A DNA stretch of 64,000 bases from Albidovulum sediminis (lineage in GTDB: Bacteria; Pseudomonadota; Alphaproteobacteria; Rhodobacterales; Rhodobacteraceae): the NCBI RefSeq assembly GCF_025380365.1, contig NZ_JAOCQF010000001.1:806001-870000 (forward strand), written 5' to 3'. The notes below the pieces were generated by a model. The model was given only the letters and a program-made list of their open reading frames with translations, searched no databases and had not been told where the DNA came from. Positions 1-64,000 of the stretch are shown here, piece by piece; within the stretch, counting starts at the first letter, position 1, and each line of letters opens with the position of its first letter. A program made the translations under genes and the position numbers.

Positions 1-1131
1 GGGGAACCGGCCGAACGCGCCCTGACGAACTGGGCGCGCGGCCACCGCTTCGCCGGGTCGCGCGACCGGGCGGCGATCCGCGACCATGTCTACGACGCGC
101 TGCGCCGGCGGCGGTCGGCCCTTGCGCTCTCGGGTCAGGCGGAGGAGGGCGGGCGCGCCCTGATGATCGGCCTTCTGGCGGGAGAGGGCGCGGACCCCGC
201 CGCGGTCTTCAGCGGGCAGGGCTATGCGCCCGCGCCGCTTTCCGCCGCCGAGGCGCAGGCCCTTGCCGCCGCCCCCGCGCCAGCGGACCTGCCCGAGGCG
301 GTGGCGCTCGACGTGCCGGACTGGCTGGCCGGCCCGTTGAAACGGCGGCTTGGCGCGGACTATGCCCGCGCCATGGCGGTGATGCGGTCGCGCGCGCCGG
401 TGTTCCTGCGGGTGAATGCCCAACGCGCGGGCCGCGAGGACGCACAGGCGGCGCTGGCGGCGGAAGGCATCGTGACGCGGGCCTCTCCGCAGGCGAAGTT
501 CGCGCTGGAAGTCGTTGAAGGAGCTTCTCGAATTCGCAATTCCGCCAGCTACCTCGACGGCCTTGTCGAGGTGCAGGACCTCTCGCCCCAGGCCGCGGTG
601 GAACGCCTGCCGCTGAAGCCCGGACAGCGCGTGCTGGACTATTGCGCCGGCGGTGGCGGCAAGGTCCTGGCGATGGCCGCGCAGGTGCCGGGCACCTGGT
701 TTGCCCACGACGCCGACCCCCGCCGCATGACCGACCTGCCGGCGCGAGCCGCGCGCGCGGGCGTCACGGTGCGCCAGCTTGCGCCGGGGTCCGTCGCGGC
801 TGCCGGTCCGTTCGACCTCGTCCTTGCCGACGTGCCCTGTTCGGGCACCGGCACCTGGCGGCGCACGCCCGAGGCGAAGTGGACACTGACGCCGGCGCGG
901 CTTCGGACCCTCCTGCACACGCAGGCGGCAATTCTCGACGCCGCCGCGGCGCTCGTCGGGCCGAAGGGCACGCTGGCCTACATGACCTGCTCGCTGCTCG
1001 ATGACGAAAACGGCGCGCAGGTCGCGGCCTTTCTGGACCGCAGCCCGGGGTTCGGGCTGGAGTTCGAGCAATGCTACGGCCCGCCCGACGGCGGCGACGG
1101 ATTCCATCTGTCTTGCCTGAAACGGCTTTAG
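1..1131 (+). CDS. RsmB/NOP-family RNA cytosine-5 methyltransferase (5' end missing)
   Basis: SAM-dependent m5C methyltransferase of the RsmB/NOP family, expected to modify 16S rRNA. The reading frame is open from base 1, so the true start lies left of the window; 376 residues are visible. The SAM-binding motif LDYCAGGGGK lies near 630-660, motif IV DVPCSGTG near 830-850 and the catalytic-cysteine motif MTCSLLDDENG near 980-1010. Both cysteines expected of this family (PC in motif IV, TCS in motif VI) are present. The N-terminal part matches the helical NusB-like/RsmB extension more weakly. The gene ends about 100 bp before cckA. Family assignment is secure; the exact target base is inferred. 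Confidence 0.88.
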   Translation, partial: GEPAERALTNWARGHRFAGSRDRAAIRDHVYDALRRRRSALALSGQAEEGGRALMIGLLAGEGADPAAVFSGQGYAPAPLSAAEAQALAAAPAPADLPEAVALDVPDWLAGPLKRRLGADYARAMAVMRSRAPVFLRVNAQRAGREDAQAALAAEGIVTRASPQAKFALEVVEGASRIRNSASYLDGLVEVQDLSPQAAVERLPLKPGQRVLDYCAGGGGKVLAMAAQVPGTWFAHDADPRRMTDLPARAARAGVTVRQLAPGSVAAAGPFDLVLADVPCSGTGTWRRTPEAKWTLTPARLRTLLHTQAAILDAAAALVGPKGTLAYMTCSLLDDENGAQVAAFLDRSPGFGLEFEQCYGPPDGGDGFHLSCLKRL

Positions 1132-1174
1132 CGGCCAGTGTCGGCGCGACAGGCGGCTCGGGTCCGGCCGGGTG

Positions 1175-1189
1175 TTAATCCGGCGTTAA
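1175..1189. promoter_or_regulatory. CtrA-type binding site upstream of cckA
   Basis: TTAA (1175-1178), a 7-nt spacer, then TTAA (1186-1189). This is the alphaproteobacterial CtrA full-site spacing TTAA-N7-TTAA. It lies about 47 bp before the cckA start. CckA heads the phosphorelay to CtrA, so the position suggests feedback control. Binding itself is inferred. Confidence 0.55.
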
Positions 1190-1235
1190 GGATTTCCCGA
1201 TCCTATGCCTTCGACAGCAAACGGGAGGGTGCCGT

Positions 1236-3638
1236 GTGACGGGCAAGCCGCGGCCAGCGGACCTGCAGATGGACATGACGGGCACGCGCGCGCCCTACAG
1301 CTCGGTTCTGGCCGGGGGCGGCATCCTTCTGTCGGTCCTGGCCTACCTTGCCGCGGGAACGGCCACGGGCGTCGTGCTCCTGACCTCGTCGGCCACGCTC
1401 GTGGCACTCGGGATCATCCTGCTCGCCCGGCGACTGCGCCGGCAGAGCGACGACAGGCGGTTGTCGCAGGCGCTGTCGAACTTCCTCGCGCATGACGGCA
1501 TCGCCAGTTTCCGCGAAACCCCCGATGGCGAGATCGCGGAGCGCAACGCCGCCGCCGCGGCCGACTTCGGCGGCAACGGGCGCACCCTGTCGGAGGTGCT
1601 GGGCGGCGTGGTCGCCGCGCCCGCCCCGATCCTGAACCGGCTGCGCATCGCGGCCGGCCGCGATGGCGTCGCGCAGGAGGATGTGGTGACCGCGCGCGGC
1701 CATCTGCGCATCCTCGCCCACCGCACCGGCGCGGGTGGCATCCTGTGGCGGATCGACGGCATCGGCGAACGGGCGCAGGCGACGCGCCCCGGCGACCAGA
1801 TCGGCCTGCCGATGATGGTTGCCTCCGCCGCCGGGAACGTGCTGTTCATGAACGAGGCGCTGCGTCAGCTTCTGGGCGCGCGTGTCGGCACGCTTCAGGC
1901 TGTGTTCACCCGCCTGCCGGTCCATGGCGGCGAGATCCGGGAGCTTCAGACGGCGGCGGGGCGCCGGCGCGTCCTTGTCGCCGAGGTCGCCCGGCCGGGC
2001 CAGCGGCGCGACCTTTTCCTCATCCCCGTACCGGACGAGATGGGCGGGCGCGACGGGGCCGGGCTCGGCGCCGCCGCCGTGCTGCCGGTCGCCCTTCTGC
2101 TTCTGGCCCGCGACGGCTCGGTGATCGAGGCCAACGCCGCCGCGCGCGCGCTCATCGGCGAGGTCGTCGCGGGGACGGCGCTGCCGGACCTGCTGGACGG
2201 GCCGGGCCGCCCCGTCGCCGACTGGATCGCCGACGCGGTCGCCGGGCGGGCCGAGGGGCGCCCCGAGGTGCTGCGGCTGCGCCGGTCGGAGGCCGACGCC
2301 TTCCTGCAGGTGACGCTGTCGCGGACGATGACGCCCGAGGGCACCGGGCTGATCGCGATCCTGTCGGACGCGACCCAGCTCAAGACGCTCGAGGCGCAGT
2401 TCGTGCAAAGCCAGAAGATGCAGGCGATCGGCCAGCTTGCCGGCGGCATCGCGCATGACTTCAACAACCTCCTGACCGCGATCAAGGGGCATTGCGACCT
2501 GCTGCTGCTGCGGCGCAGCCAGAGCGACCCGGACTATGCCGATCTCATGCAGATCAACCACAACGCCAACCGCGCGGCGAGCCTGGTGGGTCAGCTTCTG
2601 GCCTTCTCGCGCAAGCAGACGCTGCGCCCGCGCGTCCTTGACCTGCGTGAGGCGCTGGCCGATCTCGCCCATCTCCTGAACCGGCTGGTGGGCGAGAACA
2701 TCCGCCTCGTGCTTGCCCACGATCCGGACCTGCGCCCGATCCGGGCCGACCGGCGGCAGTTGGAACAGGTCATCATGAACCTGGTCGTCAACGCGCGCGA
2801 TGCGATGGCCGCGGGCGGCACGATCCGGATCACCACCGCGAACCTGCGCCTGGAGGAGGAGTTGCGGCGCGACCGCGCGACCGTACCCGCGGGCGACTAT
2901 GTGCTGGTCTCGGTCGCGGACGAGGGGACCGGGATCGCCCCGGAGCGGATCGAGAAGATCTTCGAGCCCTTCTTCACCACCAAGCGCCAGGGCGAGGGGA
3001 CCGGGCTTGGCCTGTCGATGGCCTACGGCATCGTCAAGCAGACCGGGGGGTTCATCTTCTGCGACAGCCGCCCGGGCGAGGGTACGACCTTCCGCCTCTA
3101 TTTCCCCGCCCACGCCGCGGACGAAGCGGCCGAGCCCGACCCCGACACGACTCCCGCCCGGCCCTCGGCCCCGGCGCCGGTCCGGCGCGGCAACGCCACC
3201 ATCCTTCTGGTCGAGGACGAGGCGCCGGTGCGCGCCTTCGCCGCCCGCGCGCTCAGGATGCGCGGCTATGCGGTCTTCGAGGCCGACTGCGGCGAGGCCG
3301 CGCTCGCGCTGCTGGAGGATCTGTCGCTGTCCTTCGACGTGTTCGTGACCGATGTCATCATGCCCGGCCTCGACGGCCCGACCTGGGTGCGCCGGGCGCT
3401 GGAGGGCCGCCCCGCGACCCGCGTCGTGTTCATCTCGGGCTACGCGGAGGACAGCATCGCCGAAACCCGCGACCGGGTGCCGAACTCGGTCTTCCTGCCC
3501 AAGCCCTTCTCGCTCGCCGATCTGATCCGCACGGTCCAGGACCAGCTGGGCCAGGAACCGCCCGCCGCCGATTCCGTGCAAGGCGCGGGTGGGGCGGGCG
3601 CGCAAGCGGCAGGAGACGGTCAGTCGAGTGCGGCATAA
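1236..3638 (+). CDS. cckA: Hybrid sensor histidine kinase/phosphatase CckA
   Basis: Membrane-bound hybrid histidine kinase at the top of the CckA-ChpT-CtrA phosphorelay, 800 aa. Two membrane segments lie at about residues 23-62, followed by PAS-like regions to about 380. The HisKA box is [14 protein letters not shown] with the phospho-accepting His near residue 407. The HATPase N-box [10 protein letters not shown] is near 515, with DEGTGI and GEGTGLGLS after it. A C-terminal receiver domain starts at [11 protein letters not shown] (about 656), with Asp near 706 in VTDVIMPG and the conserved Lys in FLPKPFS. The GTG start at 1236 follows GGGAGGG. It shares 19 bp with the convergent sulfotransferase-like gene. 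Neighbouring recA and alaS match the usual Rhodobacteraceae order. Confidence 0.93.
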
Positions 3639-4210
3639 AGCGCGAAGTCTTCCGCGCGCGCCTCGCGCAGCCGTGCCTCGGTCGCGGCGGTCAAGTGCGT
3701 GGCACCCTCGGGCGAGACGTTGAGCCGCGGCAGAACGATCTCGAAGTCGAGCCTGTCCTCGAGGAAATCGATGAAGGCGCGGATGTTCTCGTAGCGGAAG
3801 ACCCGGTCGATGCCCGGCCCCTTGCCGGGGTCGAGAAAGCGCGCCTGACTGCCGACATCTGCAAAGGCGGGGCAGGGGTCGGAGAGATGCGCGGTCACGA
3901 AGGCGTCGAAGTCCATCCCCTGGGTGGAGCGTTCGCGGACCGGGATCGAGTCGCGCTGGCGGTAGCGATACCAGCTGCCGAGCCAGTCGATCGGCTCGCG
4001 CATCAGCGCGACCACGGTGAAATCCTCCCCCGCGGCCGAGCGCAGGTAGGGCGCGAGGAACCGCTGGTATCGGCGCACCGGCGTATGCTTCAGCGCCGGC
4101 GGGTTCTGGATCGAGACATTGGCAAGCGGCTGCAAAGCCGCCTCGATCGCGGTCGTGCCGGTCTTCGGCGTGGCCAGGAAAACCAGCCGTTCCTTCCAGA
4201 ATACGAGCAT
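3620..4210 (-). CDS. Small sulfotransferase-family protein
   Basis: Short (196 aa) protein of the P-loop sulfotransferase superfamily. The N-terminal FLATPKTGTTAIEAAL is the 5'-phosphosulfate-binding loop of PAPS-dependent sulfotransferases. The segment VALMREPIDWLGSWYRYR has the usual arginine/serine of the 3'-phosphate-binding region. It is cytoplasmic, with no signal peptide. I place the start at the ATG at 4210, directly behind AAGGGAAGGGA; an upstream ATG at 4231 is possible but has a weaker ribosome site. A CtrA-type site lies upstream. Relatives are sometimes mislabelled gamma-glutamyl kinase in Rhodobacter genomes; nothing here resembles a kinase. The acceptor substrate is unknown. 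Confidence 0.75.
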   Translation of the reverse strand: MLVFWKERLVFLATPKTGTTAIEAALQPLANVSIQNPPALKHTPVRRYQRFLAPYLRSAAGEDFTVVALMREPIDWLGSWYRYRQRDSIPVRERSTQGMDFDAFVTAHLSDPCPAFADVGSQARFLDPGKGPGIDRVFRYENIRAFIDFLEDRLDFEIVLPRLNVSPEGATHLTAATEARLREARAEDFALYAALD

Positions 4211-4254
4211 TCCCTTCCCTTTTTCATCCATCGCACGGGTTTGCCCGTCTGGCC

Positions 4255-4270
4255 TTAACTAAACTTTAAC
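4255..4270. promoter_or_regulatory. CtrA consensus site between the sulfotransferase-like gene and recA
   Basis: TTAA (4255-4258), 7 nt, TTAAC (4266-4270): an exact match to the CtrA consensus TTAA-N7-TTAAC. It lies about 45 bp upstream of the minus-strand sulfotransferase-like gene and about 150 bp upstream of recA, so it could serve either promoter. Confidence 0.6.
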
Positions 4271-4313
4271 CGGGAAAAGAAAAAGTCGGGTTCAGGAAGA
4301 AATGGATTGAAAT

Positions 4314-4328
4314 GTTCCTGTTTTGTCC
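4314..4328 (+). promoter_or_regulatory. Degenerate LexA (SOS) box before recA
   Basis: GTTC (4314-4317), N7, GTCC (4325-4328): one mismatch from the alphaproteobacterial SOS box GTTC-N7-GTTC. It lies 12 bp left of a perfect box in the opposite orientation. Confidence 0.45.
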
Positions 4329-4340
4329 GCATAGATATGC

Positions 4341-4355
4341 GAACAAGACAAGAAC
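4341..4355 (-). promoter_or_regulatory. LexA (SOS) box of recA
   Basis: GAAC (4341-4344), N7, GAAC (4352-4355), which read on the minus strand is GTTC-N7-GTTC. This is the direct-repeat SOS box known for Rhodobacter and other alphaproteobacteria. It lies 62 bp before the recA start, a sensible place for LexA repression. Confidence 0.75.
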
Positions 4356-4417
4356 AAATGGCAGGATCGCCCGCAGGATTGCCCCCCGTGGCGGGCTATG
4401 GAATAAGGAAGCAACCC

Positions 4418-5488
4418 GTGGCAGCAGCGACCCTTTTCGACATGAACGACAAACGCAGTGCGGACAAGCAGAAGGCGCTCGATTCGGCGCTGGCGCAGAT
4501 CGAACGGCAGTTCGGCAAGGGCTCGATCATGAAGCTCGGCGCCGACAACCCGGTGATGGAGATCGAGGCGACCTCGACCGGCTCGCTCGGGCTCGACATC
4601 GCGCTCGGCATCGGCGGCCTGCCCAAGGGCCGGGTGGTGGAGATCTACGGGCCGGAAAGCTCGGGCAAGACGACGCTCACGCTGCATGTGGTGGCGGAAG
4701 AGCAGAAGAAGGGCGGCGTCTGCGCCTTCGTCGACGCCGAACACGCGCTCGACCCGCAGTACGCCAGGAAGCTGGGCGTCAACCTCGACGAGCTGCTGAT
4801 TTCGCAGCCCGACACCGGCGAACAGGCGCTCGAAATCGTCGACACGCTGGTGCGTTCGGGCGCGGTTAGCCTGGTCGTGGTCGACAGCGTCGCCGCGCTG
4901 ACCCCCAAGGCCGAGATCGAGGGCGACATGGGCGACGCGACCGTGGGCGCGCAGGCCCGCCTGATGAGCCAGGCCATGCGCAAGCTGACCGCGTCGATCA
5001 GCCGGTCGAACTGCATGGTGATCTTCATCAACCAGATCCGCATGAAGATCGGCGTCATGTTCGGCAACCCGGAGACGACGACGGGCGGCAACGCGCTGAA
5101 GTTCTACGCTTCCGTCCGGCTCGACATCCGCCGCATCGGTGCGATCAAGGACCGCGACGAGGTGGTGGGCAACACCACCCGCGTGAAGGTCGTCAAGAAC
5201 AAGGTGGCCCCGCCCTTCAAGCAGGTCGAGTTCGACATCATGTACGGCGAAGGCATCTCCAAGACCGGCGAGCTGATCGACCTTGGCGTCAAGGCCGGCG
5301 TGGTGGAGAAGTCGGGCGCCTGGTATTCCTACGGCGACGAACGGATTGGCCAGGGGCGCGAGAACGCCAAGCAGTTCCTGCGCGAACACCCCGACGTAGC
5401 CCATGCGATCGAAGACAAGATCCGCGCCAGCCACGGGCTCGACTTCGGCGCCTCGGGCGACGAGGGCGAGGACGTGATGGAGGCCTGA
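4418..5488 (+). CDS. recA: Recombinase RecA
   Basis: DNA strand-exchange ATPase and LexA co-protease. From the GTG at 4418 (behind AAGGAAG at 4405-4411) the product is 356 aa, the usual RecA length, beginning [18 protein letters not shown]. The frame extends further upstream, but that part has no RecA similarity and runs through the LexA boxes. Walker [10 protein letters not shown] lies at about residues 78-86, followed by [10 protein letters not shown], the L2/ATPase segment with [10 protein letters not shown], and the DNA-binding loop region with [17 protein letters not shown]. The acidic tail ends [10 protein letters not shown]. It is SOS-regulated by the boxes upstream and followed by an intrinsic terminator, so it is probably monocistronic. 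Confidence 0.98.
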
Positions 5489-5514
5489 GCGCCGCAATTC
5501 CGCAAGGATCGAAG

Positions 5515-5544
5515 GGCCGCTCCGCGCCGGGGCGGCCTTTCTTC
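5515..5544 (+). terminator. Intrinsic terminator of recA
   Basis: A 9-bp stem (5515-5523 with 5529-5537, one G-U pair), a GCGCC loop and a TTTCTTC tract. It lies 27 bp after the recA stop codon. Confidence 0.75.
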
Positions 5545-5748
5545 CTGGCGTCCCCTTTCCTTCCGGGAAGGCCCCGGATCACGGCTTGCGGCGCCGCCGG
5601 CTTGCGCCCCGCGCAGGGTCCTTGCCCCGTCAGCCGGCTGGTCCGGTCCCCGCCTGCGCCGCGGCCAAACCCTTGCTGGACAGGGGCGGCGACGGGGGAT
5701 AAGAAACCCGGGCCGATTTCCTCGCAAGACCCCGGGAGCCGCCGAAAC

Positions 5749-8409
5749 ATGGCCAGCCTGAACGACATCCGCTCGACCTTCCTCGACTTCTTCCGGCGCA
5801 ACGACCACCGCATCGTGGCGAGCTCTCCGCTGGTGCCGCGCAACGACCCGACGCTGATGTTCACGAACTCCGGCATGGTGCAGTTCAAGAACCTGTTCAC
5901 CGGGGTGGAAACGCGCGACTACGTCCGCGCCTCGACCGCGCAGAAATGCGTCCGCGCGGGCGGCAAGCACAACGACCTTGACAACGTCGGCTACACCGCG
6001 CGGCATCATACCTTCTTCGAAATGCTGGGAAATTTCTCGTTCGGCGATTATTTCAAGGCGCAGGCGATCCCCTATGCCTGGGAACTGCTGACCAGGGATT
6101 TCGGCCTGAACAAGGACCGGCTCCTGGTCACCGTCTACCACACCGACGACGAGGCGGCAGGCATCTGGAAGAAGGTCGCGGGGCTTTCCGACGACCGCAT
6201 CATCCGCATCCCGACCGACGACAATTTCTGGCGGATGGGCCCGACCGGCCCCTGCGGCCCCTGCACCGAGATCTTCTATGACCACGGCGACCACATCTGG
6301 GGCGGCCCTCCGGGTTCCGCGCAGGAGGATGGCGACCGCTTCATCGAGATCTGGAACCTCGTCTTCATGCAGAACGAGCAGTTCGAGGACGGCTCGATGC
6401 GCGCGCTCGACATGCAGTCGATCGACACCGGCATGGGGCTGGAGCGGATCGGCGCGCTTCTGCAGGGCAAGCACGACAACTACGACACCGACCTGATGCG
6501 CAGCCTGATCGAGGCCTCGGCGCACGCGACCTCGACCGACCCCGACGGGACCGGCAAGATCCACCACCGGGTGATCGCGGACCACCTGCGCTCGACCTCG
6601 TTCCTGATCGCGGACGGCGTCATGCCCTCGAACGAGGGGCGCGGCTATGTGCTGCGGCGGATCATGCGCCGGGCGATGCGGCATGCGCACATGCTCGGCG
6701 CGCAGGACCCGGTCATGCACCGTCTGGTTTCGGCGCTGGTGCGGCAGATGGGCGGCGCCTATCCGGAGCTTCAGCGCGCGCAGGCGCTGATCGAGGAGAC
6801 GCTGAAGCTGGAGGAGACGCGCTTCAAACAGACGCTCGACCGCGGCCTGCGGCTTCTTGACGACGAACTGGCGAAACTGGGCGAGGGGCAGGCGCTGCCG
6901 GGTGCCGCGGCCTTCCGGCTTTACGACACTTACGGCTTCCCCCTCGACCTGACGCAGGACGCGCTGAGGGAGAAGGGCCGCGCGGTCGATGTCGCGGGCT
7001 TCGATCACGCCATGGCCGAGCAGAAGGCGAAGGCGCGCGCCGCCTGGTCCGGATCGGGCGAGGCGAAGGACGCGCAGATCTGGTTCGACCTTGCCGAGAA
7101 GCACGGGCCGACGGAGTTCCTGGGCTATGACACCGAAACCGCCGAGGGGCAGATCGTCGCCCTGGTCGCCGATGGCGTGGAAACCGGCGCGGCGGCAACG
7201 GGTGCGAAGGTGCAGATCGTCGTCAACCAGACGCCCTTTTACGCCGAAAGCGGCGGGCAGGTGGGCGACAGTGGCCTGATCCGCACCGATACCGGCATGG
7301 CGACCGTGACCGACACGAAGAAATCGGCGGGCGTCTTCATCCACATCGCCGAGGTGACCGAGGGTGAGATCGCCCGCGGCCAGCCCGCCAAGCTCGAGGT
7401 TGGCCACCGCCGCCGCAGCGCGATCCGCGCGAACCATTCGGCCACCCACCTTCTGCACGAGGCGCTGCGCCGCGCGCTTGGCGACCATGTGGCGCAGCGC
7501 GGCTCGCTCAACGCCGAGGACCGGCTGCGTTTCGACTTCAGCCATTCGAAGGCGCTGAGCCTTGCCGAACTGGCCGGGGTGGAGGCGGAGGTGAACGCCT
7601 TTATCCGCCAGAACGCCCCGGTGGAGACGCGGATCATGACGCCTGATGACGCCCGCGCGCTGGGGGCGCAGGCGCTCTTCGGCGAGAAATACGGCGACGA
7701 GGTGCGGGTGGTCTCGATGGGTACCCTCGCCGGGTCGGGCAAGGGCCAGGACGGCGACACCTATTCGCTGGAACTGTGCGGCGGCACCCATGTGGCGCGC
7801 ACCGGCGACATCGGCGCCTTCGTGACGCTGGGCGACAGCGCGTCCTCGGCCGGCGTCCGCCGGATCGAGGCGCTGACCGGGCAGGCGGCGCTCGACTACC
7901 TGCGCGCGCAGGATGGCCGGCTGGCGGAAACCGCGCTGGCGCTCAAGGCGCAGGCGGCGGATGTGCCGGCGCGGGTGAAGGCGCTGCTGGACGAACGCAA
8001 GGCGCTTCAGAACGAGGTGGCGCAACTCCGCCGGGAGCTTGCAACCTGGGGTGGGGGCACGGGGCCGGAAGCCCGAGAAATCAATGGCGTGCGCTTCATT
8101 CCTCAGGTGGTTTCCGGGGTCACGGGCCGCGATCTTCCGGCGCTGGTTGATGATCTGAAGGCGCGGGTCGGGTCAGGCGTGGTGCTGGTCGTCGCCGACA
8201 CCGGCGGCAAGGCCGCGGTGGCCGCAGGCGTGACGCAGGACCTGACCGCGCGGCTTTCGGCCGTCGACATCGTCAAGGCCGCGGCCGAGGCGCTTGGTGG
8301 CAAGGGCGGCGGCGGGCGGCCCGACATGGCGCAGGCCGGGGGGGCGGACGCCTCGAAGGCCGATGAGGCAGTGAAGGCCGCCGAAGCCGTGATTGGAGGG
8401 GTGAAATGA
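5749..8409 (+). CDS. alaS: Alanyl-tRNA synthetase
   Basis: Charges tRNA-Ala in the cytoplasm. The ATG at 5749 gives 886 aa (typical AlaRS length) beginning [18 protein letters not shown]; the frame is open about 150 bp further upstream but that part is non-homologous. The class II catalytic core fills the first half (motif [12 protein letters not shown], then [10 protein letters not shown]). The editing domain carries [11 protein letters not shown] near residue 563 and CGGTH near 677, the zinc/editing signature. A coiled-coil ([19 protein letters not shown], about 745-765) precedes a C-Ala domain ending in [13 protein letters not shown]. It overlaps the next gene by 4 bp (ATGA). The 260-bp region upstream holds the recA terminator; I see no clear promoter motif. 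Confidence 0.98.
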
Positions 8410-8702
8410 GCGAGACAAAGGGTGCGTTCTGGATCGCGCATGTGAAGGTGCTGGACGCCGAGCGTTACGGCAAGTACGCGGCCCTGGCGGGCCCTGCGAT
8501 CGCCAAGCACGGCGGCACCTTCCTGGCCCGCGGCGGCCGCTATGTGCAGCTTGAGGGCAACGACCGGCCGCGCAATGTCGTGGCCCGCTTCCCCTCGCTC
8601 GAGGCCGCCGTCGCCTGCTATCACAGCCCGGAATATCAGGAGGCGCTGTCGCATGCGCGCGGCGCGTCCGAGCGCGACCTGATGGTGGTCGAGGAGGGCT
8701 GA
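8406..8702 (+). CDS. DUF1330 family protein
   Basis: 98-aa dimeric alpha-beta barrel protein of the DUF1330 family. It contains [18 protein letters not shown], the glycine-rich turn [13 protein letters not shown] and the C-terminal [13 protein letters not shown] that typify the family. No enzymatic activity is established for the family. The start codon overlaps the alaS stop codon (ATGA), so translation is probably coupled to alaS. Confidence 0.85.
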
Positions 8703-8877
8703 GGCCCCGCCGCGGCGACGCGCGCCGGACAGCGCCGGGATTTGACGGGCCGCCGCGCCGGGTGTATCCCGGCGTCAAGACCGCAACGGTTTGTCAACCG
8801 CAGGCGGCGACACTGGGCCGGTGACGGCCGGAGGCGGCAGAGATGACGACACGACAGATGGCGAGGGCCTGAGCGCG

Positions 8878-9654
8878 ATGTGCCGCTGGGCCGCCTACAC
8901 GGGCCAACCGATCCTGCTTGAGGAGGTCGTCTGCCGGCCCGGTCATTCGCTGATCGAGCAAAGCCACGGCGCCACGCAAAGCAAGACCGCGATCAATGCC
9001 GACGGCTTCGGCATCGCCTGGTATGGCGAGCGGCCCGAACCGGGGCTCTTCCGCGACATCCTGCCGGCGTGGTCCGACCCCAACCTGCGCTCGATCACCG
9101 CACAGGTGCGCTCAAGCCTGTTCCTTGCCCATGTCCGCGCCTCGACCGGGACGGCCACCAGCCGCAACAACTGCCACCCCTTCGCGGTCGGGCGCTGGTC
9201 CTTCATGCACAACGGCCAGATCGGCGGGTTCGAGCATCTGCGGCGCGAGGTCGACATGATGATCCCCGACGCGCTCTATCCCCAGCGCCGGGGCGCGACC
9301 GACAGCGAGGCGCTGTTCCTGGTGGCGCTGAGCGAGGGGCTGGAGGAAGACCCGATCGGCGCCTTCGCGCGCGCGGTCGGGCGGCTGGAGCGGTTGTCGC
9401 GCGAACGGGGGGCGGAGCCGCACGTCAGGCTATCGGCCGCCTTCAGCGACGGCGAGACGCTTTATGCCTGCCGCTACGCGACGGACGAACATGCGCCCAC
9501 GCTCTACCACCGCTGGTCCGAAACGTTCGGTGGCCGCGCCGTCGTCTCCGAGCCGCTGGAACTGGGCCAGTGCTGGGATGCGATCGACGCGGGCACCTTC
9601 TGCTGCTTCCGGGGGCAAGAGGTGCGCACCCACCCCTTCGCCCCGATCGTCTGA
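8878..9654 (+). CDS. Class II glutamine amidotransferase (YafJ/EgtC type)
   Basis: 258-aa protein that begins MCRWAAYTGQPILLEEVV. The Cys at position 2 becomes the N-terminal nucleophile after Met removal, which fixes the start at 8878, although the frame is open upstream. Further Ntn-amidotransferase motifs are NADGFGIAWYG, FLAHVRASTGT and NCHPFAVGRWSFMHNGQIGG, as in YafJ and EgtC-type amidohydrolases. There is no synthase domain, so it acts as a stand-alone glutaminase/amidohydrolase. No ergothioneine genes are adjacent, so EgtC function is not supported. It converges on typA with 6 bp between stop codons. Confidence 0.85.
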   Translation: MCRWAAYTGQPILLEEVVCRPGHSLIEQSHGATQSKTAINADGFGIAWYGERPEPGLFRDILPAWSDPNLRSITAQVRSSLFLAHVRASTGTATSRNNCHPFAVGRWSFMHNGQIGGFEHLRREVDMMIPDALYPQRRGATDSEALFLVALSEGLEEDPIGAFARAVGRLERLSRERGAEPHVRLSAAFSDGETLYACRYATDEHAPTLYHRWSETFGGRAVVSEPLELGQCWDAIDAGTFCCFRGQEVRTHPFAPIV

Positions 9655-9660
9655 GCGCGT

Positions 9661-11478
9661 TCAGGCGACCTTCGCCTGGCGCTTGCGCTCGTGCGGGTCG
9701 AGGAAACGCTTGCGCAGCCGCACGATCTTCGGCGTCACCTCCACCAGTTCGTCGTCCTGCACATAGGCGATCGCCTCTTCCAGGCTCATCCGGACCGGCG
9801 GCGTCAGCCGCACCGCCTCGTCCGTGCCGGAGGCGCGGATGTTGGTCAGCTTCTTGCCCTTGAGCGGGTTCACCTCAAGGTCGTTGTCACGCGAATGCTC
9901 GCCGATGATCATGCCCTCGTAGACCTGTTCCTGCGCGCCGATGAAGAGCCGCCCGCGCTCCTCGAGGTTCCAGAGCGCGTAGGCGACAGAGACGCCGGCC
10001 TCCATCGAGATCAGGACGCCCTCGCGCCGGCCCTGGATCGGGCCCTTGTAGGGGGCCCAGCCGTGGAAGATGCGGTTCAGGACGCCGGTGCCGCGGGTGT
10101 CGGTCAGGAACTGCCCGTGATAGCCGATCAGCCCGCGCGAGGGGACATGGGCGACGATCCGGGTCTTGCCGACGCCGGCGGGCCGCATCTCCACCAGGTC
10201 GCCCTTGCGTTCGCCGGTCAGCTTGTCGATCACCGCGCCGGTATATTCGTCGTCGACGTCGATGATGGCTTCCTCGATCGGCTCCAGCCGCTCGGCCCCC
10301 TCCTCGCGCATGATCACCCGCGGGCGGGAGATCGACAGCTCGAACCCCTCGCGGCGCATGTTCTCGATCAGGACGCCCATCTGCAATTCGCCGCGCCCCG
10401 AGACGACGAAGGCCTCGCCCCCCGGCGTGTCTTCGACACGGATCGCCACGTTCATCTCGGCTTCCTTCATCAGCCGTTCACGGATGACGCGGGACTGTAC
10501 CTTGGAGCCGTCGCGCCCGGCAAGCGGGCTGTCGTTGATGCCGAAGGTGACCGAGATGGTCGGCGGGTCGATCGGCTGGGCGGGAAGCGCGGTGTCGACC
10601 TCGGTCGCGCAGAGCGTATCGGCGACGGTCGCCTTCGACATGCCCGCAAGCGTCACGATGTCGCCCGCGTCGGCACTGTCGACGGCGGTCTGGCTGAGGC
10701 CGCGGAAGGCGAGGATCTTGGTGACGCGGAACTGTTCGATCCGCTCGTTCGTGCGCGAGAGCGCCTTGATCGTCTCGCCCACGCGAAGGGTGCCGCTCTC
10801 GACGCGGCCGGTCAGGATGCGGCCGATGAAGGGGTCGGCCGAGAGCGTGGTGGCGAGCATGCGGAACGGCTCGGCCGCGCGCGCGATCTGCTTCGGCGCC
10901 GGGACATGGCGCACGACCATGTCGAAGAGCGCCGCGAGGTCCTTGCGCGGGCCGTCAAGGCTTTCGTCGGCCCAGCCCGACCGGCCCGAGGCGTAGAGAT
11001 GAGGGAAGTCGAGCTGGTCATCGTCGGCGCCGAGGTTGGCGAAGAGGTCGAAGACCTCGTTCAGAGCGCGGTCGGGTTCGGCGTCGGGCTTGTCGACCTT
11101 GTTCAGGACGACGATGGGCCTGAGCCCCAGCGCCAGCGCCTTGGAGGTGACGAATTTCGTCTGTGGCATCGGCCCCTCGGCCGCGTCGACCAGAAGCACG
11201 ACCCCGTCGACCATGTTCAGGATGCGCTCCACCTCGCCGCCGAAGTCGGCGTGGCCCGGCGTGTCGACGATGTTGATGCGCGTGCCCTTCCATTCGACCG
11301 ATGTGCATTTCGCCAGGATGGTGATCCCGCGCTCGCGCTCGATGTCGTTGGAATCCATGGCCCTTTCGGCCACGGCCTGGTTTTCCCGGAACGCGCCGGA
11401 CTGCTTGAGAAGTTCGTCGACAAGCGTGGTCTTGCCATGGTCGACGTGCGCGATGATCGCGATGTTGCGAAGGTCCAT
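9661..11478 (-). CDS. typA: Ribosome-associated GTPase TypA/BipA
   Basis: Translational GTPase involved in ribosome assembly and stress adaptation. The start at 11478 gives [18 protein letters not shown] and 605 aa, the usual BipA length; 29 further codons upstream show no homology. G1 is [10 protein letters not shown]2 lies around [11 protein letters not shown]3 is [12 protein letters not shown] and G4 is VLNKVDK. EF-G-like domains III and V and the BipA-specific C-terminal domain ([15 protein letters not shown], about residue 540) follow. It is downstream of the DUF1194 gene on the same strand with a 93-bp gap. Confidence 0.97.
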
Positions 11479-11571
11479 AAGTCCGCCTTGATCCTGAGGT
11501 TGGCGCCCCGATAGAGGAAATCGGAGGCAAAGGCTAGGCCCCCGGGGCGGTCGGGCCCCAATCATGGCGGT

Positions 11572-12228
11572 TCAGCCGATCGGGCGGCCGATCTCGCGCA
11601 GGATCTTGGCCCGGATCGCCTGCGGATAGTCGACATGCCCGCTGACGGCCATCACGAAGCCGCCGGGGCTGATGACGAAGCGCTGGTAGAAGACGGTGAT
11701 CGAGATGCCGATGCTTTCGATCGCCAGCGCGTTGATCTCGATCCCCGCCGCCAGCGCGCGCGTCCGGAAGGGCGCAAGCGGCAGCCCCGCGTTCTGCGCG
11801 CCGTCGCCCGAGATGTCGATCACCCGGCGCCGGCAATCGGCGACGGGGCCGAAGCGGTCGGCGGCAAAGCCCAGCGCCTCGCCCACCGCGGTGTCGGCGC
11901 CGGCATAGGCGCGGGGCAGGGCGCGCACCTCCTCGGCCAAGGCCAGCGCGTCGGCGGGGCTGTCGATGGCGCGCCAGTCGAGGCTCAGCGCCTGCATCCC
12001 CCCGGCCGACCATTGCATCAGCGCGATGCGGGCGCGGGCCTCGGCCAGCGCCTCGGCCACCTCGGGGTCGGCCAGCGCGTTCGCCGTCCCCTCCATCTGG
12101 ATGCGGTATTCGCCCCCGTCGATGGAGCCCGAGACGTCGACCGAGAGCATCAGCGCGACATCGCAGGCCCGCGCGGCGGGCGCGGCAAGGGTCATGGCAA
12201 GAAGGCAAAGGCTGCGCAGGGGGGTCAT
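11572..12228 (-). CDS. Secreted DUF1194 (vWFA-like) protein
   Basis: 218 aa with a Sec signal peptide (LRSLCLLAMTLAAPAARA, cleaved before CDVALML). The mature part has a von Willebrand A-like fold. MLSVDVSGSIDGGEY is a MIDAS-type DxSxS motif, and VIDISGDGAQN and YAGADTAVGEAL follow, matching DUF1194. Expected to be periplasmic and metal-binding; the ligand is unknown. It sits between typA and the SnoaL-like gene on the same strand and may share a transcript with typA. Confidence 0.85.
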   Translation of the reverse strand: MTPLRSLCLLAMTLAAPAARACDVALMLSVDVSGSIDGGEYRIQMEGTANALADPEVAEALAEARARIALMQWSAGGMQALSLDWRAIDSPADALALAEEVRALPRAYAGADTAVGEALGFAADRFGPVADCRRRVIDISGDGAQNAGLPLAPFRTRALAAGIEINALAIESIGISITVFYQRFVISPGGFVMAVSGHVDYPQAIRAKILREIGRPIG

Positions 12229-12297
12229 GGGCCGATCATGGCGCGCGTCCTGCCGCCGGGCAAGCCGCCTCCGCGTATCCCCCCCAGCCCATCCCCC

Positions 12298-12723
12298 TCA
12301 GCCCATCCGTTCGCCCGACAGCAGCAGCAGGAACGCATCCTCGGGCAGAAGCCCCGCCTGCTGGAAGAAGGTGAGGAAGTCGAAGGCGTTGTAGGCCTCG
12401 GTGATCCTGCCGCCCTCGATCCGCATCATCACCTGGCCCGCCGCCGTCACCGGGCGCATGCTTTCGGCCGTCAGCGCGTGGACCGAGATCTGCGCCCAGA
12501 GCCAGTCGCCCATCTCCATCGAGCGGTCGATGCGGATGTCGAGGTTGCGGACGAGGGCGAGAAGCGCGGGCACCAGCGCCTTGAAGTCCTCCGGCCCCAC
12601 CTGGCCGTCGGGCATCAGCCCATCGGCGCCGGTGCGCGGCGCGAAGTAGCGGTCGACGGCGTCAAGGTCAGCCTCGATCCAGACCTGCCTGTACCAGTCC
12701 TCAAGCAGCCTGAGCTTCGACAT
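12298..12723 (-). CDS. SnoaL-like NTF2-fold protein
   Basis: 141-aa single-domain protein starting MSKLRLLEDWYRQVW at 12723. The pattern WIEADLDAVDRYFAP, a central ALVRNLDIRIDRSMEMGDW strand pair and the C-terminal GGRITEAYNAFDFLTFFQQAGLL matches SnoaL/ester-cyclase-like NTF2-fold proteins. Such proteins range from polyketide cyclases to non-catalytic ligand binders, so I give no reaction. It stands about 70 bp after the ssrA 3' end, on the same strand. Confidence 0.75.
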   Translation of the reverse strand: MSKLRLLEDWYRQVWIEADLDAVDRYFAPRTGADGLMPDGQVGPEDFKALVPALLALVRNLDIRIDRSMEMGDWLWAQISVHALTAESMRPVTAAGQVMMRIEGGRITEAYNAFDFLTFFQQAGLLPEDAFLLLLSGERMG

Positions 12724-12789
12724 CGCGTCTTCCCTGTCCGCTTCCGCTGGGGCAAGCCTAGGGTGGCCGGGTTGACGAAGGGTAAAGGG

Positions 12790-13104
12790 GTGCAGGCTTC
12801 TGTTGCCAGGTGCCTGCGGACCCCGCCTCACGCGGCTAAGCGTGAGGACTTGGTTTCGGCGACCCGAACTGCTTACGCAGCCAGAGCCATTGCCGGAGCA
12901 CGGTTGTTATTGGCAACTGTACTTTGCGGACCGATAACGGTGGCACCCCGCCGGGACAAAGCAAACCCCTTTAGGCGTTCGTCGATCCTGTTTCGGCCCC
13001 ATGTCCCGCCAATACGGGGTCTGGTGGAGCCGCCGGGTACCGCCCCCGGGTCCGATCCGATTATTACGAGCGCGTTTATGTCCATAGTCCGGGCGAACCC
13101 GGAC
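12790..13104 (-). ncRNA. ssrA: Transfer-messenger RNA, circularly permuted two-piece type
   Basis: Rescues stalled ribosomes. On the minus strand the acceptor piece comes first and ends at 13022 in CGGCTCCACCA. A 21-nt intervening segment (13001-13021) follows, then the coding piece starts at 13000 with GGGGCCGAAACAGGATCGAC, the tmRNA 5' signature. The GGGGCCG and CGGCTCC strands pair as an acceptor stem with a G3-U70 wobble, the alanine identity element. The tag frame lies at 12914-12873. A stem at 12792-12817 closes the 3' end. This order (3' half before 5' half) is the alphaproteobacterial permuted form. The outer ends (13104 and 12790) are estimates. The region between SnoaL and BKACE holds nothing else but promoters. 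Confidence 0.93.
12873..12914 (-). other. tmRNA proteolysis-tag reading frame
   Basis: GCC at 12914-12912 is the resume codon. The frame encodes ANNNRAPAMALAA and ends in TAA (12875-12873). The hydrophobic ALAA terminus is the usual ClpXP degron. Confidence 0.9.
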
Positions 13105-13110
13105 AGGCCG

Positions 13111-13139
13111 AATATAGGGCGCGACCGCCGCCGCCGCAA
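13111..13139 (-). promoter_or_regulatory. Promoter of ssrA
   Basis: On the minus strand, -35 TTGCGG (13139-13134), a 17-bp spacer and -10 TATATT (13116-13111). Transcription would begin near 13104, just before a 7-bp hairpin with a UUCG loop (13104-13087) that opens the precursor. Confidence 0.6.
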
Positions 13140-13248
13140 GGCGCTCTGCGGAGGGCGAGGAGTTTCGCAAAGAGAAAACATCGCTTCGCATCAGGCAAAG
13201 AAACGCCCCCCGGCGCGGATATAGTCTTCCAAACCACGGAGGAATCTC

Positions 13249-14166
13249 ATGCCGCTTTCCATGAATCGCGAGGTCTTCATCACCTGCGCCATTACCGGCT
13301 CCGGCGCGACGCAGGACCGCAGCCCGCATGTCCCGCGCAGCCCCGAGCAGATCGCGAATTCCGCGATCGACGCGGCGAAGGCCGGGGCGGCCATCGTCCA
13401 TTGTCACGTCCGCGACCCCGAGACCGGCAAGCCCTCGCGCCGGGTCGATCTGTACCGCGAGGTGACCGAGCGCATCCGCGAGGCGAACGTGGACGTGGTG
13501 CTGAACCTGACGGCGGGCATGGGCGGCGACATCGTCTTTGGCCCGACCGAGAACCCGATGCAGCTGAACCGGACCGCCACCGACATGGTCGGCGCCTCGG
13601 AACGGGTGGAGCATGTCGCCGAATGCCTGCCGGAGATCTGCACCCTCGACTGCGGCACGATGAACTTCGCCGAGGCCGATTACGTGATGACCAACACGCC
13701 CGGCATGCTGCAGGCAATGGGCCGGATGATGACCGCGCTTGGGGTCAAACCCGAGATCGAGGCCTTCGACACTGGCCACCTTTGGTACGCCAAGCAACTG
13801 GTCGAGGACGGCATCCTGACCGGCCCCGCGCTGGTGCAGCTCTGCATGGGCGTGCCCTGGGGGGCGCCGGACGACCTCAACACCTTCATGGCGATGGTCA
13901 ACAACGTGCCGAAGGACTGGACCTTCTCGGCCTTCGCGCTGGGGCGCAACCAGATGGCCTATGTCGCGGCCGCGGTGCTGGCCGGCGGCAACGTGCGGGT
14001 GGGGCTTGAGGACAACCTCTGGCTTGGCAAGGGGCAACTGGCGACCAACGCCCAGCTTGTCGAACGCGCGGTGACGATCATCGAGAACATGGGCGCGCGG
14101 GTCATCGGACCGGATGAGGTGCGCGCAAAGCTTGGCCTGACCAAGCGCGCGCCGCGGGCGAAGTGA
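13249..14166 (+). CDS. BKACE-family beta-keto acid cleavage enzyme (probable 3-dehydrocarnitine cleavage)
   Basis: 305-aa DUF849/BKACE TIM-barrel enzyme. The family uses Zn2+ to condense a beta-keto acid with acetyl-CoA, giving acetoacetate and a new acyl-CoA. Visible features are the metal-binding HCHVRDPETG near residues 49-58, LNLTAGMGGD, and the C-terminal NVRVGLEDNLWLGKGQLATN. The next gene is a carnitine dehydrogenase fused to a thioesterase, so the likely substrate is 3-dehydrocarnitine, with betainyl-CoA and acetoacetate as products. The ATG at 13249 follows GGAGG; a -10-like TATAGT lies upstream, divergent from ssrA. Family assignment is firm; substrate is inferred from context. Confidence 0.88.
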   Translation: MPLSMNREVFITCAITGSGATQDRSPHVPRSPEQIANSAIDAAKAGAAIVHCHVRDPETGKPSRRVDLYREVTERIREANVDVVLNLTAGMGGDIVFGPTENPMQLNRTATDMVGASERVEHVAECLPEICTLDCGTMNFAEADYVMTNTPGMLQAMGRMMTALGVKPEIEAFDTGHLWYAKQLVEDGILTGPALVQLCMGVPWGAPDDLNTFMAMVNNVPKDWTFSAFALGRNQMAYVAAAVLAGGNVRVGLEDNLWLGKGQLATNAQLVERAVTIIENMGARVIGPDEVRAKLGLTKRAPRAK

Positions 14167-14195
14167 CCGGGCGAAGCAGGGACCAACGGGAGAGC

Positions 14196-15662
14196 ATGAG
14201 AATGGCGCGCAAGGCGGCGATTATCGGGGGCGGGGTCATCGGCGGCGGCTGGGCCGCGCGGTTCCTTCTGAACGGCTGGGACGTGGCGGTGTTCGACCCC
14301 GACCCGCAGGCCGAACGCAAGATCGGCGAGGTCATGGCCAACGCCCGCGCGGCGCTTCCCGCGCTTTCGGACGTGCCGATGCCGGCGGAGGGGCGGATCA
14401 CCTTCTGCGGCACCCTCACCGAGGCGGTGGAAGGCGCGGACTACATCCAGGAATCCGTCTCCGAACGGCTGGACCTGAAGCACCGCGTCTTCGCGCAGAT
14501 TCAGCAGGCGAGCCATGGGGTGCCCATCGGCTCCTCCACCTCGGGCTTCAAGCCGTCGGAATTGCAGGAAAACGCCGCCGACCCTTCGGTGATCTTCGTC
14601 GCCCACCCGTTCAACCCGGTCTACCTTCTGCCGCTGGCCGAGGTGGTGCCGAGCGCGAGGTCGGACGCGAAGGTGATTGAAAAGGCGAAGGAAATCCTGC
14701 GTGAGATCGGGATGTTCCCGCTCCACGTCCGGAAGGAGATCGACGCCCATATCGCCGACCGCTTCCTTGAAGCCGTGTGGCGCGAGGCGCTGTGGCTGGT
14801 CAAGGACGGCGTCGCCACGACCGAGGAGATCGACGAGGCGATCCGCATGGGCTTCGGCCTGCGCTGGGGCCAGATGGGACTGTTCGAGACCTACCGGATC
14901 GCTGGCGGCGAGGCGGGGATGAAGCACTTCCTCGCGCAGTTCGGCCCCTGCCTGACCTGGCCCTGGACCAAGCTGATGGACGTGCCGGAGTTCAACGACG
15001 AACTGGTGGACCTGATCGCCGGGCAGTCGGACGCGCAGTCGGGCAAGTATTCGATCCGCGAACTGGAACGCATCCGCGACCAGAACCTGATCGGCTTCAT
15101 GCGCGCGCTGAAGGACCGCAACTGGGGCGCGGGCAAGGTGCTGCTGGAGCATGACGAACGCCGCCGCGCGACCTTCCACGACGCGGGCGCCGCGGCGACG
15201 GGCGCGCCCCTGGTCCTTGCCAACATGCAGGTGCTGCCGGGCTGGATCGACTACAACGGCCACATGACCGAAAGCCGCTACCTCTTCGCCGCGTCGGAGA
15301 CATCGGACGCCTTCCTGCGGCTGATCGGCGCCGGGATGGACTATGTCGCGGCGGGGCACAGCTATTACACCGCCGAGACGCATATCATGCACCTGGGCGA
15401 GGCAAAGCTGGGCGACCGGCTGACCGGCACGCTGCAGGTGCTGGGCGTGGACGAAAAGCGCATCCATGCCTTCATCCGCATCCAGCGGGGCGATACGGTG
15501 GTGGCCAGCCTCGAACAGATGTTCCTGCACGTGGACATGAAGGTCGGCAAGGCCTGTCCGGCCGCGCCCGAGGTTCTGGCCCGGCTGAATCCGATCGCGC
15601 AGGCGCACGCGGGGCTGCCGCGGCCGGATGCGGCGGGCCGTCACGTCGGTCAGCGGAAGTGA
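14196..15662 (+). CDS. lcdH: L-carnitine 3-dehydrogenase fused to betainyl-CoA thioesterase
   Basis: 488-aa fusion. Residues about 1-320 are a 3-hydroxyacyl-CoA-dehydrogenase-like NAD enzyme: Rossmann IIGGGVIGGGWAARF at the N terminus, then VFDPDP, ESVSERLDLKHRVF, SSTSGFKPSEL and HPFNPVYLLPLAEVV. This matches carnitine 3-dehydrogenase. Residues about 345-470 are a 4HBT-type hotdog domain with WIDYNGHMTESRY, as in betainyl-CoA thioesterase. Together with the BKACE gene the pathway is carnitine, 3-dehydrocarnitine, betainyl-CoA, glycine betaine. The start is ATG 14196, 3 nt after GGGAG; ATG 14202 is also possible. It overlaps the next gene by 4 bp. Confidence 0.9.
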   Translation: MRMARKAAIIGGGVIGGGWAARFLLNGWDVAVFDPDPQAERKIGEVMANARAALPALSDVPMPAEGRITFCGTLTEAVEGADYIQESVSERLDLKHRVFAQIQQASHGVPIGSSTSGFKPSELQENAADPSVIFVAHPFNPVYLLPLAEVVPSARSDAKVIEKAKEILREIGMFPLHVRKEIDAHIADRFLEAVWREALWLVKDGVATTEEIDEAIRMGFGLRWGQMGLFETYRIAGGEAGMKHFLAQFGPCLTWPWTKLMDVPEFNDELVDLIAGQSDAQSGKYSIRELERIRDQNLIGFMRALKDRNWGAGKVLLEHDERRRATFHDAGAAATGAPLVLANMQVLPGWIDYNGHMTESRYLFAASETSDAFLRLIGAGMDYVAAGHSYYTAETHIMHLGEAKLGDRLTGTLQVLGVDEKRIHAFIRIQRGDTVVASLEQMFLHVDMKVGKACPAAPEVLARLNPIAQAHAGLPRPDAAGRHVGQRK

Positions 15663-16420
15663 GCGCGCGGGTCGTGATCACGGCCGGCGCCTCGGGCATC
15701 GGCCTTGCCATGGCGCGCGCCTTCGCGGCGCGGGGCGACCGGGTCTGGGTGACGGACGTGGACGCCGGCGCGGTGGCGGCGGTGCCCGAAGGCATCCGGG
15801 CCTCGCACGTCGACGCCGCCGACGAGGCGCAGATGGCGGCCTTCTTCGCCGAGGTCGGCGCGGCCTGGGGCGGGCTTGACGTGCTGTGCGCCAATGCCGG
15901 GATCAAGGGGCCGACCGCCGCGATCGAGGACATGGACCTGGCCGAATGGCACGGCTGCCTCGCCGTCAACCTCGACGGGGCGATGCTGGCGGCCAAGTAC
16001 GCGACCCCCTTCCTGAAGGCGCAGGGGGCGGGGGTGATGCTTTTCACCTCCTCGACCTCGGGCCTTTACGGCACCCCCTTCCGCGCGCCCTACGTGGCGG
16101 CGAAATGGGCGGTGATCGGGTTGATGAAGACGGTGGCGATGGAGCTTGGCCCCTTCGGCATCCGCGCCAACGCGATCTGCCCCGGATCGGTCAACGGCCC
16201 CCGCATCGACCGCGTGATCGCGGCCGAGGCCGAGGCGAAGGGCATGACGGCGGAGGCGGTGCGCGCTGGCTATGCCGGGGGCACGGCCCTTGGCCGGCTG
16301 TCGGACGCCGAGGACATCGCCGCGATGGCCGTCTTCCTCGCCTCGGACGGGGCGCGGATGGTGTCGGGGCAGGCGATCACCGTCGACGGTTTCACCATCA
16401 ACCCGGACCCCAAGGTATGA
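15659..16420 (+). CDS. Short-chain dehydrogenase/reductase
   Basis: 253-aa classical SDR. The cofactor motif is TAGASGIGLAMARAF, followed by NAG in CANAGIKGP, Ser in FTSSTSG, and the catalytic YVAAK. The C-terminal SGQAITVDGFTINPDP is typical. An Asp after beta-2 (VTDVDAG) suggests NAD(H) preference. It starts at a GTG overlapping the lcdH stop codon, so it is the third gene of the carnitine operon. The substrate is not evident; carnitine oxidation is already covered by lcdH. It converges on betC. Confidence 0.88.
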   Translation: MSARVVITAGASGIGLAMARAFAARGDRVWVTDVDAGAVAAVPEGIRASHVDAADEAQMAAFFAEVGAAWGGLDVLCANAGIKGPTAAIEDMDLAEWHGCLAVNLDGAMLAAKYATPFLKAQGAGVMLFTSSTSGLYGTPFRAPYVAAKWAVIGLMKTVAMELGPFGIRANAICPGSVNGPRIDRVIAAEAEAKGMTAEAVRAGYAGGTALGRLSDAEDIAAMAVFLASDGARMVSGQAITVDGFTINPDPKV

Positions 16421-16464
16421 GGGCTGCGCCCGCGCAGGCCGGAATGTGCCGCGGGCGCGGGCGG

Positions 16465-17973
16465 TCACTCTCCGCGCGGGAAGCGTTTGGAGCCTTCGAG
16501 GTCGTTCAGGTCCATGTGGTTGCGCATGTAGCGTTCCGAGGCGGCGCGCAGCGGCTGGTAATCCCAGGGGAAGTAGCTGCCGTTCCTGAGCGCCTCGTAG
16601 ACCACCCAGCGCCGCGCCTGGCTTTGCCGCACCTCGGCGTCGAAGCGGGCAAGGTCCCAGCGCGCCTCGGACTTCACCTTCAGCGCGCTGAGCGTGCCCG
16701 CATGCGCCGGGTCGCCGGCAAGGTTGCGCAGTTCGTGCGGATCGGCCTCGAGGTCGAAAAGCTGGTCGGGGTCAAGCGCACAGCGGTTGTATTTCCAGCG
16801 CCCGTAGCGCAGCGAGACGAGCGGCGCATAGGACGCCTCGGCGGCGTATTCCATGCAGACCGGCGCGGTCCGTTCCGCCCCGCGCGCCAGCGGCAGCAGG
16901 CTTTCGCCGTCGGTCCAGGGCATCACCTCGTCCATGCTGACGCCGGCGAGGTCGCAGAGCGTGGGCGTCACGTCGATGGTGGAGACGGGCGCGTCGATGC
17001 GCTGCGGTGCCAGCCCCGGCGCGGCGATCATCAGGGGCACGCGGGCGGAGCCTTCGTAGAAGTTCATCTTGTACCAGAGCCCGCGCTCGCCCAGCATGTC
17101 GCCGTGGTCGGAGACGAAGACCACGACCGCCTCCTGCCGGGTCGCCTCCAGCACCGCCATCAGCCCGGCGATCTTGTCGTCGAGGTAGGAGATATTGGCG
17201 AAGTAGGCCCGGCGGGAGCGGCGGATGTCATCCTCGGTCACGGTGAAGTTGCGCCAGTCGTTGGCGTCGAAGATGCGCTGCGCATGGGCGTCGTGCGCCT
17301 CATAGGGCATCGCCGGAACCTCGGGCAGGAGGTGTTCGCAGCCCTCGTAAAGATCCCAGTACTTGCGCCGCGCGACGTAGGGATCGTGCGGGTGGGTGAA
17401 GCTGACCGTCAGGCACCAGGGGCGGGGGTCGGCGCCGCGGGCGAGGTCGTAGATCTTCTGCTCGGCGTTGAAGGCCACCTCGTCGTCGTATTCCATCTGG
17501 TTGGTGATCTCTGCCACGCCCGCGCCGGTGACCGAGCCCATGTTGTGATACCACCAGTCGATGCGCTCCCCCGGCTTGCGGTAGTCGGGGGTCCAGCCGA
17601 AGTCGGCGGGGTAGATGTCGGTCGTCAGCCGCTCCTCGAAGCCGTGCAGCTGGTCGGGGCCGACGAAATGCATCTTGCCCGACAGGCAGGTCTGGTATCC
17701 CGCCCGGCGCAGGTGATGGGCGAAGGTCGGGATGTCGGAGGCGAATTCGGCGGCGTTGTCGTAGACGCGCGTGCGCGAGGGCAGTTGCCCGGTCATGAAC
17801 GACGCCCGCCCCGGCGCGCAGAGCGGCGAGGCGGTGTAGGTGTTGGCAAAGCGGACCGAGCGCGCGGCCAGCGCCTTCAGCGCAGGGGCATGCAACCAGT
17901 CGGCGGGACCATCGGGAAAGAGCGTCCCGTTCAACTGGTCGACCATCACGATCAGGATGTTGGGCAAGGTCAT
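16465..17973 (-). CDS. betC: Choline-sulfatase BetC
   Basis: 502-aa type I sulfatase hydrolysing choline-O-sulfate to choline and sulfate. The formylglycine motif CAPGR starts at Cys52 (C-x-P-x-R, so activation by an FGE-type system is needed). Metal ligands lie in IVMVDQLNG and FVSDHGDMLGERG. Long segments such as DQLHGFEERLTTDIYPADF and the ERYMRNHMDLNDLEGSKR tail are characteristic of BetC rather than generic sulfatases. The start at 17973 follows GAGGA; a longer form from 18003 is possible. It is divergent from a LysR gene over 94 bp. The product choline can be oxidised to betaine, the same end product as the carnitine operon on its other side. No betA/betB is in the window. Confidence 0.95.
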   Translation of the reverse strand: MTLPNILIVMVDQLNGTLFPDGPADWLHAPALKALAARSVRFANTYTASPLCAPGRASFMTGQLPSRTRVYDNAAEFASDIPTFAHHLRRAGYQTCLSGKMHFVGPDQLHGFEERLTTDIYPADFGWTPDYRKPGERIDWWYHNMGSVTGAGVAEITNQMEYDDEVAFNAEQKIYDLARGADPRPWCLTVSFTHPHDPYVARRKYWDLYEGCEHLLPEVPAMPYEAHDAHAQRIFDANDWRNFTVTEDDIRRSRRAYFANISYLDDKIAGLMAVLEATRQEAVVVFVSDHGDMLGERGLWYKMNFYEGSARVPLMIAAPGLAPQRIDAPVSTIDVTPTLCDLAGVSMDEVMPWTDGESLLPLARGAERTAPVCMEYAAEASYAPLVSLRYGRWKYNRCALDPDQLFDLEADPHELRNLAGDPAHAGTLSALKVKSEARWDLARFDAEVRQSQARRWVVYEALRNGSYFPWDYQPLRAASERYMRNHMDLNDLEGSKRFPRGE

Positions 17974-18067
17974 CGCGTCCTCGTATTTTACTGGCAATGT
18001 CATTCAAACAGAATATGCTGGAGTGCGAAAAGGTACAGAATTTCTATTGGGGACATAAACCAGATTT
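17974..18067. promoter_or_regulatory. Divergent betC/lysR control region
   Basis: A 94-bp AT-rich island. It contains GTATTTTA (17983-17990), then a -35-like CTGGCA (17991-17996), 17 bp and TATGCT directed at the LysR gene. The same GTATTTT word lies before both binding-protein genes at 21031 and 22773. This is a likely LysR-controlled bidirectional promoter. Confidence 0.5.
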
Positions 18068-19009
18068 ATGCAGGGGCTGGATCTTGGCGCGCTGGATCTG
18101 ATTGCGGCGGTCGTGCGGACCGGGTCGCTGACGCGTGCGGCGGCACGGCTGGGGATGAGCCAGCCTGCGGTCAGCTATCGGCTGCGGCGGATCGAGGCGG
18201 GGCTTGGCTCCGCCCTCTTCGACCGATCCGCGGATGGCTGCACGCTGACGCCGTCGGGGGCGATCCTGTGGCGGGCGATCGAACCGGGGTTGAGCGCGAT
18301 CGACGCCGCCGTGGCCGAGATCGGCGCGGCAAAGGGCGCGCGGGTGCTGCGCATCCTGACCGATTTCGCCTTCGCCGGATTCTGGCTGATGCCACGCCTT
18401 GGCCGCTTCCGGCTGGATCGGCCGGGGCTTCAGGTGCAGATCGTCGCGTCGCAGGCGCCGGGCCTGCCGCGGCCGGACGAGGTGGTGGTGCGCTTTGGCC
18501 GCGCGGCGACGATGCCCGAGGGCGCGCGCCTTCTGATGCCGGAACGGGTGGTGCCGGTGGCCGCCCCGATGAGCGCGGGGGCGCGGCGGGGGCCGGGGGC
18601 GGCGCCCCTGATCCATCTCGACGCGGAGGCCGGTGCGGAATGGCTGACCTGGGCGGGCTGGTTCGCCGCGCGCGGTGCGGCGATGCCGGGGCCGGAGGGG
18701 TCGGGGACGGAGAGGTCGGGGGCGGGGGACATCCGGCTCAACACCTACGACCTCGTCGTGCAGGCCGCACTCGACGGGCAGGGCGTGGCGCTGGGGTGGC
18801 GGCCGCTTGTGGATGCGCATCTGGCGGCCGGGCGACTGGTCGCTGCGGGCGGGGAAACCGAAACGCCCGCGACCGGCTACTGGCTGATTGCCGGGCCGGG
18901 TCCGGCGGCGGCGGAGTTCGCGGGCTGGCTGGCCGTGGCGGTGGCGGAGACGGATGGGCAGGCGCGCGAGGCCGCCCAACGGGAGAGAACGGATGAAGAC
19001 GGTCACTGA
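18068..19009 (+). CDS. LysR-family regulator (choline-sulfate locus)
   Basis: 313-aa LysR-type regulator. The N-terminal winged HTH (residues about 7-60) reads GSLTRAAARLGMSQPAVSYR then RRIEAGLGSALFDR, and an effector-binding periplasmic-protein-like domain fills the remainder. It is divergent from betC, the usual position of the choline-sulfate regulator. It also leads the downstream rightward set: its 3' end overlaps the CocE-type hydrolase gene by 17 bp. I infer control of both betC and the downstream importer. The C-terminal 20 residues are polar and non-conserved in appearance. Confidence 0.85.
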   Translation: MQGLDLGALDLIAAVVRTGSLTRAAARLGMSQPAVSYRLRRIEAGLGSALFDRSADGCTLTPSGAILWRAIEPGLSAIDAAVAEIGAAKGARVLRILTDFAFAGFWLMPRLGRFRLDRPGLQVQIVASQAPGLPRPDEVVVRFGRAATMPEGARLLMPERVVPVAAPMSAGARRGPGAAPLIHLDAEAGAEWLTWAGWFAARGAAMPGPEGSGTERSGAGDIRLNTYDLVVQAALDGQGVALGWRPLVDAHLAAGRLVAAGGETETPATGYWLIAGPGPAAAEFAGWLAVAVAETDGQAREAAQRERTDEDGH

Positions 19010-21008
19010 CTTTTCGCACCAGGTGGTCGAGGACCCCGACATGGGTATTGTCCTTGCCGACGGCTGCCGCCTGTCGGCGCGGGTGTGGATGCCGGCGGAC
19101 GCACACGAGAACCCCGTGCCCGCGGTGATGGAATACATCCCCTACCGCAAGCGCGACATGATGCTGCCGCGCGACGAGCTGATGCACCCCTGGTTCGCCG
19201 GTCACGGCTATGCCGCCGTCCGTGTCGACATGCGCGGCTGCGGCGACAGCGAAGGGTTGATGGAGGACGAATACACCGAACAGGAACTGTCGGACGCCGC
19301 CGAGGTGATCGCCTGGCTGGCCGCGCAGCCCTGGTGCAGCGGCACGGTCGGGATGATGGGCAAAAGCTGGGGCGGCTTCAACTGCCTGCAGACGGCCATG
19401 CGCCGCCCACCCGCGCTGAAGGCGGTGATCAGCGTCTGTTCGACGGTGGACCGGTTCGCCGACGACATCCACTACAAGGGCGGCTGCCTTCTGGGCGAGA
19501 ACTTCGGCTGGGCGGCGCAGATGATGTCCTACGCCTCGCGCCCGCCCGACCCGATGCTGGCCGGGAACTCCTGGCGCGAGCGCTGGTTCGAGCGGCTCGC
19601 GGCGCAACCGTTCCTTGCAAGGCGGTGGTTCGAGCATCAGGCCCGCGACGACTACTGGAAGCATGGCTCGCTCTGCGAGGACTACGGGTCGGTGACGGCG
19701 GCGGTCCTGTCCTTTGGCGGCTGGGCCGACAATTACATGAATACCGTCTCGCACCTCGTTGAAAACGTGAAGGCCCCGGTGAAGGGGATCGTCGGGCCCT
19801 GGGTGCACCAGTATCCCCATACCGCGCTGCCCGGCCCGGCGATCGGCTTCCTGCAGGAGGCGCTCAGGTGGTGGGACCGCTGGCTGAAGGATGTCCCGAA
19901 CGGGGCGGAGGGGGACCCGGCCTATCGCGCCTACATGCTCCATTCGGCGCCGCCCGATGCGTCCTCCGCCTTCCGGCCCGGTCACTGGCTGGCCGAGCGC
20001 GACTGGCCCACCGCGCGGGTCACGCGCCGGGCGCTGGCGCTGTCGGCGGGCGGATTGCTGGGCGAGGCCCTTGGTGGGGGCGGTGGGGCGCTGGCGGTGC
20101 CGGTCTGCACGCCCCAGCACCTTGGCCTGCACGCCGGGGAGTTCTTTCCAATGGGCGGCAATGGCGAGATGCCGGGCGACCAGGCGGGCGAGGACGCGAT
20201 GTCGGTCTGCTTCGACACCGCGGCCCTTGACGCGCCGCTCGACCTTCTGGGCGCGCCGGTGCTGCGGCTGCGCCTGCGGTCCGACCGGGCGCGCGCCTTC
20301 ATCGTCGCGCGGCTTTGCGACGTGGCGCCGGACGGAAGTTCGGTGCGCATCTGCCACGGGATGCTGAACCTCTGCCATCGCGACAGCATGGAGCGGCCCG
20401 CTCAGGTGCCGGTGGGAGAGGAGATCGAGGTTGCGGTCACGCTCGACCAGACGGGTTACCGGCTTGCGGCTGGGCACCGGCTGCGGCTGGCGCTGTCGAC
20501 GACCTACTGGCCCTTCGTCTGGCCGAGCGCGGAAGCCGCGACGCTGACGCTGGCGGGCGGCACGCTTGACCTGCCGGTGCATGAGGGCAGCACGGGCGAC
20601 GAGTGGACCTTCCCCGAGCCCGAAGCGGCGCGGCCGTGGCGGCACCGGGTGCTGCGCCCCGAATCCTACGTTCGCCGGGTCGAGCATGATCTGGTCAGCG
20701 GCCGCCGCACGCTGGTGATGGAAGCGGATACCGGCGACTGCGAGAACCTCGACCACGGCTGGATCTGGGGCGACACGGTGAAGGAACGCTGGGGCATCGA
20801 CCCCGACGATCCGCTCTCGGCCGCGGTCGACATCGAATGGGAGCAGCGGCACGGGCGGGGCGACTGGTCGGCCAGCACCCGGATCGAGGCGCGGATGACG
20901 GCGACGCGCGACAGCTTCCGGCTTGTCGCCCAACTGATCGCGGTGGAGGGGGGTGCGGAAGTCTTCCGCCGCGCATACGACGAGGAGGTTCCGCGACATC
21001 ATGTGTGA
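18993..21008 (+). CDS. CocE/NonD-family (S15) alpha/beta hydrolase
   Basis: 671-aa hydrolase of the CocE/X-Pro-dipeptidyl-peptidase superfamily. It has an N-terminal alpha/beta-hydrolase core with FAGHGYAAVRVDMRGCGDSEG and the nucleophile elbow MGKSWGGFN (Ser near residue 124), then a C-terminal jelly-roll domain (from about 420, containing LRLRSDRARAFIV and RLALSTTYWPFVWPS). Such enzymes cleave esters or amides, as in cocaine esterase and glutaryl-7-ACA acylase. No signal peptide is seen, so it is cytoplasmic. The start ATG at 18993 follows GGGAGAGAACGG inside the end of the LysR gene. Context suggests it de-esterifies an imported substrate; an acyl-carnitine or choline ester is my guess only. 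Confidence 0.85.
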   Translation: MKTVTDFSHQVVEDPDMGIVLADGCRLSARVWMPADAHENPVPAVMEYIPYRKRDMMLPRDELMHPWFAGHGYAAVRVDMRGCGDSEGLMEDEYTEQELSDAAEVIAWLAAQPWCSGTVGMMGKSWGGFNCLQTAMRRPPALKAVISVCSTVDRFADDIHYKGGCLLGENFGWAAQMMSYASRPPDPMLAGNSWRERWFERLAAQPFLARRWFEHQARDDYWKHGSLCEDYGSVTAAVLSFGGWADNYMNTVSHLVENVKAPVKGIVGPWVHQYPHTALPGPAIGFLQEALRWWDRWLKDVPNGAEGDPAYRAYMLHSAPPDASSAFRPGHWLAERDWPTARVTRRALALSAGGLLGEALGGGGGALAVPVCTPQHLGLHAGEFFPMGGNGEMPGDQAGEDAMSVCFDTAALDAPLDLLGAPVLRLRLRSDRARAFIVARLCDVAPDGSSVRICHGMLNLCHRDSMERPAQVPVGEEIEVAVTLDQTGYRLAAGHRLRLALSTTYWPFVWPSAEAATLTLAGGTLDLPVHEGSTGDEWTFPEPEAARPWRHRVLRPESYVRRVEHDLVSGRRTLVMEADTGDCENLDHGWIWGDTVKERWGIDPDDPLSAAVDIEWEQRHGRGDWSASTRIEARMTATRDSFRLVAQLIAVEGGAEVFRRAYDEEVPRHHV

Positions 21009-21108
21009 TCCGCGAAGTTGGCGGCGGGCGGTATTTTCTGTTGACCATGGGGAACCATCCGCCATTATTGACTCAGCAATCAACAAAACTCTCAGGGAGA
21101 CGAAGACG

Positions 21109-22695
21109 ATGAAAGACGACCTTGCGATGCTGCTTGACCGCCTTGACGCGATGGGGCTGACCCGGCGCGGATTCATGGGGCGCGCGGCGGCGTTCGGCGC
21201 GGCGACCGCGCTTGGCACCACGCTGATGGGCGGTGCGGCGCGCGCGCAGGAAGCCAAGCGCGGCGGCGTGCTCAAGATGGGCCTTGGCGGGGGCGAGACG
21301 ACCGACTCGCTCGATCCCGGCCTGTCCGACAGCCCGGTTCCGTTCTCGGTCAACCGCCAGTGGGGCGATACGATCGTGAACGTGACGCCCGATGGCCAGA
21401 TCGAGCCGGCGCTGGCCGAAAGCTTCGAATCGAACCACGAGGGCACGGTCTGGACCTTCAAGATCCGTGAAGGCGTCAAGTTCCACGACGGTTCGGTAAT
21501 GACCGCCGAGGACGTCGCGGCGACCTTCCGCCGCCATTCCGACGAGAATTCCAAGTCCGGCGCGCTTGGGATCATGCAGGGCATCTCCGAAATCGCGGTC
21601 GACGGGCAGAACGTGGTCCTGACCATGGCGACCGGCAACGCCGACCTGCCCTACCTGCTGTCCGACTACCACCTGGTCGTCCAACCCAAGGGCGGGGTGG
21701 ACAATCCGGCGGCGGGGATCGGGACCGGCCCCTACAAGATCGTCTCGGCCGAACCGGGCGTGCGCTTCGTCTTCGAGCGCAACGCGGACGACTGGAACCA
21801 GAACCGCGGTTATTACGACGGGGTGGAGATCATCGTGATCAACGATGCCACCGCGCGGACGGCGGCGCTCCAGTCGGGGCAGGTCCACATGATCAACCGG
21901 ATCGACCCGAAGGTGGCCAAGCTCCTGTCGAAGGCGCCGGGGGTGCAGGTGACGCATGTCGCGGGCCGCGGGCATTACGTCTTCATCATGCACACCAACA
22001 CCGCGCCCTTCGACAACAAGGACCTGCGCAACGCGCTGAAATGGGCGATCAACCGTCAGGAACTGGTCGACAAGATCCTCGACGGCTTCGGCAGCGTCGG
22101 CAACGACATCCCGATCAACGCGGCCTATCCGCTGTTCGACGGCGGCCTGGAACAGCGCGAATACAACGCCGAGAAGGCGGCCGAGCTTTACAAGGCGTCC
22201 GGCCACGACGGCAGCCCGATCGAGCTTCTGGTGGCGGACGGTGCCTTCCCCGGCGCGGTCGACGCGGCGCAGCTGTTCCAGCAGTCCGCGCAGGCGGCGG
22301 GCATCCCGCTCGAGGTCAAGCGCGTGCCGGATGACGGCTACTGGTCGGACGTCTGGAACGTGAAGCCGTTCTGCGCCTCCTACTGGGGCGGGCGGCCGGT
22401 GCAGGACCAGATGTATTCGACGGCCTATCTGTCGACCGCGGACTGGAACGACACCCGCTTCAACAACCCGGAATTCGACGCGTTGCTGCTTGAGGCGCGC
22501 GCCGAGACCGATCTGGCCAAGCGCAAGGAAATCTATGCGAAGATGGCCGCGATCCTCTGGGACGAGGGCGGCGTGATCTGCCCGATGTTCAACGACTTCA
22601 TCGACGCGCACGGCGAGGCGATCGCCGGGTGGATCGAGGATCCCAACTACGAGATGATGGGCGGCTGGGCCTCGTCGAAGACCTGGTTCGCCTGA
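21109..22695 (+). CDS. Peptide-type ABC substrate-binding protein 1 (Tat-exported)
   Basis: 528-aa family 5 (DppA/OppA-like) binding protein. Its N terminus carries a twin-arginine signal, LTRRGFMGRAAAFGAAT with RR at 19-20 and cleavage after ARA, so it is exported folded to the periplasm. Typical motifs are TVWTFKIREGVKFHDGSVMTAED and VFERNADDWNQNRGYYDG. The start ATG 21109 lies 8 nt after AGGGAGA. It is followed by a strong hairpin, then by a paralogue of exactly the same length. Family 5 proteins bind peptides but also opines, nickel and small cationic compounds; the ligand is unknown. Confidence 0.9.
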   Translation: MKDDLAMLLDRLDAMGLTRRGFMGRAAAFGAATALGTTLMGGAARAQEAKRGGVLKMGLGGGETTDSLDPGLSDSPVPFSVNRQWGDTIVNVTPDGQIEPALAESFESNHEGTVWTFKIREGVKFHDGSVMTAEDVAATFRRHSDENSKSGALGIMQGISEIAVDGQNVVLTMATGNADLPYLLSDYHLVVQPKGGVDNPAAGIGTGPYKIVSAEPGVRFVFERNADDWNQNRGYYDGVEIIVINDATARTAALQSGQVHMINRIDPKVAKLLSKAPGVQVTHVAGRGHYVFIMHTNTAPFDNKDLRNALKWAINRQELVDKILDGFGSVGNDIPINAAYPLFDGGLEQREYNAEKAAELYKASGHDGSPIELLVADGAFPGAVDAAQLFQQSAQAAGIPLEVKRVPDDGYWSDVWNVKPFCASYWGGRPVQDQMYSTAYLSTADWNDTRFNNPEFDALLLEARAETDLAKRKEIYAKMAAILWDEGGVICPMFNDFIDAHGEAIAGWIEDPNYEMMGGWASSKTWFA

Positions 22696-22707
22696 ACCGG
22701 CCAAAAG

Positions 22708-22740
22708 ACCCTGTCGCGCGTCTCGGGCGCGCGGCAGGGT
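22708..22740 (+). terminator. 13-bp hairpin between the two binding-protein genes
   Basis: ACCCTGTCGCGCG (22708-22720) pairs with 22728-22740 (one G-U) around a 7-nt loop. No T tract follows, so it more likely protects the upstream mRNA 3' end or attenuates than fully terminates. Confidence 0.5.
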
Positions 22741-22846
22741 GATCCGGCGACGTAAAGTTTCGTGGGTGCCGGGTATTTTATTTGATTATTGCGAGGCTCT
22801 TGTTACCCAATACCAACCACAAAAAGATCACGCAGGGGAGAATCTG

Positions 22847-24433
22847 ATGGACGGGGAACTCAAGTACCTTCTGGCGCGAACCGCGCAGGGCAAGCACAGT
22901 CGGCGCGCGTTCCTGGGCCGTGCGGGCGCACTCGGCATGTCGGCGGCGATGGCCAACACGCTTCTGGCTGGCGCGGTGCGGGCCGAGGAGCCGAAGAAGG
23001 GCGGCATGATCCGCGTCGGCATGCAGGGCGGCGAGAGCACCAACACGCTCGACCCGGCGCTCGCGGCATCGGAAGTGCCGTTCATGGTCAACATGACCTG
23101 GGGCGAGATGCTGACCGACGTCGATCCGGCCGGCAACATCGAGCTGCGCCTGGCCGAGGAGATCTCCTCCAGCCCCGATGCGAAGACATGGACCTTCAAG
23201 ATCCGTCAGGGGGTGGAGTTCCACAACGGCAAGACCGTCACCGCCGAGGACGTGCTGGCGACGATGCAGCGGCATTCGGACGAGAAGTCGCAGTCAGGCG
23301 CGCTCGGCATCGTGCAGGGCATCGAATCGATGTCGGCCGAGGGCGACAAGTTCACCGTCACGCTGGTGTCGCCGAACGCGGACCTGCCCTACCTGATGGG
23401 CGACTATCACCTGATCATCCAGCCGGACGGCGGCCGGGACGACCCGACCGCGGGCATCGGCGCGGGGCCCTACAAGGTCGTCGTGAACGAACCCGGCGTG
23501 CGTCACGGCTTCGAGCGGCACGCGAACTACTGGGATGACCGGATCGCGCATGCGGACCAGACCGAGATCCTTGTCATCAACGACACCACCGCACGGGTGG
23601 CCGCCCTTCAGGCGGGGCAGGTCCACATGATCAACCGGGTCGATCCCAAGGTCTTCCAGCTTCTGAAGAACGCGCCGGGCATCCAGGTCAAGAACGTCGC
23701 CGGCCGCGGGCATTACGTCTTCATCATGCATTGCACCGCCGCGCCGTTCGACAACAATGACCTGCGGATGGCGCTGAAGCTGGCCATCAACCGGCAGGAG
23801 ATGGTGGAAAAGATCCTGGGCGGGCTTGGTTCGGTCGGCAACGACTTCCCGATCAACTCCGCCTATCCGCTGTTCGACGACACGATCCCGCAGCGCGAAT
23901 ACGATCCCGAACAGGCGGCCTTCTTCTACAAGAAGTCGGGTCACGACGGCAGCCCGATCATCCTGCGCACCGCGTCCGGCGCCTTCCCCGGAGCGGTCGA
24001 GGCGGCGCAGCTGTTCCAGCAGTCGGCGGCCGCGGCGGGCATCCCGCTCGAGATCAAGCGCGAGCCGGATGACGGCTACTGGTCGAACGTCTGGAACGTG
24101 CAGCCCTTCAGCGCCTCCTACTGGGGCGGGCGGCCGGTGCAGGACCAGATGTATTCCACCGCCTATCTTTCCTCGGCGGAATGGAACGACACCAAGTTCT
24201 ACAACGACAAGTTTGACAGCATCCTGATCGCGGCGCGGGCCGAACTCGACACCGCCAAGCGCAAGGCGATGTATTCGGAGATGGCACATATCCTGCGCGA
24301 CGAGGGCGGTCTGATCTGCCCGATGTTCAACGACTTCGTCGAAGGCGTCAGCGACGCAATCGCGGGCTGGGAGGCCGATCCGAACGGCGAACTGATGAAC
24401 GGCCGGGCACACGTCAAGTGCTGGCTGGCCTGA
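22847..24433 (+). CDS. Peptide-type ABC substrate-binding protein 2 (Tat-exported paralogue)
   Basis: 528-aa paralogue of the preceding gene, same length and alignable end to end; both share the stretch YWGGRPVQDQMYSTAYLS. The twin-arginine signal is HSRRAFLGRAGALGMSAA with RR at 19-20. It has its own AT-rich upstream region (GTATTTTA at 22773) and ribosome site (GCAGGGGAG). The permease genes start 10 bp later, so this copy is the one most tightly coupled to the membrane parts. A tandem duplication with divergence in ligand specificity is likely. Confidence 0.9.
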   Translation: MDGELKYLLARTAQGKHSRRAFLGRAGALGMSAAMANTLLAGAVRAEEPKKGGMIRVGMQGGESTNTLDPALAASEVPFMVNMTWGEMLTDVDPAGNIELRLAEEISSSPDAKTWTFKIRQGVEFHNGKTVTAEDVLATMQRHSDEKSQSGALGIVQGIESMSAEGDKFTVTLVSPNADLPYLMGDYHLIIQPDGGRDDPTAGIGAGPYKVVVNEPGVRHGFERHANYWDDRIAHADQTEILVINDTTARVAALQAGQVHMINRVDPKVFQLLKNAPGIQVKNVAGRGHYVFIMHCTAAPFDNNDLRMALKLAINRQEMVEKILGGLGSVGNDFPINSAYPLFDDTIPQREYDPEQAAFFYKKSGHDGSPIILRTASGAFPGAVEAAQLFQQSAAAAGIPLEIKREPDDGYWSNVWNVQPFSASYWGGRPVQDQMYSTAYLSSAEWNDTKFYNDKFDSILIAARAELDTAKRKAMYSEMAHILRDEGGLICPMFNDFVEGVSDAIAGWEADPNGELMNGRAHVKCWLA

Positions 24434-24443
24434 GGCGGTTGGC

Positions 24444-25400
24444 ATGCATCCGATCCTGAAACTGGTGGCCCAGCGACTTTCGCTGGGCCTGCTCCTGCTC
24501 TTGGCCGCATCGGCGCTGATTTTCATCGGGGTGGAACTTCTGCCCGGCGACGTCGCGCAGTCGATCCTCGGCCAGTCGGCCACGGAAACCGCGCTACGCA
24601 ACCTGCGCGAGGAACTGGGGCTGAACGAACCGGCGCTGACGCGCTATTTCAACTGGCTGTTCGGCGCACTCCATGGCGACCTCGGCACTGCGCTGACCAA
24701 CGGGCAGGACATCTCCAAGGCCATCGGAGAGCGGCTGGGCAACACGCTCTTCCTCGCCTTCTGGGCCGCGCTCTTCTCGGTGCCGCTGGCCATCGTCCTC
24801 GGCCTGATCGCGGTGCGCTACCGCAACCGCTGGCCGGACAAGCTGATCTCGGGGATCACGCTTTCCACCATCTCACTACCGGAGTTCGTGGCGGGCTACC
24901 TGCTCATGTATCTCTTCACCGTCGAATTCCGCATCTTTTCGCCCATCTCCACGATCTATGCGGGCATGAGCCTTGGCGAGAAGCTGAGCGCCATCGCGCT
25001 GCCGGTGATGGTGCTGGTGCTGGTGGTGCTGGCGCACATGATGCGGATGACGCGCGCGGCGATCCTGAACGTGATGCAGTCGGCCTATATCGAGACGGCG
25101 GAACTGAAGGGCCTGCGCCCCTTCGTCATCATCGCCCGCCATGCCTTCCCGAATGCCATCGCGCCGGTCGTCAACGTGGTGATGCTGAACCTCGCCTACC
25201 TCGTCGTCGGCGTCGTCGTGGTGGAGGTCGTCTTCGTCTATCCCGGCATGGGGCAGTACCTGGTCGATCATGTCACCAAGCGTGACCTGCCGGTGGTGCA
25301 GGCCTGCGGGCTGATCTTCGCCGCGGTCTACATCGGGCTGAACATCCTGGCCGACGTCATCTCCATCCTCGCCAACCCGAGACTGAGGCACCCGAAATGA
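24444..25400 (+). CDS. ABC importer permease, DppB type
   Basis: 318-aa inner-membrane permease with an N-terminal membrane helix (LLLLLAASALIFIGVELLPGD) typical of DppB/OppB, and five more helices. The cytoplasmic EAA-like loop reads YIETAELKGLRPFVIIARHAF and contacts the ATPase. It partners the next permease (4-bp overlap) and the two binding proteins upstream. Confidence 0.93.
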   Translation: MHPILKLVAQRLSLGLLLLLAASALIFIGVELLPGDVAQSILGQSATETALRNLREELGLNEPALTRYFNWLFGALHGDLGTALTNGQDISKAIGERLGNTLFLAFWAALFSVPLAIVLGLIAVRYRNRWPDKLISGITLSTISLPEFVAGYLLMYLFTVEFRIFSPISTIYAGMSLGEKLSAIALPVMVLVLVVLAHMMRMTRAAILNVMQSAYIETAELKGLRPFVIIARHAFPNAIAPVVNVVMLNLAYLVVGVVVVEVVFVYPGMGQYLVDHVTKRDLPVVQACGLIFAAVYIGLNILADVISILANPRLRHPK

Positions 25401-26230
25401 GCCGCATCCCCCTTTCGGCCCTGATCGGTCTTGTCCTGACCGCGGCCTTCTTCCTGACCGCCATCTTCGCCAACCTGCTGGCGCCCTACGGGCTGAACGA
25501 GACCATCGGCGATGTCTGGGAAAACCCGTTCTGGTCGGCGGAGCCATCGCAGTACCTGCTCGGCACCGACAACATCGGGCGCGACCTGCTCAGCCGGATG
25601 ATCTACGGCTGCCAGATCACCATCTTCCTTGCCACCGCGGCGACCATCGTCAGCTTCACCACCGGCTCGATCCTCGGCTTTACCGCCGCGGTCGTCGGCG
25701 GCTGGGTCGATCAGGTGATGTCGCGGCTGGTCGACCTCTTCATGTCGCTGCCCTCTCTCATCCTCGCGCTCGTCATCCTGTCGGTGATGCAGGTGACGCT
25801 GCCGGTCCTGATCATCGTCATCGGGCTTCTCGATTCCACCCGCGTCTATCGCCTGGCCCGCGCGGTCGCGGTCGATATCGTGGTGATGGACTATGTCGAG
25901 GCGGCGCGGCTGAGGGGCGAGGGGACGAAGTGGATCGTGCTGAGGGAGATCCTGCCCAACGCGCTGTCGCCCCTGGTCGCCGAACTGGGCCTTCGCTTCA
26001 TCTTCGCGGTCCTTTTCATCTCCACCCTGTCCTTCCTGGGCCTCGGCGTGCAGCCGCCCCTGGCCGACTGGGGCGGCATGGTGAAGGAGAACAAGGAAGG
26101 GCTGGTCTACGGCGTCTCGGCCGCACTCGTGCCCGCCATCGCCATCGCGGCGCTGGCCATCTCGGTCAACCTGGTTGCGGACTGGATCCTGAACCGCACC
26201 ACCTCGCTGAAAGGGGGCCGCGGTGCCTGA
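25397..26230 (+). CDS. ABC importer permease, DppC type
   Basis: 277-aa second permease subunit. An N-terminal helix (LIGLVLTAAFFLTAIFANLL) is followed by the DppC-specific LGTDNIGRDLLSRMIYG. The EAA loop is VEAARLRGEGTKWIVLREIL, and the GLGVQPPLADWGGMV segment lies near the C terminus. Start and stop overlap both neighbours (4 and 8 bp), which indicates one operon. Confidence 0.93.
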   Translation: MSRIPLSALIGLVLTAAFFLTAIFANLLAPYGLNETIGDVWENPFWSAEPSQYLLGTDNIGRDLLSRMIYGCQITIFLATAATIVSFTTGSILGFTAAVVGGWVDQVMSRLVDLFMSLPSLILALVILSVMQVTLPVLIIVIGLLDSTRVYRLARAVAVDIVVMDYVEAARLRGEGTKWIVLREILPNALSPLVAELGLRFIFAVLFISTLSFLGLGVQPPLADWGGMVKENKEGLVYGVSAALVPAIAIAALAISVNLVADWILNRTTSLKGGRGA

Positions 26231-27860
26231 CATTCTGCTGGACGTCCGCAACCTCAAGATCGGCGCGACGGTCTATCCGCCCGGCGAGCCGCCGCAGAAG
26301 ATCGAGATCGTGCACGGCGTGTCCTTCACGCTGGAGAAGGGCAAGGTGCTGGGCCTGATCGGCGAAAGCGGGGCCGGCAAGTCCACGATCGGGCTGTCGT
26401 CCATGGCCTACGGCCGCGGCGGCGTGCGCATCACCGGGGGCGAGGTCTTCGTCAACGGCCGCGACATCCTGAAGGAGGGGGCGGCGGGCCTGCGCGCCCT
26501 GCGCGGGCAGGAAGTGACCTATGTCGCGCAATCGGCGGCGGCGGCCTTCAACCCGGCCAAGCGGATCATGGAGCAGGTGATCGAAACCACGCTGATGCAT
26601 GGTCTGGCGACGCGGGCCGAGGCGGAAAAGCGCGCGGTGACGCTGTTCAGGAAACTTGGCCTGCCGAACCCGGACACGTTCGGCAACCGCTATCCGCATC
26701 AGGTGTCGGGCGGGCAGTTGCAGCGGGCGATGACGGCGATGGCGCTGTGCCCCGAACCCGATCTGGTGGTCTTCGACGAACCGACGACCGCGCTGGACGT
26801 GACCACGCAGATCGACGTCCTGGCCGCGATCAAGGAGGCGATCCACGCCACCGGCGTTGCCGCGCTCTACATCACGCACGACCTTGCCGTGGTGGCGCAG
26901 GTGTCGGACGAGATCATGGTGCTGCGCCACGGCAAGACGGTGGAATACGGCCCCGTCGCCCAGATCATCGAGGCCCCGCAGGAGGACTACACCCGCGCGC
27001 TGGTCTCGGTCCACGCCATCGCGCACGAGGAAAAGAAGCCGACGGCAGAGCCGATCCTGAAGATCGAGAACGTGACCGCGCGCTACAAGGGCACCCACTT
27101 CGACGTGCTGAAGAACGTGAGCGTGGAGCTTCACCCTGGCCAGACTCTGGCGGTGGTGGGCGAAAGCGGGTCGGGCAAGTCGACTCTGGCCCGCGCGATC
27201 ACCGGGCTTCTGCCGCCCGCGAAGGGGCGCATCACCTTCGCCGGGCGCGAACTGTCACCGGCGCTGAAGGACCGCCGGCCCGACGATCTGCGCGAATTGC
27301 AGATGATCTACCAGATGGCCGACGTGGCGATGAACCCGCGCCACACGGTGGGCACGATCATCGGCCGCCCGCTCGAATTCTACTTCGGCCTGAAGGGTGA
27401 GGCGAAGCGCAAGCGCGTGCAGGAACTTCTCGACGAGATCGAGATGGGCAAGGGCTTCATCGACCGCTATCCGGCCGAACTGTCGGGCGGGCAGAAGCAG
27501 CGCGTCTGCATCGCCCGCGCGCTGGCGGCGAAGCCCCGGCTGATCATCTGCGACGAGGTGACATCGGCGCTCGACCCGCTGGTGGCGGCGGGGATCCTGC
27601 GGCTGCTCCTGAACCTCCAACAGATCGAGGGGGTGGCCTATCTCTTCATCACCCACGACCTTGCCACGGTGAAGTCGATCGCGGATTCGATCGCGGTCAT
27701 GTATCAGGGCGCGGTCCAGCGCTACGGCGGCAAGACCGACGTGCTGACCCCGCCATTCGACGACTACACCGACCTTCTGCTGTCGTCGGTGCCGGAAATG
27801 AAACTCGGCTGGCTGGAGCATGTGTTGGCCCACCGCAAGATGGAAAGTGCCGGAAATTGA
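26223..27860 (+). CDS. Fused double ABC ATPase (DppD-DppF type)
   Basis: 545-aa protein with two complete nucleotide-binding domains. Domain 1 has Walker A GESGAGKST at 47-55, signature VSGGQLQRAM and Walker B LVVFDEPTTALD. Domain 2 has Walker A GESGSGKST at about 314-322, signature LSGGQKQRVCIA and LIICDEVTSALD. The fusion replaces separate DppD and DppF subunits and energises the two permeases encoded upstream. It probably starts at the GTG at 26223. The classical oligopeptide C-terminal Cys cluster of DppD is not evident in domain 1. Confidence 0.93.
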   Translation: MPDILLDVRNLKIGATVYPPGEPPQKIEIVHGVSFTLEKGKVLGLIGESGAGKSTIGLSSMAYGRGGVRITGGEVFVNGRDILKEGAAGLRALRGQEVTYVAQSAAAAFNPAKRIMEQVIETTLMHGLATRAEAEKRAVTLFRKLGLPNPDTFGNRYPHQVSGGQLQRAMTAMALCPEPDLVVFDEPTTALDVTTQIDVLAAIKEAIHATGVAALYITHDLAVVAQVSDEIMVLRHGKTVEYGPVAQIIEAPQEDYTRALVSVHAIAHEEKKPTAEPILKIENVTARYKGTHFDVLKNVSVELHPGQTLAVVGESGSGKSTLARAITGLLPPAKGRITFAGRELSPALKDRRPDDLRELQMIYQMADVAMNPRHTVGTIIGRPLEFYFGLKGEAKRKRVQELLDEIEMGKGFIDRYPAELSGGQKQRVCIARALAAKPRLIICDEVTSALDPLVAAGILRLLLNLQQIEGVAYLFITHDLATVKSIADSIAVMYQGAVQRYGGKTDVLTPPFDDYTDLLLSSVPEMKLGWLEHVLAHRKMESAGN

Positions 27861-28693
27861 GCCAGAACAAACTGCTCCTCATCATCCTCGATGGGGTTCC
27901 CTATGCCAACTGGCGCCGGCTTTTCGGCAACCTCGAAGGCTGGGTCGAGGCCGGGGAGGCGCGGGTCTGGCGGATGCGGTCGGTCCTGCCGTCGACCTCC
28001 GCCTCCTGCTATGCCTCGATCCACACCGGGCTTTTGCCGCAGGTGCACCGGATCTGGGACAACGCCGACATCCGCCGGCTGGAGTTTCCCGACATCTTCT
28101 CCGAGGCCACGAAGGCGGGGCTGAAGACCGGCGCGGTGACGCACAGCTACTGGTCGGAGTTCTTCAACCGCGCCCCTTTCGACGTGGTCCGCGACATCGA
28201 GTATGACGAACCCGGGGGGCCGATCACCCACGGCCGCTTCCACACGATGAAGGGCTATGGCCACGACAACCAGATGACGCCCGCCGACTACGACCTGTTC
28301 GGCACGCTGACCCGGCTGGCCGAGGTCAAGGGGATCGACTACGGCATCCTGCACACCTGCACGCTCGACAGCATGGGGCACCGCTTCTACCACGATTGCG
28401 AGGCGATGGATCACGCCTGTTTCGCGATGGACGCGACGCTGGCGCCCTTCGTCGACCGCTGGCGCCGCGCGGGGTATGAGGTGATCGTGACCGCCGACCA
28501 CGGGCAGGACGCGCGCGGCCACCACGGCGGAACGGGGCCGGACCAGCGCGATTTCGCCTTCTACTACTTCGGCCCGGCCGAAGGCCCGGCGCCCGAGGTG
28601 GTTCTGGACCAGCTGGCGCTGGCGCCGACGATCCTCGGCCGCCTTGGCGTTCCGGTGCCCGCGACGATGACGGCCGCGCCCTTCCTGCGCTAG
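27857..28693 (+). CDS. Alkaline-phosphatase-superfamily phosphodiesterase-like enzyme
   Basis: 278-aa protein of the type I phosphodiesterase/nucleotide pyrophosphatase branch of the alkaline phosphatase superfamily. Metal and active-site segments seen are LLIILDGVPYAN, PSTSASCYASIHTG (nucleophile region), TLDSMGHRFYHD and VIVTADHGQDARGHHGG. There is no signal peptide, so it is cytoplasmic. The only reasonable start is TTG 27857, which overlaps the ATPase stop codon (TTGA), so translation should be coupled to the importer. It probably acts on the imported compound (phosphodiester, phosphonate or sulfate ester); the substrate is unknown. It converges on the EamA gene with a 4-bp overlap. Confidence 0.82.
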   Translation: MSQNKLLLIILDGVPYANWRRLFGNLEGWVEAGEARVWRMRSVLPSTSASCYASIHTGLLPQVHRIWDNADIRRLEFPDIFSEATKAGLKTGAVTHSYWSEFFNRAPFDVVRDIEYDEPGGPITHGRFHTMKGYGHDNQMTPADYDLFGTLTRLAEVKGIDYGILHTCTLDSMGHRFYHDCEAMDHACFAMDATLAPFVDRWRRAGYEVIVTADHGQDARGHHGGTGPDQRDFAFYYFGPAEGPAPEVVLDQLALAPTILGRLGVPVPATMTAAPFLR

Positions 28694-29658
28694 CCCTTCG
28701 GCCCGAACCAGCGCCGGCGCGGCGGGGCGGCCAGGCTTGCCGTGACCGAGGGCAGCGGCCGCTGCGTCGGCGTGATCAGGATCGCGGTCAAGACCAGCGC
28801 GCCCGCGAGGATCTCGGGCAGGCCCAGCCCCTCGCCGAAGGCGAACCAGCCGACGGCGAACATGGTGGGCAGTTCGATGCTGCCCAGGGCCGCCGCCTTG
28901 GCGCCCCCGATCTTCGGCACGAAGACGGTGTAGAGAAGCTGCGGGATCAGCGCCGAAAAGGTGCCAAGCGCCAGCGCCAGCGTCCATTGCTCCGCCGTCG
29001 CGGGCAGCACCGCCTCGACCGGGTAGGTCAGGATCAGCGGGACGAGGCCCGTGGCCGAGCCGATGGCGAAGATGCCCATGCGCGACACCGGCGGCAGGAC
29101 ATGGAGCTTGCGCGCCAGAACGTTGATCGAGATGCCGAAGGCCAGCGGCGCGGAGAGCGCGAAGAGGATGGCGAGCAGCGGCACGGCGCCCCCTGCGCCG
29201 GTTCCGCGCGCGGCCAGCACCGCCGCCAGCAGGATCATCCCGCCCCCGGCGGCGGCGCGCAGCCCCGGCCGGTCGGAGAAGATCAGCCAGCCGATCAGCA
29301 GCGTGAACATCGGATAGGTCATGTAGAGGACACCCGCCGCCGAGACCGGCATCAGCGCCAGCGCCTTGACATAGCCGACCCAGCCCAGGCCCACGGCCAG
29401 GCCCGAGAAATAGCCCCAGAGGCTCGCCCGGCCCAGTTCGCCGCGGATCTTCAGGAAGGGCAGGAAGGCGATGGCGGGGAACATGTAGCGGAAGAAGGCG
29501 ATCGCCGGTGGCGCGATGCCCGCCTCGGTCAGGCTGCGGGCGAAGAAGGGGACCAGGCCGAAAAAGACGGTCGAGATGCCCACCGCGACGATCCCCACCA
29601 TGGGAATGTCGGTCCAGCGCGCCTGCGGCGTGGGGCGCGGGTCGGGCGCGTTGCTCAT
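28690..29658 (-). CDS. EamA/DMT-family transporter
   Basis: 322-aa inner-membrane protein with about ten hydrophobic helices in two EamA repeats. The first repeat contains VFFGLVPFFARSLTEAG and FFRYMFPAIAFLPFL. The second repeat ends GSIELPTMFAVGWFAFGEGL then LAGALVLTAILI. DMT carriers usually export metabolites or amino acids. The start at 29658 overlaps the upstream hydrolase by 4 bp, so it is last in the operon running from the SDR at 32023. The exported substrate is not predictable. Confidence 0.87.
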   Translation of the reverse strand: MSNAPDPRPTPQARWTDIPMVGIVAVGISTVFFGLVPFFARSLTEAGIAPPAIAFFRYMFPAIAFLPFLKIRGELGRASLWGYFSGLAVGLGWVGYVKALALMPVSAAGVLYMTYPMFTLLIGWLIFSDRPGLRAAAGGGMILLAAVLAARGTGAGGAVPLLAILFALSAPLAFGISINVLARKLHVLPPVSRMGIFAIGSATGLVPLILTYPVEAVLPATAEQWTLALALGTFSALIPQLLYTVFVPKIGGAKAAALGSIELPTMFAVGWFAFGEGLGLPEILAGALVLTAILITPTQRPLPSVTASLAAPPRRRWFGPKG

Positions 29659-30596
29659 CGGGTTTCGGGCCAGGGAAACTCGCCCCGGCCAAGCGCCGCG
29701 ACGGCATCGGTGATCTGGCGAAACGCGGCCTTCGCACGGGCGGACATGTGGCGCGCGCGCAGGAAGCCGTGGACGAGGCCCGGGGCGATGACGCAGTGCG
29801 CGCGTCCGCCCGCGGCAGCGATGCGCTCCGCATAGGCGGGGCTGTCGTCGGCCAGCGGGTCGCATTCGGCCGCCAGAAGGAAGGTCGGCGGCAGGCCGGA
29901 AAAGTCGGTATCGGCCAACGGCGCGGCGGTCGGATCGCCGGCGGCGGTCTTCCCCGCCGGCATACGGATGTCGCGGTAGAACTCGACATCGGCGCGCGTC
30001 AGCATCGGCGCCTCGGCGTGGGTGGCATAGCTGCCGGTGGTGCCGATCATTTCGGAAAACGCGCCGTAGATCAGCACCTGCCCGAGGATCGGCAGGCCCG
30101 ACCCCCGCGCGTCATGCGCGACTGCCGCGGCAAGGTTCGCGCCGGCGCTGTCGCCTGCCAGCAGCAGACGGCCGCCGAAGGCCGCATGCGCCGCCCGGGT
30201 GGCGTCGCGGCAATCCTCGAACGCGGCGGGGTGGAGATGCTCCGGCGCGAGCCGATAGTCGGCCGAGACGACGCGATGGTCGGTCGCGGCGCAGATCTCG
30301 GCGCAGACGTCGTCGTGGCTGTCGAGCCCGCCGACGACAAAGCCGCCGCCGTGGAAATACATCACCGTCAGGGTGCCTGGCGCCACCTCGTAGACCCGGC
30401 AGGGGACGCCCGCGAAGTGACGGTACGTGGCGGTCACGCCGGGGGGATGCGGCCTGCGGAAGGTGGCGCACATCGCGTCATAGACGCGGCGCTGGTCGGC
30501 GATGGTGAAATGGGTGGTGTCGTCGGGGTAGCTGCCTTGGGTCTTGCGGATGAAGGCCCAGGTCTCCTCGTCGATCAGCGTGGCGTAGTCGGTCAT
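29655..30596 (-). CDS. Alpha/beta hydrolase, HSL/acetyl-esterase type
   Basis: 313-aa hydrolase of the hormone-sensitive-lipase family. The oxyanion motif HGGGFVVGGLDSHDD, the nucleophile elbow LLAGDSAGANLAAAV, the acid region AAECDPLADDS and the terminal histidine in APGLVHGFLR are all present. No signal peptide, so it is a cytoplasmic esterase of short-chain esters. The order SDR, hypothetical protein, hydrolase, EamA carrier suggests a small catabolic or detoxification unit. Confidence 0.88.
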   Translation of the reverse strand: MTDYATLIDEETWAFIRKTQGSYPDDTTHFTIADQRRVYDAMCATFRRPHPPGVTATYRHFAGVPCRVYEVAPGTLTVMYFHGGGFVVGGLDSHDDVCAEICAATDHRVVSADYRLAPEHLHPAAFEDCRDATRAAHAAFGGRLLLAGDSAGANLAAAVAHDARGSGLPILGQVLIYGAFSEMIGTTGSYATHAEAPMLTRADVEFYRDIRMPAGKTAAGDPTAAPLADTDFSGLPPTFLLAAECDPLADDSPAYAERIAAAGGRAHCVIAPGLVHGFLRARHMSARAKAAFRQITDAVAALGRGEFPWPETR

Positions 30597-30641
30597 CGGC
30601 CCCTCCCTGGCGCGAGTGTCACGCGGCGGCGGGGCGGGCGG

Positions 30642-31274
30642 CTAGCGCAAATGCGACATGGCCCCGGCGGAAGGGTGCAGCGCGGGCGCATATCCCGCCG
30701 CGATGACCGCGACGGTCGGGCGCGGGGTCAGCACCTCGACCTCGCCGGCCGCAGGCCGGGGCAGGGCGGGTGCGTAGCCCTCCGGGCTCCAGGGCAGAAG
30801 GCGGTCGCCAAGGACCAGCGCGGGGCCTTCTGGCAGGCGCACGAAGGCGCCGTCGGGAAGGTCGGGCCAGGGGGCGGTGAAGGTGATCTTGGCCTGGTTC
30901 CGCGGGCAGATGCGAGCGGCATGCAGCGCCCGGTCGATGTCCCCCGCGCGCGGGTCGGCGCCGAGCCCCGCGCCGGCCCAGGCGGCGCGGAAACGGTTGT
31001 AGTCGTCACGCCGGCAATAGCCGCAGGGACGGTGGCCGGCGGCCAGTGCCACCGCCTCGTCGAGGAAGAAGAGCGGCGTCCAGCGGTGGGCCGAGGCCAG
31101 CGGCTGCCGGTTCCCCTTCCAGTCGAGGACGCAGCAGATCCACGCCTTGTGCCGATAGGGCCAGCGCAGCGTCGCGCCCGCATCGCAGAGGATGCCGCGA
31201 TTGCCGGTCAGAAGCCCGCGCGCGGGGTCCGCGACGATCTCGCCCTCGGGCGTGACGCGGTTCCGGCGCGCCAT
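30642..31274 (-). CDS. Conserved-looking hypothetical protein with a CxxC motif
   Basis: 210-aa soluble protein I do not recognise by name. It begins [20 protein letters not shown] and carries RGILCDAG, a Trp/Cys segment WICCVLDWKGNRQ and a CxxC in HRPCGYCRRDDYNRFR, which could bind metal. A later RICPRNQAKITF precedes a beta-rich C-terminal half that ends in ALHPSAGAMSHLR. No signal peptide or membrane segment. The start codon shares its A with the stop codon of the upstream SDR (TGATG), so the two are translationally coupled. Confidence 0.7.
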   Translation of the reverse strand: MARRNRVTPEGEIVADPARGLLTGNRGILCDAGATLRWPYRHKAWICCVLDWKGNRQPLASAHRWTPLFFLDEAVALAAGHRPCGYCRRDDYNRFRAAWAGAGLGADPRAGDIDRALHAARICPRNQAKITFTAPWPDLPDGAFVRLPEGPALVLGDRLLPWSPEGYAPALPRPAAGEVEVLTPRPTVAVIAAGYAPALHPSAGAMSHLR

Positions 31275-32023
31275 CAGCGCATCCTCAGCGCGCCGTCGAG
31301 GCGGATGACCTCGCCGTTCAGGTAGCCGCATTCGATGATGAAGCGCGCAAGCGCCGCGTATTCGGCCGGGTCGCCAAGGCGGCGGGGAAAGGTGACCTCG
31401 GCGGCAAGGCTCTCCTGCACCTCCTGCGGCAGGCCCTGCATCATCGGCGTCGCGAAGATGCCCGGCGCGATGGCGCAGACGCGGATGCCGAGGCTGGCGA
31501 GGTCGCGGGCCAGCGGCAGCGTCATCGCGACGATCCCGCCCTTGGAGGCGGCATAGGCGGCTTGCCCCTTCTGCCCGTCGAAGGCCGCGATCGAGGCGGT
31601 ATTGACGATCACGCCCTTCTCGGCCTCCGCGTTGCGAGCCATCTCGGCCGCGGCAAGGCGCAGCGTGTTGAAGCTGCCGGTCAGGTTGATGTCGATGGTG
31701 CGCCGGAAGGAGGCGAGCGCGTGCGGCCCCTCGCGCCCGACCGTGCGCTCGCCAGTAGCGATGCCCGCGCAGTTGACGAGGACATGGAGGGCGCCGCCGC
31801 CGAAATCCTTCGCCGCCGCGACCCCTTGGGCGACCGATGCCTCGTCGGTCACGTCGACCGGGGCAAAACGGGCGCCAATCTCGTCCGCAAGGGTCGCGCC
31901 CGCGGCGGCGTCGCGGTCGAAAAGCGTGACGCGCGCGCCCGCCGCGGCAAGCGCCCGCGCGGTCGCGGCGCCAAGCCCCGAGGCGCCGCCGGTGACGATG
32001 GCCGATCTTCCCGCAAGCTGCAT
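31274..32023 (-). CDS. SDR, 3-hydroxyacyl-CoA dehydrogenase type 2-like
   Basis: 249-aa SDR. The N-terminal [21 protein letters not shown] and DRD after beta-2 indicate NAD. Then come [20 protein letters not shown], the Ser in [15 protein letters not shown], the catalytic YAASKGG, and [17 protein letters not shown]. The long GREGPH and FDGQ segments match HSD10-type 3-hydroxyacyl-CoA dehydrogenases, so a role in beta-oxidation of (branched) acyl-CoA is likely. The start at 32023 is 6 nt after AGGGGG. A 14-bp inverted repeat upstream could be its operator. First gene of a four-gene minus-strand operon. Confidence 0.88.
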
Positions 32024-32037
32024 GTGCCCCCCTGAAA

Positions 32038-32051
32038 TGAACGAATGTTCA
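32038..32051. promoter_or_regulatory. Inverted-repeat operator before the SDR operon
   Basis: TGAAC (32038-32042), GAAT, GTTCA (32047-32051): a 5-bp perfect inverted repeat 15 bp before the SDR start. The shape resembles TetR-type fatty-acid-degradation operators (roughly TGAACG..CGTTCA). No regulator gene is adjacent. Confidence 0.4.
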
Positions 32052-32282
32052 AAAACAGAGACTAATCCCGCCGACCGATCCTGTCCAGACGGGCGGAACT
32101 TCGCCGTCACGGCCGCGTGATCGGCACGATCCGGCTGAGCCGCGGCAGGGTTCGGCCGGTTTTCGCGGCTCACAGGCAGGGGGCATTGGCAAAGCTTTCC
32201 GGCAGGCACAGGTGAGGGGCACCGGACGTGGCGGCCGGTCCCTTTTCGTGCCGCCCGCAGACTGACGAGACAGGAGAACACG

Positions 32283-32870
32283 ATGAAGACCATCAGCTAT
32301 CTTGCCCTTGCGGCCTCGGTCGCCATGGCCGCCCCGAGCCTTGCGGGCGGACTTGCCGAACCCGTGCCGGAGCCGGTGATCCAGCCTGCGGTGCCGGTCG
32401 CGACAGGCGCGGACTGGACCGGCGGCTACGTCACCGGACGCCTGGGCTATGGCGACGTGACCGATCCCGCCGACGGCGACGGGCTGATGTACGGGATCGG
32501 CGGCGGCTATGACTGGGACCTGGGCGACTGGGTCGTGGGCGTCGCCGGCAACTATGACGGCGCCAACATCGACCTGGGCACGGGCGGCGACTCGCTCGAC
32601 TCCATCGCGCGCCTGGGCGTCCGCGCGGGCCGCGACCTGGGCCGCACGCTGGTCTATGCAACGGCAGGTGCTGCGCGGGCCGATGCCTCGGTAGGCGGTG
32701 CCGACCTCAGCGATAACGGCTGGTATGCCGGTATCGGCCTCGACTACGCCCTGAACGACCGCTGGACGGTCGGCGGCGAGTTGCTGACCAACCGCTTCAG
32801 CGATTTCGACGGCACCGGTTCGGACCTGCGCGCGACCACTGCCAGCGTCAATGTCGGCCTGAGGTTCTGA
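32283..32870 (+). CDS. Small outer-membrane beta-barrel protein
   Basis: 195 aa with a Sec signal peptide ([20 protein letters not shown]). The mature part starts with a Pro/Val-rich linker ([14 protein letters not shown]), then alternating amphipathic strands such as [32 protein letters not shown] and [11 protein letters not shown]-like terminal segments, ending in Phe as outer-membrane barrels do. It matches the OmpA-like/Omp25-type 8-strand beta-barrel family of alphaproteobacteria. Ribosome site AGGAG lies at -9. A GC-rich hairpin follows the gene. Function is structural or unknown. Confidence 0.85.
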
Positions 32871-32880
32871 CGCGCGGCGG

Positions 32881-32911
32881 CCGGGCGGGGGACTTCCCCA
32901 CCTCCGCCCGG
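32881..32911. terminator. Hairpin between convergent omp and TPM genes
   Basis: CCGGGCGG (32881-32888) pairs perfectly with CCGCCCGG (32904-32911) over a 15-nt loop. It ends 8 bp before the stop of the convergent gene. No T run, so its terminator function is tentative. Confidence 0.4.
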
Positions 32912-32918
32912 ACGACCC

Positions 32919-33776
32919 CTACCACCGACCGCTCACCCCTCCGCCAGAGGAGCGGCCGCCCCCGAACGACCCGCCCGAGGATCCGCCGCCGCGATGGCGG
33001 ATGCGCGATATGCGGTCGTCGCGTTCGCTGTGCCAGCCGCAGGCGGGGCAGTCGGTGCGCACCCGCTCCAGCCCCGGTGTGGCAGTCGTCGCGGGGCGAA
33101 TGGTCTGGCGGGCGCGGCGCAGGCCCGTGCGACCGCAGGACGGACAGCGGCGGAACCGCTGCACCATGTCGCCAAGGCGCCGGCGGAACAGCGCAAGGCC
33201 GACCAGCGCCGCCGCCGCCAGCGCCACCAGCCCGCCTGCCTCCTCCGGCTTGGCCTCAAGGGGCAGGGGGGCCAGATTGGCCGCGCGGCGCCGGGCGATA
33301 CGGTCGTCGAGTTCGGCGGTCCCAGCCTCGATCCCGGCGGCATAATCGCCCGACCGGAACGGCGGCAGGAAGACGCGCGTGACGATGTCCTGCGCGATGG
33401 TGTCGTAGTCCTGGCTGTAGCCGGAGCCGAGTTCAACGCGCATCTCCCGTTCCCCGGTCACGACCAGGATCAGGATGCCGTCGTTGCGCTCCGCCAGACC
33501 AATGCCCCAATGGTTGAACAGGCCGGTGGCGAAATCCTCCAGGGTTTCGCCCGCGGCGTAGGGCGCGCGCGAGGAGAGCGTCAGCACCGTCGCCTCCACC
33601 CCGGTTTCCTCTCGCAGGCTGGACAGACGCTCCGCTAACCGCGCCTCCGCTTCGGCGTCGATCACCCCGGCCAGATCGTTTACGAACAGGCTCGTGTAGT
33701 CGGGGTAGGTCTGCGCCGAAAGCCCGCCCGAGGTGAAGGCGAGAAGGGCGATCAGCGCGGTCAGTAGGCGTGGCAT
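32919..33776 (-). CDS. TPM-domain (YgcG-like) secreted/membrane protein
   Basis: 285 aa. The signal peptide (LLTALIALLAFTSGGLSA) is followed by a TPM domain (about 25-150) with VNDLAGVIDAEAEARLAERL, NHWGIGLAERNDGILILV and VELGSGYSQDYDT. One membrane helix lies near 180 (GGLVALAAAALVGLALF). Then comes a zinc-ribbon-like part with CPSCGRTG and CPACGWHSERDD. The tail is Gly/Ser-rich (RGGGSSGGSFGGGRSSGGGV). This layout matches YgcG/TPM proteins, some of which act as phosphatases or photosystem-repair factors. Exact function is unknown. Confidence 0.85.
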   Translation of the reverse strand: MPRLLTALIALLAFTSGGLSAQTYPDYTSLFVNDLAGVIDAEAEARLAERLSSLREETGVEATVLTLSSRAPYAAGETLEDFATGLFNHWGIGLAERNDGILILVVTGEREMRVELGSGYSQDYDTIAQDIVTRVFLPPFRSGDYAAGIEAGTAELDDRIARRRAANLAPLPLEAKPEEAGGLVALAAAALVGLALFRRRLGDMVQRFRRCPSCGRTGLRRARQTIRPATTATPGLERVRTDCPACGWHSERDDRISRIRHRGGGSSGGSFGGGRSSGGGVSGRW

Positions 33777-33956
33777 GGCAGGCTCCGCGAAAGGCGCGCG
33801 CGGGGGCGTGGAACGGCTGCCCCCTCACAGAAGCGTGAGCATGCATGCATCTGTGGCATTTTCAACAATCGCACCCGTTTTTTGCGAAATCCGTCCAACT
33901 TTCGCCTGCTTTGGTCGTATAAACGGCGCGAATGACCCCCTGCTTTGGAGCATCAA

Positions 33957-34577
33957 GTGACCCTTAAGAGCATTTTCATTCGCGGCGCCGTGGTCGCTTC
34001 GGCCCTTTTTCTGGCCGGGTGTGCGCCGTCGTTCTACACCCGCTACGATGCCCCCGTCGCGGCGGAAGTGTCGCGGGGCTGGCGTCTGGCGGACGTCAAT
34101 GTGACCGTGCCTGACGCACTTGTTGTTTCCGAAAAGAAATCAATCTTCCCCAATGCCGACATCGTCTGGCGCGAGGATCCGGAGGGCGACCGCAAGGCAC
34201 AGGTCGCGGCCATCATCGCCAACGCGGCGCGCGTCGCGGGGCGTGACCTCAAGGGCGGCCAGCCGGTCGTGATCGACATCACGCTCGTCCGTTTCCACGC
34301 GCTCACCTTCGAGGCGGAGAACCGGCTGTCGAACGCGGGCGTCCACAACATCGAATTCAACGCCCAGATCCGTGATGCCCGCACCGGCGAGGTGCTGTTC
34401 GGGCCGAAGTTCATCGAGGCGGCGCTGCCTGCCTTCGCGGGCCAGGAAATGAAGGCCCGTCGCGCCAGGGGCGAAACCCAGAAGTCGCAGATCACCGCGC
34501 ACCTGGTCGAGACGTTCCGGGGCTGGTTCAGCACCGGCGCGGACCCGCGCAACGAGTTCCAGCGCCTGGGCGGCTGA
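33957..34577 (+). CDS. Outer-membrane-type lipoprotein (DUF6778-like)
   Basis: 206-aa lipoprotein. The signal sequence ends in the lipobox FLAGC, followed by APSFYTRYDAPVAAEVS. The mature domain contains the alpha/beta pattern VTVPDALVVSEKK, VVIDITLVRFHALTFEAEN and GVHNIEFNAQIRDARTGEVL. It resembles small Rhodobacterales lipoproteins often grouped as DUF6778; I am unsure of the number. The GTG start at 33957 follows GGAG by 6 nt; a -10-like TATAAA lies upstream near 33919. A clear terminator follows. No function is known. Confidence 0.78.
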   Translation: MTLKSIFIRGAVVASALFLAGCAPSFYTRYDAPVAAEVSRGWRLADVNVTVPDALVVSEKKSIFPNADIVWREDPEGDRKAQVAAIIANAARVAGRDLKGGQPVVIDITLVRFHALTFEAENRLSNAGVHNIEFNAQIRDARTGEVLFGPKFIEAALPAFAGQEMKARRARGETQKSQITAHLVETFRGWFSTGADPRNEFQRLGG

Positions 34578-34601
34578 CCGGCCGGGGATGGCAAGGCAAA
34601 G

Positions 34602-34626
34602 GCCCGGCATCGCGCCGGGCTTTTTT
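34602..34626 (+). terminator. Intrinsic terminator of the lipoprotein gene
   Basis: GCCCGGC (34602-34608) pairs with GCCGGGC (34614-34620) around ATCGC, followed by six Ts (34621-34626). It lies 25 bp after the stop codon and just before the convergent aminotransferase. Confidence 0.9.
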
Positions 34627-34636
34627 CATTCCGGGC

Positions 34637-35815
34637 TCAGCCCGCGTCGGGCAGACCCTCGGCAAAGGCCGCAAGCCGCGCCAGCGCCTCGGCCAGTGCG
34701 TCGTCATCGACGGTCAGCGCGATGCGGACATGGCCCGCCGCGGCCTGGCCGAAGCTTTCGCCGGGCATGACGGCGATGCGCTCGGCCTCCAGCAGACGCT
34801 CGGCGAAGCGGTTGCCCGAAAGGCCGGTAGCGCGCACGTCGACCATGACATACATCGCCCCGCCCGAGGGCACGAGCCTGAGCCGGTTCGAGGATGCGAG
34901 GCAGGCGACGGCCAGGTCGCGGCGGCGGCGGAAGGGGGCGGAGACGGCCTCTTCGAACGCGGCACCGAGGCTGAGCGCGGCGAGGCCCGCGTCCTGGATG
35001 TAGCCGGGCAGGCCGTAGGTCGTGTTGGTGGCCAGTGCCGTGACCGCGCCGATCACCGCTTCCGGCCCGATCAGCCAGCCGATGCGCGATCCCGTCATCG
35101 CGTGGCTTTTCGACAGCGACCCGACAACCAGGGTCCGTTCCGCCATGCCGGGCAGCGCGCGCGGGGACAGGTGTTCGCCCGCCCAGAGTTGCGTGTCGTA
35201 GACCTCGTCCGAGATCAGCCAGAGGTCGTGATCGGCCGCTACCCGCGCCACATCCTCCAGCGTGCGGCGGGTGTAGACGGTTCCGGTCGGGTTGTTGGGC
35301 GTGTTGATCAGCAGCGTCCGCGCGCCCGCCGCGCGGGCCGCGATCGCCTCGGCCTCCGGCTGGAAGCCGGTTTCGGGCCGGGTGGGCACAGCGACATCGC
35401 GCGCGCCGGTGGCGCGGATCGTGCCGGGGTAGGTGGCATAGTAGGGGTCGCAGTAAAGCCCGGTGTCGCCGGGGTCGAGCGTCACCATGTGCGCGGCGAA
35501 AAGTGCCGCCTGACCGCCCGGCGTCACCATCACGTTGCCGGGGCCGGTGGCCACGCCGGCGCGCGCCGTCACCCGTTCGGCGATGGCGCGGCGCAGGTCG
35601 GGCTTGCCCGGGCCGACCGTGTAGCCGGTGTTGCCCGCCCGCGCGCTGGCCGCCATCGCGTCAAGGATGCGGGGATCGGTGCGGATGTCGTGTTCGCCGA
35701 TGGTCAGGTTGACCACCGCCACGCCGCGTGCCTTCAGGTCGCGCGCGCGATAGTAGATCTCCCACCCGTCCGACCCGTCGCCCGTCATGTGCGCGACGCG
35801 ACCTGCAAGCTGCAT
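34637..35815 (-). CDS. PLP-dependent aminotransferase, class I/II
   Basis: 392-aa fold-type I aminotransferase. Motifs are NLTIGEHDIRTDP, the substrate loop NTGYTVGPGKPDLRRAI, TPGGQAALFAAH, LINTPNNPTG, SDEVYDTQLW, the PLP-lysine segment SLSKSHAMTGSRIGW and the terminal HVRIALTVDD. This is the aspartate/aromatic aminotransferase subgroup. The start at 35815 follows GGAGGG by 6 nt; the frame runs upstream but without homology. It is divergent from the cysS leader region. Amino acid specificity cannot be read from the sequence. Confidence 0.88.
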   Translation of the reverse strand: MQLAGRVAHMTGDGSDGWEIYYRARDLKARGVAVVNLTIGEHDIRTDPRILDAMAASARAGNTGYTVGPGKPDLRRAIAERVTARAGVATGPGNVMVTPGGQAALFAAHMVTLDPGDTGLYCDPYYATYPGTIRATGARDVAVPTRPETGFQPEAEAIAARAAGARTLLINTPNNPTGTVYTRRTLEDVARVAADHDLWLISDEVYDTQLWAGEHLSPRALPGMAERTLVVGSLSKSHAMTGSRIGWLIGPEAVIGAVTALATNTTYGLPGYIQDAGLAALSLGAAFEEAVSAPFRRRRDLAVACLASSNRLRLVPSGGAMYVMVDVRATGLSGNRFAERLLEAERIAVMPGESFGQAAAGHVRIALTVDDDALAEALARLAAFAEGLPDAG

Positions 35816-35929
35816 GTGACCCTCCGATCCGTTCGCCGCGCAACCGATCACGGAAGGGCGCGGCGGGCAAGGGGCATCAGGCGAAATGGAGGCTTGGCAG
35901 GGCTGCTGCGGCAGGCTAGACAGGGGGCG

Positions 35930-35974
35930 ATGAAACCGACCGCAACCCTCTGCAACCTCTGCATTACCGGCTGA
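35930..35974 (+). CDS. Putative cysteine-containing leader peptide of cysS
   Basis: A 14-codon frame MKPTATLCNLCITG ending in TGA, behind a strong ribosome site (AGGGGG, 3 nt before ATG). It has two Cys codons near its end and lies 88 bp before cysS on the same strand. A -35/-10 pair (TTGGCA 35894-35899, 17 bp, TAGACA 35917-35922) precedes it; if used, the transcript would start at about the ATG. A long-range stem follows. Attenuation by cysteinyl-tRNA supply is my hypothesis. Confidence 0.4.
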   Translation: MKPTATLCNLCITG

Positions 35975-35982
35975 CATCGTCA

Positions 35983-36031
35983 GGCGGGCGGTTCCCTGTT
36001 TTCAAGCGCATGAGAACACGTTAAGCCCGCC
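35983..36031 (+). other. Stem in the cysS leader
   Basis: GGCGGGC (35983-35989) pairs perfectly with GCCCGCC (36025-36031) across 35 nt, between the leader ORF and cysS. The 3' arm can alternatively join local GC-rich pairings (CGCGGG with CCCTGCG nearby), so competing structures are possible. Confidence 0.35.
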
Positions 36032-36061
36032 GCGGGACGCCCTGCGCGTGAAGGAACTGGC

Positions 36062-37534
36062 ATGACGACCATCAGGCTCACCAACACCAAGACCCGGACG
36101 AAGGAGGACTTCGTCCCCATCGACCCGACGAACGTGCGGATGTATGTCTGCGGGCCGACCGTCTATGACCGCGCGCATCTGGGCAACGCCCGTCCGGTGA
36201 TCGTGTTCGACGTGCTGTTCCGGCTGCTGCGCCACGTCTACGGGGCGGATCATGTCACCTACGTGCGCAACTTCACCGACGTCGACGACAAGATCAACGC
36301 CGAGGCGCAGCGGAGGAAGGGCCTCGGCGACCCGCGCAGCCTTGAGGAGCTGATCCGCGAACGCACCGAGGAAACGATCCGCTGGTATCACGAGGACATG
36401 GATGCGCTCGGCGCCTTGCGGCCGACCGAGGAGCCGCGGGCGACCGAATGGATCGGCGCCATGATCACGATGACCCAGGACCTGATCGACAAGGGCCACG
36501 CCTATGAGAAGGCGGGCCACGTCCTCTTCCGAGTCCGCTCCTACACGGGGTATGGCAAGCTGTCGGGCCGCTCGGTCGACGACATGATCGCGGGGGCGCG
36601 GGTCGAGGTCGCGCCCTTCAAGGAAGACCCGATGGACTTCGTCCTGTGGAAGCCCTCGACCGACGACCTGCCGGGCTGGGACAGCCCCTGGGGCCGCGGC
36701 CGGCCCGGCTGGCACATCGAATGCTCCGCGATGAGCCGCGAGTTGCTGGGCGAAAGCTTCGACATCCACGGCGGCGGCATCGACCTGCAATTCCCCCACC
36801 ACGAGAACGAGATCGCGCAGTCGATGTGCGCCCACCCCGAGGGCGGTTTCGCCAAGGTCTGGATGCACAACGAGATGCTCCAGGTCGAGGGGAAGAAGAT
36901 GTCGAAGTCGCTCGGCAACTTCTTCACGGTCAGGGACCTGCTCGACAAGGAGATACCGGGCGACGTTATCCGCTTCGTGTTCCTGTCGACGCACTACTCG
37001 AAGCCGATGGACTGGACGGAGGAGAAGGCGAAGGCGGCGAGGAATGAAATCGCACGTTGGGTTGGTATGCTTGCAATTCGTCATGATCTTCTGGACAAGC
37101 CGCTAGAGGATCACGGGCTCGACAACGAAATGTTGGAAGCGCTCAGCGATGATTTGAACACATCCCTGGCTATTTCGAGGCTCATGAGGACCGCGCGATT
37201 CCTCGATAACAGCCCGGAATTCATGAGCCTGGATGATCGGGCGCAGTATCGTGAAGAATGCATCTTCATTGCATCTGCACGCCTCCTCGGCTTTGACCTT
37301 TTGGAGCTGGCGAAGAAAGAACGCGCACGAGCACCTGTGAAAGATCTTGGATACTTTGAGCTTCGGTTGGTTCAGGAAAGGATCACGGCCAGAGAGACTG
37401 GCGACTTCGCCGTTCTCGACGCCCTGAAGTCAGCACTTGTGTCCGCAGGGTTGGAAGTTCGTATGTCGAAGGATGCGGTGGAATTGAAGGTCACCCCCGT
37501 CTTCGACCCCGCCAAGCTGGAGGCCCTGAAATGA
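36062..37534 (+). CDS. cysS: Cysteinyl-tRNA synthetase
   Basis: 490-aa class I synthetase charging tRNA-Cys. The zinc/cysteine site [19 protein letters not shown] contains the HIGH-type HLGN. Further marks are [33 protein letters not shown] and the KMSKS loop [11 protein letters not shown]. The N-terminal two thirds are GC-rich and look like other Rhodobacteraceae CysS. From about 37045 to 37490, the anticodon-binding part, the DNA falls to about 52% G+C (hand count 156/300 at 37081-37380) with different codon choice. [12 protein letters not shown] is retained, but the C terminus ([18 protein letters not shown]) differs from the usual ending. The protein appears intact; recombination of the 3' part is likely. 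Confidence 0.95.
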
Positions 37535-37665
37535 GCGTCGCTTTCCACGGCACCGGCGGCGACCGGCCGCGGGTGGGCGAGAAGCGCCCGCCCGGGGGGG
37601 CGGTCGGGCGCTGCCGGTGCTGGCGCACCGGCGGACGGAATCAGCCGGGAAGGGGGCGGTCATGA
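37531..37665 (+). CDS. Possible small ORF between cysS and cimA
   Basis: 44-codon frame starting at an ATG that overlaps the cysS stop (ATGA) and ending inside the cimA start (ATGA again). The product begins [20 protein letters not shown] and is Arg/Gly-rich with two Cys. The perfect coupling geometry argues for translation; the low-complexity composition argues against a conserved protein. It may simply relay ribosomes from cysS to cimA. Confidence 0.3.
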
Positions 37666-39284
37666 CCCGCACCCGCCTCACCCTCTTCGACACCACGCTG
37701 CGCGACGGGCAACAGACGCAGGGCGTGCAGTTCTCGGTCGCCGAAAAGCGTCAGATCGCGGCCGCGCTCGACGCGCTCGGCGTGGACTATATCGAGGGCG
37801 GCTGGCCCGGCGCCAACCCGACCGACAGCGACTTCTTCGCCGCAAGGCCAGAGACGCGCGCCACCTTCACCGCCTTCGGCATGACCAAGCGCGCGGGCCG
37901 CTCGGCCGACAACGACGACGTGCTGGCCGCCGTCCTGAACGCGAACACGCCCGCCGTCTGCCTCGTCGGCAAGACGCATGACTTCCACGTCACCGCCGCC
38001 CTCGGCGTGACGCTCGAGGACAACCTCGAAAGCATCGGCGCCTCCATCGCCCACTGTGTCGCGAAGGGCCGCGAGGCGCTTTTCGACGCGGAGCATTTCT
38101 TCGACGGCTACAAGGCCAACCCCGGCTACGCCTTGACCTGCCTGAGGGCCGCGCACGAGGCCGGCGCCCGCTGGATCGTCCTTTGCGACACCAACGGCGG
38201 CACGCTGCCGGCCGAGGTCGGCCGCATCACCGCCGAGGTGATCGCCGCCGGCATCCCGGGCGACAGGCTCGGCATCCACTGCCACGACGACACCGGCAAC
38301 GCAGTGGCCGCCAGTCTTGCCGCGGTGGACGCGGGTGCGCGCCAGATCCAGGGCACGCTCAATGGGCTTGGCGAACGCTGCGGCAACGCCAACCTCACCT
38401 CGCTCATCCCGACGCTGCTGCTGAAGGAGCCCTATGCCAGCCGCTTCGAGACCGGGATCACGCCCGAGGCGCTGGCGGGCCTGACGCGGGTGAGCCGGAT
38501 GCTCGACGACATCCTGAACCGCGTGCCGTTGCGCAGTGCGCCTTACGTCGGCGCCTCGGCCTTCGCCCACAAGGCGGGGCTCCATGCCAGCGCGATCCTG
38601 AAAGACCCCGCCACCTACGAACACATCGACCCCGCCCGCGTCGGCAACGACCGTGTCATCCCGATGTCGAACCAGGCCGGCCAGTCGAACCTGCGCGCCC
38701 GCCTTGCCGCCGCCGGGATCGAGGTGGCGCCCAAGGACCCGGCGCTGGCCCGCATCCTCGACCAGGTCAAGACGCGCGAGGATCAGGGCTATGCTTTCGA
38801 CGGCGCCCAGGCCTCGTTCGAACTCCTCGCGCGGCGCGAACTCGGTCTCCTGCCGGAGTTCTTCGAGGTCAAGCGCTACCGCGTGACGGTGGAGCGGCGG
38901 AAGAACAAGTACGACCGAATGATCACCCTTTCCGAAGCGGTGGTGGTGGTGAAGATCGGCGGGCAGAAGATGCTCTCGGTTTCCGAGTCGATGGACGAGA
39001 CCGGATCGGATCGCGGCCCGGTCAACGCGCTCTCCAAGGCGCTGGCCAAGGACCTCGGCCCCTATCAGGCCTGCATCGACGACATGCGCCTTGTCGACTT
39101 CAAGGTGCGCATCACCCAGGGCGGAACCGAGGCCGTGACCCGCGTCATCATCGACAGCGAGGACAGCGCCGGCCACCGCTGGTCCACCGTCGGCGTCAGC
39201 CCCAACATCGTCGATGCGAGCTTCGAGGCGCTTCTCGACGCGATCACCTGGAAGCTGGTGCGCGACGGGGTGGCCCCGGCATGA
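37662..39284 (+). CDS. cimA: Citramalate synthase
   Basis: 540-aa enzyme condensing pyruvate and acetyl-CoA to (R)-citramalate, feeding isoleucine synthesis. The HMGL-like TIM barrel shows FDTTLRDGQQTQG, VDYIEGGWPGANPTD, FDAEHFFDGYK and HCHDDTGNAVAASLAAVD. The linker subdomain has KAGLHASAILKD, and a C-terminal LeuA allosteric regulatory domain (about 400-530) contains VKRYRVTVERRKNKYD. The WPGANPTDSDFF motif and overall length favour citramalate synthase over isopropylmalate synthase. It starts at ATG 37662 behind GGGGGCGG and overlaps the methyltransferase gene by 4 bp. Confidence 0.92.
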   Translation: MTRTRLTLFDTTLRDGQQTQGVQFSVAEKRQIAAALDALGVDYIEGGWPGANPTDSDFFAARPETRATFTAFGMTKRAGRSADNDDVLAAVLNANTPAVCLVGKTHDFHVTAALGVTLEDNLESIGASIAHCVAKGREALFDAEHFFDGYKANPGYALTCLRAAHEAGARWIVLCDTNGGTLPAEVGRITAEVIAAGIPGDRLGIHCHDDTGNAVAASLAAVDAGARQIQGTLNGLGERCGNANLTSLIPTLLLKEPYASRFETGITPEALAGLTRVSRMLDDILNRVPLRSAPYVGASAFAHKAGLHASAILKDPATYEHIDPARVGNDRVIPMSNQAGQSNLRARLAAAGIEVAPKDPALARILDQVKTREDQGYAFDGAQASFELLARRELGLLPEFFEVKRYRVTVERRKNKYDRMITLSEAVVVVKIGGQKMLSVSESMDETGSDRGPVNALSKALAKDLGPYQACIDDMRLVDFKVRITQGGTEAVTRVIIDSEDSAGHRWSTVGVSPNIVDASFEALLDAITWKLVRDGVAPA

Positions 39285-39991
39285 GGGACGACGCCTTCTT
39301 CGAACTGCACCGCGACATGCCCCGGCAGGGCCCGGGCGACGCCGAGGATGTGCTTTGGGCGCTGTCGGTCCTCGGCCAGCCTGCCCGGGTGATCGACGCC
39401 GCCTGCGGTCCGGGCGCCGATACCGAAGTTCTGGCCGAGGCGCTGCCGCTGGCGCGGATCGAGGGTGTCGACCTGACCGGCCATTTCATCGCGGAGGCCC
39501 GTGACCGGCTGGCCTGCTTCGGCCCGCGCGTGACGCTGCGCGAAGGCGACATGCGTGATCTCGCGGGGCCGGCCGACCTGATCTGGTGCGCCGGGGCGCT
39601 TTACTTCCTTGGCGTCGAGACGGCGCTCGACCTCTGGCGGCCGGTGCTGGCACCCGGGGGCGCGGTCGTCTTTTCCGAACCGGTCTTCACCTCCGACCCG
39701 CCGTCGCCCGAGGCCGCGGCATTCTGGGCCGACTATCCCGGCGTCGGCACGGCGGCAGATCTGGCGGCGCGGGTGCAGGCGGCGGGCTACCGGACCCGCG
39801 CCACGCGCCTGATCATCGGGCGGGCCTGGATGAACTACTACCTGCCCCTGATGGCGCGCGCCGCGCGGCTCAGGATCGGTGCGGGGCCGGACCTCGCCGC
39901 CGTCCTCGACGAGGCCGAGGCCGAGTTCGCCCGCTGGCGCGCCGCGCCCGATCACGTCGCCTACCTCCTCTGCGTGGTCGCGCCGGCATGA
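39281..39991 (+). CDS. Class I SAM-dependent methyltransferase
   Basis: 236-aa methyltransferase with motif I VIDAACGPGADTEVLAE, acidic motif II IEGVDLTGHFI, motif III REGDMRDLAGPADLIWCAGALYF and a post-motif FSEPVFTSDPPSPEA. The carboxyl half has the substrate segment IIGRAWMNYYLPLMARAARL. It is small-molecule methyltransferase-like; the substrate is unknown. It overlaps both cimA and the next gene by 4 bp, so it is part of the cysS-cimA operon. Confidence 0.85.
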   Translation: MRDDAFFELHRDMPRQGPGDAEDVLWALSVLGQPARVIDAACGPGADTEVLAEALPLARIEGVDLTGHFIAEARDRLACFGPRVTLREGDMRDLAGPADLIWCAGALYFLGVETALDLWRPVLAPGGAVVFSEPVFTSDPPSPEAAAFWADYPGVGTAADLAARVQAAGYRTRATRLIIGRAWMNYYLPLMARAARLRIGAGPDLAAVLDEAEAEFARWRAAPDHVAYLLCVVAPA

Positions 39992-40761
39992 CCCCGGCAG
40001 AGATCGCGCGCCTGGCCGATGCCGTGCGTGAGGGCGACCCCCGCCGCTTCGCTGCCACCATGGCGGCCCCCGCCGCGACGCGCCCGCGGCTCTGGGCGCT
40101 CTACGCTCTCAACCTCGAGATCGCGCGCGCCCCCTGGGCCTCGGACCAGCCGCTGATCGCGGAGATGCGGCTGCAATGGTGGATCGACGCGATCGCGGCG
40201 CCCGAGGGACAGGGCGGGGGCGCGCTCGCAATCCTCGCCCCGCTCATGCTGGACCTGCCCGACCTGCGCCCCCTCCTTCTCGGCGCGGCGGAGGCGCGGC
40301 GGCGCGATGCCTGGCCGGAACCCTTCGCGGACGAAGCCGACCTCGGCGCCTATCTCGACGCGACCGCGGGCAACCTCATGTGGGCCGCCGCGCGCCTTCT
40401 GGGCGCCCCCGCGGCAGCAGAGGCGCCGGTGCGCGACTTCGCCTGGGGGGCAGGGCTCGCGACCTGGCTCGCCGCCGTCCCCGCGCTTGCCGCGCGCGGG
40501 CGCCACCCCTTGCCGGATATGACCCCCGAAGCCGTCACGGCGCTCGCCCGGCGCGGCCTAGACCGGATCGCCCGCGCCCGCGCCCTGCGCGCCCGCGTCC
40601 CGGCCACGGCTGCCCCGGCGCTTCTGCCCGGATGGCAGGCGGCGCCGCTCCTGCGCCTGGCCGCACACCAGCCCTCCCGCGTTGCCGAAGGCCGGCTCGC
40701 CACCTCCGAGGCGCGCGCCCGCGCCAGCCTCGCGCTCCGCGCCCTCACCGGCCGCTGGTAG
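39988..40761 (+). CDS. Squalene/phytoene synthase-like protein lacking Asp-rich motifs
   Basis: 257-aa all-helical protein of the squalene/phytoene synthase family. It keeps WALYALNLEIARAPW, MRLQWWIDAIAA and YLDATAGNLMWAAARLLG, but the two aspartate-rich DxxxD magnesium motifs of active prenyl synthases are not there. This is the pattern of NDUFAF6-type homologues linked to respiratory complex I assembly, so a non-prenyl role is more likely than carotenoid synthesis; no other carotenoid gene is nearby. Last gene of the operon, followed by a GC-rich stem-loop. Confidence 0.78.
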   Translation: MTPAEIARLADAVREGDPRRFAATMAAPAATRPRLWALYALNLEIARAPWASDQPLIAEMRLQWWIDAIAAPEGQGGGALAILAPLMLDLPDLRPLLLGAAEARRRDAWPEPFADEADLGAYLDATAGNLMWAAARLLGAPAAAEAPVRDFAWGAGLATWLAAVPALAARGRHPLPDMTPEAVTALARRGLDRIARARALRARVPATAAPALLPGWQAAPLLRLAAHQPSRVAEGRLATSEARARASLALRALTGRW

Positions 40762-40802
40762 CGGCTCCCTCTTTCAGTCTGGTGCAAATACTCCACGGGG
40801 GT

Positions 40803-40823
40803 CCGGGGGTGTGAAACCCCCGG
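40803..40823. repeat. Intergenic stem-loop of a Rhodobacteraceae type
   Basis: CCGGGGGT (40803-40810) pairs perfectly with ACCCCCGG (40816-40823). It is preceded by GGTGCAAATACTCCACGGGG. I recall this arrangement (GTGCAAATACTC before a G-run hairpin) as a recurrent intergenic element in Rhodobacteraceae genomes. It lies between convergent genes, so it may end both transcripts. No second copy is in the window. Confidence 0.5.
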
Positions 40824-40847
40824 CCCGGCCGGTTCTGGCGCGCGGTG

Positions 40848-42068
40848 TCAGAACGCGCGCGGGCGCAGCGCCAGCCAGATCAGCGACCCGCCGGCCAGCA
40901 CCAGGAACGGTATCATCGCCAGGTTCACCGCCTGCCAGCCGGCGACCACGCCGGTGCCAGAGCAGTTCATCAACACGCCGGAGGAAAGCGAGGCCATGGT
41001 CACGCCGCCGAACACCAGAAGGTCGTTCAGGCCTTGAAGACGCCCCTTCTCCTCGGCCGAATGGGTTGTGGTCAAAAGCGTCGTCGCGCCGATGAAGCCG
41101 AAGTTCCAGCCCACCCCCAGCAGCACCAGCGCAAGGAAGAACTGTTCCAGCGCCACGCCCGACAACGCCACCCCGCCCGAGGCGGCCAGGATGAACAGGC
41201 CGATGCCGATGATCGGCTTGACGCCGAAGCGCGCGATCAGGTGGCCGGTGAAGAAGGACGGGATGTACATCGCCAGCACATGCGCGCTGACCACGTTGGC
41301 CGCGTCGTCGGTGGCAAAGCCGCAGCCGACGACGGCGAGCGGGGAGGAGGTCATCACCAGGTTCATCAGCGCATAGCTGACCATGGCGCAGACCACCGCG
41401 ACGACGATGACCGGGTCGCGCAGCATCTCGCGCCGGGTTCGCCCGCCGTCCGCCCCCGCCGCCTTGCGCTCCGGCGCGGGAATGTCGAGGGCGAGGAAGA
41501 GGAAGACCCCCAGAAGGTTCAGCCCGACCACCGCGAGGTATGTGCCGAGGTAGCCCACCACCAGCGCATCCGCCGTGACCTTGACCAGTTGCGGCCCGAC
41601 CAGCGCCGAGGCAAGCCCCCCCGCCATGACCCAGGAGATTGCCTTGGGGCGGAACTCCGGGCTGGCCGTGTCGGCGGCGGCGAAACGGTAGAAGCCCTGC
41701 GTCGACATGTAGATGCCGGTCAGCAGCGAGCCGGCAAGGAAGACCCCGAAGGACGAGGTGTAAAGCCCTGCCGCCGCGGTCAGCGCGCCCGCCATCCCGC
41801 CGGTGGTGCCGACCCAGAACCCGGCGCGCCGTCCATGGCGCTGCATCAGCGCAGACATCGGCGTCGAGGAGAGCATCGAGCCGAGCACGACCATCGTGAT
41901 CGGCAGCGTCGCCCAGCAGGGGTTGGGGCTCAGCGACTGACCGGCCAGCCCGCCGACGACGAAGATCATCGGCATCTGCGCACCCAGGATCGCCTGCGCG
42001 AGGATCAGGATCGTCAGGTTCCGCCGGGTGCGGGCGTCGGTCATCGGGGGCGCGGTCATGTCGGTCAT
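40848..42068 (-). CDS. MFS transporter
   Basis: 406-aa major facilitator with about 12 helices. The start at 42068 gives MTDMTAPPMTDARTRRNL then LTILILAQAILGAQMPMIFV. The loop 2-3 motif is MQRHGRRAGFWVGTTGG, and the second half has IARFGVKPIIGIGLF. The substrate is unknown. It is divergent from alkA with a palindrome in the 73-bp gap, and convergent with the squalene-synthase-like gene. Confidence 0.9.
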   Translation of the reverse strand: MTDMTAPPMTDARTRRNLTILILAQAILGAQMPMIFVVGGLAGQSLSPNPCWATLPITMVVLGSMLSSTPMSALMQRHGRRAGFWVGTTGGMAGALTAAAGLYTSSFGVFLAGSLLTGIYMSTQGFYRFAAADTASPEFRPKAISWVMAGGLASALVGPQLVKVTADALVVGYLGTYLAVVGLNLLGVFLFLALDIPAPERKAAGADGGRTRREMLRDPVIVVAVVCAMVSYALMNLVMTSSPLAVVGCGFATDDAANVVSAHVLAMYIPSFFTGHLIARFGVKPIIGIGLFILAASGGVALSGVALEQFFLALVLLGVGWNFGFIGATTLLTTTHSAEEKGRLQGLNDLLVFGGVTMASLSSGVLMNCSGTGVVAGWQAVNLAMIPFLVLAGGSLIWLALRPRAF

Positions 42069-42101
42069 GGCGGATGCGTAGTGCTGCCCCTTGCGCCCGG
42101 C

Positions 42102-42115
42102 AAGCGAAATCGCTT
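42102..42115. promoter_or_regulatory. Palindrome between MFS carrier and alkA
   Basis: AAGCGA (42102-42107), AA, TCGCTT (42110-42115): a perfect 6+6 inverted repeat in the 73-bp divergent gap, suited to a regulator that could serve both genes. Confidence 0.35.
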
Positions 42116-42141
42116 CCCTTGGCGGGCGAAGGGAGTTGTGC

Positions 42142-42771
42142 ATGGACGAACGCATCATCACCGGGCCGGACTGCCTGGCCGAGGGCGCGGCCTGGCTTGC
42201 CGCCCGCGAACCCGCCTTCGGGCGGGCGCTGGCGCTGACCGGCCCGTTGCCGCTGCGGCTTCGGCCCGGCGGCTTCGCGGCGCTGCTCGATGCGATCGTG
42301 TCGCAGCAGGTCTCGGTTGCCTCGGCGAATGCAATCTGGGCCCGGCTTGCCGAGGCCGGCCTGACCGAGGAGGCGCGCGTGGCCGCGGCCGGGGAGGAGG
42401 CGCTGCGGGCCTGCGGGCTGTCGCGGCCCAAGGTGCGCTATGCGCTGGCGCTGTCGCGCGCCGGTCTCGACTACGCCGCGCTCGGCCGCCTTCCGGCCGA
42501 CGAGGCGATCGGGCGGCTGGTCGCGCTTCCGGGCATCGGCCGCTGGACGGCGGAAATCTACGCGATGTTCTCGCTTGGCCGGGCTGACGTTTTCGCCGCG
42601 GGCGACCTTGCCTTGCAGGAAGCGACGCGGCATCTCTTCGACCTGCCTGCGCGCCCCGGCGAACCGGCGCTGCGGACCATGGCCGAGGCGTGGTCGCCCT
42701 GGCGGGCGGTTGCGGCGCGCGCGCTCTGGGCCTACTACCGGCATGTGAAAAGCCGGGAGGGCACAAGGTGA
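42142..42771 (+). CDS. alkA: DNA-3-methyladenine glycosylase II (AlkA family)
   Basis: 209-aa HhH-GPD base-excision glycosylase removing alkylated purines. The helix-hairpin-helix reads LVALPGIGRWTAEIYAMFSLG, followed by the catalytic Asp in AAGDLALQEATRHLF (about residue 155). ALLDAIVSQQVSVASANAI is the conserved helix of the family. The N-terminal AlkA domain is absent, as in short alphaproteobacterial forms. ATG 42142 follows GGGAG. The carboxylesterase gene overlaps its end by 4 bp. Confidence 0.9.
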   Translation: MDERIITGPDCLAEGAAWLAAREPAFGRALALTGPLPLRLRPGGFAALLDAIVSQQVSVASANAIWARLAEAGLTEEARVAAAGEEALRACGLSRPKVRYALALSRAGLDYAALGRLPADEAIGRLVALPGIGRWTAEIYAMFSLGRADVFAAGDLALQEATRHLFDLPARPGEPALRTMAEAWSPWRAVAARALWAYYRHVKSREGTR

Positions 42772-43433
42772 CGCGCGAGATGAAATTCGGCCGCAGGGCG
42801 GCAAGGTCCGGAAAGCCCGGGGCGCTGGTGATCTTCCTGCATGGCTATGGGGCCGATGGTGCCGATCTGCTCGGGCTCGCCGATCCGCTGGCCCCGCACC
42901 TGCCCAATACCGTCTTTCTTGCGCCGGACGCCCCCGAACCCTGCCGCAACAATCCCTTCGGGCGGCAATGGTTCCCGATCCCCTGGCTGGATGGGTCGTC
43001 CGAGACCGAGGCGAAGGCGGGCATGGCGCAGTCGGTCGCCGATCTGAACGCCTTCCTCGACGCCCGCCTGGCGGAGGAGGGGATGCGTCCCGATCAACTG
43101 GCGGTCGTGGGATTCTCGCAAGGCACGATGATGGCGCTGCACGTCCTGCCACGTCGCACGGCGCCGGTCGCGGGCATCGTCGCCTTTTCCGGGCGGCTTC
43201 TCGACCCCGACAGCCTGGCGGCTGAGGCGCTGTCAAAGCCGCCGGTCCTTCTGGTGCACGGGGACGAGGACCCGATGGTGCCCTTCGCCGACATGGGCGT
43301 TGCCGGGCGGGCGCTGACGGCGGCGGGGTTCGAGACCTATGGCCACGTCATGAAGGGCACTGGCCACGGCATCGCGCCCGACGGGTTGTCGGTGGCGGTC
43401 GCCTTTCTGAAAGACCGTCTGCCGGGGGCTTGA
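42768..43433 (+). CDS. Phospholipase/carboxylesterase family hydrolase
   Basis: 221-aa alpha/beta hydrolase of the YpfH/Est carboxylesterase (acyl-protein thioesterase-like) family. It shows VIFLHGYGADGADLLGLA, the nucleophile elbow VVGFSQGTMMALHVL, the acid in LVHGDEDPMVPF and the His in MKGTGHGIAPDGL. Cytoplasmic. The GTG start at 42768 (AAGGTGA) overlaps the alkA stop codon, so the pair is translationally coupled. Confidence 0.9.
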   Translation: MTREMKFGRRAARSGKPGALVIFLHGYGADGADLLGLADPLAPHLPNTVFLAPDAPEPCRNNPFGRQWFPIPWLDGSSETEAKAGMAQSVADLNAFLDARLAEEGMRPDQLAVVGFSQGTMMALHVLPRRTAPVAGIVAFSGRLLDPDSLAAEALSKPPVLLVHGDEDPMVPFADMGVAGRALTAAGFETYGHVMKGTGHGIAPDGLSVAVAFLKDRLPGA

Positions 43434-43487
43434 AGACGACGCGAAAGCCCTTAGCTTTGCAGTAACGAATCGCCCGGAGTTGCCTTC

Positions 43488-43595
43488 ATGGCCCTTGCCG
43501 CACTGATCGCCGTCACGCTTTCCCTTGTCGTCCTGGCGATCCCTGCCGCCCGTCCCGAACCCGTCCGCGTCAGGGTTCGCGCCCGCCGTCGCTGA
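43488..43595 (+). CDS. Putative 35-aa single-span membrane peptide
   Basis: Frame MALAALIAVTLSLVVLAIPA followed by an Arg/Val-rich tail (13 residues, 7 Arg in total including the final RRR). One membrane helix then a positively charged C terminus is a common small-membrane-protein layout. CCGGAG lies 9 nt before the ATG and an AT-richer stretch (TTAGCTTTGCAGTAACG) precedes it. Its end overlaps the convergent VOC gene by 26 bp. No homologue can be named. Confidence 0.4.
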   Translation: MALAALIAVTLSLVVLAIPAARPEPVRVRVRARRR

Positions 43596-44016
43596 GCGGC
43601 CGGAACCAGAGGACGGACGGCGCGAACTCCACCGAGTTGCCCGCCGGGTCGCGGACATAGATCGACCGCGCCCCGTTGGGCCAGGTGAAATCGGCCTCGA
43701 TTGCGATGTCGTGCGCCTCGAGATGGCGCCGCCAGGCGTCGAGCGCACCCGCCGCGACGCGGAAGCAGTAATGTCCCGGCCCGCGCGCCCCGTGCCCCGG
43801 CACCGGCAGCCGCGCGCCTGCCGGCGACCCTGCCGCCGTCGCGTCCGGATCGAAAACCAGCAGCACCGAGTCGCCAGCCGCGAAGAACACATGCCGCCCC
43901 GGTTGACGCGCGATGACGCGCATACCCAGCGTTCCGGCAAAGAACGCCTCTGCCGCGTCCAGATCGGGGGCGTAGAGCGCGGATTCGAGGGTGCCGAGGA
44001 TTTCGGGCGCTGTCAT
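43570..44016 (-). CDS. VOC (glyoxalase/bleomycin-resistance) family protein
   Basis: 148-aa vicinal-oxygen-chelate protein with two beta-alpha-beta-beta-beta units. LESALYAPDLDAAEAFFAGT opens the first, and GHYCFRVAAGALDAWRRHLE and RSIYVRDPAGNSVEFAPS form the second, with the family Glu in VEFAP. It resembles fosfomycin-resistance/glyoxalase-like enzymes; substrate unknown. The start at 44016 gives MTAPEILGTLES. Confidence 0.83.
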   Translation of the reverse strand: MTAPEILGTLESALYAPDLDAAEAFFAGTLGMRVIARQPGRHVFFAAGDSVLLVFDPDATAAGSPAGARLPVPGHGARGPGHYCFRVAAGALDAWRRHLEAHDIAIEADFTWPNGARSIYVRDPAGNSVEFAPSVLWFRPLSDGGREP

Positions 44017-44074
44017 GGCCCTGTCATTCTTGCCCGGTAATGCGATTGTGGCAAGCGATCGCAGATCGCGGGGC

Positions 44075-44102
44075 TTGCACCGGATCGAACGCCATATATA
44101 GT
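44075..44102 (+). promoter_or_regulatory. Promoter of the HNH gene
   Basis: -35 TTGCAC (44075-44080), 16-bp spacer, -10 TATAGT (44097-44102), about 70 bp before the HNH start codon in an otherwise GC-rich area. Confidence 0.45.
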
Positions 44103-44173
44103 TGTGGATAAGCTGGGGCGGCGCTCCCGCCCCGGTTGGCCGAACGGCAAGCAGGGCAGGAACGGAGTCCGCG

Positions 44174-44773
44174 ATGCTCGACAAGCTGCACCCGGAGGAT
44201 TTCAGGACGAGCTTCGTGCGCGAACCCTCGGCGCTGAAGCATTATCCCGCGCTGGTCCTGAACGCCGATTTCCGCCCGCTGTCCTACTACCCGCTCTCGC
44301 TCTGGCCCTGGCAGGAGGCGATCAAGGCGGTGTTCCTCGACCGCGTCACCATCCTGGCCGAATACGAGGAGGTCGTGCGGTCGCAGCGCGCGGCCTTCCG
44401 AATACCCTCGGTCGTGGTGCTGAAGGAATATGTCAAACCCCAGAAGCGCGTGGCCTTCACGCGCTTCAATCTTTTTCTGCGCGACGAATTCTGCTGCCAG
44501 TATTGCGGATCGAAGGGGGAACTGACCTTCGACCATGTGGTGCCGCGGTCGCGGGGTGGCATCACCAGTTGGGACAACGTGGTTGCGGCCTGTTCGCCCT
44601 GCAACCTGAAGAAGGGCAACCGGTCGCTGAAGCAGTCCGGTCTTTCCCTGCGCCACGCGCCGCGTCAGCCGACGGCCGAGGAGATGCAGCAGGTCGGCCG
44701 CCGTTTCCCGCCAAACTTCCTGCACGACAGCTGGATGGACTTCCTCTACTGGGACGCCGAACTCGACGCCTGA
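44174..44773 (+). CDS. HNH endonuclease family protein
   Basis: 199-aa protein starting MLDKLHPEDFRTSFVREP. The HNH module in the middle is RDEFCCQYCGSKGELTFDHVVPRSRGG then NVVAACSPCNLKKGNRS, with two CxxC zinc knuckles and the catalytic His in DHV. The N-terminal ALVLNADFRPLSYYPLSLW matches the widespread chromosomal HNH proteins of alphaproteobacteria and cyanobacteria, which are not tied to a restriction system. No methylase is nearby. Probably a housekeeping nuclease of unknown role. Confidence 0.88.
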   Translation: MLDKLHPEDFRTSFVREPSALKHYPALVLNADFRPLSYYPLSLWPWQEAIKAVFLDRVTILAEYEEVVRSQRAAFRIPSVVVLKEYVKPQKRVAFTRFNLFLRDEFCCQYCGSKGELTFDHVVPRSRGGITSWDNVVAACSPCNLKKGNRSLKQSGLSLRHAPRQPTAEEMQQVGRRFPPNFLHDSWMDFLYWDAELDA

Positions 44774-44832
44774 GGCTGCCTTTACCTTTCGCCGCCAGCC
44801 GCTAATGTCGCAGGCGACAGAGGGAGGATCAG

Positions 44833-45789
44833 ATGTCCGACACGTTCTTCACACCCGTTTCCGGCATGGACCTGCCGCGCTTTGCGGGCATTCCCACCTT
44901 CATGCGCCTGCCGCATGTGCCCGCCGACCACCCCCGCGCGGGCGATGTGCAGATCGGCCTTGTCGGCCTGCCCTGGGATGGCAGCGTGTCGAACCGGCCC
45001 GGCGCGCGCCACGGGCCGCGCGCGCTGCGCGACGCCTCGACCATGATCCGGGCGCAGAACGGCGCGACCGGGGTGCGCCCGTTCGAGCTTGCCCGCTGCG
45101 CCGATCTTGGCGATGTCGGCCCCAACCCGGTCGACGGGCCCGACACGCTGGAGCGGTTCGAGAGCTTCTTTGCCGGGCTGAAGGCGCGCGGGGTGCGGCC
45201 GCTCTCGGGCGGGGGCGACCACCTTTGCACGTTGCCGGTGCTGCGCGGCATCGCGCGCGACGCGCCGCTGGGCCTTCTGCATTTCGACAGCCACACCGAC
45301 CTTTACCCGGCCTACTTCGGCGGCAAGACGCTGACCCACGGCAACCCGTTCCGCAACGCGGTGGAGGAGGGGCTTCTGGACCCGGCGCGGATGATCCAGA
45401 TTGGCATCCGCGGCACCACCTATGACAACATCGACATCGACTTTGCCCGCGCGAACGGCATCCGCATCATCCGCATCGAGGAGTTTCACGCCCGCGGCGT
45501 CGCAGACGTGATGGCCGAGGCGCGGGAAATCGTGGGCAGCGCGCCCGCCTACCTGTCCTATGACATCGACTTTGTCGATCCCGCCGTGGCGCCCGGCACC
45601 GGCACGCCGGAATGGGGCGGGCCGAATGCCTTCCAGGCGATCGAGGTGCTGCGGCAGGCGCGCGGGCTCAAGATCGTGGGGGCGGACCTTGTCGAGGTCT
45701 CGCCGCCCTTCGATGCCTCGGGCAACACCGCCTGGCTTGGCGCCTCTCTGATGTTCGAGATCCTCTGCCTGATGGCCGAGGCGCTCTGA
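44833..45789 (+). CDS. Ureohydrolase (agmatinase/guanidinobutyrase family)
   Basis: 318-aa Mn2+-dependent ureohydrolase splitting a guanidino compound to urea and an amine. Metal-binding motifs are SGGGDHLCTL, LLHFDSHTDLYP and SYDIDFVDPAVAPGTGTPEWGG. The N-terminal extension and VGLPWDGSVSNRPGARHGP favour agmatinase or guanidinobutyrase over arginase. The start follows AGGGAGG. Polyamine genes are not adjacent, so the exact substrate is open. Confidence 0.9.
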   Translation: MSDTFFTPVSGMDLPRFAGIPTFMRLPHVPADHPRAGDVQIGLVGLPWDGSVSNRPGARHGPRALRDASTMIRAQNGATGVRPFELARCADLGDVGPNPVDGPDTLERFESFFAGLKARGVRPLSGGGDHLCTLPVLRGIARDAPLGLLHFDSHTDLYPAYFGGKTLTHGNPFRNAVEEGLLDPARMIQIGIRGTTYDNIDIDFARANGIRIIRIEEFHARGVADVMAEAREIVGSAPAYLSYDIDFVDPAVAPGTGTPEWGGPNAFQAIEVLRQARGLKIVGADLVEVSPPFDASGNTAWLGASLMFEILCLMAEAL

Positions 45790-45838
45790 CGCCTGCCCTG
45801 GCAGCCCGGGCCGGCCCCGCCGGGCCCGGGCGCGGGGC

Positions 45839-46192
45839 TTATGCCTGCGCGGCGGTGACGATGATCTCGACGCCGTATTCGGGCGCGGCCAGCTTCGATT
45901 CGCCGGTGGCGCGGGCCGGGGTGTGGCCTGGGGCGACCCAGGCATCCCAGACCGCGTTCATCGCCGGAAAATCGGCCATGTCGGCCAGCCAGATCTGCGC
46001 GCGCAGGATGCGGGTCTTGTCCGACCCGGCCAGCGCCAGCAGGCGCTCGATCTCGGCCAGCGCGTCCCTCGTCTGTTGCGCGACATCGCCGCCCTTCTCG
46101 CCGACGATGCCGGCGAGATAGACGACGCCGCCGTGAATCACGGCGCTCGACATCCGCTTTCCGGTTTCGATCCGTTCGATGGTCCCGGCCAT
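45839..46192 (-). CDS. RidA/YjgF-family protein
   Basis: 117-aa RidA-like protein (enamine/imine deaminase fold, trimeric, cytoplasmic). GGVVYLAGIVGEKGGDVAQQ and ILRAQIWLADMADFPAMN are typical; the Arg of LRAQIWL is at the position of the catalytic arginine. The end, APEYGVEIIVTAAQA, matches the family ending (..VEI..A). Convergent with the ureohydrolase. Confidence 0.87.
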   Translation of the reverse strand: MAGTIERIETGKRMSSAVIHGGVVYLAGIVGEKGGDVAQQTRDALAEIERLLALAGSDKTRILRAQIWLADMADFPAMNAVWDAWVAPGHTPARATGESKLAAPEYGVEIIVTAAQA

Positions 46193-46291
46193 GCCTTGCT
46201 CCTTTGCCCTGGGATTTCCGGCATGACTAAGCGCTCTTGCCGCGGAAGGAAAGCTCCCGCGGGGCGGGCAGGGCGCGCGGAGGCCCGGCGA

Positions 46292-46531
46292 TCAGATCCC
46301 GAGAAGCGCCTTCGCCTCGGCCAGCGTCGCCTCCGAGGCGGCATGGTCGCCGCCCTCGTGCTCGGCCTTGCCCTTCTCGTAAAGCTCCATGATCTTCGCC
46401 TTGGTCGCGTCGTCGACGGTTGCGGTCGCCATCGCCGCGTCGATCTCGGCCATGAGTGCGGGGCATTGCGAGGCAAGCGCAGGCGCCGCCATCGCCGCCA
46501 GGAGCGCGGAAGCCAGAAGCGTCTTCTTCAT
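46292..46531 (-). CDS. Small secreted protein
   Basis: 79 aa. A clear signal peptide KKTLLASALLAAMAAPALAS is followed by a 60-residue helical mature part with one Cys (QCPALMAEIDAAMA) and AKIMELYEKGKAEHEGGDHA then EATLAEAKALLGI. This resembles short periplasmic helical-repeat proteins of Rhodobacterales. The start at 46531 follows GGGGGAAATC. It lies downstream of tRNA-Gly on the same strand. Unknown function. Confidence 0.75.
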   Translation of the reverse strand: MKKTLLASALLAAMAAPALASQCPALMAEIDAAMATATVDDATKAKIMELYEKGKAEHEGGDHAASEATLAEAKALLGI

Positions 46532-46578
46532 GATGATTTCCCCCGTGGTCGTTGCAGCCGTACTGGTCGTCACAGGAT

Positions 46579-46652
46579 TGGAGCGGGTGAAGGGAATCGA
46601 ACCCTCGTCGTAAGCTTGGGAAGCTTCTGCTCTACCATTGAGCTACACCCGC
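46579..46652 (-). tRNA. tRNA-Gly(CCC)
   Basis: 74 nt including an encoded CCA (46581-46579). The 7-bp acceptor stem GCGGGTG/CACCCGC, the D arm GCTCAATGGTAGAGC and the T arm GAGGGTTCGATTCCCTT are intact. The anticodon loop TTCCCAA gives CCC (46620-46618), reading GGG. The discriminator is T (as U73). The first anticodon-stem pair (27-43) is a G-A mismatch. Confidence 0.95.
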
Positions 46653-46798
46653 AGCGCCTTGACAGGTAAGCGAGAGCCGGCGCTTCGTCAAGCCGCGATG
46701 CGGGGTGCGCGACGTCCGGCGCGGGGGCGCGCGGATTTGTTTCCGCCGCGCGAAGGCAATGCTAGACTTTGGCAGGCGGTGCGGGTAACAAGCGAGCC

Positions 46799-46810
46799 GT
46801 TAGCGCTAAC
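46799..46810. promoter_or_regulatory. Perfect 12-bp palindrome before zwf
   Basis: GTTAGCGCTAAC, fully self-complementary with a central CG, 17 bp before the zwf start and just before the ribosome site AGGAGG. The shape is that of a LacI-family operator. No LacI gene is in the window. Confidence 0.55.
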
Positions 46811-46827
46811 AACTCAGGAGGCAACCG

Positions 46828-48288
46828 ATGGTCTCGCGTGTCATTCCCGTGGACAGCTTCGATCTGGTGGTCTTCGGCGGCACCGGCGACCTTGCGCGCC
46901 GCAAGATCCTGCCGGGGCTCTTCCGCCGCTTCCTGGCCGGACAGATGCCCGAGGACGCGCGCATCATCGGCGCCGCGCGGGCCGAGATGGACGATGCGGG
47001 CTTCCGCGCGCTCGTCGCCGAGGCGATCGGGGAATTCGGCGGCCCGGCCAGCCGCAAGGCCGACGAACTCGCCCGTTTTCTCGACCGGCTCCACTATGTC
47101 GCCATCGACGCGAAGGGCGACGGCGGCTGGCCCGCCCTTGCGCAGGCGATGCGGCCCGACGTCGTGCGCGCCTTCTACTTCTCGGTCGCGCCGGCGCTTT
47201 TTGGCGACCTGGCCGAACGGCTGCACCGCCACGGCATCGCCACGCCCGAATCCAGGATCGTCGTCGAAAAGCCCTTCGGCCGCGACCTTGCCAGCGCCTG
47301 CGCGCTGAACGCGACGCTGGCCGAGCATTTCACCGAACACCAGATCTACCGGATCGACCACTACCTCGGGAAGGAGACGGTGCAGAACCTGATGGCGGTG
47401 CGCTTCGCCAACATCCTGTTCGAGCCCCTGTGGAACGCGCGCCATGTCGACCACGTCCAGATCACCGTGGCCGAGACGGTGGGCGTGGACGGGCGCGGAT
47501 CGTACTACGACAAGTCGGGCGCGATGCGGGACATGGTGCAGAACCACCTGATGCAGCTTCTCTGCCTGATCGCGATGGAGCCGCCCTACCGCTTCGACCC
47601 GGACGCCGTGCGCGACGAGAAGCTGAAGGTGATCCACGCTCTCGAACCCGTCCGACCCGAGGATATCGTGCGCGGCCAGTATCGCGGCGCCGGAAAGGGC
47701 ACGAAGGGCTCCTACACCGACGACGCCGAAAATCGCGACAGCCGAACCGAAAGCTATGTCGCGCTGAAGGTCAACATCGCCAACTGGCGCTGGAAGGGCA
47801 CGCCCTTCTACCTGCGGACCGGCAAGAAGCTGCGCGCGCGTGCATCCGAGATCGCCATCGTCTTCAAGGAGGTGCCGCATTCCATCTTCGGCGAGGAGGA
47901 GGGCTGGCGCGAGAACGTGCTGTCGATCCGGCTCCAGCCGAACGAGGGGATGACGCTTTCGGTGATGATCAAGGAACCGGGGCCGGGCGGGATGCGCCTG
48001 ACCGAGGTGCCGCTTGACATGTCCTTCGCCGACGCGTTGGGAGAGGACGGGACCGACATTCCCGACGCCTATGAGCGGCTGATCATGGACGTGATCCGCG
48101 GCAACCAGACGCTCTTCATGCGCGGCGACGAGGTGGAGGCGGCCTGGGCCTGGACCGACCCGATCATCGCCGGCTGGGAAACCCGCGGCGACAAGCCGCG
48201 CGGCTACGATCCGGGATCGTCGGGGCCCGAGGACGCGCTGATGCTGCTGCATCGCGACGGGCGCCGCTGGCGGGAGATACGCGAATGA
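46828..48288 (+). CDS. zwf: Glucose-6-phosphate 1-dehydrogenase
   Basis: 486-aa enzyme oxidising glucose-6-phosphate to 6-phosphogluconolactone, opening the Entner-Doudoroff/pentose phosphate route. It has the NADP-binding FGGTGDLARRKILPGLFRRF, the active-site signature RIDHYLGKETVQN, and EKPFGRD. The length is standard. The start ATG follows AGGAGG by 7 nt. First gene of zwf-pgl-pgi; it overlaps pgl by 4 bp. It is probably controlled by the palindrome at 46799. Confidence 0.97.
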   Translation: MVSRVIPVDSFDLVVFGGTGDLARRKILPGLFRRFLAGQMPEDARIIGAARAEMDDAGFRALVAEAIGEFGGPASRKADELARFLDRLHYVAIDAKGDGGWPALAQAMRPDVVRAFYFSVAPALFGDLAERLHRHGIATPESRIVVEKPFGRDLASACALNATLAEHFTEHQIYRIDHYLGKETVQNLMAVRFANILFEPLWNARHVDHVQITVAETVGVDGRGSYYDKSGAMRDMVQNHLMQLLCLIAMEPPYRFDPDAVRDEKLKVIHALEPVRPEDIVRGQYRGAGKGTKGSYTDDAENRDSRTESYVALKVNIANWRWKGTPFYLRTGKKLRARASEIAIVFKEVPHSIFGEEEGWRENVLSIRLQPNEGMTLSVMIKEPGPGGMRLTEVPLDMSFADALGEDGTDIPDAYERLIMDVIRGNQTLFMRGDEVEAAWAWTDPIIAGWETRGDKPRGYDPGSSGPEDALMLLHRDGRRWREIRE

Positions 48289-48956
48289 ACCTGGTCGAAT
48301 ATCCAGACAGCGAACTGATGATGTTCGATCTGGCCGATGTGCTGGCCAGCGAACTGTCGGCGGCACTGCGGCAGAACGAGACGGTGTCCTTCTGCGTCGC
48401 CGGCGGGACGACGCCGGGGCCGGTCTTCGATATCCTCTCCGCGATCAACCTCGACTGGGGGCGGGTGACGGTCTTTCCCAGTGACGAGCGTTGGGTGGAC
48501 GAGACGAGCGAACGCTCCAACGCGCGGCTTCTGAAGAAGCGCCTGCTGGTGGGCAAGGCCGCCGCCGCCCGCTTCCTGCCGCTCTATGCCGACACGCCCC
48601 TGCCCGAGGACGCGGTCGACGCGCTCTCTGCCGCCATCGCACCCTGCCTGCCGATCTCGGTCGCCCTTCTCGGAATGGGCGCCGACATGCACACCGCCTC
48701 TCTCTTTCCCGGCGCCGACCGGCTGGCCGAGGCGCTGGCGCCCGACGCGCCGGTGCTGGTGCCGATGCGCGCGCCGGGCGCGGGAGAGGCCCGCGTGACG
48801 CTCTCGGCCCGGGTGATCGAGGATGCGATGTCGATCCACATCCTGATCACCGGGGCGGAAAAACGAGCCGCGCTGATGCGGGCGCAGACCCTGTCGCCGG
48901 AAGAGGCGCCGGTGCGCGCGGTGCTGGACGCCGCGACCGTGCACTGGGCGCCGTGA
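48285..48956 (+). CDS. pgl: 6-phosphogluconolactonase
   Basis: 223-aa lactonase converting 6-phosphogluconolactone to 6-phosphogluconate. The phosphate-binding [14 protein letters not shown], the segment [19 protein letters not shown] and [18 protein letters not shown] are family motifs. The start codon overlaps the zwf stop (ATGA), so enzyme levels are coupled to Zwf. The GMGxDxHTASLFP motif contains the expected catalytic His. Confidence 0.95.
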
Positions 48957-48967
48957 GGGGAGAAGCC

Positions 48968-50572
48968 ATGAGCCGCTGGGACGACCTGCACCGCCATCAC
49001 GAGCGGTTCCGCGACCGGGCGATCCTGTCGCTGTTCGACGATGCCGCGCGGGCCGGGGCCTTTTCGGCCGAGGCGGACGGGATGCTCCTCGACTATTCCA
49101 AGACAAACATTGACGCGGCGGGGCGCGATCTCCTTCTTGCGCTGGCCGAGGGGGCGGGCGTCGCCGCCCGGCGCGAGGCGATGTTCATCGGGGCAAGGAT
49201 CAACGAGACCGAGGGCCGCGCGGTCCTGCACACGGCGCTGCGCAATCCCGCCACGCCGGTCTTCGTCGACGGGCAGGACGTGACGCCACCGCTTCGCCAG
49301 ACCCTCGCGCGGATGGAGACCTTCGCCCGCGACCTGCGCACCGGGCGCGCGCGCGGGCAGGGCGGGCGCATCACCGATGTCGTCAACATCGGCATCGGCG
49401 GATCGGACCTCGGCCCGGCGATGGCGTGCCTCGCACTTTCCCCCTACGCCGACGGGCCGCGCGCGCATTTCGTCTCGAACGTGGACGGGGCGCATGTGCA
49501 TGACGTGCTCGCGCCGCTCGACCCGGCGACGACGCTGGTGATCGTGGCCTCGAAGACCTTCACCACGATCGAGACGATGACCAACGCGGAAACCGCGCGC
49601 CGCTGGATGGCGGGCAAGGTCGCCGACCCCGCGCGCCAGTTCGCGGCCGTCTCGACCGCGCTGGACCGCACCGCCGCCTTCGGCATCGACCCGGCCCGCG
49701 TCTTCGGCTTCGAGGACTGGGTCGGCGGGCGCTATTCGATGTGGGGGCCGGTCGGCCTGTCGCTGATGATCGCCATCGGGCCGGACCGGTTCGCCGAATT
49801 CCTGGCCGGCGGGGCGGCGATGGACGCGCATTTCCGCACCGCGCCCTTCGCGCGGAACCTGCCGGTGCTCCTCGCCCTTGTCGGAATCTGGCACAACCAG
49901 ATCTGCGGCCACGCCACCCGCGCGGTCCTGCCCTACGACCAGCGCCTGTCGCGGCTTCCCGCCTATCTCCAGCAGCTTGAGATGGAAAGCAACGGCAAGC
50001 GGGTGGCGATGGACGGCTCCGACCTGCCGTTTCCCTCCGGCCCCGTGGTCTGGGGCGAACCCGGCACCAACGGCCAGCACGCCTTCTACCAGCTCATCCA
50101 CCAGGGGACGCGGGTGATCCCGTGCGAATTCCTGCTGGCGGTCAGCGGCCATGAGCCCGACCTTGCCCACCAGCACCGGTTACTCGCGGCGAACTGCCTC
50201 GCGCAGTCCGAGGCGCTGATGCGCGGCCGCCCGATCGAGGTGGCACGCGCGATGATGGCCGCGAAGGGCCTTCGGGGGGCGGAGCTAGAGCGGCAAGCGC
50301 GCCACCGCGTCTTTCCGGGCAACCGCCCCTCGACCACGCTCCTCTATCCCCGCCTCACGCCCTTCGTGCTGGGCCAGATCATCGCCCTTTACGAACACCG
50401 CGTCTTTGTCGAGGGGGTGATCCTCGGCATCAACTCCTTCGACCAGTGGGGGGTGGAGCTTGGCAAGGAACTGGCCGTCGCCCTCGAACCGGTGCTGAAG
50501 GGAGAGGCCGACGGGGCGGGCAAGGACGGCTCGACCCTGCGCCTCGTGGCCCGGCTCAGGGGCAAGGGCTAG
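48968..50572 (+). CDS. pgi: Glucose-6-phosphate isomerase
   Basis: 534-aa cytoplasmic isomerase interconverting glucose-6-phosphate and fructose-6-phosphate. The SIS-domain sugar-phosphate site [14 protein letters not shown] and [14 protein letters not shown] are present, as are [13 protein letters not shown], the signature [18 protein letters not shown] and [16 protein letters not shown]. The start is 11 bp after pgl (ribosome site GAGGGGAG). The zwf-pgl-pgi order lets fructose-6-phosphate enter the Entner-Doudoroff route. Two short GGCGAGGG repeats follow the stop codon. Confidence 0.97.
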
Positions 50573-50607
50573 AGGCGAGGGTTAGGGGCGAGGGAGGGGC
50601 GCGGCGG

Positions 50608-51573
50608 TCAGCCGCGGCGGCCCATCTCCTTGGCCAGATGCTCGGCGCAGCCCGTCAGCGCGGCATAGTCGTCCTCGACCACGCTGACCGGGAAACGCTC
50701 CATGAACTCGGAAAACCGGCCCTTGTCGCAAAAGGCGTCGCGAAAGCCGAAGCGGCCCAGCAGGGGCGCGAAGGCGCGGGAAACGCCGCCGATCAGGTAG
50801 ATGCCGCCGAAGGGCAGGAAGGTCAGCGCCAGATTGCCTGCGACCATGCCGAAGACGCGCACGAAGGCGCGCCCGGCCGCTTCGGCCAGGGGATCGCCCG
50901 CAGCGATCCCCTCCATGATCGCGGCCGCGCTGCGGGCCTCGGGCCGGCCCGCCTCCTCGGCCACCCAGCCGAAGGTCTGTTCAAGCCCGCGGCCCGACAG
51001 CACCTCCTCGACCCCGGCGAACCCGTGGCGGCGCCCGACGAATTCGGCCAGCCGCAGGTCTGCGGCGGTCCGCACCGGCAGTCCGACGTGACCGCTTTCC
51101 GAGGCGGCGACAAGGCGGCCGGTCGCGGTGTCATGGACGGGGGCCGCGTTGAAGCCGGTGCCGACGCCGATCACCAGTTGCGTCTGGCCCGGCGCCTCCT
51201 CTCCCCGCAAAACCGGAAGGAGCGAGCCCGGCGCCAGATGGCCAAGCGCGTGGCCCTGCGCCTGCAGGTCGTTGAGGATCGCGACCGTCCCCGCCCCGGT
51301 GGCCGCGCCGACCCCGTCGCGCGTGATGACCCAGGAAAGGTTCGTCATCTCTGCCCGTCCCCCCTCGACCGGGCCCGCCGCCGCGACGCAGGCCCCGTCG
51401 CAACGGCTCACTCCCATCTCGGCCAGGTAGTCGGCCAGGATCGGCTCTAGCCCGGGGCGGCCCGCGTTCGGATAGCGCCGGATCGAGGCATGGTCGACGC
51501 GCGCCCCGTGGGCCAGCGCGACGCGGGTATTGGTGCCGCCGACATCGGCAAGGATCAGGGGGGAGGGCGTCAT
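50608..51573 (-). CDS. glk: Glucokinase
   Basis: 321-aa ATP-dependent glucokinase. The phosphate-1 motif ILADVGGTNTRVAL is at the N terminus. VAAAGPVEGGRAEMTNLSWVI and VAILNDLQAQGHAL (sugar-binding Asn-Asp) follow, then VIGVGTGFNAAP and the late GGIYLIGGVSRAF. This is the bacterial Glk family, not ROK. The start at 51573 gives MTPSPLILADVGG; an upstream Met at 51597 is less likely. It is divergent from aglE, so both are presumably induced with alpha-glucosides. Confidence 0.93.
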   Translation of the reverse strand: MTPSPLILADVGGTNTRVALAHGARVDHASIRRYPNAGRPGLEPILADYLAEMGVSRCDGACVAAAGPVEGGRAEMTNLSWVITRDGVGAATGAGTVAILNDLQAQGHALGHLAPGSLLPVLRGEEAPGQTQLVIGVGTGFNAAPVHDTATGRLVAASESGHVGLPVRTAADLRLAEFVGRRHGFAGVEEVLSGRGLEQTFGWVAEEAGRPEARSAAAIMEGIAAGDPLAEAAGRAFVRVFGMVAGNLALTFLPFGGIYLIGGVSRAFAPLLGRFGFRDAFCDKGRFSEFMERFPVSVVEDDYAALTGCAEHLAKEMGRRG

Positions 51574-51746
51574 CTTGTATCCCGTGCCAGCGTGCATCTT
51601 CCTGCGTGATAGGACGCCTTCGGGGTGCGCCGCAAGCGTTCAGACCGGCTTGGCCGCCGGGATTAACCATTTGTTCACCAATGTTGATGCAAGCCTTCGC
51701 GGGACGGGCCGCGCGAGAATGCGGGCGGCCCCGGAAGGAGGGGTCG

Positions 51747-53102
51747 ATGACGTCATGGAGCGTGGCGGGTGCCGTGCTGATCGCCCTCGCTTCCGGCGCG
51801 GCGGGCGCGCAGGATCTGCGGTTCGCGCCGGGTGAGGACAGCCGTTTCACGTGGTCGAGCCATGACGATTTCGCCGCCGCCCACAGGCTCGAAGGCCAGA
51901 CGCTGACCATTTTCGGACCCTGGCGGGGCGAGGATCAGGCGCTGGCGGAAAGCGTCCTGGCCTACTTCGCCGCGGCGACGGGGGCGCAGGTCCTTTACGC
52001 GACGTCGGAGAACTATGAACAGCAGATCGTCATCGACACGGCGGCCGGAACGCCGCCCGACATCGCGATCCTGCCGCAGCCGGGGCTGATCGCGGATCTC
52101 GCCGCGCGCGGGCGTCTCGTCCCGCTCGGGGCGGAGACCGAGGCCTGGCTGCGCGCAGGCTACGCCGGCGGCGATGCCTGGGCCGCGCTCGGAACCAGCG
52201 CCGGGCCGGACGGCACCCCGGCGCTTTACGCCTTTCCCTACCGGGTCGAAATCAAGTCCTTGGTCTGGTACGTGCCGGAGAATTTCGCGGAGGCGGGCTA
52301 TGCGGTCCCCCGCACAATCGAGGAGATGCGCGCGCTCTCCGACCGGATCGTGGCCGACGGCGGCACGCCGTGGTGCATCGGCCTCGGCTCGGGCGGCGCG
52401 ACCGGCTGGCCCGCGACCGACTGGGTCGAGGACATGGTGCTGCGCCGCGCCGGACCTGCGGTCTACGACCGCTGGGTGCGGGGCGAGGTTCCCTTCGGCG
52501 ATCCGGCCATCCTTGCCGCGATCGAGGATTTCGGCAGCTTCGCCCGCACCGATGCCTATGTCGCGGGCGGGGCGGCGGCCGTCGCCACCACCGATTTCCG
52601 TGACAGCGCCGCGGGGCTCTTCACGGTGCCGCCGCGCTGCTACCTGCACCGGCAGGCCTCCTTCATCCCCGCCTTCTTCCCCGAAGGCATCACCCCCGGG
52701 ATCGAGGCCGACTTCTTCGCCTTTCCGCCGCTGGCGGAGGGCCGCTTCGGCCGGCCCGTCCTGGGCTCGGGGACATTGGCCACGATCACCCGCGACGGCC
52801 CGGCCGCACGCGCCTTCATAGACTGGCTCAAGACCCCCATCGCGCACGAAATCTGGATGGCGCAGACCGGGTTCCTGACGCCGCACAAGGGCGCCAATCC
52901 CGCGGCCTACGCGAACGAGGTGCTGCGCCGGCAGGCCCGCATCCTGATGGAGGCCACCACCTTCCGCTTCGACGGGTCGGACCTGATGCCGGGCCGGATC
53001 GGCGCCGGCGCCTTCTGGAGCGGCATGATCGACTATGTCGGCGGTCGCGACGCGGCCGAGGTGGCCGCCGACATCGACGCGGCCTGGGACGCGCTGCGAT
53101 GA
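51747..53102 (+). CDS. aglE: ABC sugar-binding protein, AglE-like
   Basis: 451-aa family 1 extracellular solute-binding protein. A Sec signal (SVAGAVLIALASGAAGA) precedes mature QDLRFAPGED. Characteristic segments are LTIFGPWRGEDQALAESVL, TPPDIAILPQPGLIADLA and IGLGSGGATGWPATDWVEDM, which match AglE of alpha-glucoside importers. The start ATG 51747 follows GGAAGGAGG. The two permeases overlap in tandem after it. Alpha-glucosides (sucrose, maltose, trehalose) are the likely ligands by family. Confidence 0.88.
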   Translation: MTSWSVAGAVLIALASGAAGAQDLRFAPGEDSRFTWSSHDDFAAAHRLEGQTLTIFGPWRGEDQALAESVLAYFAAATGAQVLYATSENYEQQIVIDTAAGTPPDIAILPQPGLIADLAARGRLVPLGAETEAWLRAGYAGGDAWAALGTSAGPDGTPALYAFPYRVEIKSLVWYVPENFAEAGYAVPRTIEEMRALSDRIVADGGTPWCIGLGSGGATGWPATDWVEDMVLRRAGPAVYDRWVRGEVPFGDPAILAAIEDFGSFARTDAYVAGGAAAVATTDFRDSAAGLFTVPPRCYLHRQASFIPAFFPEGITPGIEADFFAFPPLAEGRFGRPVLGSGTLATITRDGPAARAFIDWLKTPIAHEIWMAQTGFLTPHKGANPAAYANEVLRRQARILMEATTFRFDGSDLMPGRIGAGAFWSGMIDYVGGRDAAEVAADIDAAWDALR

Positions 53103-53989
53103 TCGCCGGGGCAGGGCGGATGGCGCGGCTCCGGCCCTGGCTGTTCCTTGCGCCAGCGCTCGCCGTGCTGGGCCTCTGCCTCGTCTATCCGCTGGCCGCG
53201 ACGGCCTGGCTTTCTCTCCACGACCGCAGCGGAGAGGGGTTCGTGGGCGCGGCCAACTTCGCCTGGCTGGTGCGCGATCCGGCGGCGCGGGCGGCGGCGG
53301 TCAACACGGTCCTCTGGCTTATGGTGGTGCCGGCCGTCTCCACCCTCCTGGGGCTGATCGCGGCCGCGCTCACCAACCGGATCGGCTGGGGCGCGCTGGC
53401 GCGGATGCTGATCTTCTTGCCCGGCGCGATCTCGCTTCCGGGCGCCGTCGTGATCTGGAAGTTCGTCTACGACCTGCGCCCCGAGGCGGGCGCGCAGGTG
53501 GGCGCGCTGAATGCCCTTGTCACCGCGCTTGGCGGCACGCCCCGGGCCTGGATCGCCCTGCCGGTCTGGAATTCCCTCTTCCTGATGGCGATCCTGATCT
53601 GGGTCCAGACCGGCTTTGCCATGGTGATCCTCTCGGCCGCGCTGCGCGCCGTGCCCCGCGCCACGGTCGAGGCGGCGCGGCTGGACGGCGCGGACGGCGT
53701 CCGCGGGTTCCTGCTGATCGAGGTGCCGCAGATCCGCCGCTCCATCGCGGTGGTCTGGACCGCGATCACCCTCGCCTCGGTCAAGGTCTTCGACATCGTC
53801 CTGGTGATGACCAACGGCCAGTGGAACACCAACGTCCTTGCCAACCTGATGTTCGACTGGATGTTCCGGGGCGGCGGCGATTCCGGGCGCGGCGCGGTCC
53901 TCGCGCTGGCGCTTCTGGCGCTCACGGCCCCGATCCTGGCCTGGAGCATGTTCTGCGCCCGGACCGGCCGCGCGGGGCAGGGGGAATGA
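53099..53989 (+). CDS. aglF: ABC sugar permease, AglF-like
   Basis: 296-aa MalF-type permease. About six helices, the first being PWLFLAPALAVLGLCLVYPLA. The EAA loop is VEAARLDGADGVRGFLLIEVP. It overlaps aglE and aglG by 4 bp each. GQWNTNVLANLMFDWMFRGGGD near the C terminus is typical of AglF. It pairs with AglG in the inner membrane. Confidence 0.9.
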   Translation: MIAGAGRMARLRPWLFLAPALAVLGLCLVYPLAATAWLSLHDRSGEGFVGAANFAWLVRDPAARAAAVNTVLWLMVVPAVSTLLGLIAAALTNRIGWGALARMLIFLPGAISLPGAVVIWKFVYDLRPEAGAQVGALNALVTALGGTPRAWIALPVWNSLFLMAILIWVQTGFAMVILSAALRAVPRATVEAARLDGADGVRGFLLIEVPQIRRSIAVVWTAITLASVKVFDIVLVMTNGQWNTNVLANLMFDWMFRGGGDSGRGAVLALALLALTAPILAWSMFCARTGRAGQGE

Positions 53990-55110
53990 GGCGCGGCGGC
54001 CCCTGGGCGGCGCATCTCGCGGTCGCGGTCTTCGTCCTGCTCTGGACGCTGCCGCTTCTGGGGCTGGTCGTCACCTCCCTTCGCGACCGTGACCAGATCG
54101 CGGCCTCTGGCTGGTGGACGGCGTTCTCGGGGGTGACGCTGACGCGGACCTTCCGCACGCCGCCGGGGGGCGAGGGCGCTCAGCCCGGCGGGCGCTACGC
54201 GCTGGCAGGCAACGCGCTGGAGGGCGGCGGGCGGGTCGAGGCCTTCGGGATCGACGCGCGCCGGCCCGCGGCCTTCCACCCCGGCGCGGTGGCGGATCTC
54301 GGCAAAGGCGCCACGCTGACGGTGCAGGCGGATGGCGCCTACAGCCTGACCGCGCCGCACGGCCTGGCCGCGCCGCAGGGGCAGCGCATCTTCCTGACCG
54401 CGACCGTCGGGCCAAGCCCGACGCTGCAGAACTATGCCGACGTCCTGGCGGCGACGGGGATCGCTCGGTCGCTTCTCAACTCCGCCATCGTCGCGGTGCC
54501 GTCGACGCTGTTCCCGGTCGGGCTTGCCGTCTTCGCCGCCTATGCCCTGGCCTGGATGCCCTTCGCGGGCCGCAGGCTGGTCCTGGCGGCGGTCCTCGGG
54601 CTGATGGCGGTGCCGTTGCAGGTGGCACTGATCCCGCTTCTGAAGGTCCACAACGCCGCGGGGCAGGCGCTTGGCCTTGATCCCAAGGGCTTCGTCGGCG
54701 TTTGGCTGGCCCATACCGGCTTCGGCCTGCCGCTTGCCATCTACCTGATCCGCAACGCCATGGCAGCCCTGCCGCGCGAGGTCATCGACAGCGCCCGACT
54801 GGACGGGGCCTCCGACCTCGCGATCCTCACGCGGATCGTGCTGCCGCTCGCGGCCCCGGCGATCGCGGGTTTTGCCGTCTTCCAGTTCATCTGGACCTGG
54901 AACGATCTTCTGGTGGCGCTGGTCTTCCTCGGCCCGCAGGGCGACCGGCTGGTGCTGACCGGGCGGCTCCTGAACCTCGTCGGCACGCACGGGGGACAGT
55001 GGGACATTCTCGCCGCCTCCGCCTGCGTCTCGGTGGCGGTTCCGGTGGCGGTGTTCCTGGCCTTTCAAAGGCTTCTGGTGCGCGGCCTTCTCTCCGGCGT
55101 GGCGGACTGA
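53986..55110 (+). CDS. aglG: ABC sugar permease, AglG-like
   Basis: 374-aa MalG-type permease. The first helix (AAHLAVAVFVLLWTLPLLGL) is followed by an unusually large periplasmic insertion (about residues 40-145, containing SPTLQNYADVLAATGIA at its end), then five helices. The EAA loop is VIDSARLDGASDLAILTRIV. The insertion is a feature of AglG proteins. The operon ends here: no glucosidase (aglA) or ATPase (aglK) gene follows, and the next gene is convergent after 56 bp. Confidence 0.9.
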   Translation: MRRGGPWAAHLAVAVFVLLWTLPLLGLVVTSLRDRDQIAASGWWTAFSGVTLTRTFRTPPGGEGAQPGGRYALAGNALEGGGRVEAFGIDARRPAAFHPGAVADLGKGATLTVQADGAYSLTAPHGLAAPQGQRIFLTATVGPSPTLQNYADVLAATGIARSLLNSAIVAVPSTLFPVGLAVFAAYALAWMPFAGRRLVLAAVLGLMAVPLQVALIPLLKVHNAAGQALGLDPKGFVGVWLAHTGFGLPLAIYLIRNAMAALPREVIDSARLDGASDLAILTRIVLPLAAPAIAGFAVFQFIWTWNDLLVALVFLGPQGDRLVLTGRLLNLVGTHGGQWDILAASACVSVAVPVAVFLAFQRLLVRGLLSGVAD

Positions 55111-55166
55111 CGGGGCGGCCGGACGGCGCGACCGAGACGGACCGTCCGGGGCAGGGAAGCGCCGAC

Positions 55167-57251
55167 CTATTCCGCAGCGATCTTGATCACCGGCTCCATC
55201 GAGGCGAAATCCTCGGCCGAGAGGTGGCACTTGATCTGATGCCCGCCGGCCAGCACCTGCACCGGTGGCACCTCGCGCTCGCAAAGGCCGCCCGGCACCT
55301 TCGACTTCCACCGGCAGCGGGTCTGGAACGGGCAACCCGGCGGCGGGTTCATCGCCGAAGGGATCTCGCCCTCGAGCACGATGTGCTTTTTCTGCACATG
55401 GGTGTCGGCGATGGGCACGGCCGACAGCAGCGCCTCGGTATAGGGATGGTAGGGCGGCGAGAATACCTGATCGGTGGTGCCCAGTTCGACGACATGGCCG
55501 AGATACATGACCATCACCCGGTCGGAGAGATAGCGCACGATCGACAGGTCATGGCTGATGAAGAGAAGCGTGGTGCGGTTCTGCCGCTGGATCTCCATCA
55601 GGAGGTCGGTAACGGCCGCCTGCACCGACACGTCAAGCGCGGAAACGGGTTCGTCGGCCACCACGATCTTCGCCCCGCCGGCAAAGGCGCGCGCGATGCC
55701 CACGCGCTGTTTCTGCCCGCCCGATAGCTGGCGCGGCATCCGCTCGGCAAAGGCGCGCGGCAGCTTCACGAGGTCGAGCAGTTCCAGCATGCGCGCGCGC
55801 CGTTCGGCATCGGAGGCGCCGACGCCGAAGATCTCCAGCGCGCGCATGATCTGCCGCCCCACGGTCATCGAGGGGTTAAGCGTGTCGAACGGGTTCTGGA
55901 ACACCATCTGCACGCCCGAGACCGTATCGGTCGAACGGCTTTCGATCGGGGTGGCCTGAATCTCGTTGTCGTAAAGCATGATCTTGCCCGAGGTGGCCGT
56001 CTCAAGCCCCATCAGGACCTTGGCGAAGGTCGACTTGCCGCAGCCCGACTCGCCCACGATGGCCAGGGTCTCGCCCTCGCGCGCCTCGAAGCTCAGCGTT
56101 TCGTTGGCCTTGACCACGCGCTTGTCGCCGCCCCCGAAGAGGCTCGAGGCGGAGACCTCGTAATACTTCCTCAGGTCGTCCATCTTCAGGACGACACGGC
56201 CCGGCTCGGTTCTTTCATGCTTCCTCTCGACCACGGGCTTTGCCGCCCAGTCGATCTCGTCCACCCGGATGCAGCGCGTCTCGTGGCGGTCGTCGCCCGG
56301 CACTGGCACCATGGGAATGTCGGCCGCGTTGCAGCGCCCGTCCGCGAAGTAGTTGCAGCGCGGGCCGAAGTTGCAGCCCTTCGGCCGTTCGTGGGGCAGG
56401 GGGAAGTTGCCTGGAATGGCGATCAGCGGGCGGGCGTTCTTGTCCGCCCCCGGCAGCGGGATCGACCGGAACAGCGCCTGTGTGTAGGGGTGCTGCATCT
56501 TGTTGAAGACATCGACGATCGACCCGGTCTCGACCGCCTCGCCGGAATACATCACGCACAGGCGGTCACAGACCTCCAGCACCAGCCCGAGGTTGTGGCT
56601 GATGAACAGCATCGAGGTGCCGTACTTCTTGCCAAGATCCTTGACGAGGTCGACCACCGCCGCCTCCACTGTCACGTCGAGCGCGGTGGTGGGTTCGTCA
56701 AGGATCAGAAGCGCGGGCTTTGACATGAGCGCCATGGCGATGACGATGCGCTGCTGCTGGCCGCCCGACAGCTGATGCGGGAAGGAGTTGAGGATCCGCG
56801 CCGGGTCGGGCAGGCGCACGTCCGCCACCACCTCGAGCGCGCGCTTGTGCGCCTCCTCCTTGCCGAGCCCTTCGTGGATCATCGGCACTTCCATCAGCTG
56901 CTGGCCGATCCGCATCGCCGGGTTCAGCGAGGCCATGGGTTCCTGATAGATCATCGCGATCTCGGACCCGCGGATGTCGCGCAGTTCCTCCTCGCCCATC
57001 GTGGTCAGGTCGCGGCCCTTGAACTTGATCGTGCCGCCGGTGATGCGGCCGTTCTTGCCAAGGTCGCGCATCACCGCGAGGGCGACGGTGGACTTGCCGC
57101 AACCGGATTCACCGACCAGCCCCATCGCCTCGCCCGGCTGGACGGTGCAGGAAAAATCCATCACCGCGGGGATTTCCCGCAACCTGGTGAAGAAGCTGAT
57201 GGACAGGTTCTCGATCTCCAGGATCGGACCGTCGTATTCCCATTTCGTCAT
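55167..57251 (-). CDS. Fused double ABC ATPase, oligopeptide type
   Basis: 694-aa protein with two nucleotide-binding domains. Domain 1 has GESGCGKST near residue 50, LSGGQQQRIVIAMAL and LLILDEPTTALD, followed by an oligopeptide-type cysteine segment (CNFGPRCNYFADGRC). Domain 2 has GESGCGKST near 400, LSGGQKQRVGIARAF and VVADEPVSALD, and ends with CPFQTRC. It energises the two permeases encoded just upstream. Last gene of the minus-strand importer operon. Confidence 0.93.
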   Translation of the reverse strand: MTKWEYDGPILEIENLSISFFTRLREIPAVMDFSCTVQPGEAMGLVGESGCGKSTVALAVMRDLGKNGRITGGTIKFKGRDLTTMGEEELRDIRGSEIAMIYQEPMASLNPAMRIGQQLMEVPMIHEGLGKEEAHKRALEVVADVRLPDPARILNSFPHQLSGGQQQRIVIAMALMSKPALLILDEPTTALDVTVEAAVVDLVKDLGKKYGTSMLFISHNLGLVLEVCDRLCVMYSGEAVETGSIVDVFNKMQHPYTQALFRSIPLPGADKNARPLIAIPGNFPLPHERPKGCNFGPRCNYFADGRCNAADIPMVPVPGDDRHETRCIRVDEIDWAAKPVVERKHERTEPGRVVLKMDDLRKYYEVSASSLFGGGDKRVVKANETLSFEAREGETLAIVGESGCGKSTFAKVLMGLETATSGKIMLYDNEIQATPIESRSTDTVSGVQMVFQNPFDTLNPSMTVGRQIMRALEIFGVGASDAERRARMLELLDLVKLPRAFAERMPRQLSGGQKQRVGIARAFAGGAKIVVADEPVSALDVSVQAAVTDLLMEIQRQNRTTLLFISHDLSIVRYLSDRVMVMYLGHVVELGTTDQVFSPPYHPYTEALLSAVPIADTHVQKKHIVLEGEIPSAMNPPPGCPFQTRCRWKSKVPGGLCEREVPPVQVLAGGHQIKCHLSAEDFASMEPVIKIAAE

Positions 57252-57262
57252 GGCGGTTCCCC

Positions 57263-58690
57263 CTAGTCCTTCAGGCTTTCTTCCCTGAGGCCGTCAGCCA
57301 GCAGGTTGAGACCGAGCACGAGGCTCATCAGCGCGAGTGCGGGCACGATGGCGGGGTGCTGCGCCACCGTCATCAGCCTGCGGCCCGCGTTGATCGTCGA
57401 CCCCCAGTCGGGGCTTTCGGGCGACAGGCCGAGGCCGAAGAAGCCGAGTGTGCCCAGCAGGATCGTGGTGTAGCCGATGCGCAGGCAGAAATCGACGATC
57501 AGCGGCCCGCGCGCGTTGGGCAGGATTTCCCAGATCATGATGTACCAGGGGCGTTCCCCGCGCGTCTGGCCCGCCGCCACGTAGTCGCGCGTCTTGATGT
57601 CGAGGACGAGCCCGCGGACGATCCGGAACACGGTGGGCGAGTTCACGAAGACGACCGAGACGAAGACGATCAGCATGTTCGCCGGCATGTGGATGAGGTC
57701 AAGCGCCTCGGGCAGGATCGCCACCCGCGTTCCCGCCTCGCCGACGAACGACAGGTAAAGGTAGCCGCCCACGACCGCGATGGCGATGACCAGCCGGTTG
57801 CGCAGGCCCGGCATGACGTAGAAGCGCGAGTTGACCAGCACCAGCAGGAAGATGATCGGGAAGAGGAACAGCACCACGGCCAAGTATTGCGGCATCCCGG
57901 TCTGCACGATCTCGGGCGTGACGAGCAGGTAGAAGAACAGGATCACCGGGAAGGCCAGGATCAGGTTCGCCAGGAACGACAGCCCGGTGTCGAGCATGCC
58001 GCCGTAATAGCCGGCCGGCAGGCCCAGCGTGATCCCGACCATGAAGGCGAAGACGGTGGCGAAGGGCGCGATGACGATCACGATCCGGCTGCCCTCGACC
58101 ATGCGGGAAAAGACATCCCGGCCAAGGTGGTCGCCGCCCAGCAGGTACCAGCCAGACCCGTCGGGCACCGGCGTGCCGGGCAGCTTGTTCTTCATCTGGC
58201 TGATCTGGCTCAGCACATCGGCGGTGGCGATGGTATCGGAAAAGACCGCGACGAAGACCCAGAACATGACGATGGCCAGGCCGATCATGCCGATGGTGGA
58301 GTCGAAGAGCTTGCCGTAGAGGCCCAGCCGCCGCTTGAACCGGAACGACAGGACGAACATCACCGCAAGCGAGATCCAGACCGGCACCAGCAGCTTCGAG
58401 ATGGCGCCGGTGATCCCGGCCGCGCCGAAGGGCAGGACCGCGCCTCCGACGAGATAGACGAGGACAAGCGCCAGGAGCGCGAGGAACAGCCAGCGCGTCG
58501 CCCGCTCGCTTGCCCCGAAGGCGCCGCCGCGCGCGGCAAGGCGCCCGTCAGGCCCGGACTGGACCGAGGGGTCGGGGGCGAAGAACGCCAGCGCGATCTG
58601 GGCCACGACCGCGACCGCGAAGAACGCGGCAACGGCCAGCGTGACGGGGTTCAGGACGGAAAGACTGCCGGTCCAGGTAAGCGGTTCCAT
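57263..58690 (-). CDS. ABC permease, DppC type with N-terminal membrane extension
   Basis: 475-aa permease, far longer than the usual 280-300 aa DppC. The normal DppC part starts near residue 130 (IGMIGLAIVMFWVFVAVFSDTI) and includes LLGGDHLGRDVFSRMVEG and the EAA loop YVAAGQTRGERPWYIMIWEIL. Ahead of it are about 130 residues with three extra hydrophobic segments (for example PVTLAVAAFFAVAVVAQIAL). A further hydrophobic insertion (YLAVVLFLFPIIFLLVL, about 285-345) splits the core. The frame is continuous. It lies 11 bp upstream of the ATPase gene. Confidence 0.9.
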   Translation of the reverse strand: MEPLTWTGSLSVLNPVTLAVAAFFAVAVVAQIALAFFAPDPSVQSGPDGRLAARGGAFGASERATRWLFLALLALVLVYLVGGAVLPFGAAGITGAISKLLVPVWISLAVMFVLSFRFKRRLGLYGKLFDSTIGMIGLAIVMFWVFVAVFSDTIATADVLSQISQMKNKLPGTPVPDGSGWYLLGGDHLGRDVFSRMVEGSRIVIVIAPFATVFAFMVGITLGLPAGYYGGMLDTGLSFLANLILAFPVILFFYLLVTPEIVQTGMPQYLAVVLFLFPIIFLLVLVNSRFYVMPGLRNRLVIAIAVVGGYLYLSFVGEAGTRVAILPEALDLIHMPANMLIVFVSVVFVNSPTVFRIVRGLVLDIKTRDYVAAGQTRGERPWYIMIWEILPNARGPLIVDFCLRIGYTTILLGTLGFFGLGLSPESPDWGSTINAGRRLMTVAQHPAIVPALALMSLVLGLNLLADGLREESLKD

Positions 58691-58702
58691 CTTCGTCCCT
58701 TC

Positions 58703-59743
58703 CTACGAGATGCGGATGCGCGGGTTGAGGAAGACATAGCCGATGTCGGAAATCAGCTGCGTCACCAGAACCACGAAGACGGCCACGACCGAGCAGCCGA
58801 GCAGGAGCTGGATGTCGTTGTTACCCGCCGCGGCAACCAGCGTCCAGCCGAAGCCCTTGTAGTTGAACAGCGTCTCGACGATGACGACGCCGTTCAGGAG
58901 CCAGGGAAACTGGAGCATGATCACCGTGAAGGGCGCGATCAGCGCGTTTCTCAGCGCGTGCTTTATCACCACGTTGCGGAAGCTGACGCCCTTCAGCCGC
59001 GCGGTGCGGATGTATTGCGCCGTCATCACCTCGGTCATCGAGGCGCGCGTCATGCGCGCGATATAGCCGGTGCCGTAAAGCGCGATGGTCAGGACCGGCA
59101 GGAAGAAGTTGTCGAAGGTGATGTCGTCCATCGCGCTTGTCGCCGTGCCCTTGAAGACCTTCCAGCCCATGGAAGTGGCGAAGACCGCGATCAGGATCAC
59201 GCCCGAGACATATTCGGGCGTCGCGGTGGTGGCGATCGAGAAGGTGGAGAGAGAGCGGTCGAGCTTCGATCCCTCGCGCATCCCGGCCAGCACGCCCACG
59301 ATCAGCGACACCGGAACCATCACCACCATGACCCAGAACATCAAAAGCCCGGTCAGGCCCAGCCGTGTCGCGATGATGCTTGAGACGTCATCCTTGAAGA
59401 CGCTGGAAAAGCCCCACTCGCCCTGAAGCACACCGCAATAGCCGGGTGCCGCCGCAGGGTCCGCGCCGCGCGCGATGCAGCGCCCGGTGGTGACACCGCC
59501 TTCCTCGCGCGTCCAGCCCGGCACCACGCCCAGCCATTCGCCGTAGCGCACCAGAAGCGGGCGCGCGTGGCCGTTCTTCTCGAGCCAGCTTGCCACCTCG
59601 GCGTCGGTGATGCGGCTGCCGGCTTCTGACTTGGCGAGCTTCTCGAGGTTCGGCGGCAGGTTGGTCAGGTAAAAGACGATGAGCGTCAGGCAGAGCGCCG
59701 TCAGAACCATCGTCGCCAGGCGTCTGAGCAGGAACATCAGCAT
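58703..59743 (-). CDS. ABC permease, DppB type
   Basis: 346-aa permease with the DppB N terminus (FLLRRLATMVLTALCLTLIVFYLTNLPP split by the first helix). A long periplasmic loop follows (about 40-110, including CIARGADPAAAPGYCGV with two Cys that could form a disulfide). The EAA loop is YIRTARLKGVSFRNVVIKHAL. It starts 66 bp after an intrinsic terminator downstream of the binding-protein gene and 12 bp before the next permease. Confidence 0.92.
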   Translation of the reverse strand: MLMFLLRRLATMVLTALCLTLIVFYLTNLPPNLEKLAKSEAGSRITDAEVASWLEKNGHARPLLVRYGEWLGVVPGWTREEGGVTTGRCIARGADPAAAPGYCGVLQGEWGFSSVFKDDVSSIIATRLGLTGLLMFWVMVVMVPVSLIVGVLAGMREGSKLDRSLSTFSIATTATPEYVSGVILIAVFATSMGWKVFKGTATSAMDDITFDNFFLPVLTIALYGTGYIARMTRASMTEVMTAQYIRTARLKGVSFRNVVIKHALRNALIAPFTVIMLQFPWLLNGVVIVETLFNYKGFGWTLVAAAGNNDIQLLLGCSVVAVFVVLVTQLISDIGYVFLNPRIRIS

Positions 59744-59808
59744 GGGTTGGGTTTCCTTCCTCCCACGAATGGGGGCAGGTTAGCGCCTCAGGCGCGCGGG
59801 GCCGAATG

Positions 59809-59846
59809 AAAAAAGGGCGCGCGGGGCGTTTTTGCCGCGCGCGCCC
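59809..59846 (-). terminator. Intrinsic terminator/attenuator after the binding-protein gene
   Basis: On the minus strand a 9-bp perfect stem GGGCGCGCG/CGCGCGCCC (59846-59838 with 59823-59815) is followed by six Ts (59814-59809). It lies 10 bp after the binding-protein stop codon and before the permeases, so partial termination would yield excess binding protein. Confidence 0.85.
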
Positions 59847-59856
59847 GGTCAGGCGA

Positions 59857-61503
59857 TCAGGCCTCGATCGACCACTTGTAGTGGTGATGCTCGAACGTCG
59901 GGTGCATGTCGGCGCCCTTCACGTTCTCCTTGAAGTGGCGGTAGATCGAGCGCCAGTAGGGCTGGATCAGCACGCCTTCGTCCTGCATGATCTTCTCGAC
60001 CCTGGCCATCACCTCGCGCCGCTTGTCGGCATCGGCGATCGCCATGGCCTCGTCCAGCGCGGCATCGAACTCGGCGTTGGCAAAGGCGGTCTCGTTCCAG
60101 GCCACGCCCGACTTGTAGGCGAGTGCCAGGACCTGCACGCCGAGCGGGCGCATGTTCCACTCGGTGGCCGAGAACGGATACTTGGTCCAGTCGTTCCAGA
60201 AGGTCGAGCCAGGCAGGATCGTCCGCTTGACGTTCAGTCCGGCATCGCGCAGCTGCGCCGCCACCGCGTCGCAGGACGCCGCCTGCCAGCCGTCGTCGAG
60301 CGAGATCAGCTCGAACTCGGTGGCGCCGTGGCCGGCCGCCTCGATCATCTCCTTCGCCTTGGCCGGATCGACCACCAGCGGGTCGAGCTGGGCGTACTCT
60401 GGATGGATCGGGCAGACGTGGTGGTTTTCCGCGACCGAGCCGAGGCCCGCGTAGCCAAGCTCGAGGATGACATTGTTGTCCACCGCCATCTGCAGCGCGC
60501 GGCGCACGTTCACGTCCTTGTAGAGATCGGCCCCCTGGTTGAAGCGGATCGCGATCGTGGCCGAGGTGACCGCCTCGGACCGGGGCCAGCCGAGGCCGTC
60601 GAAGATTTCCACGAAATCGCCGTCGGTGCGGTAGGTCATGTCGATCTCGTCCGCCTCGGCCGCGGCGAGGAAGGCCGAGGGATCGGTGCCAAGGTCGATG
60701 TATTCGATCCGGTCAAGGTAGGGTCCGCCATAGACCTCGGTCCCCCACCAGGTGTGGTTCGGGTTGCGGACGAGAACCTGCTTGACGCCGACCTCGTTGG
60801 TCTCGGGCAGCCAGGCGCCGGTGCCGATCGGGTTGGCCGAGGGGTCGCCGTTGTCATAGGATTGGTGGACGACCGCGGCCGGATAGTCCGCCATGCCGAC
60901 GACGATGGTGATGTCGGGCGAGGGCAGGACCAGCTTGACGGTGTGATCGTCGACGATCGTGACCGCGCCTTCGCGCGCCACCTTGGTGTCGGGATCGACG
61001 AGGCCACCCATGCGCGCGGCCATGGAGTTGCCTTCCACGTTGGCATCGCACCAGCGGTTGATGTTGTGGGCCACATCGGCGGCGGTGAAATCGTCACCGT
61101 TGTTCCACTTCACGCCCTTGCGGACGTTCAGCGTGTATTCGGTCGCGTTCTCGTTCACTTCCCAGCTTTCGAGAAGCATCCCGCGCAGCGAGCCGTCGGC
61201 ATTGTATTCGACCATGTAGTCGAGCCAGCCGCGGCCGAAGTTCGCATATTCGGACCAGTCCCAGGTGCGGGGGTCCTTCGACGCCTTGGTTTCCATCTGC
61301 ACGCGCAGCGTGCCGCCGGCGGTCTGGGCGCGGGCCGGCGCCGGGGCGGTCAGGCCGAGAAGGCCATAGGCCGCGGCGGCACTGACGCCAAGCGCCGAGG
61401 AGCGGGTCAGGAACTCGCGGCGGCTCAGCGTGCCGGCGCGCACTTCCTCGGCATAGGCGACGGCCGCGGGATGCAGGCAGTCGGGCTTGAAATGGTGGGT
61501 CAT
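59857..61503 (-). CDS. Peptide-type ABC substrate-binding protein (Tat-exported)
   Basis: 548-aa family 5 binding protein. The twin-arginine motif [15 protein letters not shown] has RR at residues 28-29, and cleavage is expected after APARAQ. The core contains [24 protein letters not shown] and [21 protein letters not shown]. The start is the ATG at 61503 beginning [20 protein letters not shown]. An AraC gene lies upstream on the same strand, and an inverted repeat sits in the 250-bp gap between them. Ligand unknown; it is only distantly like the pair at 21-24 kb. Confidence 0.9.
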
Positions 61504-61628
61504 CTTCTCGTCTCCCTGAGAACTTCGCTTGGGTGACCGTCCCTCCCGACTCTCCTGGCCGGTGGATTCTTTTCTGCGACGGTCCGCGCGGCCATTGCGC
61601 AACGAAACGAATGTCACGTCAATGTCCA

Positions 61629-61651
61629 TTTGCGGCAAGCCATGTCGCAAA
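61629..61651. promoter_or_regulatory. Inverted repeat upstream of the importer operon
   Basis: TTTGCG (61629-61634) and CGCAAA (61646-61651) are separated by 11 bp, about 125 bp before the binding-protein start. It lies in an AT-richer stretch of the 250-bp gap and is a possible regulator site. Confidence 0.4.
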
Positions 61652-61753
61652 TACGTAATTGAAAAGAACATATCCCCTCCCTGAAGACAAGGGCGGGGTC
61701 GGGGCCGGCGGCAAGACCCCGGTGCCACCCGCTGGGCGCGCCGGGTGCCTGTG

Positions 61754-62764
61754 TCAGGGCGCCTTGCGGAAGGCCGAGGGCGTGCGCCCGGTCCGCTTCT
61801 GGAAAGCCCGGGTGAAGTAGGCGGGCGAGGTGAAGCCAAGTTCCTCCGACACGCGGGCGACCGGCAGCCGGGTTTCCAGGAGCAGTCGCCGCGCCTCGAA
61901 GATCAGCCGGTCGTGCAGCAGGTCCGAGGCGGAGCGTCCGCAGGTCTTCTTGCAGACGCGGGTCAGATGCGTCGGCGTCACGCCCAGTTCGCGCGCGTAA
62001 CCGGCAACGCCCTGGCCGCTGCGATAGCCATGTTCCAGCAGTTCGGAGTAGCGCCGGGCAAGCCTGTGGTAGGCGTCCGACCGCCCGGCCTCCGCCGCGC
62101 CGGCGTGGCGTTCGAGCCAGACCGAGAGAAGCCCGAGATAATGGCGCGCGGCGCGGTCGTGGCCGGGGCGGGCGGCGTCGATCTCGCGCTGGATGTGGTC
62201 GAGGATGCCGGAAAGTTCCGCCTGCGGGATGGCATCGCGGATGCGCAGGTGCAGCGGTTCGCGCGGCAGGCCCAGATCCTCTCCCCGACCGAAGAAAAGC
62301 GCGGTGCCGTAGCTTTGGGGGCCCGCCTCGAACCCGTGCATGGCACCGGCGGGAATGAAGATGGCGTTGTGCGCGCCGTAGCCCCGGGTGATGCCGCCGA
62401 CGGTGATCCGGCCCTGGCCGCGGGTAAACCAGTAAAGCACCGGATCGGCGTAGGACCGCATCGCCTCCACCCGCCAGCGCCCGCCCTGTGCCAGCCGCTG
62501 GATCGGCACCAGGCGCAGCCCGCCCTCGCCCGAGGGCAGCGCGGTGACGGCACGCCGGGGGGCGGCCTTCGCCGCCTGCACCCCGGCCTTCGGGGCAGGC
62601 TTCGCGACCACCTTCGGGGCCGCCTTTGCGGCTGTCGGCGCGGCTTTTTCCCGCGTCGCGGGCTTTGCCGGCGCGACAGGCAGGGGAGCGGCCGCCGGCT
62701 CTGCCTTGGGCATGCGGTCGGCGTAAAGCGACAGGGGCTTGGCAGAAAAGATCTTGGCAGTCAT
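61754..62764 (-). CDS. AraC-family regulator with a histone-like N-terminal segment
   Basis: 336-aa regulator. The C-terminal AraC DNA-binding domain (about 240-335) has two HTH units: [20 protein letters not shown] with [11 protein letters not shown], and [21 protein letters not shown] ending [14 protein letters not shown] cupin-like effector domain lies in the middle ([25 protein letters not shown]). Residues about 18-75 are Ala/Pro/Lys-rich ([17 protein letters not shown]), like a histone H1 tail, which is odd for this family. It may start at 62764, or at the internal Met18 just before that segment. Its position upstream of the importer operon suggests it controls that operon. Confidence 0.87.
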
Positions 62765-62871
62765 TCAGCGCATACTCGGTTCCGGGTCGGGCTGAGTCTA
62801 CCGGCTGGCGAATCACTCGCCAAAGGGAATTGTGCAGGAAATTCAACTCTGCGCGGGAAGTGGCCGATCTG

Positions 62872-63747
62872 TCACTCCGGCGCCACCGGCAACCAGTCCC
62901 GCATCCGCGCCCTGAGCCAGGTGCGCTGGCGCTTGGCGTACTGCCGGCTGGCCGCCTGCGCCGCCGCGACCGCCTCGGGCAGGGCCATCCGCCCCTGAAG
63001 GTGGGCGACCAGTTCCGGCGCGCCAATCGCCTTGGCCCAGGGCTGCGCCGGGTCCCAGTCGGGCAGGACGGCGCGCACCTCGTCGAGCGCGCCCGCCGCG
63101 ATCATCCCCTCAAGCCGCCGGTCGATGCGGGCGGCCAGCCAGTCGCGATCGCACTCAAGCCTCAGCGCGGTTGCCGCGGCGCGCGGGATCAGGCCCGGCC
63201 CGGTCGCCTCCTGCCAGCGCGCAAGACCCTGACCGGTGGCGCGCAGCACTTCCCAGGCGCGCTGGACCCGGGCGGGGTTCTTCAGGTCGATGCGCCCCGC
63301 CGTTTCCGGGTCGAGGGCCGCGATCATCGCCTCAAGCCCGCCCCCGGCCAGCAGCGCGTCCGCCTCGGCCCGGATGTCGGCAGGCACGGGGGGAACTTCG
63401 GCCAACCCCTCTGTCAGGGCGGAGAGATAAAGGCCGGTGCCGCCCACCACGATCAACCGCTGCCCCGCTTCGAGAATCGCCGCGACCTCGCGCAGCCAGT
63501 GGCCGACGGAGGTTTCCGCGCCGCGGGGCAGGTGGCCGTAAAGCCGGTGTTCCGCCCGCGCCTCGTCCTCGGGCGTCGGCCGCGCGCTCAGAATCCGCCA
63601 GCAGTCCCAGACCTGTAGCGCGTCGGCGTTGACGATCACGCCGCCCTGCGCCTCGGCAATGGCGAGCGCCAGCGACGATTTGCCCGAGGCCGTGGGACCA
63701 GCAATCAGCACATGCCGGTCCGATGGAATTTTCCTGATTATTTCCAA
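62872..63747 (-). CDS. miaA: tRNA dimethylallyltransferase
   Basis: Adds a dimethylallyl group to A37 of UNN-reading tRNAs. The P-loop [18 protein letters not shown], the ADALQVW substrate-binding segment, [19 protein letters not shown] and [11 protein letters not shown] are MiaA motifs; the C terminus has [18 protein letters not shown]. The frame runs upstream without a convincing ATG. I take TTG 63747, giving 291 aa ([19 protein letters not shown]); GTG near 63708 is the other option. Neither has a good ribosome site. Divergent from pyrH. Confidence 0.9.
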
Positions 63748-63887
63748 TTTAGTGCGTCTTGTTCCTGAAGTGCTCTTGTTCTCTCCGCGCGCCCTTGCCG
63801 CACTATCCCGTGCCGGGCCCGGTTGAAGCCCGCTGCGATTTCCGCCATCTTGCGCCGCCAGAAGCAGGGCGGCAAGCGGAGCGGACG

Positions 63888-64000
63888 ATGGACGGGGCAA
63901 CGGAACCCAAGGTGACCTACAAGCGCGTGCTTCTGAAGATCTCGGGCGAGGCGCTGATGGGCGACCAGGGGTTCGGGCTGCATCCGCCGACCGTCGCCCG
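63888..64000 (+). CDS. pyrH: Uridylate kinase (3' end beyond the window)
   Basis: The first 37 codons are visible. [20 protein letters not shown] then [18 protein letters not shown] is the conserved N terminus of UMP kinase, with the GEAL/GxxGFG nucleotide site. The ATG at 63888 follows AAGCGGAGCGG. The right edge of the window cuts the gene. The 140-bp gap to miaA is AT-richer near 63740-63785 and probably holds divergent promoters. Confidence 0.93.

Follow-up and report, generated by a model that had tools for sequence, protein, structure and literature searches.

The carnitine dehydrogenase/thioesterase-BKACE and BetA-BetB pathways both lead to glycine betaine. Choline-betaine-carnitine importers of the Cbc/ChoXWV type have an OpuAC-type binding protein, and the Cbc importer belongs to the ProU/OpuA class. 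The agrocinopine importer Acc, a dipeptide-class system for a non-peptide like the one proposed here, has a phosphodiesterase as its partner; its ligand and phosphodiesterase family differ from those of our locus. In Pseudomonas, carnitine genes are accompanied by a binding protein of their own and by a hydrolase for short-chain acylcarnitines (caiX-cdhCAB-hocS), and several binding proteins share the one Cbc importer, according to the parts of PMC5806209 drawn on here. An Arctic SAR11 island (PMC12421898, in the sections used) holds genes for carnitine dehydrogenase, BKACE, gamma-butyrobetaine dioxygenase, choline dehydrogenase, class II aldolase, glycerophosphodiester phosphodiesterase and an ABC transporter; its importer is named a glycine betaine ABC system, the likeness to ours is by description only, and those sections do not mention CocE.

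The window, the whole 64,000-nucleotide stretch of Albidovulum sediminis DNA that was analysed, resembles the Pseudomonas system as outlined there in its carnitine genes and in having two binding proteins for one importer, but its importer is of the dipeptide/nickel class and its esterases are of the CocE and HSL types. The permease, ATPase and binding-protein families are those of E. coli DppABCDF. Its catabolic genes are those of the carnitine/gamma-butyrobetaine operon, which directly precede the importer in Rhizobium and in one genome of the window's family (G085), whereas here betC and lysR stand between operon and importer. Apart from the related SAR11 island, literature searches returned no described system with the exact gene set, and no dipeptide-class importer of carnitine or choline, which is not proof of absence.

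Gene content of the locus

All genes named in an earlier note on this DNA were found, in the order it gave. BKACE (13249..14166, forward strand; Pfam BKACE, E 8.8e-102) is adjacent to a carnitine 3-dehydrogenase (CDH) fused to a thioesterase-like domain (14163..15662, forward, alternative start 14202; NF005716, 3HCDH_N, 3HCDH, 4HBT_2), which scores 786 bits against the NF005716 cut-off of 592. The third gene of this carnitine operon is an SDR oxidoreductase (15659..16420, forward; profile search), retained 3' of the carnitine dehydrogenase in loci L076, L083, L087 and L186. The choline sulfatase gene betC (16465..18003, reverse) encodes BetC by profile and motif (TIGR03417, 900 bits against a cut-off of 433; Choline_sulf_C; CAPGR sulfatase motif). 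It is divergent from lysR (18068..19009, forward), with 64 bp between them; the best model for this LysR regulator, TIGR03418, is matched below its cut-off (265 bits against 325).

A tight forward-strand operon follows, in the order cocE-SBP1-SBP2-permease-permease-fused ATPase-phosphodiesterase (PDE). The start of cocE (18993..21008) most likely lies at 18993, 17 bp inside lysR and behind GGGAGAG, Shine-Dalgarno-like by eye; a longer frame opens at 18888. Its product is a CocE/NonD hydrolase (TIGR00976, 247 bits against a cut-off of 66; serine nucleophile motif GKSWGG), in the same TIGR00976 subfamily as the cocaine esterase CocE of Rhodococcus, its best solved relative (E 2e-35). The two Tat-type solute-binding proteins (SBPs) each carry a twin-arginine motif and match SBP_bac_5: SBP1 (21109..22695; Pfam E 5.2e-78; RRGFMG) and SBP2 (22847..24433; Pfam E 2e-73; RRAFLG). 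Profile matches identify the next genes as an OppB/DppB-type permease (24444..25400), an OppC/DppC-type permease (25397..26230) and an importer ATPase with both halves in one chain, seen as two ABC_tran stretches (26223..27860). The permease genes overlap by 4 bp, the second permease and ATPase genes by 8 bp, and the ATPase and PDE genes by 4 bp. The SBP_bac_5 matches, the two BPD_transp_1 permeases and the Dpp/Opp/Nik-type ATPase place the importer in the dipeptide/nickel (Dpp/Opp/Nik) class.

The PDE (27857..28693; Phosphodiest, E 3.1e-14) belongs to the alkaline-phosphatase-superfamily phosphodiesterases by profile (PF01663, 53.8 bits against a cut-off of 23), conserved residues and fold. 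D12, S48, D171, H175, D214, H215, H222 and H223, whose metal-site roles were assigned by eye, are invariant in 30 aligned sequences (alignment A1, 29 relatives and the window PDE). Among the best 50 of 794 matches, a fold search with the structure model (pLDDT 81.8) returned the whole superfamily and did not fix the substrate; ENPP6 and ENPP7 were two of many such matches, at 13-14% identity. Phmmer matches were weak (phosphoglycerate mutases, E 0.0036).

Beyond the PDE, an EamA-type transporter gene (28690..29658, reverse; profile match) is replaced in many relatives by a class II aldolase, present in 42 of the 80 named loci. The neighbouring gene (29655..30596, reverse) encodes AEST, an HSL-type alpha/beta hydrolase (Abhydrolase_3, E 1.6e-56; GDSAG). 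AEST lies outside the stretch 13249..28693 covered by the earlier note. It turns up repeatedly alongside the importer and alongside carnitine genes, and is present in 45 of the 80 named loci.

Conservation of the block and its link to carnitine genes

The named loci are the best 80 of 95 confirmed relatives. Their gene calls come from a simple codon-score script, with small genes and starts approximate, and the neighbour names D-Tyr-tRNA deacylase, nitroreductase and acyl-CoA synthetase were given by eye. In 64 of the named loci the flank upstream of the PDE spans 9.9 kb or more; 35 of these have betC, CocE and the full ABC set, so the betC-cocE-ABC-PDE order proposed earlier is indeed conserved. 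The gene set is more than a chance assembly: 54 of these 64 have every ABC component, and wherever betC and cocE occur together, in 38 of the 80 named loci, the two are divergent. A tree made by a quick method covered 13 of the 80 named loci and excluded L121 (a second copy of L186), L141 (a second copy of L177), L175, L210 and L213. Two observations count against a role with carnitine or choline: the operon shares a block with a D-Tyr-tRNA-deacylase-like gene (named by eye) in 12 of 20 regions examined, and this block also carries genes with no visible link to betaine; and on Mesorhizobium pMLa the importer (ATPase 77%) lies beside unrelated-looking genes. Other relatives were less informative: Sinorhizobium meliloti 1021 pSymB has only an orphan binding protein (61%) with uninformative neighbours, and neither the orphan SBP-PDE pairs of Shinella and Sinorhizobium RAC02 nor a lone PDE in Phyllobacterium revealed a substrate.

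Importer relatives are wired directly to catabolic genes in several families. Rhizobium leguminosarum WSM1325 and R. etli Mim1 carry, on one strand, BKACE-CDH-AcDH-CoA ligase-carnitinyl-CoA dehydratase-SBP-PermB-PermC-ATPase. CocE follows on the same strand, directly behind the ATPase in WSM1325 but separated from it in Mim1 by a regulator on the minus strand and another SBP, and both have a convergent alpha/beta hydrolase. Identities between WSM1325 and the window are 58/56% for SBP1/SBP2, 71% for the ATPase, 42% for CocE and 41% for AEST. Within the window's family, G085 has BKACE-CDH-AcDH-ligase-ECH-SBP-PermB-PermC-ATPase on one strand, G013 and G117 have BKACE-CDH-SBP-PermBC-ATPase with a GBBH-like gene close downstream, and in G060 BetI-BetB-BetA, all three scoring above their cut-offs, are followed by SBP-PermB-PermC, where the contig ends. 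Three loci of family f37 have AEST-SBP-PermBC-ATPase-CocE beside BKACE-CDH. Importer relatives also stand beside betC and, more rarely, beside the trimethylaminoethylphosphonate genes tmpAB.

Counts agree with this picture. In a set of 120 genomes from the window's family, betC or CDH is no more than 12 kb away from 15 of 46 close SBPs (in 14 genomes), where about 0.5 would be expected; for distant SBPs the figures are 2 of 45 and 0.47. These expectations assume 4.0 Mb per genome, and the counts leave out the 13 weakest betC rows and all CocE rows beyond the 35 best. Neither gene lies within 12 kb of the other 31 close SBPs; the association, though strong, is thus not shared by all. In a class-level sample, CDH is near 6 of 63 subfamily SBPs (from 5 genomes in 4 families), against 0.2 expected, and near 0 of 36 more distant SBPs; the sample excludes the window genome's own three SBP rows, and its CDH list takes in partial or below-cut-off rows, including two from G283. 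CDH also co-occurs by genome with close SBPs (41/44 against 46/76, p 9e-5, Fisher test including the window genome), and all these statistics ignore shared ancestry. That the importer is joined to carnitine or choline catabolic genes in so many relatives suggests that it probably imports those nutrients, and judging by its gene neighbours it is quite likely to handle carnitine-, gamma-butyrobetaine- or choline-type compounds.

The earlier note had gone further and proposed a larger quaternary-ammonium conjugate as the substrate, trimmed inside the cell by the two hydrolases. The substrate class is supported; the conjugate and its trimming by CocE and the PDE are less certain. Both enzymes are missing from the stretch examined around the carnitine-linked importers of G013, G117 and G085, for which uptake of free carnitine-type compounds is no less likely. 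The Cbc importer, too, serves choline, betaine and carnitine in free form, with its several binding proteins, as far as PMC5806209 was drawn on. Yet it is unlikely that the importer takes only free carnitine, gamma-butyrobetaine or choline, imports no conjugate and has hydrolases that are unrelated or accessory, because the ATPase is immediately followed by CocE in the carnitine operon of R. leguminosarum and in the three f37 loci, a CocE fragment lies behind the ATPase in carnitine-linked G003, and CocE lies within 6 kb of 30 of the 46 close SBPs and the PDE within 12 kb of 25.

A proposed module for trimethylammonium nutrients

The reading we prefer, and consider probable from gene content and context, is a module for the uptake and unwrapping of trimethylammonium nutrients that end as glycine betaine. 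Two Tat-exported binding proteins would catch carnitine- or choline-type compounds and pass them to one dipeptide/nickel-class importer. Inside the cell, CocE, and probably also AEST, would hydrolyse carboxyl esters, for example O-acylcarnitines or acylcholines; BetC would desulfate choline-O-sulfate, and the PDE would release choline, or an analogue of it, from a phosphate or phosphonate ester. Carnitine so freed would pass through carnitine dehydrogenase/thioesterase and BKACE, and choline through BetA and BetB, to glycine betaine. Action of CocE and AEST on acyl esters of carnitine-, gamma-butyrobetaine- or choline-type compounds is plausible, and, more doubtfully, the PDE might act on choline-type phospho(no) esters. 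Tentatively, we extend this to an unnamed branch of dipeptide/nickel-class importers for trimethylammonium nutrients across Alphaproteobacteria, which with CocE, an HSL esterase and a choline-type phosphoesterase could form a salvage route leading intact esters (acylcarnitines, acylcholines, choline phospho- and phosphonoesters, perhaps choline-O-sulfate) to glycine betaine. If so, a substrate class would be assigned to a widespread importer whose relatives are annotated as peptide or generic ABC transporters in the database records examined. The esterases would be candidates, by analogy with a question raised for Pseudomonas in part of PMC5806209, for the unidentified medium- and long-chain acylcarnitine hydrolases.

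Alternative substrates

An ordinary importer of di- or oligopeptides or another nutrient, placed here by inherited gene order and accompanied by an X-Pro peptidase-like CocE, would account for the binding-protein fold and family, which are Dpp/Opp/Nik, for the membership of CocE in the S15 family, common to X-Pro peptidases, and for the absence of a link in about two thirds of close relatives. A comparison of the SBP2 structure model (pLDDT 89.3) was led by YliB, Nik and Dpp proteins among its top 50 rows and did not discriminate the ligand; no OpuAC-type protein was among those 50, which excludes nothing. Both binding proteins gave SBP_bac_5 only in Pfam, which sets them apart from the Cbc/ChoXWV type. 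However, R383 and D436, the peptide-terminus ligands of E. coli DppA, are kept in 0 of 40 sequences in a MAFFT alignment (A2, 38 of 47 non-redundant SBP candidates and the two window proteins); in a profile alignment with DppA an Arg lies opposite D436 and R383 falls in an insertion. This loss weakens the case for peptide binding, and with the linkage recurring across different arrangements and families we consider a peptide importer improbable.

The importer might instead supply betC with its substrate, as the choline-O-sulfate transporter hitherto missing, and CocE and the PDE would be side enzymes. betC lies upstream in 44 of the 64 named loci with long upstream flanks and is divergent from cocE in all 38 named loci with both genes, and unknown choline-O-sulfate transporters are said to exist in the part of PMC12442346 used here; for that of Ruegeria our importer would be a candidate on the preferred reading too. 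We rate choline-O-sulfate uptake as its dedicated task as very improbable, since carnitine linkage prevails outside part of the window's family, some linked genomes lack a betC match (none was found in G060), and across the 120 genomes of the window's family neither the SBPs (p 0.29) nor the PDE (p 0.11) co-occur significantly with betC by Fisher tests that include the window genome. It was this last result that led us to drop a betC-accessory role as the leading interpretation.

That the main task is uptake of phosphonate or phosphodiester headgroups (glycerophosphocholine, trimethylaminoethylphosphonate esters), with carnitine linkage secondary, is similarly remote, because several carnitine-linked importers have no PDE and a strong PDE match turned up in only 1 of 20 tmpA regions. 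In its favour, the PDE adjoins betC without the importer in 7 of the 64 named loci (6 with a gap of 126-182 bp); L173 and L184 have a PDE homologue immediately after tmpAB, and a Labrenzia plasmid has one after TauD-HD genes; the solved binding proteins closest to ours include agrocinopine AccA (E 2e-25; 21% identity in structural comparison); and intact headgroup uptake is posed as an open question in the part of PMC10132767 used here. If our preferred reading is right, the module would also be a candidate for this uptake, which the same part of PMC10132767 raises as a possibility for lipid headgroups in marine bacteria. The tmpAB pathway adjoins relatives of both importer and PDE; in the window's genome tmpAB lies elsewhere and is absent from the cluster. 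The order is ATPase-AEST-PDE-CocE-TmpB-TmpA in G452, BetC-TmpA-TmpB-SBP-PermBC-ATPase in G198 and TmpA-TmpB-GBBH-SBP-PermBC-ATPase in G421. With tmpA searched in 385 genomes and SBPs in 289, 20 of 30 tmpA matches were examined in stretches of 7.9-15 kb; most of these regions do not have the system, and 3 of the 20 hold the importer. Two further tmpA regions (L204, L205) gave weak PDE-profile matches (E about 6e-6).

Gene content of the cluster

The gene list of the earlier note was borne out by gene calls and profile searches. A BKACE gene, a gene joining carnitine 3-dehydrogenase to a thioesterase-like domain, and an SDR gene (15659-16420, behind the dehydrogenase and kept in relatives L076, L083, L087 and L186) run rightward. 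betC runs leftward and is separated by 64 bp from the rightward lysR, whose best model in the profile search was the choline-sulfate regulator, with a score below that model's cut-off. The rightward cocE (start 18993) overlaps lysR by 17 bp and is followed on its strand by two SBP_bac_5 solute-binding proteins (SBP1 and SBP2), each bearing a twin-arginine motif, then by the permease pair, the fused ATPase and, as last gene of the operon, an alkaline-phosphatase-superfamily phosphoesterase of 278 residues (PDE); the last four genes overlap by 4 to 8 bp. After the PDE, on the opposite strand, lie the genes of an EamA transporter and of AEST, an esterase of the HSL type. The genome measures 4.29 Mb in 20 contigs.

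The window holds a second dipeptide-class importer (55167-61503, minus strand: SBP_bac_5, two permeases and a fused ATPase with oligo_HPY), adjoined by an AraC regulator (61754-62764). Its binding protein is a distant relative only (E 2.4e-66).

Linkage to betC and carnitine genes

From a PDE search we kept 80 named loci, the best 80 of 95; their record titles were nearly all Rhodobacteraceae or Rhodobacterales, the exceptions being one MAG titled Exiguobacterium and a few given only as Pseudomonadota or Proteobacteria. The upstream counts rest on the 64 loci with 9.9 kb or more of sequence on the upstream side of the PDE; of these, 54 had a complete ABC set, 51 CocE, 44 betC and 16 betA, while 35 had betC, CocE and the complete ABC set together. 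betC and CocE were divergent in all 38 of the 80 loci having both: 25 pairs had a gap of <400 bp without lysR, 6 had lysR between them, and the remaining 7 had a longer gap and no lysR match. In 7 of the 64 loci (L076, L083, L087, L092-L094 and L096) betC adjoined the PDE without ABC genes, with a gap of 126-182 bp in six, and L076, L083 and L087 also had the carnitine genes. The PDE thus has a tie of its own to betC.

Downstream, AEST recurred in 45/80 loci and a class II aldolase in 42/80. The aldolase gene (NF005689, hypothetical; L056:10850-11596) keeps a convergent orientation to the PDE, and turns up again next to genes of the gamma-butyrobetaine dioxygenase type (GBBH-like) in L135 and in Pseudooceanicola algae (L260; these two aldolases are 84% identical). 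Shinella has an orphan SBP and PDE pair (L257:9350-12865) adjoining a homocysteine S-methyltransferase family gene.

Family-level counts were made in 120 genomes of the window's family, with the window's own SBPs excluded from the close-SBP tally. Within 12 kb, 11 of 46 close SBP genes had betC, 5 had carnitine dehydrogenase and 15 (14 genomes) had either, compared to about 0.5 expected from gene density; these and the following counts and tests take no account of shared ancestry. Distant SBPs, the control, gave 2 of 45 (0.47 expected). The same count was 4/36 for the PDE and 8/34 for CocE (about 0.4 expected each). In 289 genomes of the class, carnitine dehydrogenase lay near 2/7 close, 4/56 intermediate and 0/36 distant SBPs (0.04, 0.17 and 0.03 expected), from 5 genomes of 4 families; tmpA lay near 0, 3 and 0, respectively. 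The six control regions fetched around distant SBPs lacked every marker gene save one generic aldehyde dehydrogenase. In most of 40 further class-level SBP regions no marker gene was found.

Carnitine dehydrogenase was present in 41/44 genomes with a close SBP versus 46/76 without (p = 9e-5), and in 31/32 with the PDE versus 56/88 without (p = 1.4e-4). Genome co-occurrence with betC was not significant (close SBP, p = 0.29; PDE, p = 0.11). Two results speak against the link: 31 of the 46 close SBPs had neither betC nor carnitine dehydrogenase within 12 kb, and the operon lay within a conserved block of other genes in 12 of the first 20 regions fetched. A frequent member of this block is a DUF4147/MOFRL glycerate-kinase-like gene (one tested), which in regions L097-L111 often precedes the importer operon, either through a functional link or through mere synteny.

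In regions fetched around the importer, it was found inside carnitine operons of relatives. G085 carries on one strand the catabolic genes (BKACE, the dehydrogenase, an acyl-CoA dehydrogenase, a CoA ligase and an enoyl-CoA hydratase) and, behind them, the SBP (69%), both permeases and the ATPase. G013 and G117 have BKACE, dehydrogenase, SBP, permeases and ATPase, with a GBBH-like gene close downstream (in G013, a TIGR02409 match below cut-off) and a divergent regulator, for which the best model in G013 was the choline regulator GbdR, below cut-off. In G003 the carnitine operon is divergent from a regulator and the importer, the SBP gene has a stop, and a CocE fragment lies behind the ATPase. 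G060 has BetI, BetB and BetA, each above cut-off, followed on their strand by an SBP and both permeases, after which the contig ends; a search of its genome gave no match to betC or carnitine dehydrogenase.

The linkage to carnitine genes extends to other families, in G385 and in G312 and G405 (BetA, importer, dehydrogenase, BKACE, GBBH-like, tmpA). Three genomes of family f37 have AEST-SBP-PermB-PermC-ATPase-CocE beside BKACE-dehydrogenase. Two named and annotated examples are pR132505 of Rhizobium leguminosarum bv. trifolii WSM1325 and pRetMIM1b of R. etli Mim1. In both, a single strand encodes BKACE (annotated '3-keto-5-aminohexanoate cleavage protein'), then carnitine 3-dehydrogenase, an acyl-CoA dehydrogenase, a CoA ligase and carnitinyl-CoA dehydratase; the SBP, the permease pair, the ATPase and CocE follow on it, and an alpha/beta hydrolase gene converges on the operon. 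Between ATPase and CocE, Mim1 additionally has a regulator on the minus strand and another SBP. Identities of WSM1325 to the window were 71% for the ATPase, 58/56% for the SBP against SBP1/SBP2, 42% for CocE and 41% for the hydrolase. Thalassospira marina has SBP-permeases-ATPase-CocE plus the hydrolase, and P. algae has class II aldolase, TauD-family dioxygenase, LysR, CocE-SBP-permeases-ATPase and GMC oxidoreductase.

Linkage to tmpAB and methylated amines

TmpA and TmpB convert 2-trimethylaminoethylphosphonate to glycine betaine. Distant PDE homologues lay behind TmpA and TmpB, both family matches above cut-off, in L173 (44%) and L184 (split in two frames); on a Labrenzia plasmid, TauD, HD and phosphatase genes are consecutive. 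The importer was present in 3 of 20 tmpA regions: in G198 it adjoins betC, in G421 it follows tmpAB and a GBBH-like gene on their strand, and in G452 it lies with AEST, PDE and CocE beside tmpBA. It was not found in the fetched stretches of the other 17, among them L192, which had a distant Dpp importer only. The PDE match was strong in one of the 20 and weak in two.

The window's genome has tmpAB beside a LysR gene (G000:C14:503893-504960, L187), with no importer in the 15 kb stretch. It also has a second CocE, 45% identical (G000:C14:432515-434512; L136:7516-13124, minus strand), behind MTTB-family (trimethylamine methyltransferase) and FMN oxidoreductase genes and before another dipeptide-class importer. 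The MTTB protein scored below the pyrrolysine-type equivalog cut-off. These neighbours hint that the CocE type goes with methylated amines.

Predicted substrates and hydrolases

The linkages are most simply read as a trimethylammonium importer plus ester-cutting hydrolases. The predicted substrate class of the importer is, with good probability, trimethylammonium nutrients en route to glycine betaine, which it would bring into the cell; the hydrolases would release carnitine or choline from esters. The earlier note had proposed that larger conjugates enter and are trimmed inside. For carboxyl esters, such import of the whole molecule followed by putative trimming has about an even chance, and for phospho-esters it is somewhat less likely than not.

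This type of machine is already known. The substrate assignment and the combination of parts were not found in our literature search, which drew on excerpts of PMC12421898, PMC4744692, PMC12442346, PMC5806209, PMC10132767 and PMC8751395, and both are claimed as new with care, because a Sinorhizobium carnitine paper and a S. meliloti transporter survey fell outside its scope. The exception, in the excerpts of PMC12421898, is a related Arctic SAR11 carnitine island, of which a class II aldolase is also part.

The closest solved protein to the window's CocE is cocaine esterase. The PDE is probably active, judging by its sequence, since D12, S48, D171, H175, D214, H215, H222 and H223, each with its role read off the family motif by eye, are kept in 30/30 aligned sequences. 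Its model (pLDDT 81.8; residues 104-140 unreliable) matched, at 12-23% identity, the folds of phosphoethanolamine transferases, NPPs including choline-specific ENPP6 and ENPP7, and phosphonoacetate hydrolase; these modelled matches appear compatible with several substrates and choose none. Distant PDE homologues also occur on 179 Enterococcus plasmid records (about 30% identity among the matches listed), annotated as alkaline phosphatase family protein or nucleotide pyrophosphatase.
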